From contig OZ025264.1 in the NCBI GenBank assembly GCA_964019135.1, positions 3,628,827 to 3,692,826 of the forward strand: a stretch of DNA of 64,000 nt. The letters are read 5' to 3'. The notes beneath the pieces were generated by a model. It made no database searches, had not been told where the DNA came from, and was given only the letters and a program-made list of their open reading frames with translations. The translations under genes and the position numbers were made by a program. Within the stretch, counting starts at the first letter, position 1; each line of letters starts with the position of its first letter. This DNA is from Arenicola marina (taxonomy: Eukaryota > Annelida > Polychaeta > Arenicolidae). This document shows positions 1 through 64,000 of this stretch, one piece after another.

Positions 1-1131
1 CACAGTAAATCAGTGGAGGGGGGAGGGCGGGGGGGGATGGGGGGCCCATAACATTAGTATACGTTGTGCCCTCCGCCCCCCCGGCCGGTGTACACTCATA
101 ATGGCCAAATGGTCAAACGGCTGAAGGATTTAAGGGGGAGGAAGGGGGTGGGGGTGTAGCGGGCCAGCAGATCGGAGTCTGCCGTGCCTCGACGATTGGG
201 TGTCAGCCTCGGCTTCCTGAGGGAATATCACTTTTTGCACATTTTTGGGGGAATCCCTTAGAGCCCCATAATGAGCATGGATAATGCAGATTTTTGCACA
301 CAGCCAATTTATCGCGGGGAGCACCGTAATGAGCATTGACAACGCAGATTTTAATGGTAATGATGGTGTAGAGCATGGATTTTTGTGGATATTCACACAG
401 CCCAAATTTCATGCACTCTCGTTTATGATTATGAATTCTCATTTAATTTTTGGTTTTCACCCATTTACTGGCGGATATAGAGTTAACTTGTATAGCCAAT
501 TGAGAACAGCATTATAACAATCCACAACAGAATGCCACATCCTTTGATAACAACTTGTTAAATTCACTGGCTTATCTATTTAGTTTCGACTTGCCTGCCA
601 TCTGGAACTGGTAGTCCTTTGATAACAACTCCATAGTCACAGTGGCATGTAATTAAATCCTGGCTTCTTCTTTGCCAAAGCTGTCTTTAGCGGTTGTCAC
701 TGTCTAATTGCCTAAACTAAAGGTTTAAATACAGCAATCCAACCAATTGGTTGATTATGGATATCATAGATAAATTGGGTATAAGAGGAGTTGTTGGTCT
801 TTGTTAAATCTCTATAAACTTTCGCTGCCTATTCTTCCATACAATCGATCACACCAACCCAGACCCTTGTATACAACTCCACAATAGTCTCGCGGCCACT
901 CTGGCGAGACAGACTGAACAACAACACTCAACAGACAGTCCAATCGCCGCAGGCTAATCCCCTCCCCCCACTCAATCGCCACGGACCAATTTCCATCGCG
1001 GCTCAACCAACCCCAACCACCCCCCCATCCACCTATGATAGGGGGTGGTAAGAGCGACTCGGCCGTTATGCCGTTCGGCCATTATGCATAGCTATAACAT
1101 TCCCCCGGCCTCCCCCCTCCACTGATTTACA
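1..1131. mobile_element. element with imperfect terminal inverted repeats
   Basis: The left edge (AAATCAGTGGAGGGGGGAGG from about 7) recurs inverted near 1105-1131. A second matching pair, CATAATGGCC near 98 and its inverse near 1076-1088, suggests terminal repeats of roughly 75-120 bases with gaps. No transposase reading frame was recognised, so it looks like a non-autonomous DNA transposon. It may start before the window. Confidence 0.45.
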
Positions 1132-1599
1132 CTGTTTACTGTCCCAGTGCCAGTGGATGTGCCTGTGCCAAAAAGTGACGTGTCACTTTCATATTGACAA
1201 AAATCATGCAATTTTTAGCAGATTTTGACCAAATCTGTATTTATATGATTGTGAAACCTTAACTTAAAAAGCAACAAACAGAATGATACAAAGTATTTAG
1301 TTTGTTGGTCCCTATACTTACAAAAAGTGCCAATAAAAGCGATAACAGACCCCACGGGTCCGCCATCATGACTGGCTCAACGAAAGATTCGCTAGGTGGA
1401 GCTCCGTCGGCTAGTCGTAATGTGAGGAGAGAGCTCCCTCTGCTGGCAGAGTGCGCGGGGCTAACATGGCGCCTAAATACCAAAAAGTCGTATTGCTTCC
1501 AGCTGAATAATATTTGTCCGCCAGTGAAGACTGAATAATCTTGTGATGCTGCTGTTCCGTGAGAAAACCACACGTTCTTATATGTTATGTATTTTGTGA

Positions 1600-2075
1600 G
1601 CGCATCACTGAGACCGTAACGTAGGCCAAACTTGGCCAAATTCCGGGATAGGCCTATACCGTTTACGCGTTTTTTCTTGTTGCTTCTGAACCTCTTTCAA
1701 ATAACATTTGGTCCGGTAGGTATAGTGCTTGATGAGCGTCGGAGGTATCTTAATTGTCATAGCCACTAGCCTTCGACACGCCAATGCCTCTAAGTACGGT
1801 GTATGTTTCGTGGTTAATTACTGCCTAAAAGTTAAAAGCTTACGTCATGTTTTGGTTACCGTCCCGTTTATAGCCATACCGCATTAATATTTTATGGCCT
1901 TTGTGATAAAGTAGGGGTTCGTCTCTTGGTTGATCACTGACCGAGTATGTAATCTCGTTGGCCTGTCTATCACTCACCGAGACCGTACCGTAGGCCAAAT
2001 ATGGCCCAAATCCCGGATATACCGCTTATTTCTTTTTCTTGTTGCTTCTGAAACTTTTTTAACTTTCTTTTTCAC
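1600..2075. repeat. two diverged direct copies about 370 bases apart
   Basis: Segments near 1605-1705 and 1972-2060 share the order GAGACCGTA, GTAGGCCAAA, CCGGATA, ATACCG, TTTTTCTTGTTGCTTCTGAA. This is a diverged direct repeat of about 90 bases. Function and family are unknown. No gene was recognised between them. Confidence 0.55.
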
Positions 2076-3700
2076 AAAAGGTAAAGCAGAAAACAAGTTT
2101 GGGCAATTCATTTTCTCTTTACCATTTTGAAACATGAAACAGCAAAAAACATTAAAAAGCAAAAGAGGTAATATATAGTCATCAGAAGCCGTTTGCCGTT
2201 TGCACAACTCGTTCATTTCCGTGAAAGCTCCTATCAGAATTATCCTTCATACGCGAAAATTGAAAAGGAATCTAATCGATGATATGTTCGCAGTTTGACC
2301 TCAAATACATTACTGTTTAGTACGTATTTACTGTGCTGCTACATGGTACCGTACCGGAAGATTGATTCGAACTATGTTTTCCTTTTTGATTGAGGTCAAA
2401 GGCATGAAGCGCTTTGTACTTTGACTCCGTGTTATTTTGAAATATTTCTAAAATTTTGCGCCGAAAATACTAACTTTAACTAAAACGACCCTCTAAAACC
2501 ATTTAATTGTGACCCTGCACCGTTGAGGTCAAGCGTGAGATTGGCGGGGGGCAAGGGTGGTGTGAAGAACAAGCTCCGTCTGGTGGCAAAGTGGAGCTAT
2601 ACATCAATTGTTGACATGGCGTGTGAAAAATTTCACGTAGATTGCCCGAGTTGTCAAAGGGATCTTAATTCTTACGCTGACATATCAGTAACGCTAAAGC
2701 AAAATGGATGCAAGGAAGCAATATTTGCATTTGTGATGTGCTTGCCGGGTGTACTTGTTGGTCATTGTAAACTTAATTATTTATATCTGTTGATGAATGA
2801 AGGTTTTAATTTTTGAAATCCCCATTTGATAACATCTTGCGTTTTCTACTTCACATAATGATAGGTACATATATACACAGACCCAGTGACCTATATTGCT
2901 TTACTGTTTCCAAACGGTTCTTTTCCCCTTTTCTTCCTGAATTCCCAGACTATAGATATCTGCAATTCCAATGGCCAATCGTATCTGCAGTGGCACCATC
3001 TAGCGGGCGGCGGGGGCTACAGGTCAAAGTATAGAACAGTCTCATGATTATAATTAAGCTGTGGGTAGATCGACCGAGAGAGAACCAGTAAGTGTTATAC
3101 ATATGGATTTCACACTGTTATTGTGTCGTGATTTGTGTATTTGGGTTCACCAAATTTTGTACTGTATATGGAAATTGGGCCTTCTGTTCGGGGTATCTGT
3201 TGAAGATGAAGGATGATGAAAATGTCATCGTCTTAAGGTCACACACCGATAGGTCGTGCGTAGAAAAGTATATACCGTCAAGTAGTGCCTAAAATATGGT
3301 CGTATATCAGGGTTATATGGTTACTTATTATTTCTGTCTTTGCATATATTGTTTTTTTTTACTAATGTTTGGCCAGGATAATGCCTGTTTAATTTATCTG
3401 TGACGTATTTAACCATGCATGCGGATGTTGCGGGTGCGTGGTTCGGTCGACCTCATCACATGCTGATTCGCAGGGTCTGTAATTTTCAGCGGGTTGCGCT
3501 AAGGTGAGGTGTCATACTATGGGCTGTAGCAAAAAATATCGCACGTCAACCTATGTTCTGCTTGTTTTTCAAATAAAGCTGGATACGTGCTCTATAATTT
3601 CCTTTGGCCCACAGTCAAACATGGTTACCGATTTTTCTCTTGCATGGGGTGGAAAATTTGGGATTTTTCATTGCTTATCATGGGGATGGTTTCTATTGCT
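2076..3700. other. 5' flank without recognised feature
   Basis: AT-rich, non-repetitive sequence. Short open frames here (for example near 2523-2816 and 3092-3292) have no recognisable motif and no coding-like composition. I see no gene, and no promoter that can be supported from sequence alone. Confidence 0.5.
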
Positions 3701-3707
3701 GTGTAAC

Positions 3708-4120
3708 CTTAAAGTTGCATGTCGAGTTATTTCCCGCCAAAACTAAGCCTAGGCGAAATTTATATCAAAATTTGCAGAAAACTCGATTGTTTCATTCTAT
3801 AAATTCAGAAACCTGATAAACATCGCCGTTTCGGCTGTGGTGTGGCAAACGTGTCTATCCCGGGACACCACAGAACTCGGTCGCGGCACTGCTACTTATA
3901 TCAAAGCATCGCGAAGCACACAAACTGATGACGTTTACCACTAAAATGAAAACTTGTGGTAAATTGATATCACGGACAAGGCTAAGAGACACTATTTGGC
4001 AGTCTGGTATGGGTGGAGTATAGATATAAGAAGTCTTGAATGATGCAAGGACTGATTCTTATATATATTTTGACCTCATTAGTTTTGGCGGGAAAGAGCT
4101 CGACATGTAACTTTAAAAGA
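3708..4120. mobile_element. fold-back repeat with short arms
   Basis: AAAGTTGCATGTCGAG and CCCGCCAAAACT (3711-3744) recur inverted at 4081-4116 with few changes. About 330 bases lie between the arms. This resembles a small non-autonomous DNA element; no coding capacity is seen. Confidence 0.4.
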
Positions 4121-4178
4121 TTAACCTCCATGCATGTGCTTTGACTGTCAGTGTCACCACTGTATAGCACTGTAGTGG

Positions 4179-4204
4179 CCCCCCCCCCCCCCCGGGGGGG
4201 GGGG
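4179..4204. repeat. C15 followed by G11
   Basis: A run of 15 C is directly followed by 11 G, so each strand carries a perfect self-complementary homopolymer hairpin of up to 11 pairs. Confidence 0.95.
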
Positions 4205-4985
4205 TTCTAGTAAGGGGTCCACGTATGGGGGGCAGGGCCGAGAGATATCACATAGTCTGCTCAACGAACTTCCTTTACCGACTTACCGGGCCGGAGCCGC
4301 AGTGGAGCCTCGCAGCTGCAGTCTGCGGATATCATAGGCCTACATGTGTTTTCGGTATTTATAATTACGAAGACGTAATGCAAACAAAATATATTATATT
4401 ATTTGTATCGATCTATAGGGAACTTACAACAATTTGAAACACATACAAATATTATCCATTAAGTTAAATGGTACTTTTTGATAGGTTTGCATGCTATTAT
4501 TAAGCTTATGTATTTTGGCTAGTCACATGCTTGAGAATAAGTTATTCTCCGGAAGTGCCTATTTTAAGTGCATGCGCACTGGTTGAATTTGATCAACCCA
4601 TCTCCTAATGGAAGTTTGTTTTGTTTATACAATTTTCAGTCCTAAATTGCTAAATGGCAATCAAATCAGTAGTGAGGTTGTGATAACATAGACTACACAC
4701 ATACTCCCGTACGTATATTCAAGATTTACACTTTTATGTCAAAATAAACAACTTATAGACTCAACTCGTAGGCCTACAATTGCTGGCCCCAATTGCTGCT
4801 GTCTATTTTTAATATAATAATTTTACTTTCAAAGTTTCAGGTATTTATAGGGCTGTGCCTATTTGTACCAATAAGCTGATTTGCTGTTCATACAGCACCA
4901 CTGATTATGTGGCCATTTAGCCCTGTTGCATGCCCCTACCTGGCTTATCTGCTCTGGCATGTCTGGGGGGTTCCGTCTGGGGAGC
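4205..4985. other. 5' flank without recognised feature
   Basis: AT-rich single-copy-looking sequence. No gene, repeat or regulatory element could be supported. Confidence 0.5.
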
Positions 4986-5600
4986 GGGCCGGAGGGCCAT
5001 GAAGTAAATATTCAAATTTAGTGTTGATTAAAAAATGTGCACTCTTCGGGCGGCTACTACAGAAATATAGACAAATAAACGGTCCTTATCAATGTGTCAA
5101 GTTGTTCTTCATATCTTTATAGTTCTGTCGGCAAAGTAATTGAATACATACAAATGTGATCACTTTTTGTGCTTGCAAAACTTTCCAACAACAATTTTTT
5201 ACAACTTCTCCTCACAGCTATGTCACTGTTACGTCACAGTTCTCATTGATCTCCCTGCAGACGGAGCTCGTTCCTCACATCACACTTTTCCCTAGGACTA
5301 TGGCGTAAGCATAACGCCCTCTGCCGGGAGATGACAAGAACTGTGACGTAATAGCAACAGGGCCGTGAGGAGAAGTTGTTAAAAATTGTTGTTGGAAAGT
5401 TTTGCAAATACGAAAAGTGATCACATTTGTATGTAGATCTATTCAATCACTTTGCCGACGGAACTATAAAGGTATGAAGAACAACTTGACACATGGATAA
5501 GGACCGTGCATCTGTCTACTTTTCTGTAGTCGCCGCCCGAAGAGTGCACATTTTTTAATCAACACTAAATTTGAATATTTACTTCATGGCCCTCCGGCCC
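4986..5600. mobile_element. long fold-back (hairpin) element
   Basis: Two arms of about 280 bases, 4986-5265 and 5315-5600, are inverted copies of each other at roughly 90% identity. The outer ends read GGGCCGGAGGGCCATGAAG and its inverse. The short middle (about 50 bases) has no coding capacity. This is the build of a fold-back transposon or a MITE with long inverted repeats. No clear target duplication was found. Confidence 0.7.
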
Positions 5601-7122
5601 AACTGTGCAGCCAGGGTGGAAACAGGGGAGGCTCACACTGGGGTCAAAATGGATTAATTGGCATTCTTTGATAACAACTCCCAACTTGAAAGAGATCCAG
5701 TGACTTTTCTACACAATATTTTATAGACATTTACAAGATATACCTTTCTGGGATTTGATTGTTCACCCCCCTAGCTACCTCCTCCCCCCATCCATACTAA
5801 GGGTGTAGGGAGACCATACAGCCATTCTGGTAGTACAGACATCATGTCTATAGACCATCTGCAACCTACTAACCCGCTGTAGAGCCAATCAGGGCCATGT
5901 CATTTGATGGTCCAGCCCCCCCTCCCCCAAATGACCCTGCTAACTGAGTCCAAGTTATATACAAATAGGACAAAAGGCTATTATTACTAGTTGATTTTCA
6001 TGTTAATTTGTCCAACAGCATTAAATCTGAAGGCAGCTAAAATTCTGTAATCTGACACGAACCACCCTTTGGCCTCTTTAATAGATAATCATTGCCATAG
6101 TTATATGGCGTAGAACAAGAACAATGAAGCATGACATCACACATAAAGGAATTGTGGATATTGATTTAAATGGCCTGCCTAGTTGCCTAGCTAAGCTTGC
6201 AGCTTCTTGGTCACAACATACTGATATTTACTTATATGGTGTAAAGAAGGTGACTGGCTCACAAGATCTGGGTAGGCCTGTAAGCACTAAACATTTTACT
6301 TCAAACGTTGTATGCGAATTAAACCAAGAAAATAATGAGACCTGTTAACACCCAGCACATATATGAGGTTAACTAGAACTTAAATTTAACTCATGATAAT
6401 AGTAATAGTGCAAGTTTTGCAAGGTGTTAGATATTTTATTGGCCCTTCATCAAGCTCTAGCAGCCCTTCAAAATTGGCGGGCTGCTTCAGCTTGCTGTCA
6501 GGCCAATAAAATTGCGTAACGCCCAGCTAACTAATGCTATTACCAAAAATAATGCTGCATAGTATATTCACTCGGCTTTATGCAGATTGATGTGAATCAT
6601 TCCTTACATAGGAATGATATGGCAGACTATATTTGTTCGGCACACACTATGCTCTCTATAGATTAAAGTGAATAATACCGCTCGCTAAAACAAGAATTAC
6701 CACAAGTTGCATGGTTTATTCATACAAACCCTGTATCAATAGCCACTACATGTTTTTAAGCTGTGTTAAACTTAAGACTTAAGCTGCTCAAAGCCCTTCG
6801 CTAATGGTTACATTGCTAATGGTTACACCTTGCTACCACTCCCTACTTATGGAAAAACTAAACATTTCAGGCATATCTTGGCAAAAGAAGGTAATAAGTG
6901 CTGACATTTTAGCCAAGGCCACTCCATAAAGTATTTTGGTTCTTATCAAACAAAGTTATCTTTACTGGCTTGGGCAATACGTGCCGAAGGATGCATCCAA
7001 ATTTATATGCATTGTGGCAAATTTGCCACCAGATAAAGCAAAAACAATGGTGTCAAATGTGACATAAACGTACTTAAGTCTTAACGAAATGGGGAGGGAA
7101 ATTAATCCCTATTCTATGTTAG
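5601..7122. other. 5' flank upstream of MEGF8 exon 1
   Basis: No gene recognised. Near 5640-5830 short blocks (CTTTGATAACAACT, CCCCCATCCA) are shared with the element at 1-1131, so a related fragment is likely. At about 6434-6525 lies a roughly 90-base imperfect hairpin with arms TTTTATTGGCC and GGCCAATAAAA. The promoter and any untranslated first exon of MEGF8 should be in or before this stretch but cannot be placed. Confidence 0.45.
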
Positions 7123-7170
7123 GTATGTTTTCATGTGACTCCAGCATGCATATGCAGTGACGACAGAGGG

Positions 7171-7372
7171 ATGAGACAACAGAGAAGCATGCTCTTTCAT
7201 GGGTGGTGCCACATCCTTGTGGAGATTACCCTGCTTCTCCTGGCCACATCCATTCATGATGGCCTGGTGCTAGCATGCAGTGGGAGGAAAGTGCTGAATG
7301 CTACATCAGGCATTATCACTGATGGCACTGGCACATACCCTGCTTCGGCTGACTGCGAGTGGCTTATTGTTG
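7171..7372 (+). CDS. MEGF8: MEGF8 exon 1: signal peptide and start of CUB1
   Basis: Codons 1-67, donor GTAAGT, phase 1. ATG at 7171 is the first in frame after a TAG at 7120; a second ATG at 7189 (MLFHGW) is an alternative start. A hydrophobic stretch (ITLLLLATSI) fits a signal peptide, with cleavage probably just before ACSGRK. The CUB start ends in DCEWLIV, as in human MEGF8 (CEWLIE). A TAG/GTATG at 7120-7127 could be a 3' splice site, so an untranslated upstream exon is possible. Confidence 0.82.
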
Positions 7373-10300
7373 GTAAGTAGATAACATTTCATTTACCATA
7401 CCACAAGACAAAGTGTGTTTTGCTAATATGGTAGTGAAATTCACATATTTTATAAAATATTTGTCCCATATATCATTACCGAGTGCATTGCACAGTAAAC
7501 TCAAAGTGATTCTCACATGTCATAGCAATTGGTTTGCAACTGCAAATGCCATCTGGACAATTGTTAAGTTTTATCACAACCAGATAAAACATTTGTTAAA
7601 TGTCCCAAGAACTGGGTATATTGTGATGCAGTGATGTGTGCATTATATTAAACAATGTCTTTGCAGTAACAGACAACAATAAGTTCATCTCACTGGATTT
7701 TGTGTCCATGGAAACAGAGTGTTCCTACGACTACCTGTTTGTTTATGATGGCCTGTCCTATGAGAGTCCATTGTTGGGGTCATTCAGTGGGAAGACCTTG
7801 CCAGACAAACTTCTTGCTCAGTCAGGTCATGTAAGTATGCGGCTCTAAATTTCCTACCATTGCTCTACAATTAGTTTTCTGATAAACTTCCTCTAGTCTT
7901 TTGGCATGCACCTCTTTATTGTTATTAATTTTTTTACAGCTTATGTTTGATCCCTCTGAATCACATTAATATCAGTATCTCTTGATTCCCGTAAAAATAT
8001 TAGCCTATTAGAACATATTGCCCACTGTTATTCTTGGTCCATCTTCTGTGATAAATTTTTCACGAAATTGACTATTGTATAACTAATTAGGTGAGTAATA
8101 AAGAAACAATGTTTCACCGTAGCATGGAAGAACGACCGTTTTTATGTTGTGCCACTCCCTTTGTTTGGGACTAGGCAGCATTATGTACTTGGCATTTATA
8201 AACCATGAAGATTTGTCTTTATCAAGTGATTTCCTTTTGCAGATGTTGATACATTTCTACAGTGACAGGAACTATATGTTAAATGGATTTCTAGCCAAAT
8301 ACTCCGTGACTTCTTGTCCTTTTAACTGCACCGATGATCGTGGCACGTGCAACGCTGAGAGCCATGCCTGTGCCTGTGGTGTCGGCTACCTCGGCCGAGG
8401 CTGCGAAATGCTCGCCTGCCCTGATGGGTGCGGTGGCCATGGCAGCTGCAACATTACAATGCAAAGATGTGACTGCGACAGCGGTTACTTAGGTTACGAC
8501 TGTACGCTCTCTGACGTCACGACTTCAGACGCCGGTCATTGGTCGGTTGTGAGACCGTCGGGACTTTCGGTGCGAACCGGCCACGCGGGAGTCTACGTCG
8601 CACAACAGCGCTGTTTGTACGTCTTCGGGGGAAATAATCTCAACGCGTTTCTGGACGATTTAATGAGATACTGCTTTGCTCAAGGAGGAGGGGGAGGTAC
8701 CGGTGCGAGCGGGAGGTGGGAACAGATGGGTATACAAGGGGTCCACTGGCCCCCCGCACGACATGGCCACGCCATGGTTCAGTGGAGGGACAATCTCCTC
8801 ATGTTCGGAGGGATACTGGCCAACGGATCCCACGATAACGCCTTATGGGTGTACGACACGGACGCAGGCACGTGGTCTCAGCATGCGCTCGCCTCGGCGC
8901 CCAGTGGGGTGGCCCACCACACGCTCACGACGGTCGAGGAGACCTGGCTCTATCTCTTCGGCGGCCAAACGGAGCGCGGTGATTTCATCTCTGATATGTA
9001 CCGCATTGAGTTGGCCTCGTTATCGCGGTGGGAGCGAGTGGACGTGAGGCGCGGTAAGGAGGCCAATCACCGCCTGGTGGGTCACTCGGCCGTGTATCAC
9101 TCCGCGTCGCGCTCCTTGCTCATCTACGGCGGCCTGACGCCCGACTACGCGCGCTTCCCGAAGCGCAGCAGCTCTGTCCACGCCTTCCACGTGGACGAGA
9201 ACTTCTGGAGCGAGATTCACTACGATCTGGAAGAGAAGTGGGATCCCAAGGACCGCGCCTTCCACTCGGCGGTGATCTTGGGCAACTATATGGTGATCTA
9301 CGGCGGAAACTCGCACATCCACCACCACGAGGAGGTGTGTTATGACGGCGAGGTGTACTTCTACCACCTGGGGTGTCACCGCTGGGTCCTCAGGAGCAGC
9401 CTGGAGAAGCCGTACAGAGGTAAGTGAGCCGCACAGTGCTACACAGCCGTGCCCAGCCGATGCTCTTGCGATTCCCGACTATAGGTCGTGATCACGGTGG
9501 GCGCGCTTTTTGAGCGTTTTGTCTCTCTCTCTCGCTCAGAGACAACGGTATCGACTGGTTATCCGGCGATCCCTGAGTCTAACACAAACCTAAAGCCTAA
9601 CCTTAACATTAGCACAGCATTGAGCCAGTCGAAAGCTCAGTGTCTCTGTCGCACACAGTGATCGCGATTTATAATCGGATGTCGCACATGTTCGTCATTA
9701 TCATCCCAGCGTGCACGAGTATGAACACAACACCTGGTTTGAAGTGAGGGAGGCTAGGGCTGCTTCAGTTTGCTCATGTGGCCACGGTCAGCCTTGAAAC
9801 TATAACAAGTCATTTATTCATATACGGGTGTCCTGTGTACATGTATTAAACACACCCATGCTTAGCCAGCCGATATACCGATACTCGGTATGGAATGTAT
9901 TGTTGAAGGAGATATTCACATTGCATGCTTCCTTCCTTTGTATGATAAGGCATTATTGACATTCCAGGTGCTTGTTGAAAACGCTGAATAACAAATAGAA
10001 AGGGTATCATTTGGTAAACGACCGGTCATCGATAAATACAACAGGAGTTCTTCTTGTCTGCTGCTTCTATCTCTTCCACTTCCGCTTAGCCACTCTTGAC
10101 GGCACGGTACGATTAATTGTATTCATCTTGCAGAAGTGCCCAGCGAACCACCCAAAGGCCGGTTTTCCACAGTAGTCACCGCTGCCTTCAATAATGTGTT
10201 GCTGATCACTGGAGGGTACCGCGGCAATGTGCTCGGCGACCTCATGGCCTACACGGTTCCCAAAGCCGTGGCTCGCAGCGAGGTGAATGGCCCACTAAAT

Positions 10301-13300
10301 GGCCTCTCTTTATAGAAATCGTACATCGTATAACTTAAACCAAAACAAAGCTGCAACTCCATCGTCTTTCGCAGACGGACGGATGCCAACCACGATGAAA
10401 TGGCTAAGAGTTCCAAAGTGTAATGACGAATAGATGCGAGTGTGAATCTGAGATGATTCCCTCATTTGTTGAATGCAAATTGCTTGGAGGATATTTTCAT
10501 TTCGTTGACGATGAAGGGGTACAAGTGTGATATCTCGGCCCAGGCCCGGTGGATAAAAGACACCAAGCGCCTCGGGCCAAATGGGAATTTCCCTTTGGCC
10601 TAACGTGTAAGGTGTTCGCTCGGGATGCGAGGGTCGCCGGTTCGAAACCCGCCTAGAACTTTCTAGGGTAGAACCGGCGTCCATTCGGGCCTGGGACCAG
10701 AAATACTACACATGTACGTCTATATGAGCGATACTGTTAGATTAATCAGTCCTACATGTATATGTTATCATTAATGTCGTCATTTTACTTATTTATCACT
10801 TTTGCGCATTGTTGCGATCATCGACCTGTGCTGGACAATGCTACCAAACTAATCTGAAATCATACCATAGAATCCAATGCTTTGTCAATCCGTTGTTCTG
10901 AGTGTTTCTGCTAAAGCTCGCAATGTGGTTGTAGGGCGACGGCGTTGTGCTATCCGACCACTGCGACCTCCACCACGGCAACATGCAGTGCGAAGTGGAC
11001 CCGGAGTGTGTCTATTGCGAGCAGCCCAGCTTCCAGGATGCGGCCAAGTGCATACACCGCAGCAGAGCCAGAGTAAGTCACCTGACAGGGCCAGAGTAAG
11101 TCACCTGACAGGGCCAGAGTAAGTCACCTGACAGGGCCAGAGTAAGTCACCTGACAGGGCCAGAGTAAGTCACCTTACAGAGCCAGAGTAAATCACCTGA
11201 CAGGGCCAGAGTAAGTCACCTGACAGGGCCAGAGTAAGTCACCTGACAGTGCCAGAGTAAGTCACCTGACAGGGCCAGAGTAAGTCACCTGACAGGGCCA
11301 GAGTAAGTCACCTGACAGGGCCAGAGTAAGTCACCTGACAGGGCCAGAGTAAATCACCTGACAGGGCCAGAGTAAGTCACCTGACAGGGCCAGAGTAAGT
11401 CACCTGACAGAGCCAGAGTAAGTCACCTGACAGGGCCAGAGTAAGTCACCTGACAGGGCCAGAGTAAGTCACCTGACAGGGCCAGAGTAAGTCACCTGAC
11501 AGAGCCAGAGTAAGTCACCTCACAGAGCCAGAGTAAGTCACCTGACGGGGCCAGAGTAATTTACCTGACAGGGCCAGAGTAAGTCACCTGACAGGGCCAG
11601 AGTAAGTCACCTGACAGAGCCAGAGTAAGTCACCTGACAGGGCCAGAGTAAGTCATCTGACAGGGCCAGAGTAAGTCACCTGACAGGGCCAGAGTAAGTC
11701 ACCTGACAGGGCCAGAGAAAGTCACCTGACAGGGCCAAAGTAAGTCACCTGACAGGGCCAGAGTAAGTCACCTGACAGGGCCAGAGTAAGTCACCTGACA
11801 GCGCCAGAGTAAGTCACCTGACAGGGCCAGAGTAATTCACCTGACAGAGCCAGAGTAAGTCACCTGACAGGGCCAGAGTAAGTCACCTGACAGGGCTAGA
11901 GTAAGTCACCTGACAGGGCCAGAGTAAGTCACCTGACAGCCAAAGTCACCTGACGGAGCCAGAGTAAGTCACCTGACAGGGCCAGAGTAAGTCACCTGAC
12001 GGAGCCAGAGTAAGTCACCTGACAGGGCCAGAGTAGTTCACCTGACAGGGCCAGAGTAAGTCATCTGACAGTGCCAGAGTAAGTCACCCGACAGGGCCAG
12101 AGTAAGTCACCTGACAGGACCAGAGTAAGTCACCTGACAGGGCCAGAGTAAGTCACCTGACAGGGCCAGAGTAAGTCACCTGACAGAGCCAGAGTAAGTC
12201 ACCTAACAGGGCCAGAGTAAGTCACCTGACAAGGCCAGAGTAAGTCACCAGACAGGGCCAGAGTAAGTCACCTGACAGGGCCAGAGTAAATCACCTGACA
12301 GGGCCAGAGTAAGTCACCTGACAGGGCCAGAGTAAGTCACCTGACAGGGCCAGAGTAAGTCACCTGACAGAGCCAGAGTAAGTCACCTGACAGGGCCAGA
12401 GTAAGTCACCTGACAGGGCCAGAGTAAGTCACCTGACAGGGCCAGAGTAAGTCACCTGACAGAGCCAGAGTAAGTCACCTGACAGGGCCAGAGTAAGTCA
12501 CCTGACAGGGCCAGAGTAGTTCACCTGACAGGGCCAGAGTAAGTCACCAGGCAGGGCCAGAGTAAGTCACCTGACAGAGCCAGAGTAAGTCACCTGACAG
12601 GGCCAGAGTAAGTCACCTGACAGGGCCAGAGTAAATCACCTGACAGGGCCAGAGTAAGTCACCTGACAGGGCCAGAGTAAGTCACCTGACAGGGCCAGAG
12701 TAAGTCACCTGACAGAGCCAGAGTAAGTCACCTGACAAGGCCAGAGTAAGTCACCTGACAGTGCCAGAGTAAGTCACCTGACAGGGCCAGAGTAAGTCAC
12801 CTGACAGAGCCAGAGTAAGTCACCTGACAGGGCCAGAGTAAGTCACCTGACAGGGCCAGAGTAGTTCACCTGACAGGGCCAGAGTAAGTCACCAGGCAGG
12901 GCCAGAGTAAGTCACCTGACAGAGCCAGAGTAAGTCACCTGACAGGGCCAGAGTAAGTCACCTGACAGGGCCAGAGTAAATTACCTGACAGGGCCAGAGT
13001 AAGTCACCTGACAGAGCCAGAGTAATTCACCTGACGGAGCCAGAGTAAGTCACCTGACAGGGCCAGAGTAAATCACCTGACAGAGTCCAAGTAAGCCACT
13101 TTACAGAACCGGAGTAAATCACAGGCCTGTATTTCTCACTCACTGTCACTTAGCCCCCAAATTCTGTGTTCTACGCCATCCGAATGACACATGACCGCTC
13201 TGACGTCACTGTTTCTGTTGCCATGGCAGGAGTGCCGGAAGCTGGACGGAAAGGTTCCCGCGTGCCGAGGAATCTGCGCCGCCCTGCTGGACTGTGGCTC

Positions 13301-16300
13301 GTGCACAGTGCAGGGTCAGGGCGGCGTGCACCGCAACGACTCGAACCCAACACTATGGCTGAATGAGCGGTGCGCCTGGTGCGTGAAGGAGGCTCAGTGT
13401 CAGAAGCGTGAAGGTCAGTGTCTCCAGAGTGTGTCGAATAATGACACCTCACAGGTTAAAGCGTCTCGTTCTCAATAGTAACCATCCAGCCCCTGGGGCC
13501 ATATTCATAATCCCCTCGTAAGTTACGCACGAAAGGTGCATTTTGGTCTTAGCCTCACCAGCTCATTGTGGTGGTGCTCATGATTCAGCAATCCTCTTCA
13601 ATAGAATTTTAGCACTTTCTTAATCCACTTCTTGAGTGACTACTTATGCATTTTGAATCCGATAATCGCTCGACAATTTTCACGTAGACAGCCAACCTCT
13701 TGAAAATAGAAAATATGATCTTAAAGCGACCTTCCGGGAGTAACCTGCCAACCTTTTGTGTCGCTACGCGTCTCGATTGGTTTTACGGATTGTTGTGAAT
13801 TTACTATGGGTCAAGAATTTGATTGTGCTTATTAACCGACCTAGCATTTTTTATCGCTTTCGGAAAAATTGAATTGGCTAATGGAGTCGCTGGTTGTATT
13901 GACCATGTTGTAGTGTTCGAAGGGCTGTGTAATGAGACGGACGTGGCCCTGTCAGGCAAGGAAGGGTGGTGGGGCTGGACCAGCGACCGCCACGCCCAGC
14001 TGGCCCAGTGCCGAGTGGCCGACTTCCCGGCCGGACTGCATTGGATCGAGTATCGCTTCCCACCCGACCTCCTACAGCCGGACAAGGTGAGAGAGCGGAC
14101 AGATATCGGCAGCCTTCCAGCCACTGCGGTCCGCACCTCAGCATCTGTGACGTCACACTGGCCGATTTGTTCATTGGGGGCACTTCGCCCCTGCGACGTC
14201 ACAGTGGCTGAATGAAGTGTTCAGTGTGACACTGGACAGTGACGTCACAGTGGCTGAATGAAGTGTTCAATGTGACACTGGGCAGTGACGTCACAGTGGC
14301 TGAATGAAGTGTCCAGGGTGACACTGGTCAGTGACGACACAATGGCTGAATGAAGTGTTTAATGTGACACTGGGCAGTGACGTCACAGCGGTTGCATGAA
14401 GTGTTCAGTGTGACACTAGGCAGTGACGTCACAGTGGCTGCATGAAGTGACGTCACAATGGCTGAATGAAGTGACGTCACAGTGGCTGAAATGAAGTGAT
14501 GTCAGACTGGTTGCATAAAGTGTGTGACAATGGGCAGTGACGTCACAGTGACTGAAATGAAGTGACGTCACAGTGGCTGAAATGAAGTGACGTCAGACTG
14601 GTTGCATAAAGTGTGTGACACTGGGCAGTGACGTCAGAGTGACTGAAATGAAGTGGCGTCACAGTGTCTGAAATGAAGTGACGTCAGACTGGTTGCACAA
14701 AGTGTGTGACACTGGGCAGTGACGTTACAGTGGCTGAATGAAGTGACGTCACAGCGGTTGCATGAAGTGTTCAATGTGACACTGGGTAGTGACGTCACTG
14801 TGGTTGCATGATGTGTCCAGTATGTCACTGGACCATGACGGCACAGCATCTCGCCTGCACGATCTTTGGCTCGCAATTACTGTGGACATTACAAGTCTTA
14901 ATTCCTTTCCACAGGTTGAGATCTGTGTGGACATTACAAGTCTTAATTCCTTTCCTCAGGTTGAGATCTGTGTGGACATTACAAGTGTTAATTCCTTTCC
15001 TCAGGTTGAGATATGTGTGGACATTACAAGTGTTAATTCCTTTCCTCAGGTTGAGCTCTGTGTGGACACTACAAGTGTTAATTCCTTTCCACAGGTTGAG
15101 ATCTGTGTGGACATTACAAGCGTTAATTCCTTGCCTCAGGTTGAGATCTGTGTGGACATTACAAGTCTTAATTCCTTGCCTCAGGTTGAGATCTGTGTGG
15201 ACATTACAAGTCTTAATTCCTTTCCACAGGTTGAGATCTGTGTGGACATTACAAATCTTAATTCCTTTCCTCAGGTTGAGATCTGTGTGGACATTACAAT
15301 TGTTAATTCCTTTCCTCAGGTTGAGATATGTGTGGACATTACAAGTGTTAATTCCTTTCCTCAGGTTGAGCTCTGTGTGGACACTACAAGTGTTAATTCC
15401 TTTCCACAGGTTGAGATCTGTGTGGACATTACAAGCGTTAATTCCTTGCCTCAGGTTGAGATCTGTGTGGACGTTACAAGTCTTAATTCCTTGCCTCAGG
15501 TTGAGATCTGTGTGGACATTACAAGTCTTAATTCCTTTCCACAGGTTGAGATCTGTGTGGACATTACAAATCTTAATTCCTTTCCTCAGGTTGAGATCTG
15601 TGTGGACATTACAATTGTTAATTCCTTTCCTCGGGTTGAGATCTGTGTGGACATTACAAATCTTAATTCCTTTCCTCAGGTTGAGATCTGTGTGGACAGT
15701 ACAAGTGTTAATTCCTTTCCTCAGTTTGAGCTCTGTGTGGACATTACAAGTGTTAATTCCTTTTCTCAGGTTAAGATCTGTGTGGACATTACAAGTGTTA
15801 ATTCCTTTCCTCAGGTTGAGATCTGTGTGGACAGTACAAGTGTTAATTCCTTTCCACAGGTTGAGATCTGTGTGGACATTACAAGTGTTAATTCCTTGCC
15901 TCAGGTTGAGCTCTGTGTGGACGTTACAAGTCTTAATTCCTTTCCTCAGGTTGAGCTCTGTGTGGACATTACAAGTCTTAATTCCTTTCCTCAGGTTGAG
16001 ATCTGTGTGGACATTACAAGTGTTAATTCCTTGCCTCAGGTTGAGCCCTGTGTGGACGTTACAAGTCTTAATTCCTTTCCACAGGTTGAGCTCTGTGTGG
16101 ACATTACAAGTGTTAATTCCTTTCCTCAGGTTAAGATCTGTGTGGACATTACAAGTGTTAATTCCTTTCCTCAGGTTGAGATCTGTGTGGACATTACAAG
16201 TCTTAATTCCTTGCCTCAGGTTGAGATCTGTGTGGACATTACAAGTGTTAACTCCTTTCCACAGGTTGAGATCTGTGTGGACATTACAAGTGTTAATTCC

Positions 16301-19300
16301 TTGCCTCAGGTTGAGCTCTGTGTGGACGTTACAAGTCTTAATTCCTTTCCTCAGGTTGAGCTCTGTGTGGACATTACAAGTCTTAATTCCTTTCCTCAGG
16401 TTGAGATCTGTGTGGACATTACAAGTGTTAATTCCTTTCCTCAGGTTGAGATCTGTGTGGACATTACAAGTCTTAATTCCTTGCCTCAGGTTGAGATCTG
16501 TGTGGACATTACAAGTGTTAACTCCTTTCCACAGGTTGAGATCTGTGTGGACATTACAAGTGTTAATTCCTTTCCACAGGTTGAGATCTGTGTGGACATT
16601 ACAAGTGTTAATTCCTTGCCTCAGGTTGAGCTCTGTGTGGACGTTACAAGTCTTAATTCCTTTCCTCAGGTTGAGATCTGTGTGGACATTACAAGCGTTA
16701 ATTCCTTTCCTCAGGTTGAGAACTGTGTGGACATTACAAGTCTTAATTCCTTGCCTCAGGTTGAGATCTGTGTGGACATTACAAGTCTTAATTCCTTTCC
16801 ACAGGTTGAGATCTGTGTGGACATTACAAATCTTAATTCCTTTCCTCAGGTTAAGATCTGTGTGGACATTACAATTGTTAATTCCTTTCCTCGGGTTGAG
16901 ATCTGTGTGGACATTACAAATGTTAATTCCTTTCCTCAGGTTGAGATCTGTGTGGACAGTACAAGTGTTAATTCCTTTCCACAGGTTGAGCTCTGTGTGG
17001 ACATTACAAGTGTTAATTCCTTTCCTCAGGTTAAGATCTGTGTGGACATTACAAGTGTTAATTCCTTTCCTCAGGTTGAGATCTGTGTGGACATTACAAG
17101 TCTTAATTCCTTGCCTCAGGTTGAGATCTGTGTGGACATTACAAGTCTTAATTCCTTTCCTCAGGTTGAGATCTGTGTGGATATTACAAGTGTTAATTCC
17201 TTGCCTCAGGTTGAGCTCTGTGTGGACGTTACAAGTCTTAATTCCTTTCCTCAGGTTGAGATCTGTGTGGACATTACAAGTGTTAATTCCTTTCCTCAGG
17301 TTGAGCTCTGTGTGGACGTTACAAGTGTTAATTCCTTTCCTTAGGTTGAGATCTGTGTGGACATTACAAGTCTTAATTCCTTTCCTCAGGTTGAGATCTG
17401 TGTGGATATTACAAGTCTTAATTCCTTTCCTCAGGTTGAGCTCTGTGTGGACGTTACAAGTCTTAATTCCTTTCCTCAGGTTGAGATCTGTGTGGATATT
17501 ACAAGTGTTAATTCCTTTCCTCAGGTTGAGATCTGTGTGGACATTACAAGTGTTAATTCCTTTCCTCAGGTTGAGATCTGTATGGACATTACACGTGTTA
17601 ATTCCTTTCCTCAGGTTGAGATCGTCCGCGAGACGAGCATGCACGTGGAGTTCAAGGCCCTGTTTGACCTTGAGAACAGCCAGGGTCGGGTGTACACGGC
17701 GGCCTTCAGGGGGTTCCTGCACCCCATGGGCGCCCCATCGTCGTCCGGAGACCGCTACCTCAAGGTGTACATCGTCGCCTCGGCTGCCCAGGCCTGGCTC
17801 AACATGAGCCGCAACGAGAGCCCCGCCACCCAGGTCCGTCAGCTAGGGGTCTGTCTGCGTGCAGGGGTCTATCAGCGCGCAGGGGTCTATCAGCGCGCAG
17901 GGGTCTATCTGCGCGCAGGGGTCCACGCCCACATGTGGGGTCATGATGTGGCTAAAAGTTTACATTATTAATGCATACGCACGACTTCGAAGTTATGATT
18001 TTGTACGTCGCCCTGTTGGTTGTTGTGCTTAGGGTACTATTCCGACCTAACTTCCCGAAGGAAATCAGAAAGGTAATTCCGTTTAGTAGGCTATGGACGA
18101 ATGACGAGCAAAAAGGAAACAGTGCTTAAAGCTATGTTCTGACTATCTTATCTAATGTAATGTCTTTATTTGGTACTTCGGTTACATAGATAATGAACAT
18201 ACGATAAAATCCTAACCTGTAGCAACAAGACACACTACGCCCGGTCCCTGACTACTGACCACGTGGTGGCTGTCTGACTCCCGGTCCCTGACTACTGACC
18301 ACGTGGTGGCTGTGTGACTCCCGGTCCCTGACTACTGACCACGTGGTGGCTGTGTGACTCCCGGTCCCTGACTACTGACCACGTGGTGGCTGTGTGACTC
18401 CCGGTCCCTGACTACTGACCACGTGGTGGCTCTCTGACTCCCGGTCCCTGACTACTGACCACGTGGTGGCTGTGTGACTCCCGGTCCCTGAATACTGACC
18501 ACGTGGTGGCTGTCTGACTCCCGGTCCCTGACTACTGACCACGTGGTGGCTGTGTGACTCCCGGTCCCTGACTACTGACCACGTGGTGGCTGTGTGACTC
18601 CCGGTCCCTGACTACTGACCACGTGGTGGCTCTCTGACTCCCGGTCCCTGACTACTGACCACGTGGTGGCTGTGTGACTCCCTGTCCCTGACTACTGACC
18701 ACGTGGTGGCTGTGTGACTCCCGGTCCCTGACTACTGACCACGTGGTGGCGGTGTGACTCCTGGTCCCTGACTACTGACCACGTGGTGGCGGTGTGACTC
18801 CCGGTCGCTGACTACTGACCACGTGGTGGCTGTGTGACTCCTGGTCCCTGACTACTGACCACGTGGTGGCTTTGTGACTCCCGGTCCCTGACTACTGACC
18901 ACGTGGTGGCGGTGTGACTCCCGGTCCCTGACTACTGACCACGTGGTGGCTGTGTGACTCCTGGTCCCTGACTACTGACCCCGTGGTGGCTTTGTGACTC
19001 CCGGTCCCTGGCTACTGACCACGTGGTGGCTGTCTGACTCCCGGTCCCTGACTACTGACCACGTGGTGGCTGTGTGACTCCCGGTCCCTGACTACTGACC
19101 ACGTGGTAGCTGTCTGACTCCCGGTCCCTGACTACTGACCACGTGGTGGCTTTGTGACTCCCGGTCCCTGACTACTGACCACGTGGTGGCTGTGTGACTC
19201 CCGGTCCCTGACTACTGACCACGTGGTGGCTTTGTGACTCCCGGTCCCTGACTACTGACCACGTGGTGGCTGTGTGACTCCCGGTCCCTGACTACTGACC

Positions 19301-22300
19301 ACGTGGTGGCTGTCTGACTCCCGGTCCCTGACTACTGACCACGTGGTGGCTTTGTGACTCCCGGTCCCTGACTACTGACCACGTGGTGGCTGTGTGACTC
19401 CCGGTCCGTGACTACTGACCACGTGGTGGCTGTGTGACTCCCGGTCCCTGACTACTGACCACGTGTTGGCTGGGCTTGCAGGAGGAGGTCGGCCAGCTCC
19501 AGGCCGCCACCTATGATTATGCGGAGGCCCGGCGGCTCTCGGGGCAGAGGATCTTCCCGCAGGAGGAACGTGGAACCAAATACTACGTCCTCGAGAAGGT
19601 TGAGCAGAGGATTGCCGAATGTGGCGCGACGCAAGTGGCCTCACAGCTCCGACTGGAGTGGACGGGCGCTGTCAGCAGGCACAGAGAGGTAGGCGGTCCG
19701 GGCGTGGCCGAGCACACACTAAGATAGGCGGCCTATGGTGACCGCACATCCTGGGAGGCAAGTGCGGCAGTCAAAAAACACAAAATGACGTTGCTCGCTC
19801 AGCTTGTAATGGTGAATCAATATTGAATGACGGCATTACGTACGTTTACTTCAAACGAGCAAAGCAAAAGTTTTCTGAAACATAATTTCTTGTTGGTGAA
19901 TAAATCGAATTGTATTTATGTGTTTTTCCTTTTCGTTATCGATCCTTTGTCTTGGGCCGAGTGCTCAGAAAACTGGCGAATGACCACCCTTTGTCTTGTT
20001 CTGCAGACCTTCTCCGCGGAGTTCCTGGAACCTTTCAATGGCGGGGATTGCGAGCTTCACTCCAACTGCTTAGCGTGCATGACCGACATGGCCTGCGGCT
20101 GGTGCGTGACGTCACACGCATGCGTGCCACGTCTCGACACGGAACGCCCCGCCTCTCAATGCGGCGCCGTGGAAGGGGCGCGCCACCTAGTGACGGAGTC
20201 GTTCGAGTGTCCCCTGTGCGCAGACCACGTGGAGTGCTTCACTTGTACCTCTGTGAGTAGTAATACGCTGGTTCCCGTGTGTGTCCACTACGCCAGTAAT
20301 ATCTAAATTAGTTCTGTGATTCCCCGTTTGTGCGTCATATATTTATCATCATAGAGTTTACCATGGACGTCATGTGGTGCAGTTGGCGGCGAACAGTCTG
20401 TATATCGCAACAACCACACTAACACAGTTTGTGTCTTTGTAAGTTTGCATAAGTGGCGCTTTGAACATATTCATAGTGGGAATTAGTAAGTAAGTAATGT
20501 GATTTATTTGGTACTCTAGGCCATTGATACATAAATTATGAATGTACCTATGTAAAAGAATGAGTCCTTAACACTTTCCCACTCACGGACGCCTTTTGAC
20601 GCCTCAGTGTGAAGGTTCACGAGAGTTCACGAAATTCTAACACCTTTAGATTTGTTTCCCAGTTTGAATAACGCATTTTAGTAACATTGTCCATTGCTCT
20701 CTGTCCTTTTCAACTTCGTCAGAGAATTATTTTAAACAGTTAAGACATGCGTATGTACTGTACAGTATGGTGTTTCGATCGGAAAATTAAATTAACTTAC
20801 CCACAAACCACTTTCATTTCGCACAGGAAGCTCTCAAGACGACTACTGTGTGGGTCTAACCTATTTATATTTCCTCCGTACCAATTCCCATCATCGCACT
20901 CTGTGAGTCGGTGTGAGAACACCTAACGGCACGTGGATCGGTGGTTCGCGCCAGGCTGTGGCCATATCTGTGTGGTCACGGGATAAAGATCCCATGTCCT
21001 TCTTCTCAAAGAGTAGGGGGTTACCCCCGGGGACATATCTCCCCTCTTCCCTTCCTTTTCCCATTGACGCGATATTACCAAAAGGGGTTAAAGCGTCCTG
21101 AATATACAACCAATCCTCTGAAATGTCCTGTATGAGACGCCCGCCTGGTTTCAGGACCTGTTGTGTGAGTGGCTGACGTCAGAGGCTCGCTGTCTGAGAC
21201 GCGGGAGGTTCGACACCGCCGTCAGGGAAGTGGACCGCTGTCCAGTGCCCTGTCAAGAGTAAGTAGCAGAGTGGACCAAGCAGTCCAAATGATATGTCAC
21301 TGATTTGTTAGTGTTTTATCCGATGGATCATCCCTTGTTAATCCATGAGAAGGGTTCCCCCCCTATGGCCTTGCAGTCTGCCAGACCAACCCTTACGGTC
21401 TGCCAGGTCGCCATTCCAATGGTCTGCGAGAACAGCCCATTGGTCTGCCAGATCGGCTGTGGTACTCGGCGAGCGATACCTCTTGCCCAATATATGGATA
21501 TATTTTCGTGCATGATAAAGTCTACTGTCCTTTGAAAAGAGGGAGTTACCCCCCGAAAACGGTTTAATTGTTCCTCTATTGACACGATACAAATCTACCG
21601 GGTTTAAGTCTGTCACATCATGAACCAACCAACCAACCAACCAACCAACCAACCAAGTGATCGCTGTACACGCGATATGCGCTGTATATCCAATACCTGT
21701 TGAGTTGCTGTATTATCGCCCGGCAGGCGGACCAACTGCTCGTGGTGCGTCAGCGAGAAGAACGAATGCGCGTGGTGCGACCAGACGCGCACGTGCTTCC
21801 CCTTCATGTCCTACGTGGTGCGGTACAACTACGGCGGCTGCTCGCAGTGGGTCGACAGCATGAGCTCCCAGCAGTGCCACGACTGCGCGGCCCACACCAC
21901 CTGCGCCGATTGTATGACCCACTATATGTGTGGCTGGTGCGGGCTGCAGGAAAACCCCACCATCGGCAGGTGTCTGCAGGGCGACTTCACAGGTGAGCGG
22001 GGTGGAGTGGTGGGTATATGCAGGGTCACCGCTCAGATTAAGTAATGGTGAGGGGAAGAAGTTTCAAAATCAGCAGCTTTTTGGACGTTTTGGTTAATTA
22101 ACCTAAAAAGCGGAATGTCATGATCGGCTCTATTTTACTAAAATGACATGACGGGAAACGATGCATGATACGCCTACAATACGGATTCATAAGGGAGACT
22201 ACAATGCCCTGTCAGCCAGACCGAGGACGGGGTGGATATGGGCAGGGGTGCGTCACAGGCAGGGAAGGGTGGGGGGTGTGTAGGCAGACTTGCGGGTAAG

Positions 22301-25300
22301 AGGGGTGGGTTGTAAGCAGGGATACATACATGGGAATGTGAGAAAGGCAGGTAAGCATGCGTTATCACATCTACCGGTATGTAAACATCTTGCTATGCCG
22401 TACACACGTGCTTTACAGACACGCTTTACTTTCAATACGTTAACTTCGTGTGGGAACATAACTCTTTAACCTCGCTTTCGACAGGTCCTGAAATTGGTGC
22501 GAACTGTAGCGTACATGTGTCCGATATGTACCACGTGGCCAGCGAAGAGCCTTCTGATTGGTCGTACGGCGTATGCCCGGATGTTGAAGAATGTCGTCTG
22601 CTCCTGCACGACTGCCATGACAACGCCACGTGCGTCAACTCGTTCGAGGCCTTCGAGTGTCACTGTGACCGTGGCTTCATGGGTGACGGCAGGAAGACCT
22701 GCGAACGCACGTAGGTGTCACGTGGTCCAATCAGTCATTCCGCGTCTGGCTTTTGTATGTTCTGTGTGGCGTCCTCGGCACTTTAGTTTAAATCAACATG
22801 CAATTTGCCATATATGAGAAATGCGTAAAAAATACCAAAAAAAATCGACAGTTCTCTTTTGTTTTATAATGAAGCATATTGTTTACATTTGACGTACAGT
22901 GGTGCAGTGTATGAATTAACCAGCCTGGTTCGTTGTTGCAGTTGTTACTACGACTGTATCCATGGCACCTGCTCCGGCGGCTCCGAATTTGAGTGCATGT
23001 GCGACGTGGGGTGGACGGGTGCCGACTGCAACACGAACTGTGGTTGCCATAACCACAGCACGTGTCTCTCGGGGGTGGGCGCCTGCGACCTCTGTCAGAA
23101 CTGGACCATGGGCCAGCATTGCGAGTTCTGTCAACCCGGTAGCTATGGCGACGCGACGGCCATGATGGGTACGTCAGAACGAGGCTCTTGTCCTGTCGCT
23201 TCATTTCATTGTTGCTGTATTATGTGTTAGAATTTGTTCACGGTTTTTGTTTAGAATATGTAACGTCGGTAAATGTGACTAGTTGCAGGTTTGTACGAGT
23301 AACAAATGTGTCTTAACAAGCGGCACCACTAAAAACAAACACAAGTAAGATGTCTTAACCTGCGACATCATCTAAGACAAACGCTAAGAACTAAGGTGTC
23401 TAACAAGCGATACCACAAGACAAACACGATAGTTCAGATGTCTATATTGTGCATAGTTGTGAAGGTAATTACATCGCTTTTCGGCCACTTCTACCTGGCT
23501 ACTTCAGCACAATCATTCCACAGCCTATTATCGCTCACTACCCAATATTGACAGGAACGCAGCAGTAGACATGTTTATCTTACTGATTGATTTACAAGTA
23601 TAGATCTCTATATCTTACAAGTTTCATATGACATAAGCCTCTTAGAGTTTCGTGAGATTGATTCAGTGGTAACCTGTGCATCGCCCTTCCGTCACGTCCC
23701 AGGTTGCCTTGAGTGTCAGTGCAATGGCCACGGCGACGCGCGCCAGGGATTCTGCGACCGGACGACGGGGACGTGTCGCTGCAGGGACCACACTGACGGC
23801 ACTCACTGCCAGAACTGTTTGAGCGGTTACTACGGTGACCCAAGGTAGGCTGTCACAACCCCCCCCCCCCCCGCACGTAGGCCGCTTACCGATGTACTCC
23901 CCCCTAACATAGGCCGTCATACCCCCCCATGTAGGCCACTTACCGCCATACCCCCCTCCCCTCACATAAGCCATTTACCGCCATACCCCCCTCCCCTCAC
24001 ATAGGCCGCTTCCCGCCATATCCCCCCCCCCCCAGGTAAGCCGCCCCCCACTCGCAAGCACTCGCGCGCAGTATCAACTCTATGGAAGGAAACGAACTAA
24101 CGCTGAACATTTGTCCCCAGGAATGGCGGGAAGTGTTACCTGAAGTGTGAAGGTCGCACTATCCTTGGTAACATCACCTCTGGGTCGCTGGGATCCCACG
24201 AGGGACAGGGGGTATCCGACCAGGTCGTGTACTGTCTCTGGATCCTGACCATTCATCCGGATCTAAGCAACATCCGTGACCTGGACGTCATCCCCACCAT
24301 CACCTTTACCATGGAATCCGACATTAAGACACGCTGCTCCAGGGTGAGTTTGCCTTTGCTGAGAACAACCTTTTGTGGGTCATACTTTAACCTGTTTGCA
24401 AATTATTTAGGATAAATTAACCTTTTATCGTTCGGCCCTGCCGTTCGAGTTTTTATTCGTGCGAGCGCAATCACGATCTTAGTGAAATACCCACCCGACA
24501 ATACAGCTGATGACGCAGCGCTGAAAGTACTTCTCCAATGATTGAGAGGTTATTATTAACCTATCACCGTGGTTGTATGCCGAGGGTCTCCGCTGTTTAA
24601 AGTACATGTAATATGTTCTGTAATTTGTGTATTACTCTATGTGAAATAAGTATATTCTGTCTTGAATTTAAATCCTTAAAGCCTGTGGGCTATCCGTAGA
24701 GAAGCAAATGTTTACAATAGAGCAAAAGTTGGTGGCCGGCTTTATATCCCTGCGCGCCTGTTCGCTGTTCGGTATTCTGTGTGATGTCGACCGCGGCTCG
24801 CTAGGACGTCCGCGCGCGATAAAATAGTCCGCGCAGTTTTATGTTGAAATAATTGTTCTTTTACAGACTCAAAAAAATCTAAGATGGCGCATGTCAGTAG
24901 GCTGCTTTAAGATTGACCGATTGTGTTTTCCAGGATTACGTGTACGTGTATGATGGGATCCCGGGCTTCATGTCCAACCCCATGGCGTCCGGAGCCTCGC
25001 TGCTGGCGGCCTTCTGCGGCTACGATTACCCCCAGGGACCCAAGTCCGTGGTCGCCAAGTCCGGCTTCATCACCGTCCACTTCGACGCCAGCATGGGGCT
25101 AAGTATGACCTTAGGACTGATACCTATTGTAGTCTCAGTGTCTAAGTATGACCTTAGGACTGATACCTATTGTAGTCTCAGTGTCTAAGTATGACTATAG
25201 GACTGATATCTAGTGTAGTCTCAGTACCTAAGTATGACTATAGGACTGATATCTAGTGTAGTCTCAGTGGCTAAGTATGACTATAGGACTGATATCTAGT

Positions 25301-28300
25301 GTAGTCTCAGTGTCTAGGTATGACCATAGGACTGATATCTATTGTAGTCTCAGTGTCTAAGTATGACTATAGGACTGATATCTATTGTAGTCTCAGTGGC
25401 TAAGTATGACTATAGGACTGATATCTATTGTAGTCTCAGTGTCTAGGTATGACCATAGGACTGATATCTAGTGTAGTCTCAGTGTCTAAGTATGACCACA
25501 GGACTGATATCTATTGTAGTCTCAGTGTCTAAGTATGACTATAGGACTGATATCTAGTGTAGTCTCAGTGTCTAAGTATGACTATAGGACTGATATCTAG
25601 TGTAGTCTCAGTACCTAAGTATGACTATAGGACTGATATCTAGTGTAGTCTCAGTGTCTAGGTATGACCATAGGACTGATACCTATTGTAGTCTCAGTGT
25701 CTAAGTATGACTATAGGACTGATATCTAGTGTAGTCTCAGTACCTAAGTATGACTATAGGACTGATATCTAGTGTAGTCTCAGTGGCTAAGTATGACTAT
25801 AGGACTGATATCTAGTGTAGTCTCAGTGTCTAGGTATGACCATAGGACTGATATCTATTGTAGTCTCAGTGTCTAAGTATGACTATAGGACTGATATCTA
25901 GTGTAGTCTCAGTGTCTAAGTATGACTATAGGACTGATATCTAGTGTAGTCTCAGTACCTAAGTATGACTATAGGACTGATATCTAGTGTAGTCTCAGTG
26001 GCTAAGTATGACTATAGGACTGATATCTAGTGTAGTCTCAGTGTCTAGGTATGACCATAGGACTGATATCTATTGTAGTCTCAGTGTCTAAGTATGACTA
26101 TAGGACTGATATCTAGTGTAGTCTCAGTGTCTAAGTATGACTATAGGACTGATATCTAGTGTAGTCTCGGTGTCTAAGTATGACTATAGGACTGATATCT
26201 AGTGTAGTCTCAGTGTCTAAGTATGACTATGGGACTGATATCTAGTGTAGTCTCAGTGTCTAAGTATGACTATAGGACTGATATCTATTGTAGTCTCAGT
26301 GGCTAAGTATGACCACAGGACTGATATCTATTGTAGTCTCAGTGTCTAAGTATGACCATAGGACTGATATCTATTGTAGTCTCAGTGTCTAAGTATGACT
26401 ATAGGACTGATATCTAGTGTAGTCTCAGTGTCTAGGTATGACCATAGGACTGATATCTAGTGTAGTCTCTGTGTCTAAGTATGACCATAGGACTGATATC
26501 TAGTGTTGTCTCAGTGGCTAAGTATGACTATAGGACTGATATCTATTGTAGTCTCAGTGTCTAGGTATGACCATAGGACTGATATCTAGTGTAGTCTCAG
26601 TGTCTAAGTATGACTATAGGACTGATATCTAGTGTAGTCTCAGTGTCTAGGTATGACCATAGGACTGATATCTAGTGTAGTCTCTGTGTCTAAGTATGAC
26701 CATAGGACTGATATCTAGTGTTGTCTCAGTGGCTAAGTATGACTATAGGACTGATATCTATTGTAGTCTCAGTGTCTAGGTATGACCATAGGACTGATAT
26801 CTATTGTAGTCTCAGTGTCTAAGCATGACTATAGGACTGATATCTAGTGTAGTCTCAGTGTCTAGGTATGACTATAGGACTGATATCTATTGTAGTCTCA
26901 GTGGCTAAGTATGACCACAGGACTGATATCTATTGTAGTCTCAGTGTCTAAGTATGACCACAGGACTGATATCTAGTGTAGTCTCAGTGTCTAAGTATGA
27001 CCATAGGACTGATATCTAGTGTAGTCTCAGTGTCTAAGTATGACTATAGGACTGATATCTATTGTAGTCTCAGTGGCTAAGTATGACCACAGGACTGATA
27101 TCTATTGTAGTCTCAGTGGCTAAGTATGACCACAGGACTGATATCTATTGTAGTCTCAGTGTCTAAGTATGACCATAGGACTGATATCTAGTGTAGTCTC
27201 TGTGTCTAAGTATGACCATAGGACTGATATCTAGTGTTGTCTCAGTGGCTAAGTATGACTATAGGACTGATATCTATTGTAGTCTCAGTGTCTAGGTATG
27301 ACCATAGGACTGATATCTAGTGTAGTCTCAGTGTCTAAGTATGACTATAGGACTGATATCTAGTGTAGTCTCAGTGTCTAAGTATGACTATAGGACTGAT
27401 ATCTAGTGTAGTCTCAGTGTCTAAGTATGACCATAGGACTGATATCTATTGTAGTCTCAGTGTCTAAGCATGACCATAGGACTGATATCTAGTGTAGTCT
27501 CAGTGTCTAGGTATGACTATAGGACTGATATCTATTGTAGTCTCAGTGGCTAAGTATGACCACAGGACTGATATCTAGTGTAGTCTCTGTGTCTAAGTAT
27601 GACCATAGGACTGATATCTAGTGTTGTCTCAGTGGCTAGGTATGACTATAGGACTGATATCTATTGTAGTCTCAGTGGCTAAGTATGACCACAGGACTGA
27701 TATCTAGTGTAGTCTCTGTGTCTAAGTATGACCATAGGACTGATATCTATTGTAGTCTCAGTGTCTAGGTATGACTATAGGACTGATATCTAGTGTAGTC
27801 TCAGTGTCTAGGTATGACTATAGGACTGATATCTATTGTAGTCTCAGTGGCTAAGTATGACCACAGGACTGATATCTAGTGTAGTCTCTGTGTCTAAGTA
27901 TGACCATAGGACTGATATCTATTGTAGTCTCAGTGTCTAAGCATGACTATAGGACTGATATCTAGTGTAGTCTCAGTGTCTAGGTATGACTATAGGACTG
28001 ATATCTATTGTAGTCTCAGTGTCTAAGTATGACCACAGGACTGATATCTAGTGTAGTCTCTGTGTCTAAGTATGACCATAGGACTGATATCTAGTGTTGT
28101 CTCAGTGGCTAAGTATGACTATAGGACTGATATCTATTGTAGTCTCAGTGTCTAGGTATGACCATAGGACTGATATCTAGTGTAGTCTCAGTACCTAAGT
28201 ATGACTATAGGACTGATATCTATTGTAGTCTCAGTGGCTAAGTATGACCACAGGACTGATACCTATTGTAGTCTCAGTGTCTAGGTATGACCATAGGACT

Positions 28301-31300
28301 GATATCTATTGTAGTCTCAGTGTCTAGGTATGACCATAGGACTGATATCTATTGTAGTCTCAGTGTCTAGGTATGACCATAGGACTGATATCTAGTGTAG
28401 TCTCAGTGTCTAAGTATGACTCTAGGACTGATATCTAGTGTAGTCTCAGTGTCTAAGTATGACCATAGGACTGATATCTAGTGTAGTCTCAGTGTCTAAG
28501 TATGACTATAGGACTGATATCTATTGTAGTCTCAGTGGCTAAGTATGACCACAGGACTGATATCTATTGTAGTCTCAGTGTCTAAGTATGACCATAGGAC
28601 TGATATCTATTGTAGTCTCAGTGGCTAAGTATGACCATAGGACTGATATCTAGTGTAGTCTCTGTGTCTAAGTATGACCATAGGACTGATATCTAGTGTT
28701 GTCTCAGTGGCTAAGTATGACTATAGGACTGATATCTATTGTAGTCTCAGTGTCTAGGTATGACCATAGGACTGATATCTATTGTAGTCTCAGTGTCTAA
28801 GCATGACTATAGGACTGATATCTAGTGTAGTCTCAGTGTCTAGGTATGACTATAGGACTGATATCTAGTGTAGTCTCAGTGTCTAAGTATGACTATAGGA
28901 CTGATATCTATTGTAGTCTCAGTGTCTAAGCATGACTATAGGACTGATATCTAGTGTAGTCTCAGTGTCTAGGTATGACTATAGGACTGATATCTATTGT
29001 AGTCTCAGTGGCTAAGTATGACCACAGGACTGATACCTATTGTAGTCTCAGTGTCTAGGTATGACCATAGGACTGATATCTATTGTAGTCTCAGTGTCTA
29101 AGTATGACCATAGGACTGATATCTAGTGTAGTCTCAGTGGCTAAGTATGACTATAGGACTGATATCTAGTGTAGTCTCAGTGGCTAAGTATGACTATAGG
29201 ACTGATATCTAGTGTAGTCTCAGTGTCTAAGTATGACCATAGGACTGATATCTATTGTAGTCTCAGTGTCTAGGTATGACCATAGGACTGATATCTATTG
29301 TAGTCTCAGTGTCTAAGTATGACCATAGGACTGATATCTATTGTAGTCTCAGTGTCTAAGTATGACCATAGGACTGATATCTATTGTAGTCTCAGTGTCT
29401 AAGTATGACTATGGGACTGATATCTATTGTAGTCTCAGTGTCTAAGTATGACCATAGGACTGATATCTATTGTAGTCTCAGTGTCTAGGTATGACCATAG
29501 GACTGATATCTATTGTAGTCTCAGTGTCTAAGTATGACCATAGGACTGATATCTATTGTAGTCTCAGTGTCTAAGTATGACCATAGGACTGATATCTAGT
29601 GTTGTCTCAGTGTCTAAGTATGACCATAGGACTGATATCTATTGTAGTCTCAGTGGCTAAGTATGACTATAGGACTGATATCTAGTGTAGTCTCAGTGTC
29701 TAAGTATGACTATAGGACTGATATCTATTGTAGTCTCAGTGGCTAAGTATGACTATAGGACTGATATCTAGTGTAGTCTCAGTGTCTAAGTATGACTATA
29801 GGACTGATATCTAGTGTAGTCTCAGTACCTAAGTATGACTATAGGACTGATATCTAGTGTAGTCTCAGTGTCTAAGTATGACTATAGGACTGATATCTAT
29901 TGTAGTCTCAGTGTCTAGGTATGACCATAGGACTGATATCTAGTGTAGTCTCAGTGGCTAAGTATGACTATAGGACTGATATCTATTGTAGTCTCAGTGT
30001 CTAAGTATGACCATAGGACTGATATCTAGTGTAGTCTCAGTGTCTAAGTATGACTATAGGACTGATATCTAGTGTAGTCTCAGTGTCTAGGTATGACCAT
30101 AGGACTGATATCTAGTGTAGTCTCAGTACCTAAGTATGACTATAGGACTGATATCTATTGTAGTCTCAGTGTCTAGGTATGACCATAGGACTGATATCTA
30201 GTGTAGTCTCAGTGGCTAAGTATGACTATAGGACTGATATCTAGTGTAGTCTCAGTGTCTAAGTATGACTATAGGACTGATATCTAGTGTAGTCTCAGTA
30301 CCTAAGTATGACTATAGGACTGATATCTAGTGTAGTCTCAGTGTCTAGGTATGACCATAGGACTGATATCTAGTGTAGTCTCAGTGGCTAAGTATGACTA
30401 TAGGACTGATATCTAGTGTAGTCTCAGTGTCTAAGTATGACTATAGGACTGATATCTAGTGTAGTCTCAGTACCTAAGTATGACTATAGGACTGATATCT
30501 AGTGTAGTCTCAGTGTCTAAGTATGACCATAGGACTGATATCTATTGTAGTCTCAGTGTCTAGGTATGACCATAGGACTGATATCTAGTGTTGTCTCAGT
30601 GTCTAGGTATGACTATAGGACTGATATCTATTGTAGTCTCAGTGTCTAAGTATGACCATAGGACTGATATCTAGTGTAGTCTCAGTGTCTAAGCATGACT
30701 ATAGGACTGATATCTAGTGTAGTCTCAGTGTCTAAGTATGACCATAGGACTGATATCTATTGTAGTCTCAGTGTCTAAGTATGACTATAGGACTGATATC
30801 TATTGTAGTCTCAGTGTCTAAGTATGACCATAGGACTGATATCTAGTGTAGTCTCAGTGTCTAAGCATGACTATAGGACTGATATCTAGTGTAGTCTCAG
30901 TGTCTAAGTATGACCATAGGACTGATATCTATTGTAGTCTCAGTGTCTAAGTATGACTATAGGACTGATATCTATTGTAGTCTCAGTGTCTAGGTATGAC
31001 CATAGGACTGATATCTAGTGTAGTCTCAGTGTCTAGGTATGACCATAGGACTGATATCTATTGTAGTCTCAGTGTCTAAGTATGACCATAGGACTGATAT
31101 CTATTGTAGTCTCAGTGGCTAAGTATGACTATAGGACTGATATCTATTGTAGTCTCAGTGTCTAAGTATGACCATAGGACTGATATCTAGTGTAGTCTCA
31201 GTGTCTAAGTATGACCATAGGACTGATATCTATTGTAGTCTCAGTGTCTAAGTATGACTATAGGACTGATATCTAGTGTAGTCTCAGTGTCTAAGTATGA

Positions 31301-34300
31301 CTATAGGACTGATATCTAGTGTAGTCTCAGTGTCTAAGTATGACCATAGGACTGATATCTATTGTAGTCTCAGTGTCTAGGTATGACCATAGGACTGATA
31401 TCTATTGTAGTCTCAGTGTCTAAGTATGACCATAGGACTGATATCTAGTGTAGTCTCAGTGTCTAAGTATGACTATAGGACTGATATCTAGTGTAGTCTC
31501 AGTATAATATAACTAGTTCATATTAAGCAAAGGAATTTTAGAATCATGATATGCAAACAACCTATTCTTTTCCTTTATTCTTCGAAGCTTCGAACACGCG
31601 CGGATTCAACGCAAGTTACCACGTCAACATGTGCCCTGACAGTTGTCATGGCAACCGAGTATGCCGTGACAGTGCGTGCGTCTGCGCGGACGGCTATGGC
31701 GGCGTCGATTGTCAGACGGAGCTGTGTCCAGCAGACTGTTCGGAAGGTCAAGGTCAAGGCTTATGTGATCCGGTGAGTCTGTATCAGCAGCTGGTGGGTG
31801 GAATGATCTTAGAGGCCGCAATAACCGGCCCTACGGCGTATGGCTTCAGTGGTAGGGTGACCGAATAGGTAGGCGCTCTGTGACAGCGCGCTCTGTGACA
31901 GCGCGCTCTGAGGTGGCACGTTCTGGGGTAGCGCGCTCTGCGGTAGCGCATTCTGCGATAGCGCATTCTGCGATAGCGCGCTCTGACAGCGCGCTCTGCG
32001 ATAGCGCGCTCTGCGATAGCGCGCTCTGCGATAACGCGCTCTGTGACAGTGCGCTCTGTGGTAGGACCCACCTTCGTACATTAAGCATTAAGGGTTAAGC
32101 TAACCCGCCACTAATTGGCATTGGAGAATACGAGCCAGATGTTAAGGCGCCCTACCTAACCCAACCTACGACCTACATCTATCTGCAGGCGCTGGCCCTG
32201 TGCACGTGTGTGGGAGACTTCGCCGGCCCCGACTGCCGAAACGAGACAGAACCGGATAGCACACGCTACTCGCTTCTCTACGACCCCGAGCGTCTCAGTG
32301 ACCCTCACATGACCTTCGGTGGGCGTCTGGCGCGCATGGGTCACAGCCTGGTGAGCTGCGACGACACCAAGCCCCACCGGTACCTCTACATGTACGGCGG
32401 CTACTCGCTCACGGGGGGCATCCTCGGGGACCACTGGCAATATGACGTCATTCTTAACACCTGGACGGAAGTGACGTCGAGTTCCGACGAAGCGCCGTCG
32501 CCAAGGTGAGTCTCGTAGCTGTGGTTATCTGTAAGGCATCCTATTTGTTAACTCCTTGGTTTAGCAGCAGTCCTTCAAAACAGAACCTTCACATGCACGG
32601 ACATAGTCACAATCATATCGGAAAGTAAATTCAGTTGAGCAAGTCACTTGATGTTATTAATCCGTGTAAGACGATATTACATTATAGGCTGGCATGTGAC
32701 GCCAATGTATTCTGTACATGGAGGAGCCCCCCCCCCCCTTCCTTCCCCATTGTGTCTCGATCTTCGATGCTTTGTGGCACTGTATAACGGCCGCTTGTAA
32801 ATATTCATGCATACCACTATGCATATCACTATCACTACTCTTTTTTATTTCTGAACCATCTGCTGCTGAATTATGTTGAATTTATCTGTTCGTTCTTTAA
32901 CACCATGCACATGTTGGTCCATTTACGATTTAACCGCTTGAGTGCAGTTTAACAATTCAGGCAGTGGAAACTGTGTACTCCTTTATTCACTTCGCTACCT
33001 ATGTCAATGTTATGTTAACGAATATAATCTGTGTTTTGTTTTTGTGTTTATTATGAACTGGTTATTATGTCCGTGTCTGGTCAGGTATTTCCACTCGGCC
33101 GCCTGTGTGCTGACTGTGCGGGCGATCTTCGTGTATGGTGGGCTGGTCCCAGGCCTCGGAGCCTCCAACGAACTGTGGAAGTTCAACATTGACAGCTTCC
33201 GGTGGACCAAACTGCAGGTGTGTGACGTATATAGTGTGTATATGACGCATGTATGACGTATGTAGTGTGTATGACGTATGTAGTGTATATATGAAGTATG
33301 TAGTGTATATATGACTATATAGTGTTTATGTGACGCATGTATGACGTATGTAGTGTGTATGACGTATGTAGTGTATATTTGGCGTATGTAGTGTATATAC
33401 GACTATGTAGTGTATATATGACGTATGTTGTGTATATATGAAGTATGTAGTGTATATATGACTATATAGTGTGTATATGGCGCATGTATGACGTATGTAG
33501 TGTGTATGACGTATGTAGTGTACATATGAAGTATGTAGTGTATATTTGGCGTGTGTAGTGTATATACGACTATGTAGTGTATATATGACGTATGTCGTGT
33601 ATATATGAAGTATGTAGTGTATATATGACTATATAGTGTGTATATGGCGCATGTATGACGTATGTAGTGTGTATGACGTATGTAGTGTCTATATGAAGTA
33701 TGTACTGTCTATTTGGCGTATGTAGTGTATATACGACTATGTAGTGTATATATGACGTATGTCGTGTATATATGAAGTATGTAGTGTATATATGACTATA
33801 TAGTGTGTATATGACGTATGTAGTATAGATATGAAGTATGTAGTGTAGATATGAAGTATGTAGTGTATATTTGGCGTACGTAGTGTATATACGACTATGT
33901 AGTGTATATATGACGTATGTCGTGTATATATGAAATATGTAGTGTATATATGACTATATAGTGTGTATATGACGTATGTAGTATAGATATGAAGTATGTA
34001 GTGTATATATGACTATATAGTGTGTATATGACGTATGTAGTATAGATATGAAGTATGTAGTGTATATATGACTATATAGTGTATATACGACTATGTAGTG
34101 TATATATGACGTATGTCGTGTATATATGAAATATGTAGTGTATATATGACTATAGTGTGTATATGACGTATGTAGTATAGATATGAAGTATGTAGTGTAT
34201 ATATGACTATATAGTGTGTATATGACGCATGTAGTGTACATAGGACGTATGTAGTGTATGTGACATATGTAGCGTATGTATGACGCATGTAGTGTATTGC

Positions 34301-37300
34301 ATATTGCCTGCCCTCTGCAGGTGCCGTCCCAGGACAGCTACGGCGTCCCACCCCTGGCGGGACACACCATGACCCTGGTGGACAAGGCCAGGGTCTGGAT
34401 CCTGGGGGGCTTCTCTCTCCAGGACTACTTCTCCGAGCACGACTACGAATACGATGCCGCGCTCAACAGGTGGTCGGTGCTCAAGGTGTCCGGCTCCAAA
34501 CCCACCGGTCAGTGCATGATGGCAATAATAATGATAATAATAGCAATAAACGTTTATTTCATACTTATCAGGGGAGCCTCCCTGGTGTAGTGGTTAGCGC
34601 ACTCGAACGCAGATCAATAGGTCCTGGGTTCGAATCCGGGCTCGGGCACCTAATCTGGGGCAAGTTTCATTCCTTCATCCTTCATCGTCCCGGGAGGTTC
34701 CTTGGCCCAATTTAGCCTGTATGTGCACAAAAGTGGCCTAAAACACCAACATTTCATTCATTCATACTTATCAGGCCATGGGCCATATGAGTGTGCTGGT
34801 ACATTTGCAAACCCAATTTGCGAAACTTGAAAGCATTATACGTATAAGCAGCTATATTCCGAAGTTCAGAAGAATTTTGAGAGGATAGTATGGTGATAAG
34901 TTCTACTCGCGATGGATGCAATACAGTCCTGCTGAAAACCGCATTTCTGATATGATCGTAATGGCGACAGATACAGAGAAAGTGTTGTTCGCCTTCAATG
35001 GTTTGTATTCCTGCAGCGAGACAGAAACTGCAGAATCTAAGGTGTCTGTCTTTGACGTCTCATTTACAATTATATTCCACTCCTGGGTAGAAATGTACCA
35101 TAAACGCCACTTAAATGTATTAAAAACCTCCCTCACCTCCCCCACCTGCCCCACCCTCACCCCCTCTAGGTGTGTACGGCCACAGTGCCGTGCACCACGA
35201 GGACAGTAGGGCCGTCTACCTGTTCGGCGGCTACGAGTTCCGCACCGACCAGCACACCATCTCGAATCGCCTCTACAGCCTGGACGTTCGGAACCACTCC
35301 TGGAGCGAGATGCCGTCCTTCGGGAGTCACCAGGTACACTATAACTCACCTATTGCTTCGGGGGATGGTCCCTTATTGTGGGTCAAACCGACACGTTGTT
35401 AAATGCATGGATGTCATTCTTCACAATAGAATTGGTAACATGTGTCCTCCTATCAAGCTATGCCGCAATGTCTGATCTGTCCGTATCCCTCTCTGTCTCT
35501 GGGCCGACAGCGCTATCGTTGAACATAGCTATTAGATCATATGGAATCACGAAGTATCCCATTTGGGACATCAGTGTTGGTTAGTTAAGCGGGCATCCTG
35601 TTGTTGAAGGGTCAAGGTGGGGGCGATGGGAGACTGCGGCAGGGAAGGGGGGAGGGTGAAGGAAGGATGTCTGGCGTTGCCGACTGTGCAGTATCTGCAG
35701 ATTAAGAAAATGGCGGATCTAACATATAACCTGTATGTTACAGATTGCACGGGGCGCAAACAAAACCCCAATAACTAAACAACACTCATGTAGCCCAAAT
35801 AGTCCTAGACTGTTCACACTATTGCCCTAAGCCGGTAAACACAGGAAAATAAACATGAACTGACGGTTGAGTTTGGCGTGTCCCCCACAGCCCGCCCGAC
35901 GGTTTCTGCACGAGGCGGTGACTGTGGCCGAGTACATGGTGGTGATGGGGGGCCGCTCGCGGGACAAGGACTTCGACAGCTCTGTGTGGGCCTATCAGTA
36001 CCACTGCAACGAGTGGATCAACCTCTCCGCCGGAGGTGAGCGCGACAACCCAGCCTACGTCCAATGTGTATTTGTTATCGGTAACCTCGTTAAATAAATA
36101 AATAAAGTTTATACAATAATAATTTTAAAAAACATCCACGTCAGGTGTGAAGTATTTAGACCACGTGACTTTTATTAACCCCTTTGCCATTCTTGGCGCG
36201 GTAGCAGCCGTAAGTAAGTAAAGTAAGTAATGTGTTTATTATAGTCATTTGAGGCATACAACTGAAAGCATGTACTGGGTAAAAGTACCGTTTAACCCAT
36301 GGAAATAAAACAACTTTTGCCTTGAGACTCTTTCCCCTGGATTCCTTTAAGCGTACTGTAAATCTAAACCACTGGTTTGACTTTGACTTTTGACTTTGCT
36401 TTCATCTTGAAAGGTCATAATGTGTATGGCGACGGCATCCCAGCTGTGATCGCCGCCCGCGCGGTGGCGCTGCGAGACCACGTGTACCACGTTGGTGGTT
36501 TCGACAGCCGCTCGCAGGGGGTGCTAACTAGACTGTCGCTTCCGGCCGACGTGTGCACTCTATATGCAGACAGCGACACCTGCCTGGAGAAATCTGGGTG
36601 TGCCGTGTGCACTGTGGAGGAGACCAACGCAACCTTTTGTTACGACAACCGGCAGACGCGGCCCTCAGGGTGAGCTGCGGGATGGTGTGGGTAGGAGGGC
36701 GGATGGGAAGTGGGCGATGGGATAGGGTGATCGGTGGGGAATGGCAAGAGGGTGGTTGATCGGAGTTGTGCGGAGGAGTTGTTGATGAGGGAGGAGTTAT
36801 GGATGAGGGAGGAGTGAGCGAAGTATCTGTGGATGAGGGAACAGAGTGGAGGAGTTGTGGATGAGGGAGGAGGGAGCAGAGGAGTTGTGGAGGAGGGAGG
36901 AGGGAGCGGAGGAGTTGTGGATGAGGGAGGAGGGAGCGGAGGAGTTGTGGATGAGGGAGGAGGGAGCGGAGGAGTTGTGGATGAGGGAGGAGGGAGCAGA
37001 GGAGTTGTGGAGGAGGGAGGAGGGAGCGGAGGAGTTGTGGATGAGGGAGGAGGGAGCGGAGGAGTTATGGATGAGGGAGCGGAGGAGTTGTGGATGAGGG
37101 AGGAGTGAGCGAAGTATCTGTGGATGAGGGAAGAGAGTGGAGGAGTTGTGGATGAGGGAGGAGGGAGCGGAGGAGTTGTGGAGGAGGGAGGAGGGAGCGG
37201 AGGAGTTGTGGATGAGGGAGGAGGGAGCGGAGAAGTTGTGGAGGAGGGAGGAGGGAGCGGAGGAGTTGTGGATGAGGGAGGAGGGAGCGGAGGAGTTGTG

Positions 37301-40300
37301 GATGAGGGAGGAGTGAGCGAAGTATCTGTGGATGAGGGAAGAGAGTGGAGGAGTTGTGGATGAGGGAGAAGGGAGCGGAGGAGTTGTGGAGGAGGGAGCG
37401 GAGGAGTTGTGGATGAGGGAGGAGGGAGCGGAGGAGTTATGGATGAGGGAGGAGGGAGCGGAGGAGTTGTGGATGAGGGAGGAGGGAGCGGAGGAGTTGT
37501 GGATGAGGGAGGAGGGAGCGGAGGAGTTGTGGATGAGGGAGGAGATTGGAGGAGTTGTGGATGAGGGAGGAGGGAGCGGAGGAGTTGTGGATGAGGGAGG
37601 AGGGAGCGGAGGAGTTATGGATGAGGGAGGAGGGAGCGGAGGAGTTGTGGATGAGGGAGGAGATTGGAGGAGTTGTGGATGAGGGAGGAATGAGCGGAGG
37701 AGTTGTGGAGGAGGGAGGAGGGAGCGGAGGAGTTGTGGATGAGGGAGGAGGGAGCGGAGGAGTTGTGGATGAGGGAGGAGTGAGCGAAGTATCTGTGGAT
37801 GAGGGAAGAGAGTGGAGGAGTTGTGGAGGAGGGAGGAGATTGGAGGAGTTGTGGATGAGGGAGGAGATTGGAGGAGTTGTGGATGAGGGAGGAATGAGCG
37901 GAGGAGTTGTGGAGGAGGGAGGAGGGAGCGGAGGAGTTGTGGATGAGGGAGGAGGGAGCGGAGGAGTTGTGGATGAGGGAGGAGTGAGCGAAGTATCTGT
38001 GGATGAGGGAACAGAGTGGAGGAGTTGTGGATGAAGGAGGAGGGAGCGGAGGAGTTGTGGATGAGGGAGGAGGGAGCGGAGGAGTTATGGATGAGGGAGG
38101 AGGGAGCGGAGGAGTTGTGGATGAGGGAGGAGATTGGAGGAGTTGTGGATGAGGGAGGAATGAGCGGAGGAGTTGTGGAGGAGGGAGGAGGGAGCGGATG
38201 AGTTGTGGATGAGGGAGGAGGGAGCGGAGGAGTTGTGGATGAGGGAGGAGTGAGCGAAGTATCTGTGGATGAGGGAAGAGAGTGGAGGAGTTGTGGAGGA
38301 GGGAGGAATGAGCGGAGGAGTTGTGGATGAGGGAGGAGGGAGCGGAGGAGTTGTGGATGAGGGAGGAGATTGGAGGAGTTGTGGATGAGGGAGGAGATTG
38401 GAGGAGTTGTGGATGAGGGAGGAGGGAGCGGAGGAGTTGTGGATGAGGGAGGAGTGAGCGAAGTATCTGTGGATGAGGGAAGAGAGTGGAGGAGTTGTGG
38501 ATGAGGGAGGAGGGAGCGGAGGAGTTGTGGAGGAGGGAGGAGGGAGCGGAGGAGTTGTGGATGAGGGAGGAGGGAGCGGAGGAGTTGTGGATGAGGGAGG
38601 AGATTGGAGGAGTTGTGGATGAGGGAGGAATGAGCGGAGGAGTTGTGGAGGAGGGAGGAGGGAGCGGAGGAGTTGTGGATGAGGGAGGAGATTGGAGGAG
38701 TTGTGGATGAGGGAGGAGGGAGCGGAGGAGTTGTGGATAAGGGAGGAGATTGGAGGAGTTGTGGATGATGGAGGAATGAGCGGAGGAGTTGTGGAGGAGG
38801 GAGGAGGGAGCGGAGGAGTTGTGGATGAGGGAGGAGGGAGCGGAGGAGTTGTGGATGAGGGAGGAATGAGCGGAGGAGTTGTGGATGAGAGAGGAGGGAG
38901 CTGAGGAGTTGTGGATGAGGGAGGAATGAGCGGATGAGTGAGGAATGAGCAGAGGAGTTGTGGATGAGGGAGGAATGAGCGGAGGAGTTGTGGATGAGGG
39001 AGGAATGAGCAGAAGAGTTGTGGATGAGGGAGGAGGGAGCGGAGGAGTTGTGGATGAGGGAGGAGTGAGCGGAGGAGTTGTGGATGAGGGAGGAATGAGC
39101 AGAGGAGTTGTGGATGAGGGAGGAGGGAGCGGAGGAGTTGTGGATGAGGGAGGAGTGAGCGAAGTATCTGTGGGTGAGGGAGGAATGAGCGAAGGAGTTG
39201 TGGATGAGGGAGGAATGAGCGGAGGAGTTATGGATGAGGGAGGAATGAGCGGAGGAGTTGTGGATGAGAGAGGAGGGAGCTGAGGAGTTGTGGATGAGGG
39301 AGGAATGAGCGGATGAGTGAGGAATGAGCAGAGGAGTTGTGGATGAGGGAGGAATGAGCGGAGGAGTTGTGAATGAGGGAGGAATGAGCGGAGGAGTTGT
39401 GGATGAGGGAGGAGGGAGCGGAGGAGTTGTGGATGAGGGAGGAGTGAGCGAATTATCTGTGGATGAGGGAGGAATGAGCGAAGGAGTTGTGGATGAGGGA
39501 GGAATGAGCGGAGGAGTTGTGGATGAGGGAGGAATGAGCGGAGGAGTTATGGATGAGGGAGGAATGAGCGGAGGAGTTGTGGATGAGGGAGGAATGAGCG
39601 GATGAGTTGTGGATGAGGGAGGAATGAGCGGAGGAGTTGTGGATGAGGGAGGAGTGAGCGAAATATCTGTGGATGAGGGAGGAGGGAGCGGAGGAGTTGT
39701 GGATGAGAGAGGAGGGAGCGGAGGAGTTGTGGATGAGGGAGGAATGAGCGAAGTAACTGTGGATGAGGGAGGAATGAGCGAAGGAGTTGTGGATGAGGGA
39801 GGAATGAGCAGAGGAGTTGTGGATGAGGGAGGAGTGAGCGAAGTATCTGTGGATGAGGGAAGAGAGTGGAGGAGTTGTGGATGAGGGAAGAATGAGCGGA
39901 GGAGTTATGGATGAGGAAGGAATGAGCGAAGTATCTGTGGATGAGGGAGGAATGAGCAGAGGAGTTGTGGATGAGGGAGGAATGAGCGGAGGAGTTGTGG
40001 ATGAGGGAGGAGTGAGCGGAGGAGTTGTGGATGAGGGAGGAATGAGCAGAGGAGTTGTGGATGAGGGAGGAGTGAGCGAAGTATCTGTGGATGAGGGAAG
40101 AGAGTGGAGGAGTTGTGGATGAGGGAGGAATGAGCGGAGGAGTTATGGATGAGGAAGGAATGAGCGAAGTATCTGTGGATGAGGGAGGAATGAGCAGAGG
40201 AGTTGTGGATGAAGGGAGGAATGAGCGGAGGAGTTGTGGATGAGGGAGGAATGAGCGAAGTATCTGTGGATGAGGGAAGAGAGTGGAGGAGTTGTGGATG

Positions 40301-43300
40301 AGGGAGGAGGTAGCGGAGGAGTTGTGGAGGAGGGAGGAATGAGCGAAGTATCTGTGGATGAGGGAAGAGAGTGGAGGAGTTATGGATGAGGGAGGAGGGA
40401 GCGGAGGAGTTGTGGATGAGGGAGGAGGTAGCGGAGGAGTTGTGGAGGAGGGAGGAATGAGCGAAGTATCTGTGGATGAGGGAAGAGAGTGGAGGAGTTA
40501 TGGATGAGGGAGGAGGGAGCGGAGGAGTTATGCGTGGTTGTCTGTTCTCGCATAAAGGCATAAGCGATGTTATATGTATCTACTTATGATGTAACAAGGA
40601 CTGGTTTGACAGTGTTGCTATGACGTCATTACTTACAGGTGTTTGGTGGAGAACACGACGGTCTCCATACAGCAGGGAGCCACCTGTGACGTCACCGTCA
40701 TCAACCAGAGGATCTGCGGCTTGTTCCAGACCTGCAGCGAGTGTCTCGCCAGGTGGCCGGTCTACCAGGGCCATGCCGAGGTGGGTGGGGTGGGGTTCAG
40801 GCCGAGGTGGGTGGGCGGGGGTCAGGCCGAGGGTGGTGGGGTGGGGAGGCCACGCCGAGGTGGGTGGGGGGTGAGGTCAGGCCGAAGTGGGTGGGGGTGA
40901 GGTCAGGCCGAGGTGGGTGGGGGGTGAGGTCAGGCCGAAGTGAGTGGGGGTGAGGTCAGGCCGAAGTTGGTGGGGGGGTGGAGGTCAGGCCGAGGTGGGT
41001 GGGGGAGAGGTCAGGCCGAGGTGGTTGGGGGGTGAGGTCAGGCCGAAGTTGGTGGGGGGGGGGGGTCAGGCCGATGTGGCCGGTCCACCGGGGCCACGCC
41101 AAAGTGGGTGAGGGTGAGGTCAGGCCGAGGTGGGTGGGGATGAGGTCAGGCCGAAGTGGGTGGGGGGTGAGGTCAGGCCGAGGTGGGTGGGGGGTGAGGT
41201 CAGGCCGAGGTGGGTGGGGGGTGAGGTCAGGCCGAAGTGGGTGGGTGTGAGGTCAGGCCGAGGTGGGTGGGGGAGAGGTCAGGCCGAGGTGGGTGGGGGG
41301 GAGGTCAGGCCGAAGTAGGTGGGTGTGAGGTCAGGCCGAGGTGGGTGGGGGTGAGGTCAGGCCGAAGTGGGTGAGGGTGAGGTCAGGCCGAGGGTGGGTG
41401 GGGGGGCGGAGGTCAGGCCGAGGTGGGTGGGGGAGAGGTCAGGCCGAGGTGGGTGGGGGTGAGGTCAGGCCGAGGTGGGTTAGAGGGCCACGCCGAGATG
41501 GGTGGGCGGGAGTCAGGCCGAGGTGAATGGGTGGGGATGTAAGGCCGAGGTGGGTGGGGGGTGAGGTCAGGCCGAGGTGGGTGGAGGGGGTGAGGTCAGG
41601 CCGAGGTGGGTGGGGGGTGAGGTCATGCCGAGGTGGGTGGGGGGTGAGGTCAGGCCGAGGTGGGTGGGGGGTGAGGTCAGGCCGAGGTGAATGGGTGGGG
41701 ATGTAAGGCCGAGGTGGGTGGGTGGGGATGTAAGGCCGAGGTGGGTGGGGGGTGAGGTCAGGCCGAGGTGAATGGGTGGGGATGTAAGGCCGAGGTGGGT
41801 GGGTGGGGATGTAAGGCCGAGGTGAATGGGTGGGGATGTAAGGCCGAGGTGGGTGGGTGGGGATGTAAGGCCGAGGTGAATGGGTGGGGATGTAAGGCCG
41901 AGGTGGGTGGGTGGGGATGTAAGGCCGAGGTGAATGGGTGGGGATGTAAGGCCGAGGTGAATGGGTGGGGATGTAAGGCCGAGGTGGGTGGGGGGTGAGG
42001 TCAGGCCGAGGTGAATGGGTGGGGATGTAAGGCCGAGGTGGGTGGGTGGGGATGTAAGGCCGAGGTGAATGGGTGGGGATGTAAGGCCGAGGTGGGTGGG
42101 TGGGGATGTAAGGCCGAGGTGAATGGGTGGGGATGTAAGGCCGAGGTGAATGGGTGGGGATGTAAGGCCGAGGTGGGTGGGTGGGGATGTAAGGCCGAGG
42201 TGAATGGGTGGGGATGTAAGGCCGAGGTGGGTGGGGGGTGAGGTCAGGCCGAGGTGGGTTAGAGGGCCACGCCGAGATGGGTGGGCGGGAGTCAGGCCGA
42301 GGTGAATGGGTGGGGATGAAAGGCCGAGGTGGGTGGGGGGTGAGGTCAGGCCGAGGTGGGTGGAGGGGGTGAGGTCAGGCCGAGGTGGGTGGGGGGTGAG
42401 GTCAGGCCGAGGTGGGTGGGGGGTGAGGTCAGGCCGAGGTGGGTGGGGGGTGAGGTCAGGCCGAGGTGAATGGATGGGGATGTAAGGCCGAGGTGAATGG
42501 GTGGGGATGTAAGGCCGAGGTGGGTGGGGGGTGAGGTCAGGCCGAGGTGGGTGGAGGGGGTGAGGTCAGGCCGAGGTGGGTGGGGGGTGAGGTCAGGCCG
42601 AGGTGAATGGGTGAGGTCAGGCCGAGGTGAATGGGTGGGGATGTAAGGCCGAGGTGGGTGGGGGGTGAGGTCAGGCCGAGGTGGGTGGGGGGGTGAGGTC
42701 AGGCCGAGGTGGGTGGGGGGTGAGGTCAGGCCGAGGTGAATGGGTGGGGATGTAAGGCCGAGGTGGGTGGGGGGTGAGGTCAGGCCGAGGTGGGTGGGGG
42801 GTGAGGTCAGGCCGAGGTGGGTGGGGGGTGAGGTCAGGCCGAGGTGAATGGGTGGGGATGTAAGGCCGAGGTGGGTGGGGGGTGAGGTCAGGCCGAGGTG
42901 GGTGGGGGGTGAGGTCAGGCCGAGGTGGGTGGGGGGTGAGGTCAGGCCGAGGTGAATGGGTGGGGATGTAAGGCCGTGGTGGGTGGGGGGTGAGGTCAGG
43001 CCGAGGTGGGTGGGGGGTGAGGTCAGGCCGAGGTGGGTGGGGGGTGAGGTCAGGCCGAGGTGAATGGGTGGGGATGTAAGGCCGAGGTGGGTGGGGGGTG
43101 AGGTCAGGCCGAGGTGGGTGGAGGGGGTGAGGTCAGGCCGAGGTGGGTGGAGGGGGTGAGGTCAGGCCGAGGTGGCTTGTCCACCGTGGCCACGCTGAGG
43201 GGGGTGGGGTGGGGGGGGTGTCAGGCCGAGGTGGGTGGTGGGTGAGGTCAGGCCGAGGTGGGTGGGGGGGGGAGGTTAGGCCGAGGTGGGGGGTGGTGTC

Positions 43301-46300
43301 AGGCCGAGGTGGGTGGTGGGTTAGGTCAGGCCGAGGTGGGTGGGGGGGGGGAGGTCAGGCCGAGGTGGGTTGGGGGGTAAAACATAACAGTAAACATATG
43401 TAAATGTATATGACAATATAGTCATTAATATATATTAAAGTTGCATATCTAGTTGTTTTGCTATTTTTAAATGTCGAGTTTCGTATAAGAACACAAACCG
43501 TGTTCTCGCATCTGTCTATTGTGTGACACACCCAGCATACTTCTATTTCAAAATAACACCCCTTTAAACACGTGAAGTATAAAATGTGTATTTTGGTGCA
43601 CCCGTTGCAACGGTCAGCTAGATATGCAACTTAAAGAAGCCGGATCTGATCATTTTTTTACCCCCCCCCTCCCCCCGCTAGATGTGCCAGTGGTGCAGTA
43701 ACTGCCCGGTGGGGGTGTGTGTGCCCCGGGGTGCCGACTGCCACGCCACCATGGCCTGTAACCGGCCCCACCAGGTCATCCTGCACACGGACGTCTGTGT
43801 GGAGCGAGGCTGTCAGGCCGCCGACTGCGACAAATGCGGCGCACAGCAGATCTGTATGTGGACGCGGCAATTCAAGCGTGCCAGTAAGTACATAGAGACA
43901 CCCGCGCAATGTGGCAGTCTAACCACTGATAGACCGGTCTAGACTGTCAATCATTCACTGACTGCACGGTGTGCTTTTTTATCCAATCATGTGGCGAAAA
44001 AACGTCTTCCATATGCGTTACGTCGGACAAACAAGTCGGACAAACAATGCAACGTGTCACTTTCTTGTCGGTTTCAGAGATGAGTACTTCACACTTGCGA
44101 ACCAAGTGGCCATGTGGAGAATACCCCCAGATAAACCTAACCCCACTCTCTCTCTCTCTCTCTCTCTCCCACCAGGTGAAGTGGGCCGCACCCTGAGTCT
44201 GATTCCCATCTACGACTGGAACTGTGTGGGTGTCGGGCTGCGTAACGTGACGGTGTACGAGGTCGAGTCGAGCCCCCCACTGGGGTGTCCCCCGCGGTGC
44301 TTCCGCCACACCACGTGCACGGACTGCCTCCAGGCCTGGGGGGCCGAGGGAGGATCACAGATGTGTGTCTGGAGTCTGCCCCTCAACATGGTCAGTCCTA
44401 ACGGCCGCTGTCCCCACCCTGGGGCGCCCTCTAATAAATAGCACGTGCCCCGACCTTACGCGCGGGCGATCCTAGAAATTTTGGGACCGTTTAGAAGTGA
44501 CTAGTAAATAATGTAAATAAGTATTACCATGGTTAAAGCGAATGATTTTTGGTTTTATTTCCTGCGTATACAATGCGTATACCATGTTAGATGTACATGC
44601 CCCCTGCTCTGCCCACCTCGGCCTGGCCTGATACCCTTTGCTCTGCCCACAGTGCATGCCCCCGGCCTACCTGTCCCTGCGTTGCTCCAGTGGGGAGTGT
44701 GGTCGCGTGCTGAACGGAGGCCCCAACCCCGGCCAGTGCCCCCGCCGCTGTAGCATCCATCGTCAGTGCAGCCAGTGCCTGGCCAGCCCAGGGTGCGGCT
44801 GGTGCGCCCTGGGGGGTCTCAATGGGCTGGGGGTCTGCATGGAGGGCGGCTTGGTCGCACCCCTGCAGGGCGTCTGCAACGCCACCACAGTGAGGCTCAG
44901 TCACGAGGCGCTACCTGGTGAGTGGCTTTGATACTGAAGAAAAGTTCTAATAAATCTCGCCGTTCGTTTACGTTCTCAATATTTTAATCGAATACTAATG
45001 ACCATAGCAACGAGCAGCATTATCACCCGACTAATGACCATAGCGGAGCAGCATTATCACCCGTCTAATGACCATAGCAACGAGCATTATCACCGAAAAG
45101 TGACCATAGCAACGAGCAGCATTATCACCCGACTAATGACCATAGCAACGAGCATTATCACCGACAAGTGACCATAGCAACGAGCAGCATTATCGTCAAC
45201 TCATGACCATAGCAACGAGCATTATCACCGACAAGTGGACATAGCAACGAGCAGGATTATCACCGACTAATGACCATAGCAACGAGCAGCATTATCACCG
45301 ACTAATGACCATAGCAACGAGCATTATCACCGACTAATGACCATAGCAACGAGCAGCATTATCACCGACTAATGACCATAGCAACGAGCATTATCACCGA
45401 CAAGTGACCATAGCAACGAGGAGCATTATCACCGACTAATGACCATAGCAACGAGCATTATCACCGACAAGTGACCATAGCAACGAGCAGCATTATCACC
45501 GACAAGTGACCATAGCAACGAGGAGCATTATCACCGACTAATGACCATAGCAACGAGCATTATCACCGACAAGTGACCATAGCAACGAGCAGCATTATCA
45601 CCGACTAATGACCATAGCAACGAGCAGCATTATCACCGACTAATGACCATAGCAACGAGCATTATCACCGACTAATGACCATAGCAACGAGCAGCATTAT
45701 CACCGACTAATGACCATAGCAACGAGCATTATCACCGACAAGTGACCATAGCAACGAGGAGCATTATCACCGACTAATGACCATAGCAACGAGCATTATC
45801 ACCGACAAGTGACCATAGCAACAAGCAGCATTATCACCGACAAGTGACCATAGCAACGAGGAGCATTATCACCGACTAATGACCATAGCAACGAGCATTA
45901 TCACCGACAAGTGACCATAGCAACGAACAGCATTATCACCGACTAATGATCATAGCAACGAGCAGCATTATCACCGACTAATGACCATAGCAACGAGCAG
46001 CATTATCACCGACTAATGACCATAGCAACGAACATTATCACCGACTAATAACGATAGCAACGAGCAGCATCATCACCGACTAATGACCATAGCAACGAGC
46101 AGCTGTGTTCCTTACGCAATTAGCCAGCATCAAATGTAAGCCAGTTTTATAAAAGAAATGTAACTATTGAAATAATGCACGTCTTGTATATATATATGAT
46201 TATCGTGTGATATTCTTGAGCCGATATAGTTAGTTAACAATGTTGTACATACTTGTATCCTATGTGTAAATACTTTTACAATGTTGTACATACTTGTGTC

Positions 46301-49300
46301 CTATGTGTAAATACTTTTACAATGTTGTACATACTTGTATCCTATGTGTGTTTCTTCTCCACAGCCAACGTGTCGATTTGGCTGGAGCATGCGACCGGCC
46401 CCCATTCCTGGGGGTTCGGCAAGTGTCCCCCAGAGAACGAGTGTCTCAATGACCACCACGACTGCGACGTCAACGAGGCCTGCACGGACAACGCCACGGG
46501 CTTCCAGTGTGACTGTAAGGGCGGCTACGCGCCCAATCAAAGGTCAGTTAGACTGGAGGAGTTTCAATTCTAGCTCACACTCTAAGGTGTATAGGCCTGG
46601 TTTACCCCGGTCCTGAAAGCCGGGGACAAACCTTGGACAACCGTGGGCAATCGTAGCGAGTCCGTAATCAATCCGGGGTGATCCGGGGTTAACCGGGGTG
46701 AACCGTAGATCGCCCCGGTGGTTTTGAACTGGCTGGCATTCGGCAATTCGTTGCAGCCGGTGTGATAGTGGTTCAGATTTTGAGACTTATTTGCCAGTTT
46801 TCATTAAAAAGACATCATCTTTTGCTTTTATTTCATTTAGTTTCCACTGAGCCACACTGGGGCTAGTTAAATGGTGTGGTGGTTAGCGTGCCCGGCTTTC
46901 TCGAGGGTTCTCTGCTTGAGGAGCCACCGTGCCGAAGCGCAGAGGGCCACCTGAGAGCCTAACGGCACGTGGACCGGTGGTTGGAACCCTGCTGAGTCCA
47001 TGTCTGTGTGGTCGCAAGATAAAGATCCCATTATTATTCCAGAGCAAGGCCCTCTGCATGGCGCCTCTCTACCTTTACTCTTCCTATACACGACTTCGCA
47101 ATTATACGCCATCTTGGAGAAATCGAGACTGGCGCAAATATTTTGGTGTTATCTTGACTTTTTCTATGAAGATATATACCATATTTCCACGTTATTGGCA
47201 AGGCATGTATAAAGTTAATGAGCATATATAACTTACATTCAGATGACGTAACTTTTCTGTTACATAAATGACACTATTTCATGTTTAAATGTCAACAAAA
47301 TACGTTCTCAGACGTTGACGCCATCTTGACATCTCGCAAAGACGAAAATAATGCATTGCACATGCAGTGGCGCCTCACGGTGGCAACATTGGAACTACGA
47401 TTAGCGAAGTGGTCTATTACTCTATTAAGTAATTACCTTGCCAGATATAATGTGTCGAGCCAATCAAGCTTCACTGTAAGCGGTGACTTGCTATCTGGGT
47501 GTGTCTGTGTGACGTGTGACTGACTCCGTTTCTGCCACCCTCAGTTCAGGGATGTGTGAGCCGGTGTGTAAACCTGGGTGCGGGGACAACGGACGCTGCC
47601 TGCAACCCGACGTCTGTCAGTGTCACTTCGGCTACGTCGGTCGCGACTGCTCCTACGAGTGTCAGTGTAACAAGCACAGCAACTGCGAGAGCAAGGACCT
47701 CAGGGGCGTCTGTACGGAGTGCCACAACCTGACACAGGTACAGTGTAATCAAAGTGCCACAACCTGACACAGGTACAGTGTAATCAAAGTGCAACAACCT
47801 GACACAGGTACAGTGTAATCAAAGTGCCATAACCTGACACAGGTAGAGTGTAATCAAAGTGCCATAACCTGACACAGGTAGAGTGTAATCAAAGTGCAAC
47901 AACCTGACACAGGTAGAGTGTAATCAAAGTGCCATAACCTGACACAGGTAGAGTGTAATCAAAGTGCCACAACCTGACACAGGCACAGTGTAATCAAAGT
48001 AATAGGTCATATAGGTAAAACCTAATAGTGCTAGCGCAACTATTTTCGGGTCGAAAAAAGTTCTACTAATACAAAAAGTGTTGCAGATTTCTAGTGCAGC
48101 TCATTTATATAATCGTTAATATATATCCATTCACAATGCATAACTCAACAAGATTGCTACTCAGACAGAAATTTGTAATTGAGGTGGATATATGCATTGA
48201 ATAATGTATTGGTTAATTTTTTGGGGCAGCTGATTTAATTATTAAAGACATGACATAATAGGCTTCGACCTCTCTTTGTTTGAATATATTTATGTACAGC
48301 TGATATTTACTCTGAATCCGAAAACGTCTCATGGGGGTTGTTACGCGAAATAAAAGTCCTAAGCCTATGCTTGAAATGGACTTAAATATATATGAATATA
48401 TATATATATGAATATACATGCATGTTACCTTAAGAGCCCGCTTGCGCTCGCTATTAACAGAAATGCGTCTGTACGGAGTGCCACAACATGACACAGGTAC
48501 AGTGTAATCAAACTGCCACAACCTGACACAGGTACAGTGTAATCAAAGTGTCACAACCTGACACAGGTACAGTGTAATCAAAGTGCCACAAGCTGACACA
48601 GGTACAGTGTAATCAAAGTATTACCCGATACATGTCTGTACGGAGTGCCACAACCTGACACAAGTACAGTGTAATCAAAGTAATATGGATAGGTGCTACC
48701 TAAAAATGCGAGCGTATATTTATTAATTCAGATATTCAGAGGGGATACATCTAGATTAATATTCAAAATTAATCCCACTTCGGCTTGCCATAAAGCATAT
48801 CTTTGCCGGGATGAAGTATACCATGCACGTGCTTGTGACATATCATTCGGTTGCTTAGGAACTCCCATTGTGACGTCATGTTTATAACATTTTGACGTCA
48901 CAACTACTTAATATGCTCTGCTTGGAGCTTGGCAACAGACATTTAGCGCATCGCTCATAAATTAACTTTAATTTGAAGTATACATCCATTGTTAACACTG
49001 AATAATTTATTCGTTAATTTTACGGGGCAGCTGATATAATTATTAAAGACATGACATAATATGCTTCGACCTCTTTTTGCTTGAATATATTTATGTACAG
49101 CTGATATTTACTTCGAATCCGAAAACGTTTCATGTGGGATGTTACGCGACATAAAAGTCCTAAGCCTATGCTTGAAATGGACTTTGAATATACATGCATG
49201 TTGCCTTAAGAGCTCGCTTGCGCTCGCTATTAACAGAAATGCGTCTGTACAGAGTGCCACAACCTGACACAGGTACAGTGTAATCAAACTGCCACAACCT

Positions 49301-52300
49301 GACACAGGTACAGTGTAATCAAAGTGTCACAACCTGACACAGGTACAGTGTAAATTAAAGTGCCACAACCTGACACAGGTACAGTGTAATCAAAGTATTA
49401 CCCGAGACATGTCTGTACGGAGTGCCACAACCTGACACAGGTACAGTGTAATCAAAATAATATGGATAGGTGCTACCTAAAAATGCCAGCGTATATTTAT
49501 TAATTCAGATATTCGGGGGGGATACATCTAGATTAATATTCAAAATTAATCTCACTTCGGCTTGCCATAAAGCATATCTTTGGCGGGATGAAGTATACCA
49601 TGCACGTGCTTGTGACATATCATTCGGTTGCTTAGGAACTCCCATTGTGACGTCATGTTTATAACATTTTGACGTCACAACTACTTAATATGCTCTGCTT
49701 GAAGCTTGGCAACAGACATTAAGCGCATTGCTTATAATTTAACTTTAATTTGAAGTACAATTATTAAAGACCTGACATAATATGCTTCGACCTCTCTTTG
49801 CTTGAATATATTTATGTACAGCTGATACTTACTCCGAACTCGAAAAAGTCTCATGGGGGCTGTTACGCGAAATGAAAGTCTTAAGCCTATGCTTGAAATC
49901 GACTTTGAATAAGCATGCATGTTACCTTAAGAGCTCGCTTGCGCTCGCTATTAACAGAGACATGTCTGTACGCAGTGCCACAACCTGACACAGGTACAGT
50001 GTAATCGATACGGTTCCTACGTCTACTCAGAATTAATAACAGAAACGTCTATATTTGCTTTTATGAACTATCTGTATTGTCTTACTGTTAATTATTTTCA
50101 TTGAATTATAGCCTGTTGTGCACTGTATGATGGTCTGCACTGTGTTTTACATTGTGTTGTGCACTGCTTTATATTTTTATTGGTGAAAAAATCATATACA
50201 CGTTACAAATCGCGCTGTACAGTTACAAACATCGTGACTTACCGTAATATGCGCAATGCAAACATTAGTGCTTGAGATTAGTTAAATACCGTAGTAAACA
50301 CGAGATGTTGCACCCCTCTCGCCTTCAGTACACATACCATGTCGCTATCATGTACACTATGTCTTCAGGGCGAACACTGCGAAGTCTGCAAGCCCCTGTA
50401 TGTGGGCGACCCGCAGAATGGTGGCAAGTGTCAGTCGTGCGCGGAGTTCTGTTACCACCACACGGCCGTCTGCCTCTCGCAGCAGGAGTTCAACTTCAGC
50501 ATCCAGTGGCCAGGCCTCCCACTGGACCCAGAAAATGTAAGTGACCAGACCTCCCACTGGACCCAGAAAATGTAAGTCACCAGGTCTCCCACTGGACCCA
50601 GAAAATGTAAGTGACCAGGCCTTCCACTAGACCCAAACAATGTAAGTGACCAAGCCTCCCACTGGATCCAGAAAATGTAAGTGACCAGGTCTCCCACTGG
50701 ACCCAGAAAATGTAAGTGACCAGACCTCCCACTGGACCCAGAAAATGTAAGTCACCAGGTCTCCCACTGGACCCAGAAAATGTAAGTGACCAGGCCTTCC
50801 ACTAGACCCAAACAATGTAAGTGACCAAGCCTCCCACTGGACCCAGAAAATTTAAGTCACCAGGTCTCCCACTGGACCCAGAAAATGTAAGTGACCAGGC
50901 CTTCCACTGGACCCAGAAAATGTAAGTGATCAGACCTCCCACTGGACCCAGAAAATGTAAGTCACCAGACCTCCCACTGGACCCAGAAAATGTAAGTGAC
51001 CAGGCCTCCCACTGGACCCAGAAAATGTAAGTCACCAGGCCTTCCAGTAGACCCAAACAATGTAAGTGACCAAGCCTCCCACTGGACCCAGAAAATTTAA
51101 GTCACCAGGTCTCCCACTGGACCCAGAAAATGTAAGTGACCAGGCCTTCCACTAGACCCAAACAATGTAAGTGACCAAGCCTCCCACTGGACCCAGAAAA
51201 TGTAAGTGACCAGACCTCCCACTGGACCCAGAAAATGTAAGTGACCAGACCTCCCACTGGACCCAGAAAATGTAAGTGACCAGACCTCCCACTGGACCCA
51301 GAAAATGTTAGTGACCAGACCTCCCACTGGACCCAGAAAATGTAAGTCACCAGACCTCCCACTGGACCCAGAAAATGTAAGTGACCAGACCTCCCACTGG
51401 ACCCAGAAAATGTAAGTGACCAGACCTCCCACTGGACCCAGAAAATGTAGGTCACCGGGCCTTCCACTGGACCCAGAAAATGTAAGTCACCAGGTCTCCC
51501 ACTGGACCCAGAAAATGTAAGTCACCGGACCTTCCACTGGACCCAGACAATGTAAGTCACCAGACCTCCCACTGGACCCAGAAAATGTGAGTGACCAGAC
51601 CTCCCACTGGACCCAGAAAATGTAAGTGACCAGACCTCCCACTGGACCCAGAAAATGTAAGTGACCAGGCCTCCCACTAGACCCAGAAAATGTAAGTCAC
51701 CGGGCCTTCCACTGGACCCAGAAAATGTAAGTCACCGGGCCTTCCACTGGACCCAGAAAATGTAAGTGACCAAGCTTCCTACTGGACCCAGAAAATGTAA
51801 GTGACCAGACCTCCCACTGGACCCAGAAAATGTAAGTCACCGGGCCTTCCACTGGACCCAGAAAATGTAAGTGACCAGGCCTCCCACTGGACCCAGAAAA
51901 TGTAAGTGACCAGGCCCTCCACTGGACCCAGAAAATGTAAGTCACCAGGCCTTCCACTAGACCCAAACAATGTAAGTCACCAGGCCTTCCACTGGACCTA
52001 AACAATGTAAGTGACCAGACCTCCCACTGGACCTAAACAATGTAAGTGACCAGACCTCCCACTGGACCCAGAAAATGTAAGTGACCAGGCCTTCCACTAG
52101 ACCCAAACAATGTAAGTCACCAGGCCTTCCACTGGACCTAAACAATGTAAGTCACCAGACCTCCCACTGGACCTAAACAATGTAAGTGACCAGACCTCCC
52201 ACTGGACCCAGAAAATGTAAGTGACCAGGCCTCCCACTAGTCGCTATGTACATCAGAATTTTCGGTGAAGAGTGTTGCCTGAGCCAGTTTTACATAGGGC

Positions 52301-55300
52301 TTCCCCAGACGAGTGCCACGAGTGACGTCACACACATGGACATTCCGGAATCCCCCACGTTTTCAGGTCGAATCGGCAGAGGATTATGTACAATGATTGA
52401 ACTATTTTTTCGGCTTTATGATGGAGGTACAAATACAATGAATTTCCGGAACCCCCACGTTCTCAGGTCGAATCGGCAGAGAATTATTTACATTGATTGC
52501 ACTGTTTTTCGGCTTTATGATGGAGGTACAAATACAATGTTTTAGACTATTGAATAGTTATCAAACTGCTTCAGAAAGTTACCCGCCCTGCCGCTCAATC
52601 GACTTAAACGTTGCATATGGCCTCGTTGTCGCCAAGGCAATAGTATCGTAAGGTATCGCACACCCAAATCTTGATACACGTGCATGCCCTATTGATACTA
52701 TAAATAGAACTTGTCATTGCTGGTTAGAGCCGTATCGATAAATCATGGGATCACTGCCACTGTCCAACTCCAGGTGTCTATCTGGGCCAAGCATGGCCCC
52801 AAGGACAAGGAACACACTGTGTGCATCCACTGCGCCAACAACACGCAGGGCGACCATTGCAAGGACTGCAAGGATGGCTTCTTCAGACTCAATACCAAAC
52901 TGCCCTCCGACGCCTGCCAACCGTGAGTTATATTGTTCTGTCTCATGATAACATTGTCCTGTCTCATGATCACATTGTCCTGTCTCATGATAACGTTGTC
53001 CTGTCTCATGATAACATTGTCCTGTCTCATGATAACGTTTTCCTGTCTCATCATAACATTGTCCTGTCTCATGATAACGTTGTCCTGTCTCATGATCACA
53101 TTGTCCTGTCTCATGATAACATTGTCCTGTCTCATGATAACATTGTCCTGTCTCATGATAACATTGTCCTGTCTCATCATAACATTGTCCTGTCTCATGA
53201 TAACATTGGCCACATAATGCACCCCAACCCTGGTATAAGATAACCGTGAGTTATATTGTCGTGTCTCATGAAAACATTGGCCATATGATGCACCCCAACC
53301 CTGGTATAAGATAACCGTGAGTTATATTGTCGTATCTCATGATAACATTGGCCATATGATGCACCCCAACCCTGGTATAAGATAACCGTGAGTTATATTG
53401 TCGTGTCTCATGAAAACATTGGCCATATGATGCACCCCAACCCTGGTATAAGATAACCGTGAGTTATATTGTCGTGTCTCATGATAACATTGGCCATATG
53501 ATGCACCCCAACCCTTGTACAGTAAAACCTCCCTGCCCGACCACCTCCCTAACCCGATCGCCTCCCTAACTCGATCGATTTTTTCCAGTCCAGACGGTCG
53601 GCCTATACTTTAGCATTGTAACAGTATTCTCTAACCCGATCACCTCCCTACTCTGTAAGTCGATCGATCATTTTCGTCCCAACGCCCCATTTTATATTCC
53701 CTAAGTCGATCGGTTGTCGGCTAGCGGAAGGATTAGTGTCACCGGCTGATTGCAATTAGCAGAACACACACATTCAGGTGATAACGCCTGTGGATTGGAT
53801 AGCACTCTTAAAATGTGCTAAAAACATATTTGCACGTTGTTATAGGTTGTTAAAGTAGGCATTGAAGCTTTGATAATCTTGATCACAAAACTCGATAACT
53901 TTTGAACACATACAATCGAGCAATACACCTGTGAACGGCATGACCTTCGATGATCTTGATCACAAAACTCCCTCTTGTTACAACACACACGAAAGATAGA
54001 AGTAGCGGCTATATGGATATCATATGGATATCAGTCTTAAGAATAATTATCTCACTGAGCGTCATGGCAGCAACACAGAAATATGCGAAGGAGCTTCCAC
54101 ATTCACGGAAGGTAGAACTCATCGGCACGAAGGAACTCGGGGGCAAGAGCAATCAGCAGCTTGCTGATATCTTTGGCATCGGAAAATCAACAGTTCAAAG
54201 TGAAACGTAAAGCTGATTACATTATGGCATACGAGGCTAATGAAGAACCGAGTCGCTAGCGCTTTCGGCTCTGTGTTGATAGCGAGAATTTAGACTCCGC
54301 CATATGGACCTGGTCGCTGATATTCTGTAACCCGACCACCTCCCTAAGTCGATCGATGAGCGGCAGTCCCGTCGTCGGTCGACTTAGAGAGGTTTTACTG
54401 TATAAGATAACCGTGAGTTATATTGTCCTGTCTCATGATAACATTGGCCACATGATGCACCCCAACCCTGGTATAAGATAACCGTGAGTTATATTGTCCT
54501 GTCTCATGATAACATTGGCCACATGATGCACCCCAACCCTGGTATAAGATAACCGTGAGTTATATTGTCCTGTCTCATGATAACATTGGCCACATGATGC
54601 ACCCCAATCCTGGTATAAGATAACCGTGAGTTATATTGTCCTGTCTCATGATAACATTGGCCATATGATGCACCCCAACCCTGGTATAAGATAACCGTGA
54701 GTTATATTGTCCTGTCTCATGATAACATTGGCCACGTGATGCACCCCAACCCTGGTATAAGATAACCGTGAGTTATATTGTCCTGTCTCATGATAACATT
54801 GGCCACATGATGCACCCCAACCCTGGTATAAGATAACCGTGAGTTATATTGTCCTGTCTCATGATAACATTGGCCATATGATGCACCCCAACCCTGGTAT
54901 AAGATAACCGTGAGTTATATTGTCCTGTCTCATGATAACATTGGCCATATGATGCACCCCAACCCTGGTATAAGATAACCGTGAGTTATATTGTCCTGTC
55001 TCATGATAACATTGGCCACATGATGCACCCCAACCCTGGTATAAGATAACCGTGAGTTATATTGTCCTGTCTCATGATAACATTGGCCATATGATGCACC
55101 CCAACCCTGGTATAAGATAACCGTGAGTTATATTGTCCTGTCTCATGATAACATTGGCCATATGATGCACCCCAACCCTGGTATAAGATAACCGTGAGTT
55201 ATATTGTCCTGTCTCATGATAACATTGGCCATATGATGCACCCCAACCCTGGTATAAGATAACCGTGAGTTATATTGTCCTGTCTCATGATAACATTGGC

Positions 55301-58300
55301 CACGTGATGCACCCCAACCCTGGTATAAGATAACCGTGAGTTATATTGTCCTGTCTCATGATAACATTGGCCATATGATGCACCCCAACCCTGGTATAAG
55401 ATAACCGTGAGTTATATTGTCCTGTCTCATGATAACATTGGCCATATGATGCACCCCAACCCTGGTATAAGATAACCGTGAGTTATATTGTCCTGTCTCA
55501 TGATAACATTGGCCATATGATGCACCCCAACCCTGGTATAAGATAACCGTGAGTTATATTGTCCTGTCTCATGATAACATTGGCCATATGATGCACCCCA
55601 ACCCTGGTATAAGATAACCGTGAGTTATATTGTCCTGTCTCATGATAACATTGGCCACGTGATGGAACCCACCCTGGTATAAGATAACCGTGAGTTATAT
55701 TGTCCTGTCTTATGATAACATTGGCCATATGATGCACCCCAACCCTGGTATAAGATAACCGTGAGTTATATTGTCCTGTCTTATGATAACATTGGCCATA
55801 TGATGCACCCCAACCCTGGTATAAGATAACCGTGAGTTATATTGTCCTGTCTCATGATAACATTGGCCACATGATGCACCCCAACCCTGGTATAAGATAA
55901 CCGTGAGTTATATTGTCCTGTCTTATGATAACATTGGCCACATGATGCACCCCAACCCTGGTATAAGATAACCGTGAGTTATATTGTCCTGTCTCATGAT
56001 AACATTGGCCACATGATGCACCCCAACCCTGGTATAAGATAACCGTGAGTTATATTGTCCTGTCTCATGATAACATTGGCCATATGATGCACCCCAACCC
56101 TGGTATAAGATAACCGTGAGTTATATTGTCCTGTCTCATGATAACATTGGCCATATGATGCACCCCAACCCTGGTATAAGATAACCGTGAGTTATATTGT
56201 CCTGTCTCATGATAACATTGGCCACATGATGCACCCCAACCCTGGTATAAGATAACCGTGAGTTATATTGTCCTGTCTCATGATAACATTGGCCACATGA
56301 TGCACCCCAACCCTGGTATAAGATAACCGTGAGTTATATTGTCCTGTCTCATTATAACATTGGCCATATGATGCACCCCAACCCTGGTATAAGATAACCG
56401 TGAGTTATATTGTCCTGTCTCATGATAACATTGGCCATATGATGCACCCCAACCCTGGTATAAGATAACCGTGAGTTATATTGTCCTGTCTCATGATAAC
56501 ATTGGCCACGTGATGGAACCCACCCTGGTATAAGATAACCGTGAGTTATATTGTCCTGTCTTATGATAACATTGGCCATATGATGCACCCCAGCCCTGGT
56601 ATAAGATAACCGTGAGTTATATTGTCCTGTCTTATGATAACATTGGCCATATGATGCACCCCAACCCTGGTATAAGATAACCGTGAGTTATATTGTCCTG
56701 TCTCATGATAACATTGGCCACATGATGCACCCCAACCCTGGTATAAGATAACCGTGAGTTATATTGTCCTGTCTCATGATAACATTGGCCACATGATGCA
56801 CCCCAACCCTGGTATAAGATAACCGTGAGTTATATTGTCCTGTCTCATGATAACATTGGCCACATGATGCACCCCAACCCTGGTATAAGATAACCGTGAG
56901 TTATATTGTCCTGTCTCATGATAACATTGGCCACATGATGCACCCCAACCCTGGTATAAGATAACCGTGAGTTATATTGTCCTGTCTCATGATAACATTG
57001 GCCACATGATGCACCCCAACCCTGGTATAAGATAACCGTGAGTTATATTGTCCTGTCTCATGATAACATTGGCCATATGATGCACCCCAACCCTGGTATA
57101 AGATAACCGTGAGTTATATTGTCCTGTCTCATGATAACATTGGCCATATGATGCACCCCAACCCTGGTATAAGATAACCGTGAGTTATATTGTCCTGTCT
57201 CATGATAACATTGGCCACATGATGCACCCCAACCCTGGTATAAGATAACCGTGAGTTATATTGTCCTGTCTCATGATAACATTGGCCATATGATGCACCC
57301 CAACCCTGGTATAAGATAACCGTGAGTTATATTGTCCTGTCTCATGATAACATTGGCCATATGATGCACCCCAACCCTGGTATAAGATAACCGTGAGTTA
57401 TATTGTCCTGTCTCATGATAACATTGGCCACATGATGCACCCCAACCCTGGTATAAGATAACCGTGAGTTATATTGTCCTGTCTCATGATAACATTGGCC
57501 ACGTGATGCACCCCAACCCTGGTATAAGATAACCGTGAGTTATATTGTCCTGTCTCATGATAACATTGGCCACATGATGCACCCCAACCCTGGTATAAGA
57601 TAACCGTGAGTTATATTGTCCTGTCTCATGATAACATTGGCCACATGATGCACCCCAACCCTGGTATAAGATAACCGTGAGTTATATTGTCCTGTCTCAT
57701 GATAACATTGGCCATATGATGCACCCCAACCCTGGTATAAGATAACCGTGAGTTATATTGTCCTGTCTCATGATAACATTGGCCACATGATGCACCCCAA
57801 CCCTGGTATAAGATAACCGTGAGTTATATTGTCCTGTCTCATGATAACATTGGCCATATGATGCACCCCAACCCTGGTATAAGATAACCGTGAGTTATAT
57901 TGTCCTGTCTCATGATAACATTGGCCACATGATGCACCCCAACCCTGGTATAAGATAACCGTGAGTTATATTGTCCTGTCTCATGATAACATTGGCCATA
58001 TGATGCACCCCAACCCTGGTATAAGATAACCGTGAGTTATATTGTCCTGTCTCATGATAACATTGGCCATATGATGCACCCCAACCCTGGTATAAGATAA
58101 CCGTGAGTTATATTGTCCTGTCTCATGATAACATTGGCCACATGATGCACCCCAACCCTGGTATAAGATAACCGTGAGTTATATTGTCCTGTCTCATGAT
58201 AACATTGGCCACGTGATGGAACCCACCCTGGTATAAGATAACCGTGAGTTATATTGTCCTGTCTCATGATAACATTGGCCACATGATGCACCCCAACCCT

Positions 58301-60468
58301 GGTATAAGATAACCGTGAGTTATATTGTCCTGTCTCATGATAACATTGGCCACATGATGCACCCCAACCCTGGTATAAGATAACCGTGAGTTATATTGTC
58401 CTGTCTCATGATAACATTGGCCACATGATGCACCCCAACCCTGGTATAAGATAACCGTGAGTTATATTGTCCTGTCTCATGATAACATTGGCCACGTGAT
58501 GGAACCCACCCTGGTATAAGATAACCGTGAGTTATATTGTCCTGTCTTATGATAACATTGGCCATATGATGCACCCCAACCCTGGTATAAGATAACCGTG
58601 AGTTATATTGTCCTGTCTTATGATAACATTGGCCATATGATGCACCCCAACCCTGGTATAGGATAACCGTGAGTTATATTGTCCTGTCTCATGATAACAT
58701 TGGCCACATGATGCAACCCAACCCTGGTATAAGATAACCGAGAGTTATATTGTCCTGTCTCATGATAACATTGGCCACATGATGCACCCCAACCCTGGTA
58801 TAAGATAACCGTGAGTTATATTGTCCTGTCTCATGATAACATTGGCCACATGATGCACCCCAACCCTGGTATAAGATAACCGTGAGTTATATTGTCCTGT
58901 CTCATGATAACATTGGCCATATGATGCACCCCAACCCTGGTATAAGATAACCGTGAGTTATATTGTCCTGTCTCATGATAACATTGGCCATATGATGCAC
59001 CCCAACCCTGGTATAAGATAACCGTGAGTTATATTGTCCTGTCTCATGATAACATTGGCCACGTGATGCACCCCAACCCTGGTATAAGATAACCGTGAGT
59101 TATATTGTCCTGTCTCATGATAACATTGGCCACATGATGCACCCCAACCCTGGTATAAGATAACCGTGAGTTATATTGTCCTGTCTCATGATAACATTGG
59201 CCACATGATGCACCCCAACCCTGGTATAAGATAACCGTGAGTTATATTGTCCTGTCTCATGATAACATTGGCCACATGATGCACCCCAACCCTGGTATAA
59301 GATAACCGTGAGTTATATTGTCCTGTCTCATGATAACATTGGCCACATGATGCACCCCAACCCTGGTATAAGATAACCGTGAGTTATATTGTCCTGTCTC
59401 ATGATAACATTGGCCACATGATGCACCCCAACCCTGGTATAAGATAACCGTGAGTTATATTGTCCTGTCTCATGATAACATTGGCCATATGATGCACCCC
59501 AACCCTGGTATAAGATAACCGTGAGTTATATTGTCCTGTCTCATGATAACATTGGCCATATGATGCACCCCAACCCTGGTATAAGATAACCGTGAGTTAT
59601 ATTGTCCTGTCTCATGATAACATTGGCCACGTGATGGAACCCACCCTGGTATAAGGTAACCGTGAGTTATATTGTCCTGTCTCATGATAACATTGGCCAC
59701 ATGATGCACCCCAACCCTGGTATAAGATAACCGTGAGTTATATTGTCCTGTCTCATGATAACATTGGCCACATGATGCACCCCAACCCTGGTATAAGATA
59801 ACCGTGAGTTATATTGTCCTGTCTCATGATAACATTGGCCACGTGATGCACCCCAACCCTGGTATAAGATAACCGTGAGTTATATTGTCCTGTCTCATGA
59901 TAACATTGGCCATATGATGCACCCCAACCCTGGTATAAGATAACCGTGAGTTATATTGTCCTGTCTCATGATAACATTGGCCACATGATGCACCCCAACC
60001 CTGGTATAAGATAACCGTGAGTTATATTGTCCTGTCTCATGATAACATTGGCCATATGATGCACCCCAACCCTGGTATAAGATAACCGTGAGTTATATTG
60101 TCGTGTCTCATGATAACATTGGCCATATGATGCACCCCAACCCTGGTATAAGATAACCGTGAGTTATATTGTCCTGTCTCATGATAACATTGGCCACGTG
60201 ATGGAACCCACCCTGGTATAAGATAACCGTGAGTTATATTGTCGTGTCTCATGATAATAATTGGCCACGTGATGGAACCCACCCTGGTATAAGATAACCG
60301 TGAGTTATATTGTCCTATCTCTAGTGACGCGTCTCTTTTTTTAGCTGCCAGTGTCAGGGTCACAGCGACTTCTGTAGCAAAGATGATGGCACTGACTGCG
60401 ACTGCAAGAACAACACCAAGTCCCCGAGATGTGACTCCAACAAAGACAACGAATGCTACAAAAAACAG
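7171..60468 (+). CDS. MEGF8: MEGF8 orthologue, 33 exons, 3' end outside window
   Basis: Large type I membrane protein gene. The joined exons give 2,413 codons with consistent phases and GT/AG borders throughout. Seen domain order: signal peptide (about residues 7-30), CUB1, two EGFs, Kelch propeller 1 (about 210-565), PSI region, Ca-EGF, laminin EGFs, CUB2 (about 1275-1420), EGFs, Kelch propeller 2 (about 1490-1820), PSI region, Ca-EGF, laminin EGFs. This is the MEGF8 order. Attractin has only one CUB and one propeller. Human MEGF8 is about 2,800 residues, so roughly 400 residues with the membrane span and tail lie past the right edge. In vertebrates MEGF8 works with the E3 ligase MGRN1 to lower Smoothened at the cell surface, and it is needed for left-right and limb patterning. 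A similar role here is inference. Coding sequence is only about 14% of the span; introns are mostly tandem arrays. Confidence 0.93.
7373..7666 (+). other. MEGF8: MEGF8 intron 1
   Basis: Short AT-rich intron of 294 bases with GTAAGT and TTTGCAG ends. No repeats are visible. Confidence 0.85.
7667..7830 (+). CDS. MEGF8: MEGF8 exon 2: middle of CUB1
   Basis: Codons 68-122, acceptor TTTGCAG, donor GTAAGT, phases 1 to 0. It encodes METECSYDYLFVYDGLS, almost the same as human TECTYDYLFVYDG. The conserved acidic and aromatic residues of a calcium-binding type CUB are present. Confidence 0.93.
7831..8242 (+). other. MEGF8: MEGF8 intron 2
   Basis: 412-base AT-rich intron with GTAAGT and TTTTGCAG ends. 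Nothing else is recognised. Confidence 0.85.
8243..9419 (+). CDS. MEGF8: MEGF8 exon 3: end of CUB1, two EGFs, Kelch blades 1-5
   Basis: Codons 123-514, the largest exon (1,177 bases), acceptor TTTTGCAG, donor GTAAGT, phases 0 to 1. It starts MLIHFYSDRNYMLNGF (CUB1 end). Two EGF modules follow (CPFNCTDDRGTC...GRGC and CPDGCGGHGSC...GYDC), then Kelch motifs with paired glycines (YVFGGNN, LMFGGILANG, LYLFGGQT, LLIYGGLTPD, MVIYGGNSH). The segment around FYHLGCHRWV matches human FYHLGCHQWV. Several human exons appear to be one exon here. GC content is higher than in the flanking introns. Confidence 0.95.
9420..10133 (+). other. MEGF8: MEGF8 intron 3
   Basis: 714-base intron with no tandem array and no recognised element. 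Confidence 0.8.
10134..10282 (+). CDS. MEGF8: MEGF8 exon 4: Kelch blade 6
   Basis: Codons 515-564, acceptor CTTGCAG, donor GTGAAT, phases 1 to 0. It encodes GRFSTVVTAAFNNVLLITGG then GNVLGDLMAYTVP, aligning with human GRYSHVAAVLGGSVLLVAGG and GDLMAYKVP. This closes the first propeller. Confidence 0.92.
10545..10700 (+). mobile_element. tRNA-derived SINE-like sequence in intron 4
   Basis: A tRNA-like segment with an A-box-like stretch (GGCCTAACGTGTAAGGTG) and a good B box (GGTTCGAAACC) at about 10597-10650. It is followed by unrelated sequence, so it is not a complete tRNA gene. The borders are approximate and no target duplication was found. Confidence 0.5.
10935..11072 (+). CDS. MEGF8: MEGF8 exon 5: first PSI-type cysteine module
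   Basis: Codons 565-610, acceptor GTTGTAG, donor GTAAGT, phase 0 on both sides. The cysteine pattern CDLHHGNMQCEVDPECVYCE matches human CSMYTDHSVCSRDPECSWCQ. The last bases, GCCAGA, and the donor are part of the 23-bp unit that fills the next intron. Confidence 0.9.
11067..13130 (+). repeat. 23-bp minisatellite spanning the exon 5 donor
   Basis: About 89 copies of a 23-bp unit built as GCCAGA|GTAAGTCACCTGACAGG. The first copy is the real end of exon 5 plus its splice donor, so every unit carries a near-consensus 5' splice site. Variants (AGAGCC, GTAAATC, GTAGTTC) recur in blocks, showing segmental homogenisation. The last copies near 13080-13130 are degenerate. Confidence 0.97.
13230..13413 (+). 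CDS. MEGF8: MEGF8 exon 6: PSI-type module
   Basis: Codons 611-671, acceptor CATGGCAG, donor GTCAGT, phases 0 to 1. It encodes CRGICAALLDCGSCTV and then CAWCVKEAQCQKR. Human MEGF8 has LLGDCQACLAF and GWCVHNESC at this place. Confidence 0.9.
13414..13913 (+). other. MEGF8: MEGF8 intron 6
   Basis: 500-base intron without tandem array. Nothing is recognised. Confidence 0.8.
13914..14086 (+). CDS. MEGF8: MEGF8 exon 7: linker with Gly-Trp-Trp-Gly motif
   Basis: Codons 672-729, acceptor GTTGTAG, donor GTGAGA, phases 1 to 0. It encodes GKEGWWGW and later PAGLHWIEYRF and QPDK, matching human GTVGWWG, PGLHLLTF and QPDK. A second AG nine bases downstream (after TTCGAAG) would also keep the frame, so the acceptor is uncertain by three codons. 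Confidence 0.87.
14140..14815 (+). repeat. degenerate minisatellite rich in TGACGTCA
   Basis: An irregular array in intron 7 with units of roughly 23-46 bases built from GTGACGTCACAGTGGCTGAA and GTGTGACACTGGGCA. About 14 copies keep the perfect palindrome TGACGTCA (the CRE/ATF core) and several more differ by one base. Whether any protein binds is unknown. Confidence 0.85.
14881..17623 (+). repeat. 45-bp minisatellite spanning the exon 8 acceptor
   Basis: 61 candidate acceptors at exact 45-base spacing, from AG at 14914 to AG at 17614, with no indel. The unit holds a branch-like TTAAT, the tract TTCCTTTCC, CAG, and GTTGAGATC, which is also the start of exon 8. The real junction is the last copy. 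The unit is 15 codons and lacks stops in three frames, which creates long false open frames on both strands. Copy 55 has TTAG in place of CAG. Common variants are CTT/GTT before AAT, TTGCC for TTTCC, and GAGCTC for GAGATC. Confidence 0.98.
17615..17833 (+). CDS. MEGF8: MEGF8 exon 8: inter-domain beta-rich segment
   Basis: Codons 730-802, phase 0 on both sides. It encodes VEIVRETSMHVEFKALFDL and AAFRGFLHPM, where human has VSIVRSTTITL and VYRGFIYPM. The acceptor is the last of 61 copies of a 45-bp unit; the exon's first nine bases are inside the unit. The donor GTCCGT is weak. The end, NESPATQ, leads to EEVGQ of the next exon (human ENMEEVGRW). Confidence 0.88.
17846..17922 (+). repeat. 19-20-bp short array after the exon 8 donor
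   Basis: Four to five copies of GGGGTCTATCAGCGCGCA-like units begin about 12 bases inside intron 8. Confidence 0.85.
18241..19480 (+). repeat. 40-bp minisatellite with CACGTG in each unit
   Basis: 31 copies in exact 40-base register from 18241 to 19441 and no indel. The unit carries GACCACGTGGTGGC, so nearly every copy holds the E-box palindrome CACGTG. The last copy runs into the acceptor of exon 9, but the unit itself contains no splice junction. Confidence 0.97.
19482..19688 (+). CDS. MEGF8: MEGF8 exon 9: inter-domain segment
   Basis: Codons 803-871, acceptor GCTTGCAG, donor GTAGGC, phase 0 on both sides. It encodes EEVGQLQAATYDYAEARRLS, then IFPQEERGTKYYVLEK and LRLEWTG. Human has EEVGRWVAHQEKETRRLQ, LFPLPGRDHKYAVE and LTLLWDRTG in the same order. 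The acceptor lies directly after a 40-bp array. Confidence 0.88.
20007..20252 (+). CDS. MEGF8: MEGF8 exon 10: PSI module
   Basis: Codons 872-953, acceptor TTCTGCAG, donor GTGAGT, phase 0 on both sides. It encodes FSAEFLEPF and then CLACMTDMACGWCVTSHACV, very close to human CLGCLADQGCGWCLTSATC. It ends in CPLCADHVECFTCTS. Confidence 0.93.
20253..20904 (+). other. MEGF8: MEGF8 intron 10, left part
   Basis: AT-rich sequence. GTAAGTAAGTAATGTG near 20486 and the following TTTATTTGGTAC resemble sequence near 18163-18180 and 36210-36240, perhaps the 3' end of an old repeat family. Nothing else is recognised. Confidence 0.45.
20905..21118 (+). mobile_element. SINE, 5'-truncated copy of the AACC-tailed family
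   Basis: It shares CCTAACGGCACGTGG, the GGTTCG box, GTGTGGTC, GGGGGTTACCCCCGGGGACA, CCCATTGACGCGATAT and GGTTAAAGCGTCCTGAATA with the fuller copy at 61105-61358. It ends in a short ACAACCAA tail. Confidence 0.75.
21155..21258 (+). CDS. MEGF8: MEGF8 exon 11: PSI module part
   Basis: Codons 954-987, acceptor GTTTCAG, donor GTAAGT, phases 0 to 2. It encodes DLLCEWLTSEARC and VDRCPVPCQE, aligning with human DPFCEWHQS and PEECPPLC. Confidence 0.85.
21515..21656 (+). mobile_element. SINE 3' fragment with (AACC)n tail
   Basis: GAGGGAGTTACCCCCCG, ATTGACACGATA, GGGTTTAAG and a tail of seven or so CCAA units match the 3' half of the SINE at 61105, with more divergence. It lies in intron 11, about 70 bases before exon 12. 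Confidence 0.6.
21727..21992 (+). CDS. MEGF8: MEGF8 exon 12: two PSI modules
   Basis: Codons 988-1076, acceptor CCGGCAG, donor GTGAGC, phases 2 to 1. It encodes NECAWCDQTRTCFPFMSYVV and then CADCMTHYMCGWCG, followed by NPTIGRCLQGDF. Human has QCAWCQSTHTCFLFAAY, CHECLQSHECGWCG and NPTLGRCLQGDF. Confidence 0.95.
21993..22484 (+). other. MEGF8: MEGF8 intron 12
   Basis: 492-base intron with a G-rich middle (about 22225-22320). No array or element is recognised. Confidence 0.8.
22485..22710 (+). CDS. MEGF8: MEGF8 exon 13: calcium-binding type EGF
   Basis: Codons 1077-1151, acceptor TCGACAG, donor GTAGGT, phases 1 to 2. It encodes CPDVEECRLLLHDC, then ATCVNSFEAFECHCDRGFMG, a standard Ca-EGF with the D-x-E-C start and the C-x-N-x(4)-F/Y-x-C core. 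Human has CPDVDECRLGLARC and YECHCQRGYQGDG. Confidence 0.95.
22942..23168 (+). CDS. MEGF8: MEGF8 exon 14: EGF and laminin-type EGF
   Basis: Codons 1152-1227, acceptor GTTGCAG, donor GTACGT, phases 2 to 1. It encodes HGTCSGGSEFECMCDVGWTG, then CGCHNHSTC...CDLCQNWTMGQHCEFC and PGSYGDAT. Human has HGVCSGPPDFTCVCDLGW and CDECQDWTWGEHCERC. Confidence 0.95.
23169..23702 (+). other. MEGF8: MEGF8 intron 14
   Basis: 534-base intron. Between about 23310 and 23430 there are three degenerate copies of a unit around GTGTCTTAACAAGCG and AAGACAAAC. Confidence 0.6.
23703..23844 (+). CDS. MEGF8: MEGF8 exon 15: laminin-type EGF
   Basis: Codons 1228-1274, acceptor GTCCCAG, donor GTAGGC, phases 1 to 2. It encodes CQCNGHGDARQGFCD and then CLSGYYGDP. 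Human has CQCNGHGDPRRGHCD and CSPGYYGDP. Confidence 0.95.
23858..24045 (+). repeat. C-rich short array in intron 15
   Basis: Four to five degenerate units with runs of C and the words ATAGGCCGCTT or CCGCCATA, of about 35-40 bases each. Confidence 0.7.
24121..24343 (+). CDS. MEGF8: MEGF8 exon 16: first half of CUB2
   Basis: Codons 1275-1349, acceptor TCCCCAG, donor GTGAGT, phases 2 to 0. It encodes GGKCYLKCEGRTILGNITSG and SDQVVYCLWILT, then PTITFTME. Human has GGSCFREC, ALLTNVSS and LSYCVWVVS. Confidence 0.9.
24344..24933 (+). other. MEGF8: MEGF8 intron 16
   Basis: 590-base intron without tandem array. Nothing is recognised. Confidence 0.8.
24934..25102 (+). CDS. MEGF8: MEGF8 exon 17: second half of CUB2
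   Basis: Codons 1350-1405, acceptor TTTCCAG, donor GTATGA, phases 0 to 1. It encodes DYVYVYDGIPGFM and SLLAAFCGYD, where human has YVLAFDGFPRFL and SLIAAFCG. The final GGCTAA and the donor are repeated about 149 times in the following intron. Confidence 0.92.
25097..31503 (+). repeat. 43-bp minisatellite spanning the exon 17 donor
   Basis: About 149 copies of a 43-bp unit: GTATGACYATAGGACTGATA, then TCTAKTGTAGTCTCAGTG and KCTAA. The first unit starts exactly at the donor of exon 17 and the unit's end (GCTAA in many copies) is the exon end. Every unit therefore carries CTAA|GTATGA or CTAG|GTATGA. The array fills almost all of intron 17. Sub-variants (TGTCTAGG, TACCTAAG, GTTGTCTC) recur in multi-unit blocks. 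Confidence 0.97.
31588..31772 (+). CDS. MEGF8: MEGF8 exon 18: end of CUB2 and EGF modules
   Basis: Codons 1406-1467, acceptor TTCGAAG, donor GTGAGT, phases 1 to 0. The joined codon and GFNASYHVNMCPDSC match human GFNASVGSARC. Then ACVCADGYGGVDCQTELCPA follows, like human WAGPHCRMALCPENC. The acceptor has a modest pyrimidine tract but is the only one that fits phase and homology. Confidence 0.9.
31868..32066 (+). repeat. short array of GCGCGCTCTG units in intron 18
   Basis: About 13 copies of a 14-16-bp unit such as GCGCGCTCTGCGATA or GCGCTCTGTGACA. It gives false open frames on both strands. Confidence 0.9.
32189..32505 (+). CDS. MEGF8: MEGF8 exon 19: EGF end and Kelch blade of second propeller
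   Basis: Codons 1468-1572, acceptor TCTGCAG, donor GTGAGT, phases 0 to 2. It encodes CTCVGDFAGPDC, then GRLARMGHSLVSC and YLYMYGGYSLTGGILGDHWQ. Human has CICAEGFGGPDC, FLHRLGHTMV and LWMFGGLGLPQGLLGNLY. Confidence 0.93.
32506..33084 (+). other. MEGF8: MEGF8 intron 19
   Basis: 579-base AT-rich intron with a C10 run near 32728. Nothing else is recognised. Confidence 0.8.
33085..33217 (+). CDS. MEGF8: MEGF8 exon 20: Kelch blade
   Basis: Codons 1573-1617, acceptor GGTCAG, donor GTGTGT, phases 2 to 0. It encodes RYFHSAACVLTV, IFVYGGLVPGLGASNELWKF and RWTKLQ. Human has RSFHAAAYVPAG, MYLLGGL and FWVLNLTTLQW. Confidence 0.92.
33218..34305 (+). repeat. AT-rich array filling intron 20
   Basis: Nested units built from GACGTATGTAGTGTATATAT, GAAGTATGTAGTG and GACTATATAGTGTG with higher-order blocks of about 100-170 bases. 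The array starts directly at the donor (GTGTGTGACG) and stops about 20 bases before the acceptor, so the intron is essentially all repeat. The unit does not include exon sequence. Confidence 0.9.
34321..34507 (+). CDS. MEGF8: MEGF8 exon 21: Kelch blade
   Basis: Codons 1618-1679, acceptor CTCTGCAG, donor GTCAGT, phases 0 to 1. It encodes PPLAGHTMTL and VWILGGFSLQDYFSEHDYEY, then RWSVLKVSG. Human has AVAGHTLTA, LLLVGGYSPENGFNQQLLEY and TWVSGAQSG. Confidence 0.93.
34558..34775 (+). mobile_element. complete tRNA-derived SINE with target duplication
   Basis: The element (34573-34760) is flanked by the 15-base direct repeat TTCATACTTATCAGG at 34558-34572 and 34761-34775. It has an A-box-like TGGTGTAGTGGTTAGCGCAC and a B box GGGTTCGAATCC, then a tRNA-unrelated body ending near CATTTCATTCA. 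It sits in intron 21, in the same orientation as the gene. Its body differs from that of the AACC-tailed family. Confidence 0.88.
35170..35333 (+). CDS. MEGF8: MEGF8 exon 22: Kelch blade
   Basis: Codons 1680-1734, acceptor CCTCTAG, donor GTACAC, phases 1 to 0. It encodes GVYGHSAVHHEDSRAVYLFG and then YSLDVRNHSWSEMPS. Human has GLYGHSAVYHEATDSLYVFG and YSLHCPDRTWSLL. Confidence 0.94.
35334..35890 (+). other. MEGF8: MEGF8 intron 22
   Basis: 557-base intron without array. Nothing is recognised. Confidence 0.8.
35891..36035 (+). CDS. MEGF8: MEGF8 exon 23: Kelch blade
   Basis: Codons 1735-1782, acceptor CCCACAG, donor GTGAGC, phases 0 to 1. It encodes RRFLHEAVTVAEYMVVMGGR, then DFDSSVWAYQYHCNEWINL. 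Human has RLFHASALLGDTMVVLGGR and EFSSDVLLYQVNCNAWLL. Confidence 0.93.
36036..36413 (+). other. MEGF8: MEGF8 intron 23
   Basis: 378-base intron with an AAAT/AAAG microsatellite near 36092 and GTAAGTAAAGTAAGTAATGTG near 36213, shared in part with intron 10. It may hold decayed repeat tails. Confidence 0.55.
36414..36669 (+). CDS. MEGF8: MEGF8 exon 24: last Kelch blade and PSI start
   Basis: Codons 1783-1867, acceptor TTGAAAG, donor GTGAGC, phases 1 to 2. It encodes AVALRDHVYHVGGFDSRSQG, LTRLSLPADVC, then a PSI start CTLYADSDTCLEKSGCAVC. Human has AVAAVGSRLYISGGFGG, LLALTLPPDPC and CNQSGACTWC. Confidence 0.92.
36757..40530 (+). repeat. 30-bp purine-rich minisatellite in intron 24
   Basis: About 125 copies of a 30-bp unit built from TTGTGGATGAGGGAGGAGGG and AGCGGAGGAG. 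The + strand is nearly all purine. Variant units (GAAGTATCTGTGGATGAGGG, AATGAGC, GAGATTGG) recur in the same order, so there is higher-order structure. The length, a multiple of three, and lack of stops make many false open frames. It does not include a splice junction. Confidence 0.97.
40639..40780 (+). CDS. MEGF8: MEGF8 exon 25: PSI module
   Basis: Codons 1868-1915, acceptor CTTACAG, donor GTGGGT, phases 2 to 0. It encodes CLVENTTVSIQQGATCD and then CGLFQTCSECLARWPVYQG. Human has CRRLRTCSECLARHPRTLQ. The exon end GCCGAG and its donor are repeated about 96 times in the next intron. Confidence 0.92.
40772..43378 (+). repeat. 27-bp G-rich minisatellite spanning the exon 25 donor
   Basis: About 96 copies of GCCGAG|GTGGGTGGGGGGTG plus AGGTCAG, or the sister unit GCCGAG|GTGAATGGGTGGGG plus ATGTAAG. 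The first unit is the real end of exon 25 and its donor. Longer copies of the exon end are embedded near 41073-41105 and 43169-43200. The + strand has many closely spaced runs of three or more G. Confidence 0.96.
43682..43883 (+). CDS. MEGF8: MEGF8 exon 26: PSI module
   Basis: Codons 1916-1982, acceptor CCGCTAG after a pyrimidine run, donor GTAAGT, phases 0 to 1. It encodes CQWCSNCPVGVC and ADCDKCGAQQICMWTRQFKR. Human has CKWCTNCPEGAC and ADCEQCTREGKCMWTRQFKR. Confidence 0.96.
44176..44390 (+). CDS. MEGF8: MEGF8 exon 27: PSI module
   Basis: Codons 1983-2054, acceptor CACCAG after a (CT)n tract, donor GTCAGT, phases 1 to 0. It encodes IPIYDWNC, VESSPPLGCPPRC and CTDCLQAWGAEGGSQMCVWS. Human has QPTYDWTC, VESSPPLPCPTPC and CLDSKGADGGWQHCVWS. 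Confidence 0.95.
44653..44917 (+). CDS. MEGF8: MEGF8 exon 28: PSI module
   Basis: Codons 2055-2142, acceptor GCCCACAG, donor GTGAGT, phases 0 to 1. It encodes CMPPAYLSLRCSSGECGRVL, CSQCLASPGCGWCALGG and CMEGGL. Human has CLSPSYLPLRCMAGGCGRLL, CALCLRRPHCGWCAWGG and CMEGGL. Confidence 0.96.
44990..46105 (+). repeat. 35/32-bp minisatellite in intron 28
   Basis: About 33 copies of CTAATGACCATAGCAACGAG plus (CAG)CATTATCACCGA. Units with and without the CAG triplet, and with ACAAGTG for CTAATG, alternate in repeated blocks, so higher-order duplication is visible. No splice junction is included. Confidence 0.95.
46238..46352 (+). repeat. three copies of a 42-bp unit before exon 29
   Basis: AATGTTGTACATACTTGTRT followed by CCTATGTGT occurs three times. 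The last copy runs into the acceptor tract of exon 29. It may be an early stage of an array beside a splice site. Confidence 0.85.
46365..46542 (+). CDS. MEGF8: MEGF8 exon 29: calcium-binding type EGF
   Basis: Codons 2143-2201, acceptor CTCCACAG, donor GTCAGT, phases 1 to 2. It encodes WGFGKCPPENECLNDHHDC and then TGFQCDCKGGYAPNQ. Human has WAFLSCPPEDECANGHHDC and GYECSCKTGYTMDN. Confidence 0.95.
46543..47544 (+). other. MEGF8: MEGF8 intron 29
   Basis: 1,002-base intron. A short array of GGGGTGAACCG-like words lies near 46600-46710, and a SINE at about 46872-47040. The rest is unremarkable. Confidence 0.6.
46872..47040 (+). mobile_element. SINE copy, 5' part of the AACC-tailed family
   Basis: GTGGTGGTTAGCGTGCCCGG (A-box region), CCTGAGAGCCTAACGGCACG, the B-box-like GGTGGTTGGAACCC and GTGTGGTCGCA...GATAAAGATCCCAT match the SINEs at 20905 and 61105. 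The 3' half is missing or diverged. Confidence 0.6.
47545..47737 (+). CDS. MEGF8: MEGF8 exon 30: EGF and laminin-type EGF start
   Basis: Codons 2202-2266, acceptor CACCCTCAG, donor GTACAG, phases 2 to 0. A second AG five bases downstream would put the frame into a stop, so the upstream AG is chosen. It encodes GMCEPVCKPGCGDNGRC, CQCHFGYVGRDCS and ECQCNKHSNC. Human has GLCRPVCAQGCVNGSC, CRCHFGFVGRNCS and ECRCNRHSEC. The last 20 exon bases are copied through the next intron. Confidence 0.94.
47718..50005 (+). repeat. 35-bp array spanning the exon 30 donor, with 0.8-kb higher-order copies
   Basis: Eight 35-bp units (GTGCCACAACCTGACACAG|GTASAGTGTAATCAAA) follow the real exon end up to about 48000. 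Then a larger block of about 777 bases is repeated (48630-49406 and 49407-50005, plus a partial copy at 48230-48630). Each block includes a fresh copy of the exon end, GTCTGTACGGAGTGCCACAA, and the donor. The bulk of the block is AT-rich sequence of unknown origin. Confidence 0.9.
50369..50536 (+). CDS. MEGF8: MEGF8 exon 31: laminin-type EGF
   Basis: Codons 2267-2322, acceptor GTCTTCAG, donor GTAAGT, phase 0 on both sides. It encodes GEHCEVCKPLYVGDP and CQSCAEFCYHHTAVCLSQQE, ending in LPLDPEN. Human has GSHCEQCLPLFVG, CRPCHAFCRGNSHICISRKE and SLDPEEIEN. The last 28 bases are contained in the 35-bp intron repeat. Confidence 0.93.
50509..52240 (+). repeat. 35-bp minisatellite spanning the exon 31 donor
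   Basis: About 49 copies of CCTCCCACTGGACCCAGAAA AT|GTAAGTGACCAGR. The first unit is the end of exon 31, with 28 exonic bases, so most of each unit is exon sequence followed by a strong donor. Variants TTCCACTAGACCC and AACAATG recur in blocks. Confidence 0.97.
52340..52545 (+). repeat. two tandem copies of a 105-bp unit in intron 31
   Basis: TTCCGGAAYCCCCCACGTTYT and AGGTCGAATCGGCAGAG...TTTATGATGGAGGTACAAAT occur twice in tandem at 52340-52442 and 52443-52545. Confidence 0.85.
52774..52922 (+). CDS. MEGF8: MEGF8 exon 32: laminin-type EGF
   Basis: Codons 2323-2371, acceptor CTCCAG, donor GTGAGT, phases 0 to 2. It encodes TVCIHCANNTQGDHCKDCKD and GFFRLN. Human has AVCVNCQNNSYGEKCESCLQ and GYFLLDG. 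Confidence 0.93.
52919..60318 (+). repeat. 71-bp minisatellite spanning the exon 32 donor
   Basis: The unit begins GTGAGTTATATTGTCCTGTC and ends GGTATAAGATAACC. The real exon 32 end is CAACC|GTGAGTTATATTG, so exon end and donor are part of the unit. The first unit is expanded inside by about 13 copies of a 21-bp word (TTGTCCTGTCTCATGATAAC plus A, 52930-53210). About 86 further 71-bp units run to 60318, broken once by a transposon at 53520-54400. A 70-bp variant with GTGATGGAACCCACC recurs in blocks. Confidence 0.97.
53520..54400 (+). mobile_element. pogo/Tigger-type DNA transposon, internally deleted
   Basis: An 881-base element inserted in the 71-bp array with a TA target duplication (53518-53519 and 54401-54402). 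The ends are inverted: CAGTAAAACCTCCCT at the left and AGAGAGGTTTTACTG at the right, and GATCG-containing sub-terminal words recur. From 54064 it encodes MAATQKYAKELPHSRKVELI and then LADIFGIGKSTVQ, the N-terminal helix-turn-helix of pogo/CENP-B-like transposases. A one-base shift then moves the match (KRKADYIMAYEANEEPSR) to another frame, and after a stop RFRLCVDSENLDSAIWTWS follows. Most of the DDE domain is deleted, so it is non-autonomous. Confidence 0.88.
60345..60468 (+). CDS. MEGF8: MEGF8 exon 33: laminin-type EGF
   Basis: Codons 2372-2413, acceptor TTTTTTTAG, donor GTAACG, phases 2 to 0. It encodes CQCQGHSDFCSKDDGTDCDC and ends ECYKKQ. Human has CQCNGHADTCNEQDGTGCPC and DCYKYQ. The next human residues, CAKC, should open exon 34, which is not in the window as a clear exon. 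Confidence 0.92.
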
Positions 60469-61092
60469 GTAACGAGCTGTGACTTAAAGTTACTCATCCA
60501 GCAATATTTTTCTTGAAAAATGTAAGAACTATTTTGATTGGAAATGATGTATTTATATTCTTAGCATAGAAGTATACCTATTGTATGCAATAAAAACCCA
60601 GATATGTTGTTAGGACTGGGTTTTTTTGGGGCAAAATTAGTGCATCCCATGTGAAAAAGTGTGGCTTTCTTGTGTACTACGACATCGAAATATGCACATG
60701 GCGGCAGTTTTATACCTTTCATCATGCGATGACAGATCTATTTCTCATGAAGGTTACATTTATACAGTCAGAAAATGTGTTCTAAATGTGTTTCCAAAAT
60801 ATTTTGAAAACCATAATTTAAGTACAAAATAGCTGCATGTGCAGCTTTAACTGCCCCGTGTGCAAGCAAGGTGCCTCTTCCGTACAGAGGTCTACATGTC
60901 CTCTGTGTACATGGTCCTAGGGACCTCCTCGTCCTTGCAGAACTTTAAACGTCCCTTTCGTACAGAGCTCCAGGTATCCCCTTCTACTTGCAGAGGTCAA
61001 AATGCCCTCTCTCAATTCAGTTTTTTTAGTTCTGCCTCCTCAATTTTTGTGTACAGTCGCTATTTCTTTAACGAGGTTTTAAGCATCGAGTT
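60469..61092 (+). other. MEGF8: start of MEGF8 intron 33
   Basis: AT-rich to about 60840. Between about 60868 and 61010 are degenerate words such as CCTCCTCGTCCTTGCAGAAC and CGTACAGAGCTC that resemble decayed copies of the 28-bp unit at 63275-64000. Confidence 0.5.
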
Positions 61093-61370
61093 CACATTTG
61101 TCTAGTGGCCGGCGCGACAGCTCAGTGGGCTAGAGCGCTCGCATTGAGTGCTCTGGTCACCTGAGAGCCTAACGGCACGTGGGTCGGTGGTTCGAGCCCT
61201 GTTGTGACCATGCCTGTGTGGTCGCAGGATAAATTCCTATGTCCTTCTTCGCACAGAATAGGGGGTTACCCCCGGGGACATGGCTCAACTCTCCCTTCCT
61301 TCTCCCATTGACACGATATGACCAAAAGTGGTTAAAGCGTCCTGAATAACCAACCAACCACATTTGACTA
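61093..61370 (+). mobile_element. complete tRNA-derived SINE, AACC-tailed, with target duplication
   Basis: The element 61105-61358 is flanked by CACATTTGTCTA (61093-61104) and CACATTTGACTA (61359-61370). The A box is in CAGCTCAGTGGGCTAGAGCG, the B box in GGTTCGAGCCC. The body holds GGGGGTTACCCCCGGGGACA and the 3' end is a CCAA-type short tandem tail. It is the fullest copy of this family in the window. Confidence 0.88.
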
Positions 61371-61594
61371 ACTTCAATAAGCAGGGCCTGAACACACATG
61401 TCATAGAGACAGAAACAAAGACATGTGCTAATACAGTCAGCTATATCAAATACGTGTCACCATCTGTCAGATGTATTTGAGATGTATACAACTACTGTTA
61501 GCACGCAAGCTGTTACAATTTTGCCCATGGCATCTGCATTGCACCTTTTCTAGTGTCGCCCCCCCTCCCCCCCCCCCCTCTTGTCATCTCGAGC

Positions 61595-63210
61595 GTACGG
61601 TCGTGGCCTCGTACAAGTTGGCCGAGTGTGGTCCCCAGCCTAAGGGGTCGTGGCCTGGTACAAGTTGGTCGAGTGTGGTCCCCAGCCTAAGGGGTCGTGG
61701 CCTGGTACAAGTTGGTCGAGTGTGGTCCCCAACCTAAGGGGTCGTGGCCTAGTACAAGTTGGTCGAGTGTGGTCCCCAGCCTAAAGGGTCGTGGCCTGGT
61801 ACAAGTTGGTCGAGTGTGGTCCCCAATCTAAGGGGTCGTGGCCTGGTACAAGTTGGTCGAGTGTGGTCCCCAGCCTAAAGGGTCGTGGCCTGGTACAAGT
61901 TGGTCGAGTGTGGTCCCCAGCCTAAGGGGTCGTGGCCTGGTACAAGTTGGTCGAGTGTGGTCCCCAGCCTAAAAGGTCGTGGCCTGGTACAAGTTGGTCG
62001 AATGTGGTCCCCAGCCTAAAGGATCGTGGCCTGGTACAAGTTGGTCGAGTGTGGTCCCCAGCCTAAAGGGTCGTGGCCTGGTACAAGTTGGTCGAGTGTG
62101 GTCCCCAACCTAAGAGGTCGTGGCCTGGTACAAGTTGGTCGAGTGTGGTCCCCAGCCTAAAGGATCGTGGCCTGGTACAAGTTGGTCGAGTGTGGTCCCC
62201 AGCCTAAAGGGTCGTGGCCTAGTACAAGTTGGTCGAGTGTGGTCCCCAGCTTAAGGGGTCGTGGCCTGGTACAAGTTGGCCGAATGTGGTCCCCAGCCTA
62301 AGGGGTCGTGGCCTGGTACAAGTTGGTCGAGTGTGGTCCCCAGCCTAAAGGGTCGTGGCCTGGTACAAGTTGGTCGAGTGTGGTCCCCAGCCTAAGGGGT
62401 CGTGACCTGGTACAAGGTGGTCGAGTGTGGTCCCCAGCCTAAGGGGTCGTGGCCTGGTACAAGTTGGTCGAGTGTGGTCCCCAGCCTAAGGGGTCGTGGC
62501 CTGGTACAAGTTGGTCGAGTGTGGTCCCCAGCCTAAAGGATCGTGGCCTGGTACAAGTTGGTCGAGTGTGGTCCCCAGCCTAAAGGGTCGTGGCCTAGTA
62601 CAAGTTGGTCGAGTGTGGTCCCCAGCCTAAAGGGTCGTGGCCTAGTACAAGTTGGTCGAGTGTGGTCCCCAGCCTAAAGGGTCGTGGCCTAGTACAAGTT
62701 GGTCGAGTGTGGTCCCCAGCCTAAAGGATCGTGGCCTGGTACAAGTTGGTCGAGTGTGGTCCCCAGCCTAAAGGGTCGTGGCCTAGTACAAGTTGGTCGA
62801 GTGTGGTCCCCAGCCTAAAGGGTCGTGGCCTAGTACAAGTTGGTCGAGTGTGGTCCCCAGCTTGAGGGGTCGTGGCCTGGTACAAGTTGGCCGAGTGGGG
62901 TCCCCAGCCTAAAGGGTCGTGGCCTGGTACAAGTTGGTCGAGTGTGGTCCCCAGCCTAAGGGGTCGTGGCCTAGTACAAGTTGGTCGAGTGTGGTCCCCA
63001 GCCTAAAGGGTCGTGGCCTGGTACAAGGTGGTCGAGTGTGGTCCCCAGCCTAAAGGGTCGTGGCCTGGTACAAGTTGGTCGAGTGTGGTCCCCAGCCTAA
63101 GGGGTCGTGGCCTAGTACAAGTTGGTCGAGTGTGGTCCCCAGCCTAAAGGGTCGTGGCCTAGTACAAGTTGGTCGAGTGTGGTCCCCAGCCTAAGGGGTC
63201 GTGGCCTGGT
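61595..63210 (+). repeat. 47-bp minisatellite in intron 33
   Basis: About 34 copies of GGTCGTGGCCTGGTACAAGT plus TGGTCGAGTGTGGTCCCCAG plus CCTAAAG. It starts after a C-rich run near 61558. No splice junction is seen in the unit. Confidence 0.97.
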
Positions 63211-63274
63211 TCTAGCCCAACTTGTGAAAATGTTTTGTAGCACCCATGTCTGTCTACTTAAAGAGTAACGGATT

Positions 63275-64000
63275 ACTGTGTTAAGTGCCTCACCCTCCTT
63301 GCAGTGCTTGAGAGCATCGTCCTCCATGCTGTGTTCTAAGTGCCTTTTCCTCCTCGCAGTGTTCTAAGTGCCTCGTAATCCTTGCAGAGCTCTAAGTGCC
63401 TTGGCCTTCTTGCCCTTTTCTACGTGCCCTGTCCTCGCAGAGCTCTAAGTGCCTCGTCATCCTCGCAATGGTCTTAAGTGCCTCGTCACCCTCACAGTAT
63501 TCTAAGTGCTTCGTCACCCTCACAGTATTCTAAGTGCTTCGTCACCCTCACAGTATTCTAAGTGCCTCGTCATTATCGCAGTGCTCTAAGTGCCTCGTCA
63601 TCGTCGCAATGTTCTAAGTGCCCCGTCCTGCTCGCAGTGTTCTAAGTGCCTAGTCCTCCTGGCAATGCTCTTAACGTGCCTCGTCACCCTGGCAGTATTC
63701 TAAGTGCCTCGTCACCCTCACAGTATTCTAAGTGCCTCGTCATCCTCGCAGTGCTCTAAGTGCCTCGTCATCATCGCAGTGTTCTAAGTGCCTCGTCCTG
63801 CTCGCAGTGTTCTTATCTGCCCCGTCCTGCTCGCAGTGTTCTAAGTGCCTCGTCACCCTTGCAGTGTTCTAAGTGCCTCGTCTTCCTTGCAGTGTTCTAA
63901 GTTCCTCGTCCTCCTAGCAGTGTTCTAAGTGCCTCGTCCTCCTCGCAGTGTTCTAAGTGCCTCGTCACCCTCACAGTATTCTAAGTGCTTCGTCACCCTC
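63275..64000 (+). repeat. 28-bp minisatellite, probable exon 34 acceptor array (cut by window edge)
   Basis: About 26 copies of TGTTCTAAGTGCCTCGTCMT CCTCGCAG. Read from the AG, the next codons are TGT TCT AAG TGC (Cys-Ser-Lys-Cys). Exon 33 ends in phase 0 after YKKQ, and human MEGF8 continues CAKC, so the unit looks like the 3' splice site plus the start of the next exon. The real exon should follow past 64000. Confidence 0.75.

Follow-up and report, generated by a model that had tools for sequence, protein, structure and literature searches.

Mirage-type minisatellites across seven modelled splice junctions of an MEGF8-like gene, weighed against intron geometry

Tandem repeats lying across intron–exon boundaries have been described from amphioxus globin genes, where they are called mirages after work on Adh3; in the passages of that report devoted to them their mechanism is called unclear, a route to intron gain is proposed, and no interference with regular splicing is suggested (PMC3087553). 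The globin cases given there are BflGb6 (two haplotypes; 150–160 bp units, 3–6 repeats) and BflGb9 (a duplicate), with one boundary each, whereas the MEGF8-like gene described here has seven such boundaries, with units of 23–71 bp and 8–149 copies. Amphioxus Adh3 (Canestro et al. 2002, as cited in PMC3087553 and PMC3902484) is credited with 10–72 bp units across junctions and with somatic instability; in its short junction-crossing units, so far as these citations describe them, it is like the present gene. Lancelet PGBD5 has repeats of 60 and 108 bp, within which an annotated exon is doubted by the authors, and TnC (troponin C) and Adh are also cited in the section concerned; the PGBD5 repeats come in 2–7 imperfect, assembly-dependent copies, in contrast to the mostly long arrays of the present gene (PMC3902484). 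Whole exons or parts of exons that resemble the adjoining coding exons occur in introns of amphioxus VCBP3, in some cases with canonical splice sites, so that exon pieces within introns are already known, from the relevant part of that report (PMC2632668). Intron gain by AGGT duplication involves a tandem duplication that copies splice signals, as is the case here; the present units differ in that they already include intronic sequence, and no new intron is evident (PMC4974935). A genome-wide count of junction-spanning arrays in lancelets was absent from the open-licence literature matches listed, and the published mirages found among them, all from cephalochordates, concern, as excerpted, few genes with one or two places each, against seven in one gene here.

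The window, by which we mean the whole stretch of 64,000 nucleotides of Arenicola marina DNA (contig OZ025264.1) that was analysed, contains a single large gene on the + strand, with a frame free of internal stops over 33 exons. Exons were placed with a simple splice-and-codon model that used assumed splice-site frequencies, and were then adjusted by hand wherever frames, splice sites and expected domain patterns were decisive; the gene start was set at 7189, in preference to an in-frame ATG at 7171. Pfam matches in the translated gene comprise CUB, Attractin/LZTR1 beta-propeller, Kelch (two regions), PSI and EGF_LMN_ATRN, and a second CUB was matched in a fragment of the predicted protein; the chain names MEGF8 and attractin were absent from the 55 PDB matches of the predicted protein. 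The architecture of MEGF8, which we take to be CUB, EGF, two Kelch propellers, PSI and attractin-type laminin EGF domains, is of the type found in the Pfam matches, and from this architecture together with Pfam we infer that the gene is probably a MEGF8 orthologue, here called MEGF8-like.

Arrays were called by Tandem Repeats Finder (score threshold 50) with subsequent edge refinement, exon edges being taken from the gene model. The counted set consists of the 18 arrays above that score in introns with both junctions judgeable inside the window; overlapping periods were merged, satellites at 48477 and 49253 were merged into the intron 30 array, and the intron 32 tract was given its start (~52919) by hand. 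The 18 do not include a tetranucleotide run (21623), the rows with roughly two copies each (44022, 48386), two rows that precede the gene (2130, 6795), a 17-bp row in an inserted element (53528) or the intron 33b array, the junction of which lies outside the window. Seven of the 18 cover a splice junction, six of them at a donor (introns 5, 17, 25, 30, 31 and 32) and one at an acceptor (intron 7), with 8 to ~150 splice-site copies per junction array. The gene, these seven arrays and the array of intron 33 are as follows.

7189..60468, + strand, MEGF8-like gene: 33 exons within the window, 2405 aa, presumably running past the window
11063..13122, + strand, intron 5 donor array: ~90 copies of a 23-bp unit in which GTAAGT follows the final 10 bases of exon 5
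14881..17623, + strand, intron 7 acceptor array: 61 copies of a 45-bp unit with a pyrimidine-rich tract, AG and the first 9 bases of exon 8
25099..31503, + strand, intron 17 donor array: 149 copies of a 43-bp unit in which GTATGA follows 4 exon bases
40775..43378, + strand, intron 25 donor array: ~97 copies of a G-rich 27-bp unit in which GTGGGT follows 6–12 exon bases
47718..48000, + strand, intron 30 donor array: 8 copies of a 35-bp unit in which GTACAG follows 20 exon bases
50505..52238, + strand, intron 31 donor array: 49.5 copies of a 35-bp unit in which GTA follows 32 exon bases
~52919..60321, + strand, intron 32 donor tract: units of 21 and 71 bp, with AACC and the donor GTGAGT in the 71-bp one
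63282..64000, + strand, intron 33 array: 28-bp unit with acceptor-like CTCGCAG; reaches the window end, the downstream exon lying outside the window

Exon bases within the unit thus number 10, 4, 6–12, 20, 32 and 4 at donors 5, 17, 25, 30, 31 and 32, respectively, and 9 at acceptor 7. The ten-base stretch of exon 5 differs from the intron 5 unit by one mismatch; the intron 25 array starts at 40769 by local alignment; the intron 32 tract is broken at ~53520–54400 by an inserted element. When array edges are set against exon edges, the proposal of the initial annotation that arrays cover the gene's own junctions is upheld for introns 5, 7, 17, 25, 30, 31 and 32, with exon overlaps of 4–32 bases in place of the 4–28 it had given; the 4-base overlaps of introns 17 and 32 are weak evidence taken singly. 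Its view that the units share no sequence, each array having a separate origin, is also borne out in substance by 28 unit pairs compared with shuffles: the best six of the 28 have local scores of 15–20, corresponding to ~8–10 matching letters. Four of the 28 pairs fall below 0.05 against shuffles, two of these at 0/200 and both involving the intron 33 unit; these likenesses are read as probable short chance or splice-motif matches.

As regards the homogenised interior and diverged edge units of mirage clusters, the arrays differ: divergence is greater at the distal end than among the first copies for four of the six donor arrays (introns 5, 30 and 31, and the 54400–60321 block of intron 32), but not in introns 17 and 25, and the acceptor array of intron 7 is nearly flat; polarised growth away from the junction was rejected on account of this inconsistency between arrays. 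No general microhomology rule was seen at the outer breakpoints, a plain 3-base AGT at both ends being visible by eye in intron 30 alone. An 18-bp array beside donor 8 (17845–17923) was tried as a further junction-derived case and rejected, its match being no better than shuffled (124/1000). Rfam gave no matches at gathering scores.

The likeness to amphioxus mirages holds up: the unit lies across an exon–intron boundary (7/18 arrays), on the 5′ or the 3′ side of the intron (six donors, one acceptor), and carries the AG/GT signals, GT or AG being kept in 519 of 537 site copies in the seven arrays (functional copies included, except for intron 32, where the 54400–60321 block only was counted). 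By array, GT is kept in 88/89 copies of intron 5, 142/149 of intron 17, 93/97 of intron 25, 7/8 of intron 30, 47/49 of intron 31 and 83/84 of intron 32 (54400–60321 block), and AG in 59/61 copies of intron 7. The junction arrays look like the known mirage kind, and are extreme in sites per gene and in copy number compared with the published cases as excerpted above. Seven arrays in one gene allow mirage origin to be counted, beyond description, and the gene is a natural test both of how the spliceosome chooses the exon-attached site among dozens of near-identical ones and of whether copied exon tails turn into exons.

Such tails are present in intron 30, where the last 30–32 bases of exon 30 recur three more times inside larger repeats, spaced 776 and 721 bases apart.

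48461..48496, + strand, pseudo-exon 1 of intron 30: open 36-nt segment holding an exon 30 tail copy, AG preceding and GT following, phase 0/0
49237..49272, + strand, pseudo-exon 2 of intron 30: exon 30 tail copy with AG/GT borders, 36 nt, open, phase 0/0
49958..49993, + strand, pseudo-exon 3 of intron 30: built like pseudo-exons 1 and 2 (36 nt, AG/GT), more diverged

These pseudo-exons are possible raw material for new exons. The exon pieces of VCBP3 resemble them, but are not described as junction-crossing minisatellites in the part of that report on intronic exons (PMC2632668).

For comparison with chance, each array was collapsed to one unit, giving 23,616 bases with 65 junctions, onto which seeds of the observed unit lengths were thrown. 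Uniform seeds over the collapsed gene gave 1.25–1.62 expected spanning arrays against the 7 observed (at least 7 in 0–2 of 4000 simulations); with seeds within exons excluded the expectation was 1.64–2.12 (0–7/4000; repeat run 1/4000); with seeds kept to their own collapsed intron it was 3.45–4.26 (89–322/4000; repeat run 119/4000). The 14 arrays of at least five copies (seven spanning) gave 0/4000 under exon exclusion and 30/4000 under the own-intron null, and the 11 arrays of at least 1 kb (six spanning) 0/4000 and 58/4000. When introns 17 and 32 were scored as non-spanning, 5 of 18 remained against 3.2 expected in own introns (708/4000; 50/4000 with exons excluded). The own-intron expectation is high because short remainders let seeds of 10–71 bp often reach an intron edge. 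The initial annotation had called the junction cases far above chance and concluded that something tied to splice junctions seeds duplication: the first statement is right to the extent of a ~4-fold excess over whole-gene seeds, but the excess is only ~2-fold, and marginal, in the own-intron null; the second is not established, compact introns alone being expected to give about half of the cases. The arrays are not scattered over the gene by chance, and the junction-specific part is ~2-fold and marginal. The null that matters is the one with matched intron length, and from a single gene seeding linked to junctions is indistinguishable from compact-intron geometry combined with selection against exon arrays.

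Arrays make up 33,093 of the 49,597 intron bases (intron 32 tract counted with its inserted element, intron 33b array left out), and no Tandem Repeats Finder row lies wholly within any modelled exon. The 14 array-bearing introns among introns 1–32 have a median non-repeat remainder of 246, compared with 496 in array-free introns, with a mean of 525 in length-weighted draws (as low in 0/10,000) and with 390 in equal-per-intron draws (as low in 31/10,000); either the arrays consume part of their introns, or seeding is not proportional to length. Spanning arrays exceed non-spanning ones in length (Mann–Whitney p 0.008; intron 32 length with the inserted element).

On balance we favour, as probable rather than assured, mirage-type minisatellites that come from ordinary minisatellite seeding in compact introns and are filtered by selection. 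A short segment straddling a splice junction would have been tandemly duplicated and then expanded, and its copies would have been partly homogenised through slippage or unequal exchange. The exon would stay intact because the exon-attached copy (first donor or last acceptor) is used, adjoining copies being frame-breaking in five of the seven arrays, and the remaining copies would be intronic decoys. Seeding would be the genome's general minisatellite process acting on short introns; seeds within exons would be removed by selection, while intronic or intron-edge seeds would survive. About half of the junction cases would then arise without a junction-specific mechanism, and the remainder would reflect chance or a modest junction bias. 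Weighed against geometry are the ~2-fold excess left by the own-intron null and the greater length of spanning arrays, which plain geometry does not predict; a weaker junction-linked bias may act alongside it. As the array introns are shorter than an equal-per-intron draw, seeding could follow junctions rather than length.

Possible, but distinctly less probable, is that the junctions themselves promote seeding, with R-loops or breaks during transcription, pausing, or letter repetition within the donor motif raising local tandem duplication. The ~4-fold excess over whole-gene seeds (0–7/4000) and the residual 2-fold in own introns speak for it, as do the longer spanning arrays and the fact that array-bearing introns are not the long ones, and donors form 6/7 of the spanning arrays (one acceptor), although this donor excess is not significant (p 0.125). 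The marginal residual excess vanishes, however, without the two 4-base overlaps (708/4000), and neither a common motif nor a breakpoint rule was found among the arrays. A stronger version, rather doubtful in our view, would make the junctions of this lineage intrinsic duplication seeding sites by way of some transcription- or splicing-coupled process; minisatellite birth would then track junction number and not DNA length, and copied exon tails (e.g. the intron 30 pseudo-exons) would continually supply in-frame candidate exons.

Around the modelled junctions, alternative donors scoring above 0 (up to 90 bases upstream or one unit downstream of the junction) are nearly all frame-breaking; the frame is kept by a poor site 78 bases before donor 5 and by one lying 9 bases past donor 25. 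Intron 7 has four in-frame alternative acceptors, one of which is the adjoining array copy with equal score. The join of intron 17 lies inside a CUB profile match, which continues to the profile's end, and that of intron 30 inside a full-length EGF_LMN_ATRN match (profile 1–44, E 4e-18). In the matches shown, a clear domain match across the join is absent for five of the seven junctions (5, 7, 25, 31, 32): a sub-threshold PSI_integrin match stops just beyond the join of intron 5, no match is present for introns 7 and 25, and the best EGF stretch for joins 31 and 32 (best stretch only) is contained in exon 32. Junction placement is that of the gene-model boundaries, and the modelled open frame of 2405 aa is compatible with undisturbed splicing. 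An assembly artefact, or misplacement of junctions in the model, is unlikely: the boundaries come from the hand-corrected model, in which the acceptors of exons 5 and 7 and the donor of intron 17 are weak-scoring edges, but each of the seven junction arrays contains 5–35 distinct copy variants, unlike stutter, the frame is open throughout and domain matches cross two joins.

Even less likely are arrays kept as functional splicing devices, in which many donor copies would buffer or regulate splicing or add in-frame repeats. Most copies are still good splice sites (440 of the 537 equal or exceed the functional site in score), the unit of intron 7 is 45 bp long and 6/53 upstream AG|GTTGAG copies there are in frame and open to exon 8, and the three pseudo-exons of intron 30 are in frame; set against this, 5/7 unit lengths are frame-breaking, 0/133 downstream GAG|GT sites scoring at least 4 in intron 25 are in frame and open, and conservation at site positions does not significantly exceed that elsewhere in the unit (rank test, combined p 0.21), the site window ranking first of 35 in intron 31 and last of 35 in intron 30. 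Selection maintaining decoy sites is unsupported by this rank test, and the retained splice dinucleotides fit neutral decoys kept alike by homogenisation. The functional unit of intron 5 appears to take part in array turnover, as suggested by the recurrence of the exon-attached sequence in 11/89 copies, itself included.

Least likely of all is the birth of these introns from duplicated exon segments with AGGT, the copies of which became introns (Rogers/Hellsten model): introns 5, 17, 20 and 32 are mostly array and the globin paper, in its remarks on intron gain, puts forward mirages as such a route (PMC3087553), but the starts of the seven introns match the next exon start in only 2–7/15 bases and the exon ends match the intron ends in 2–6/15, within the range of the 32 introns compared (2–7 for both; 15 bases ungapped) and hence with no end likeness above other introns, and the units contain intronic sequence absent from the next exon, so that the junction is probably older than the duplication.

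Several further features of the window were observed. Intron 20 is nearly all one array of a 20-bp unit (33249–34297), from 31 bases past the donor to 23 before the acceptor. Introns 24 and 25 (36786–40532, 40769–43378) carry adjoining arrays that are G-rich on the coding strand and may be G-quadruplex formers. In the intron 7 region (14780–17842) the 45-bp array is open for 854–1005 codons in two forward frames and one reverse frame; we think that the unit has no stops there and that these long open frames are a trap for gene finders. An element of ~880 bp with inverted ends (CAGTAAAACCTC-type) occupies 53520–54400, at a TA inside the 71-bp array of intron 32, and was therefore inserted once the array already existed; its 88-aa frame (53944–54207) has only weak helix-turn-helix matches. 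Upstream of the gene, inverted repeats of 164 nt (93%) and 99 nt (90%) lie nested at 4986–5600 and are perhaps a mobile element.
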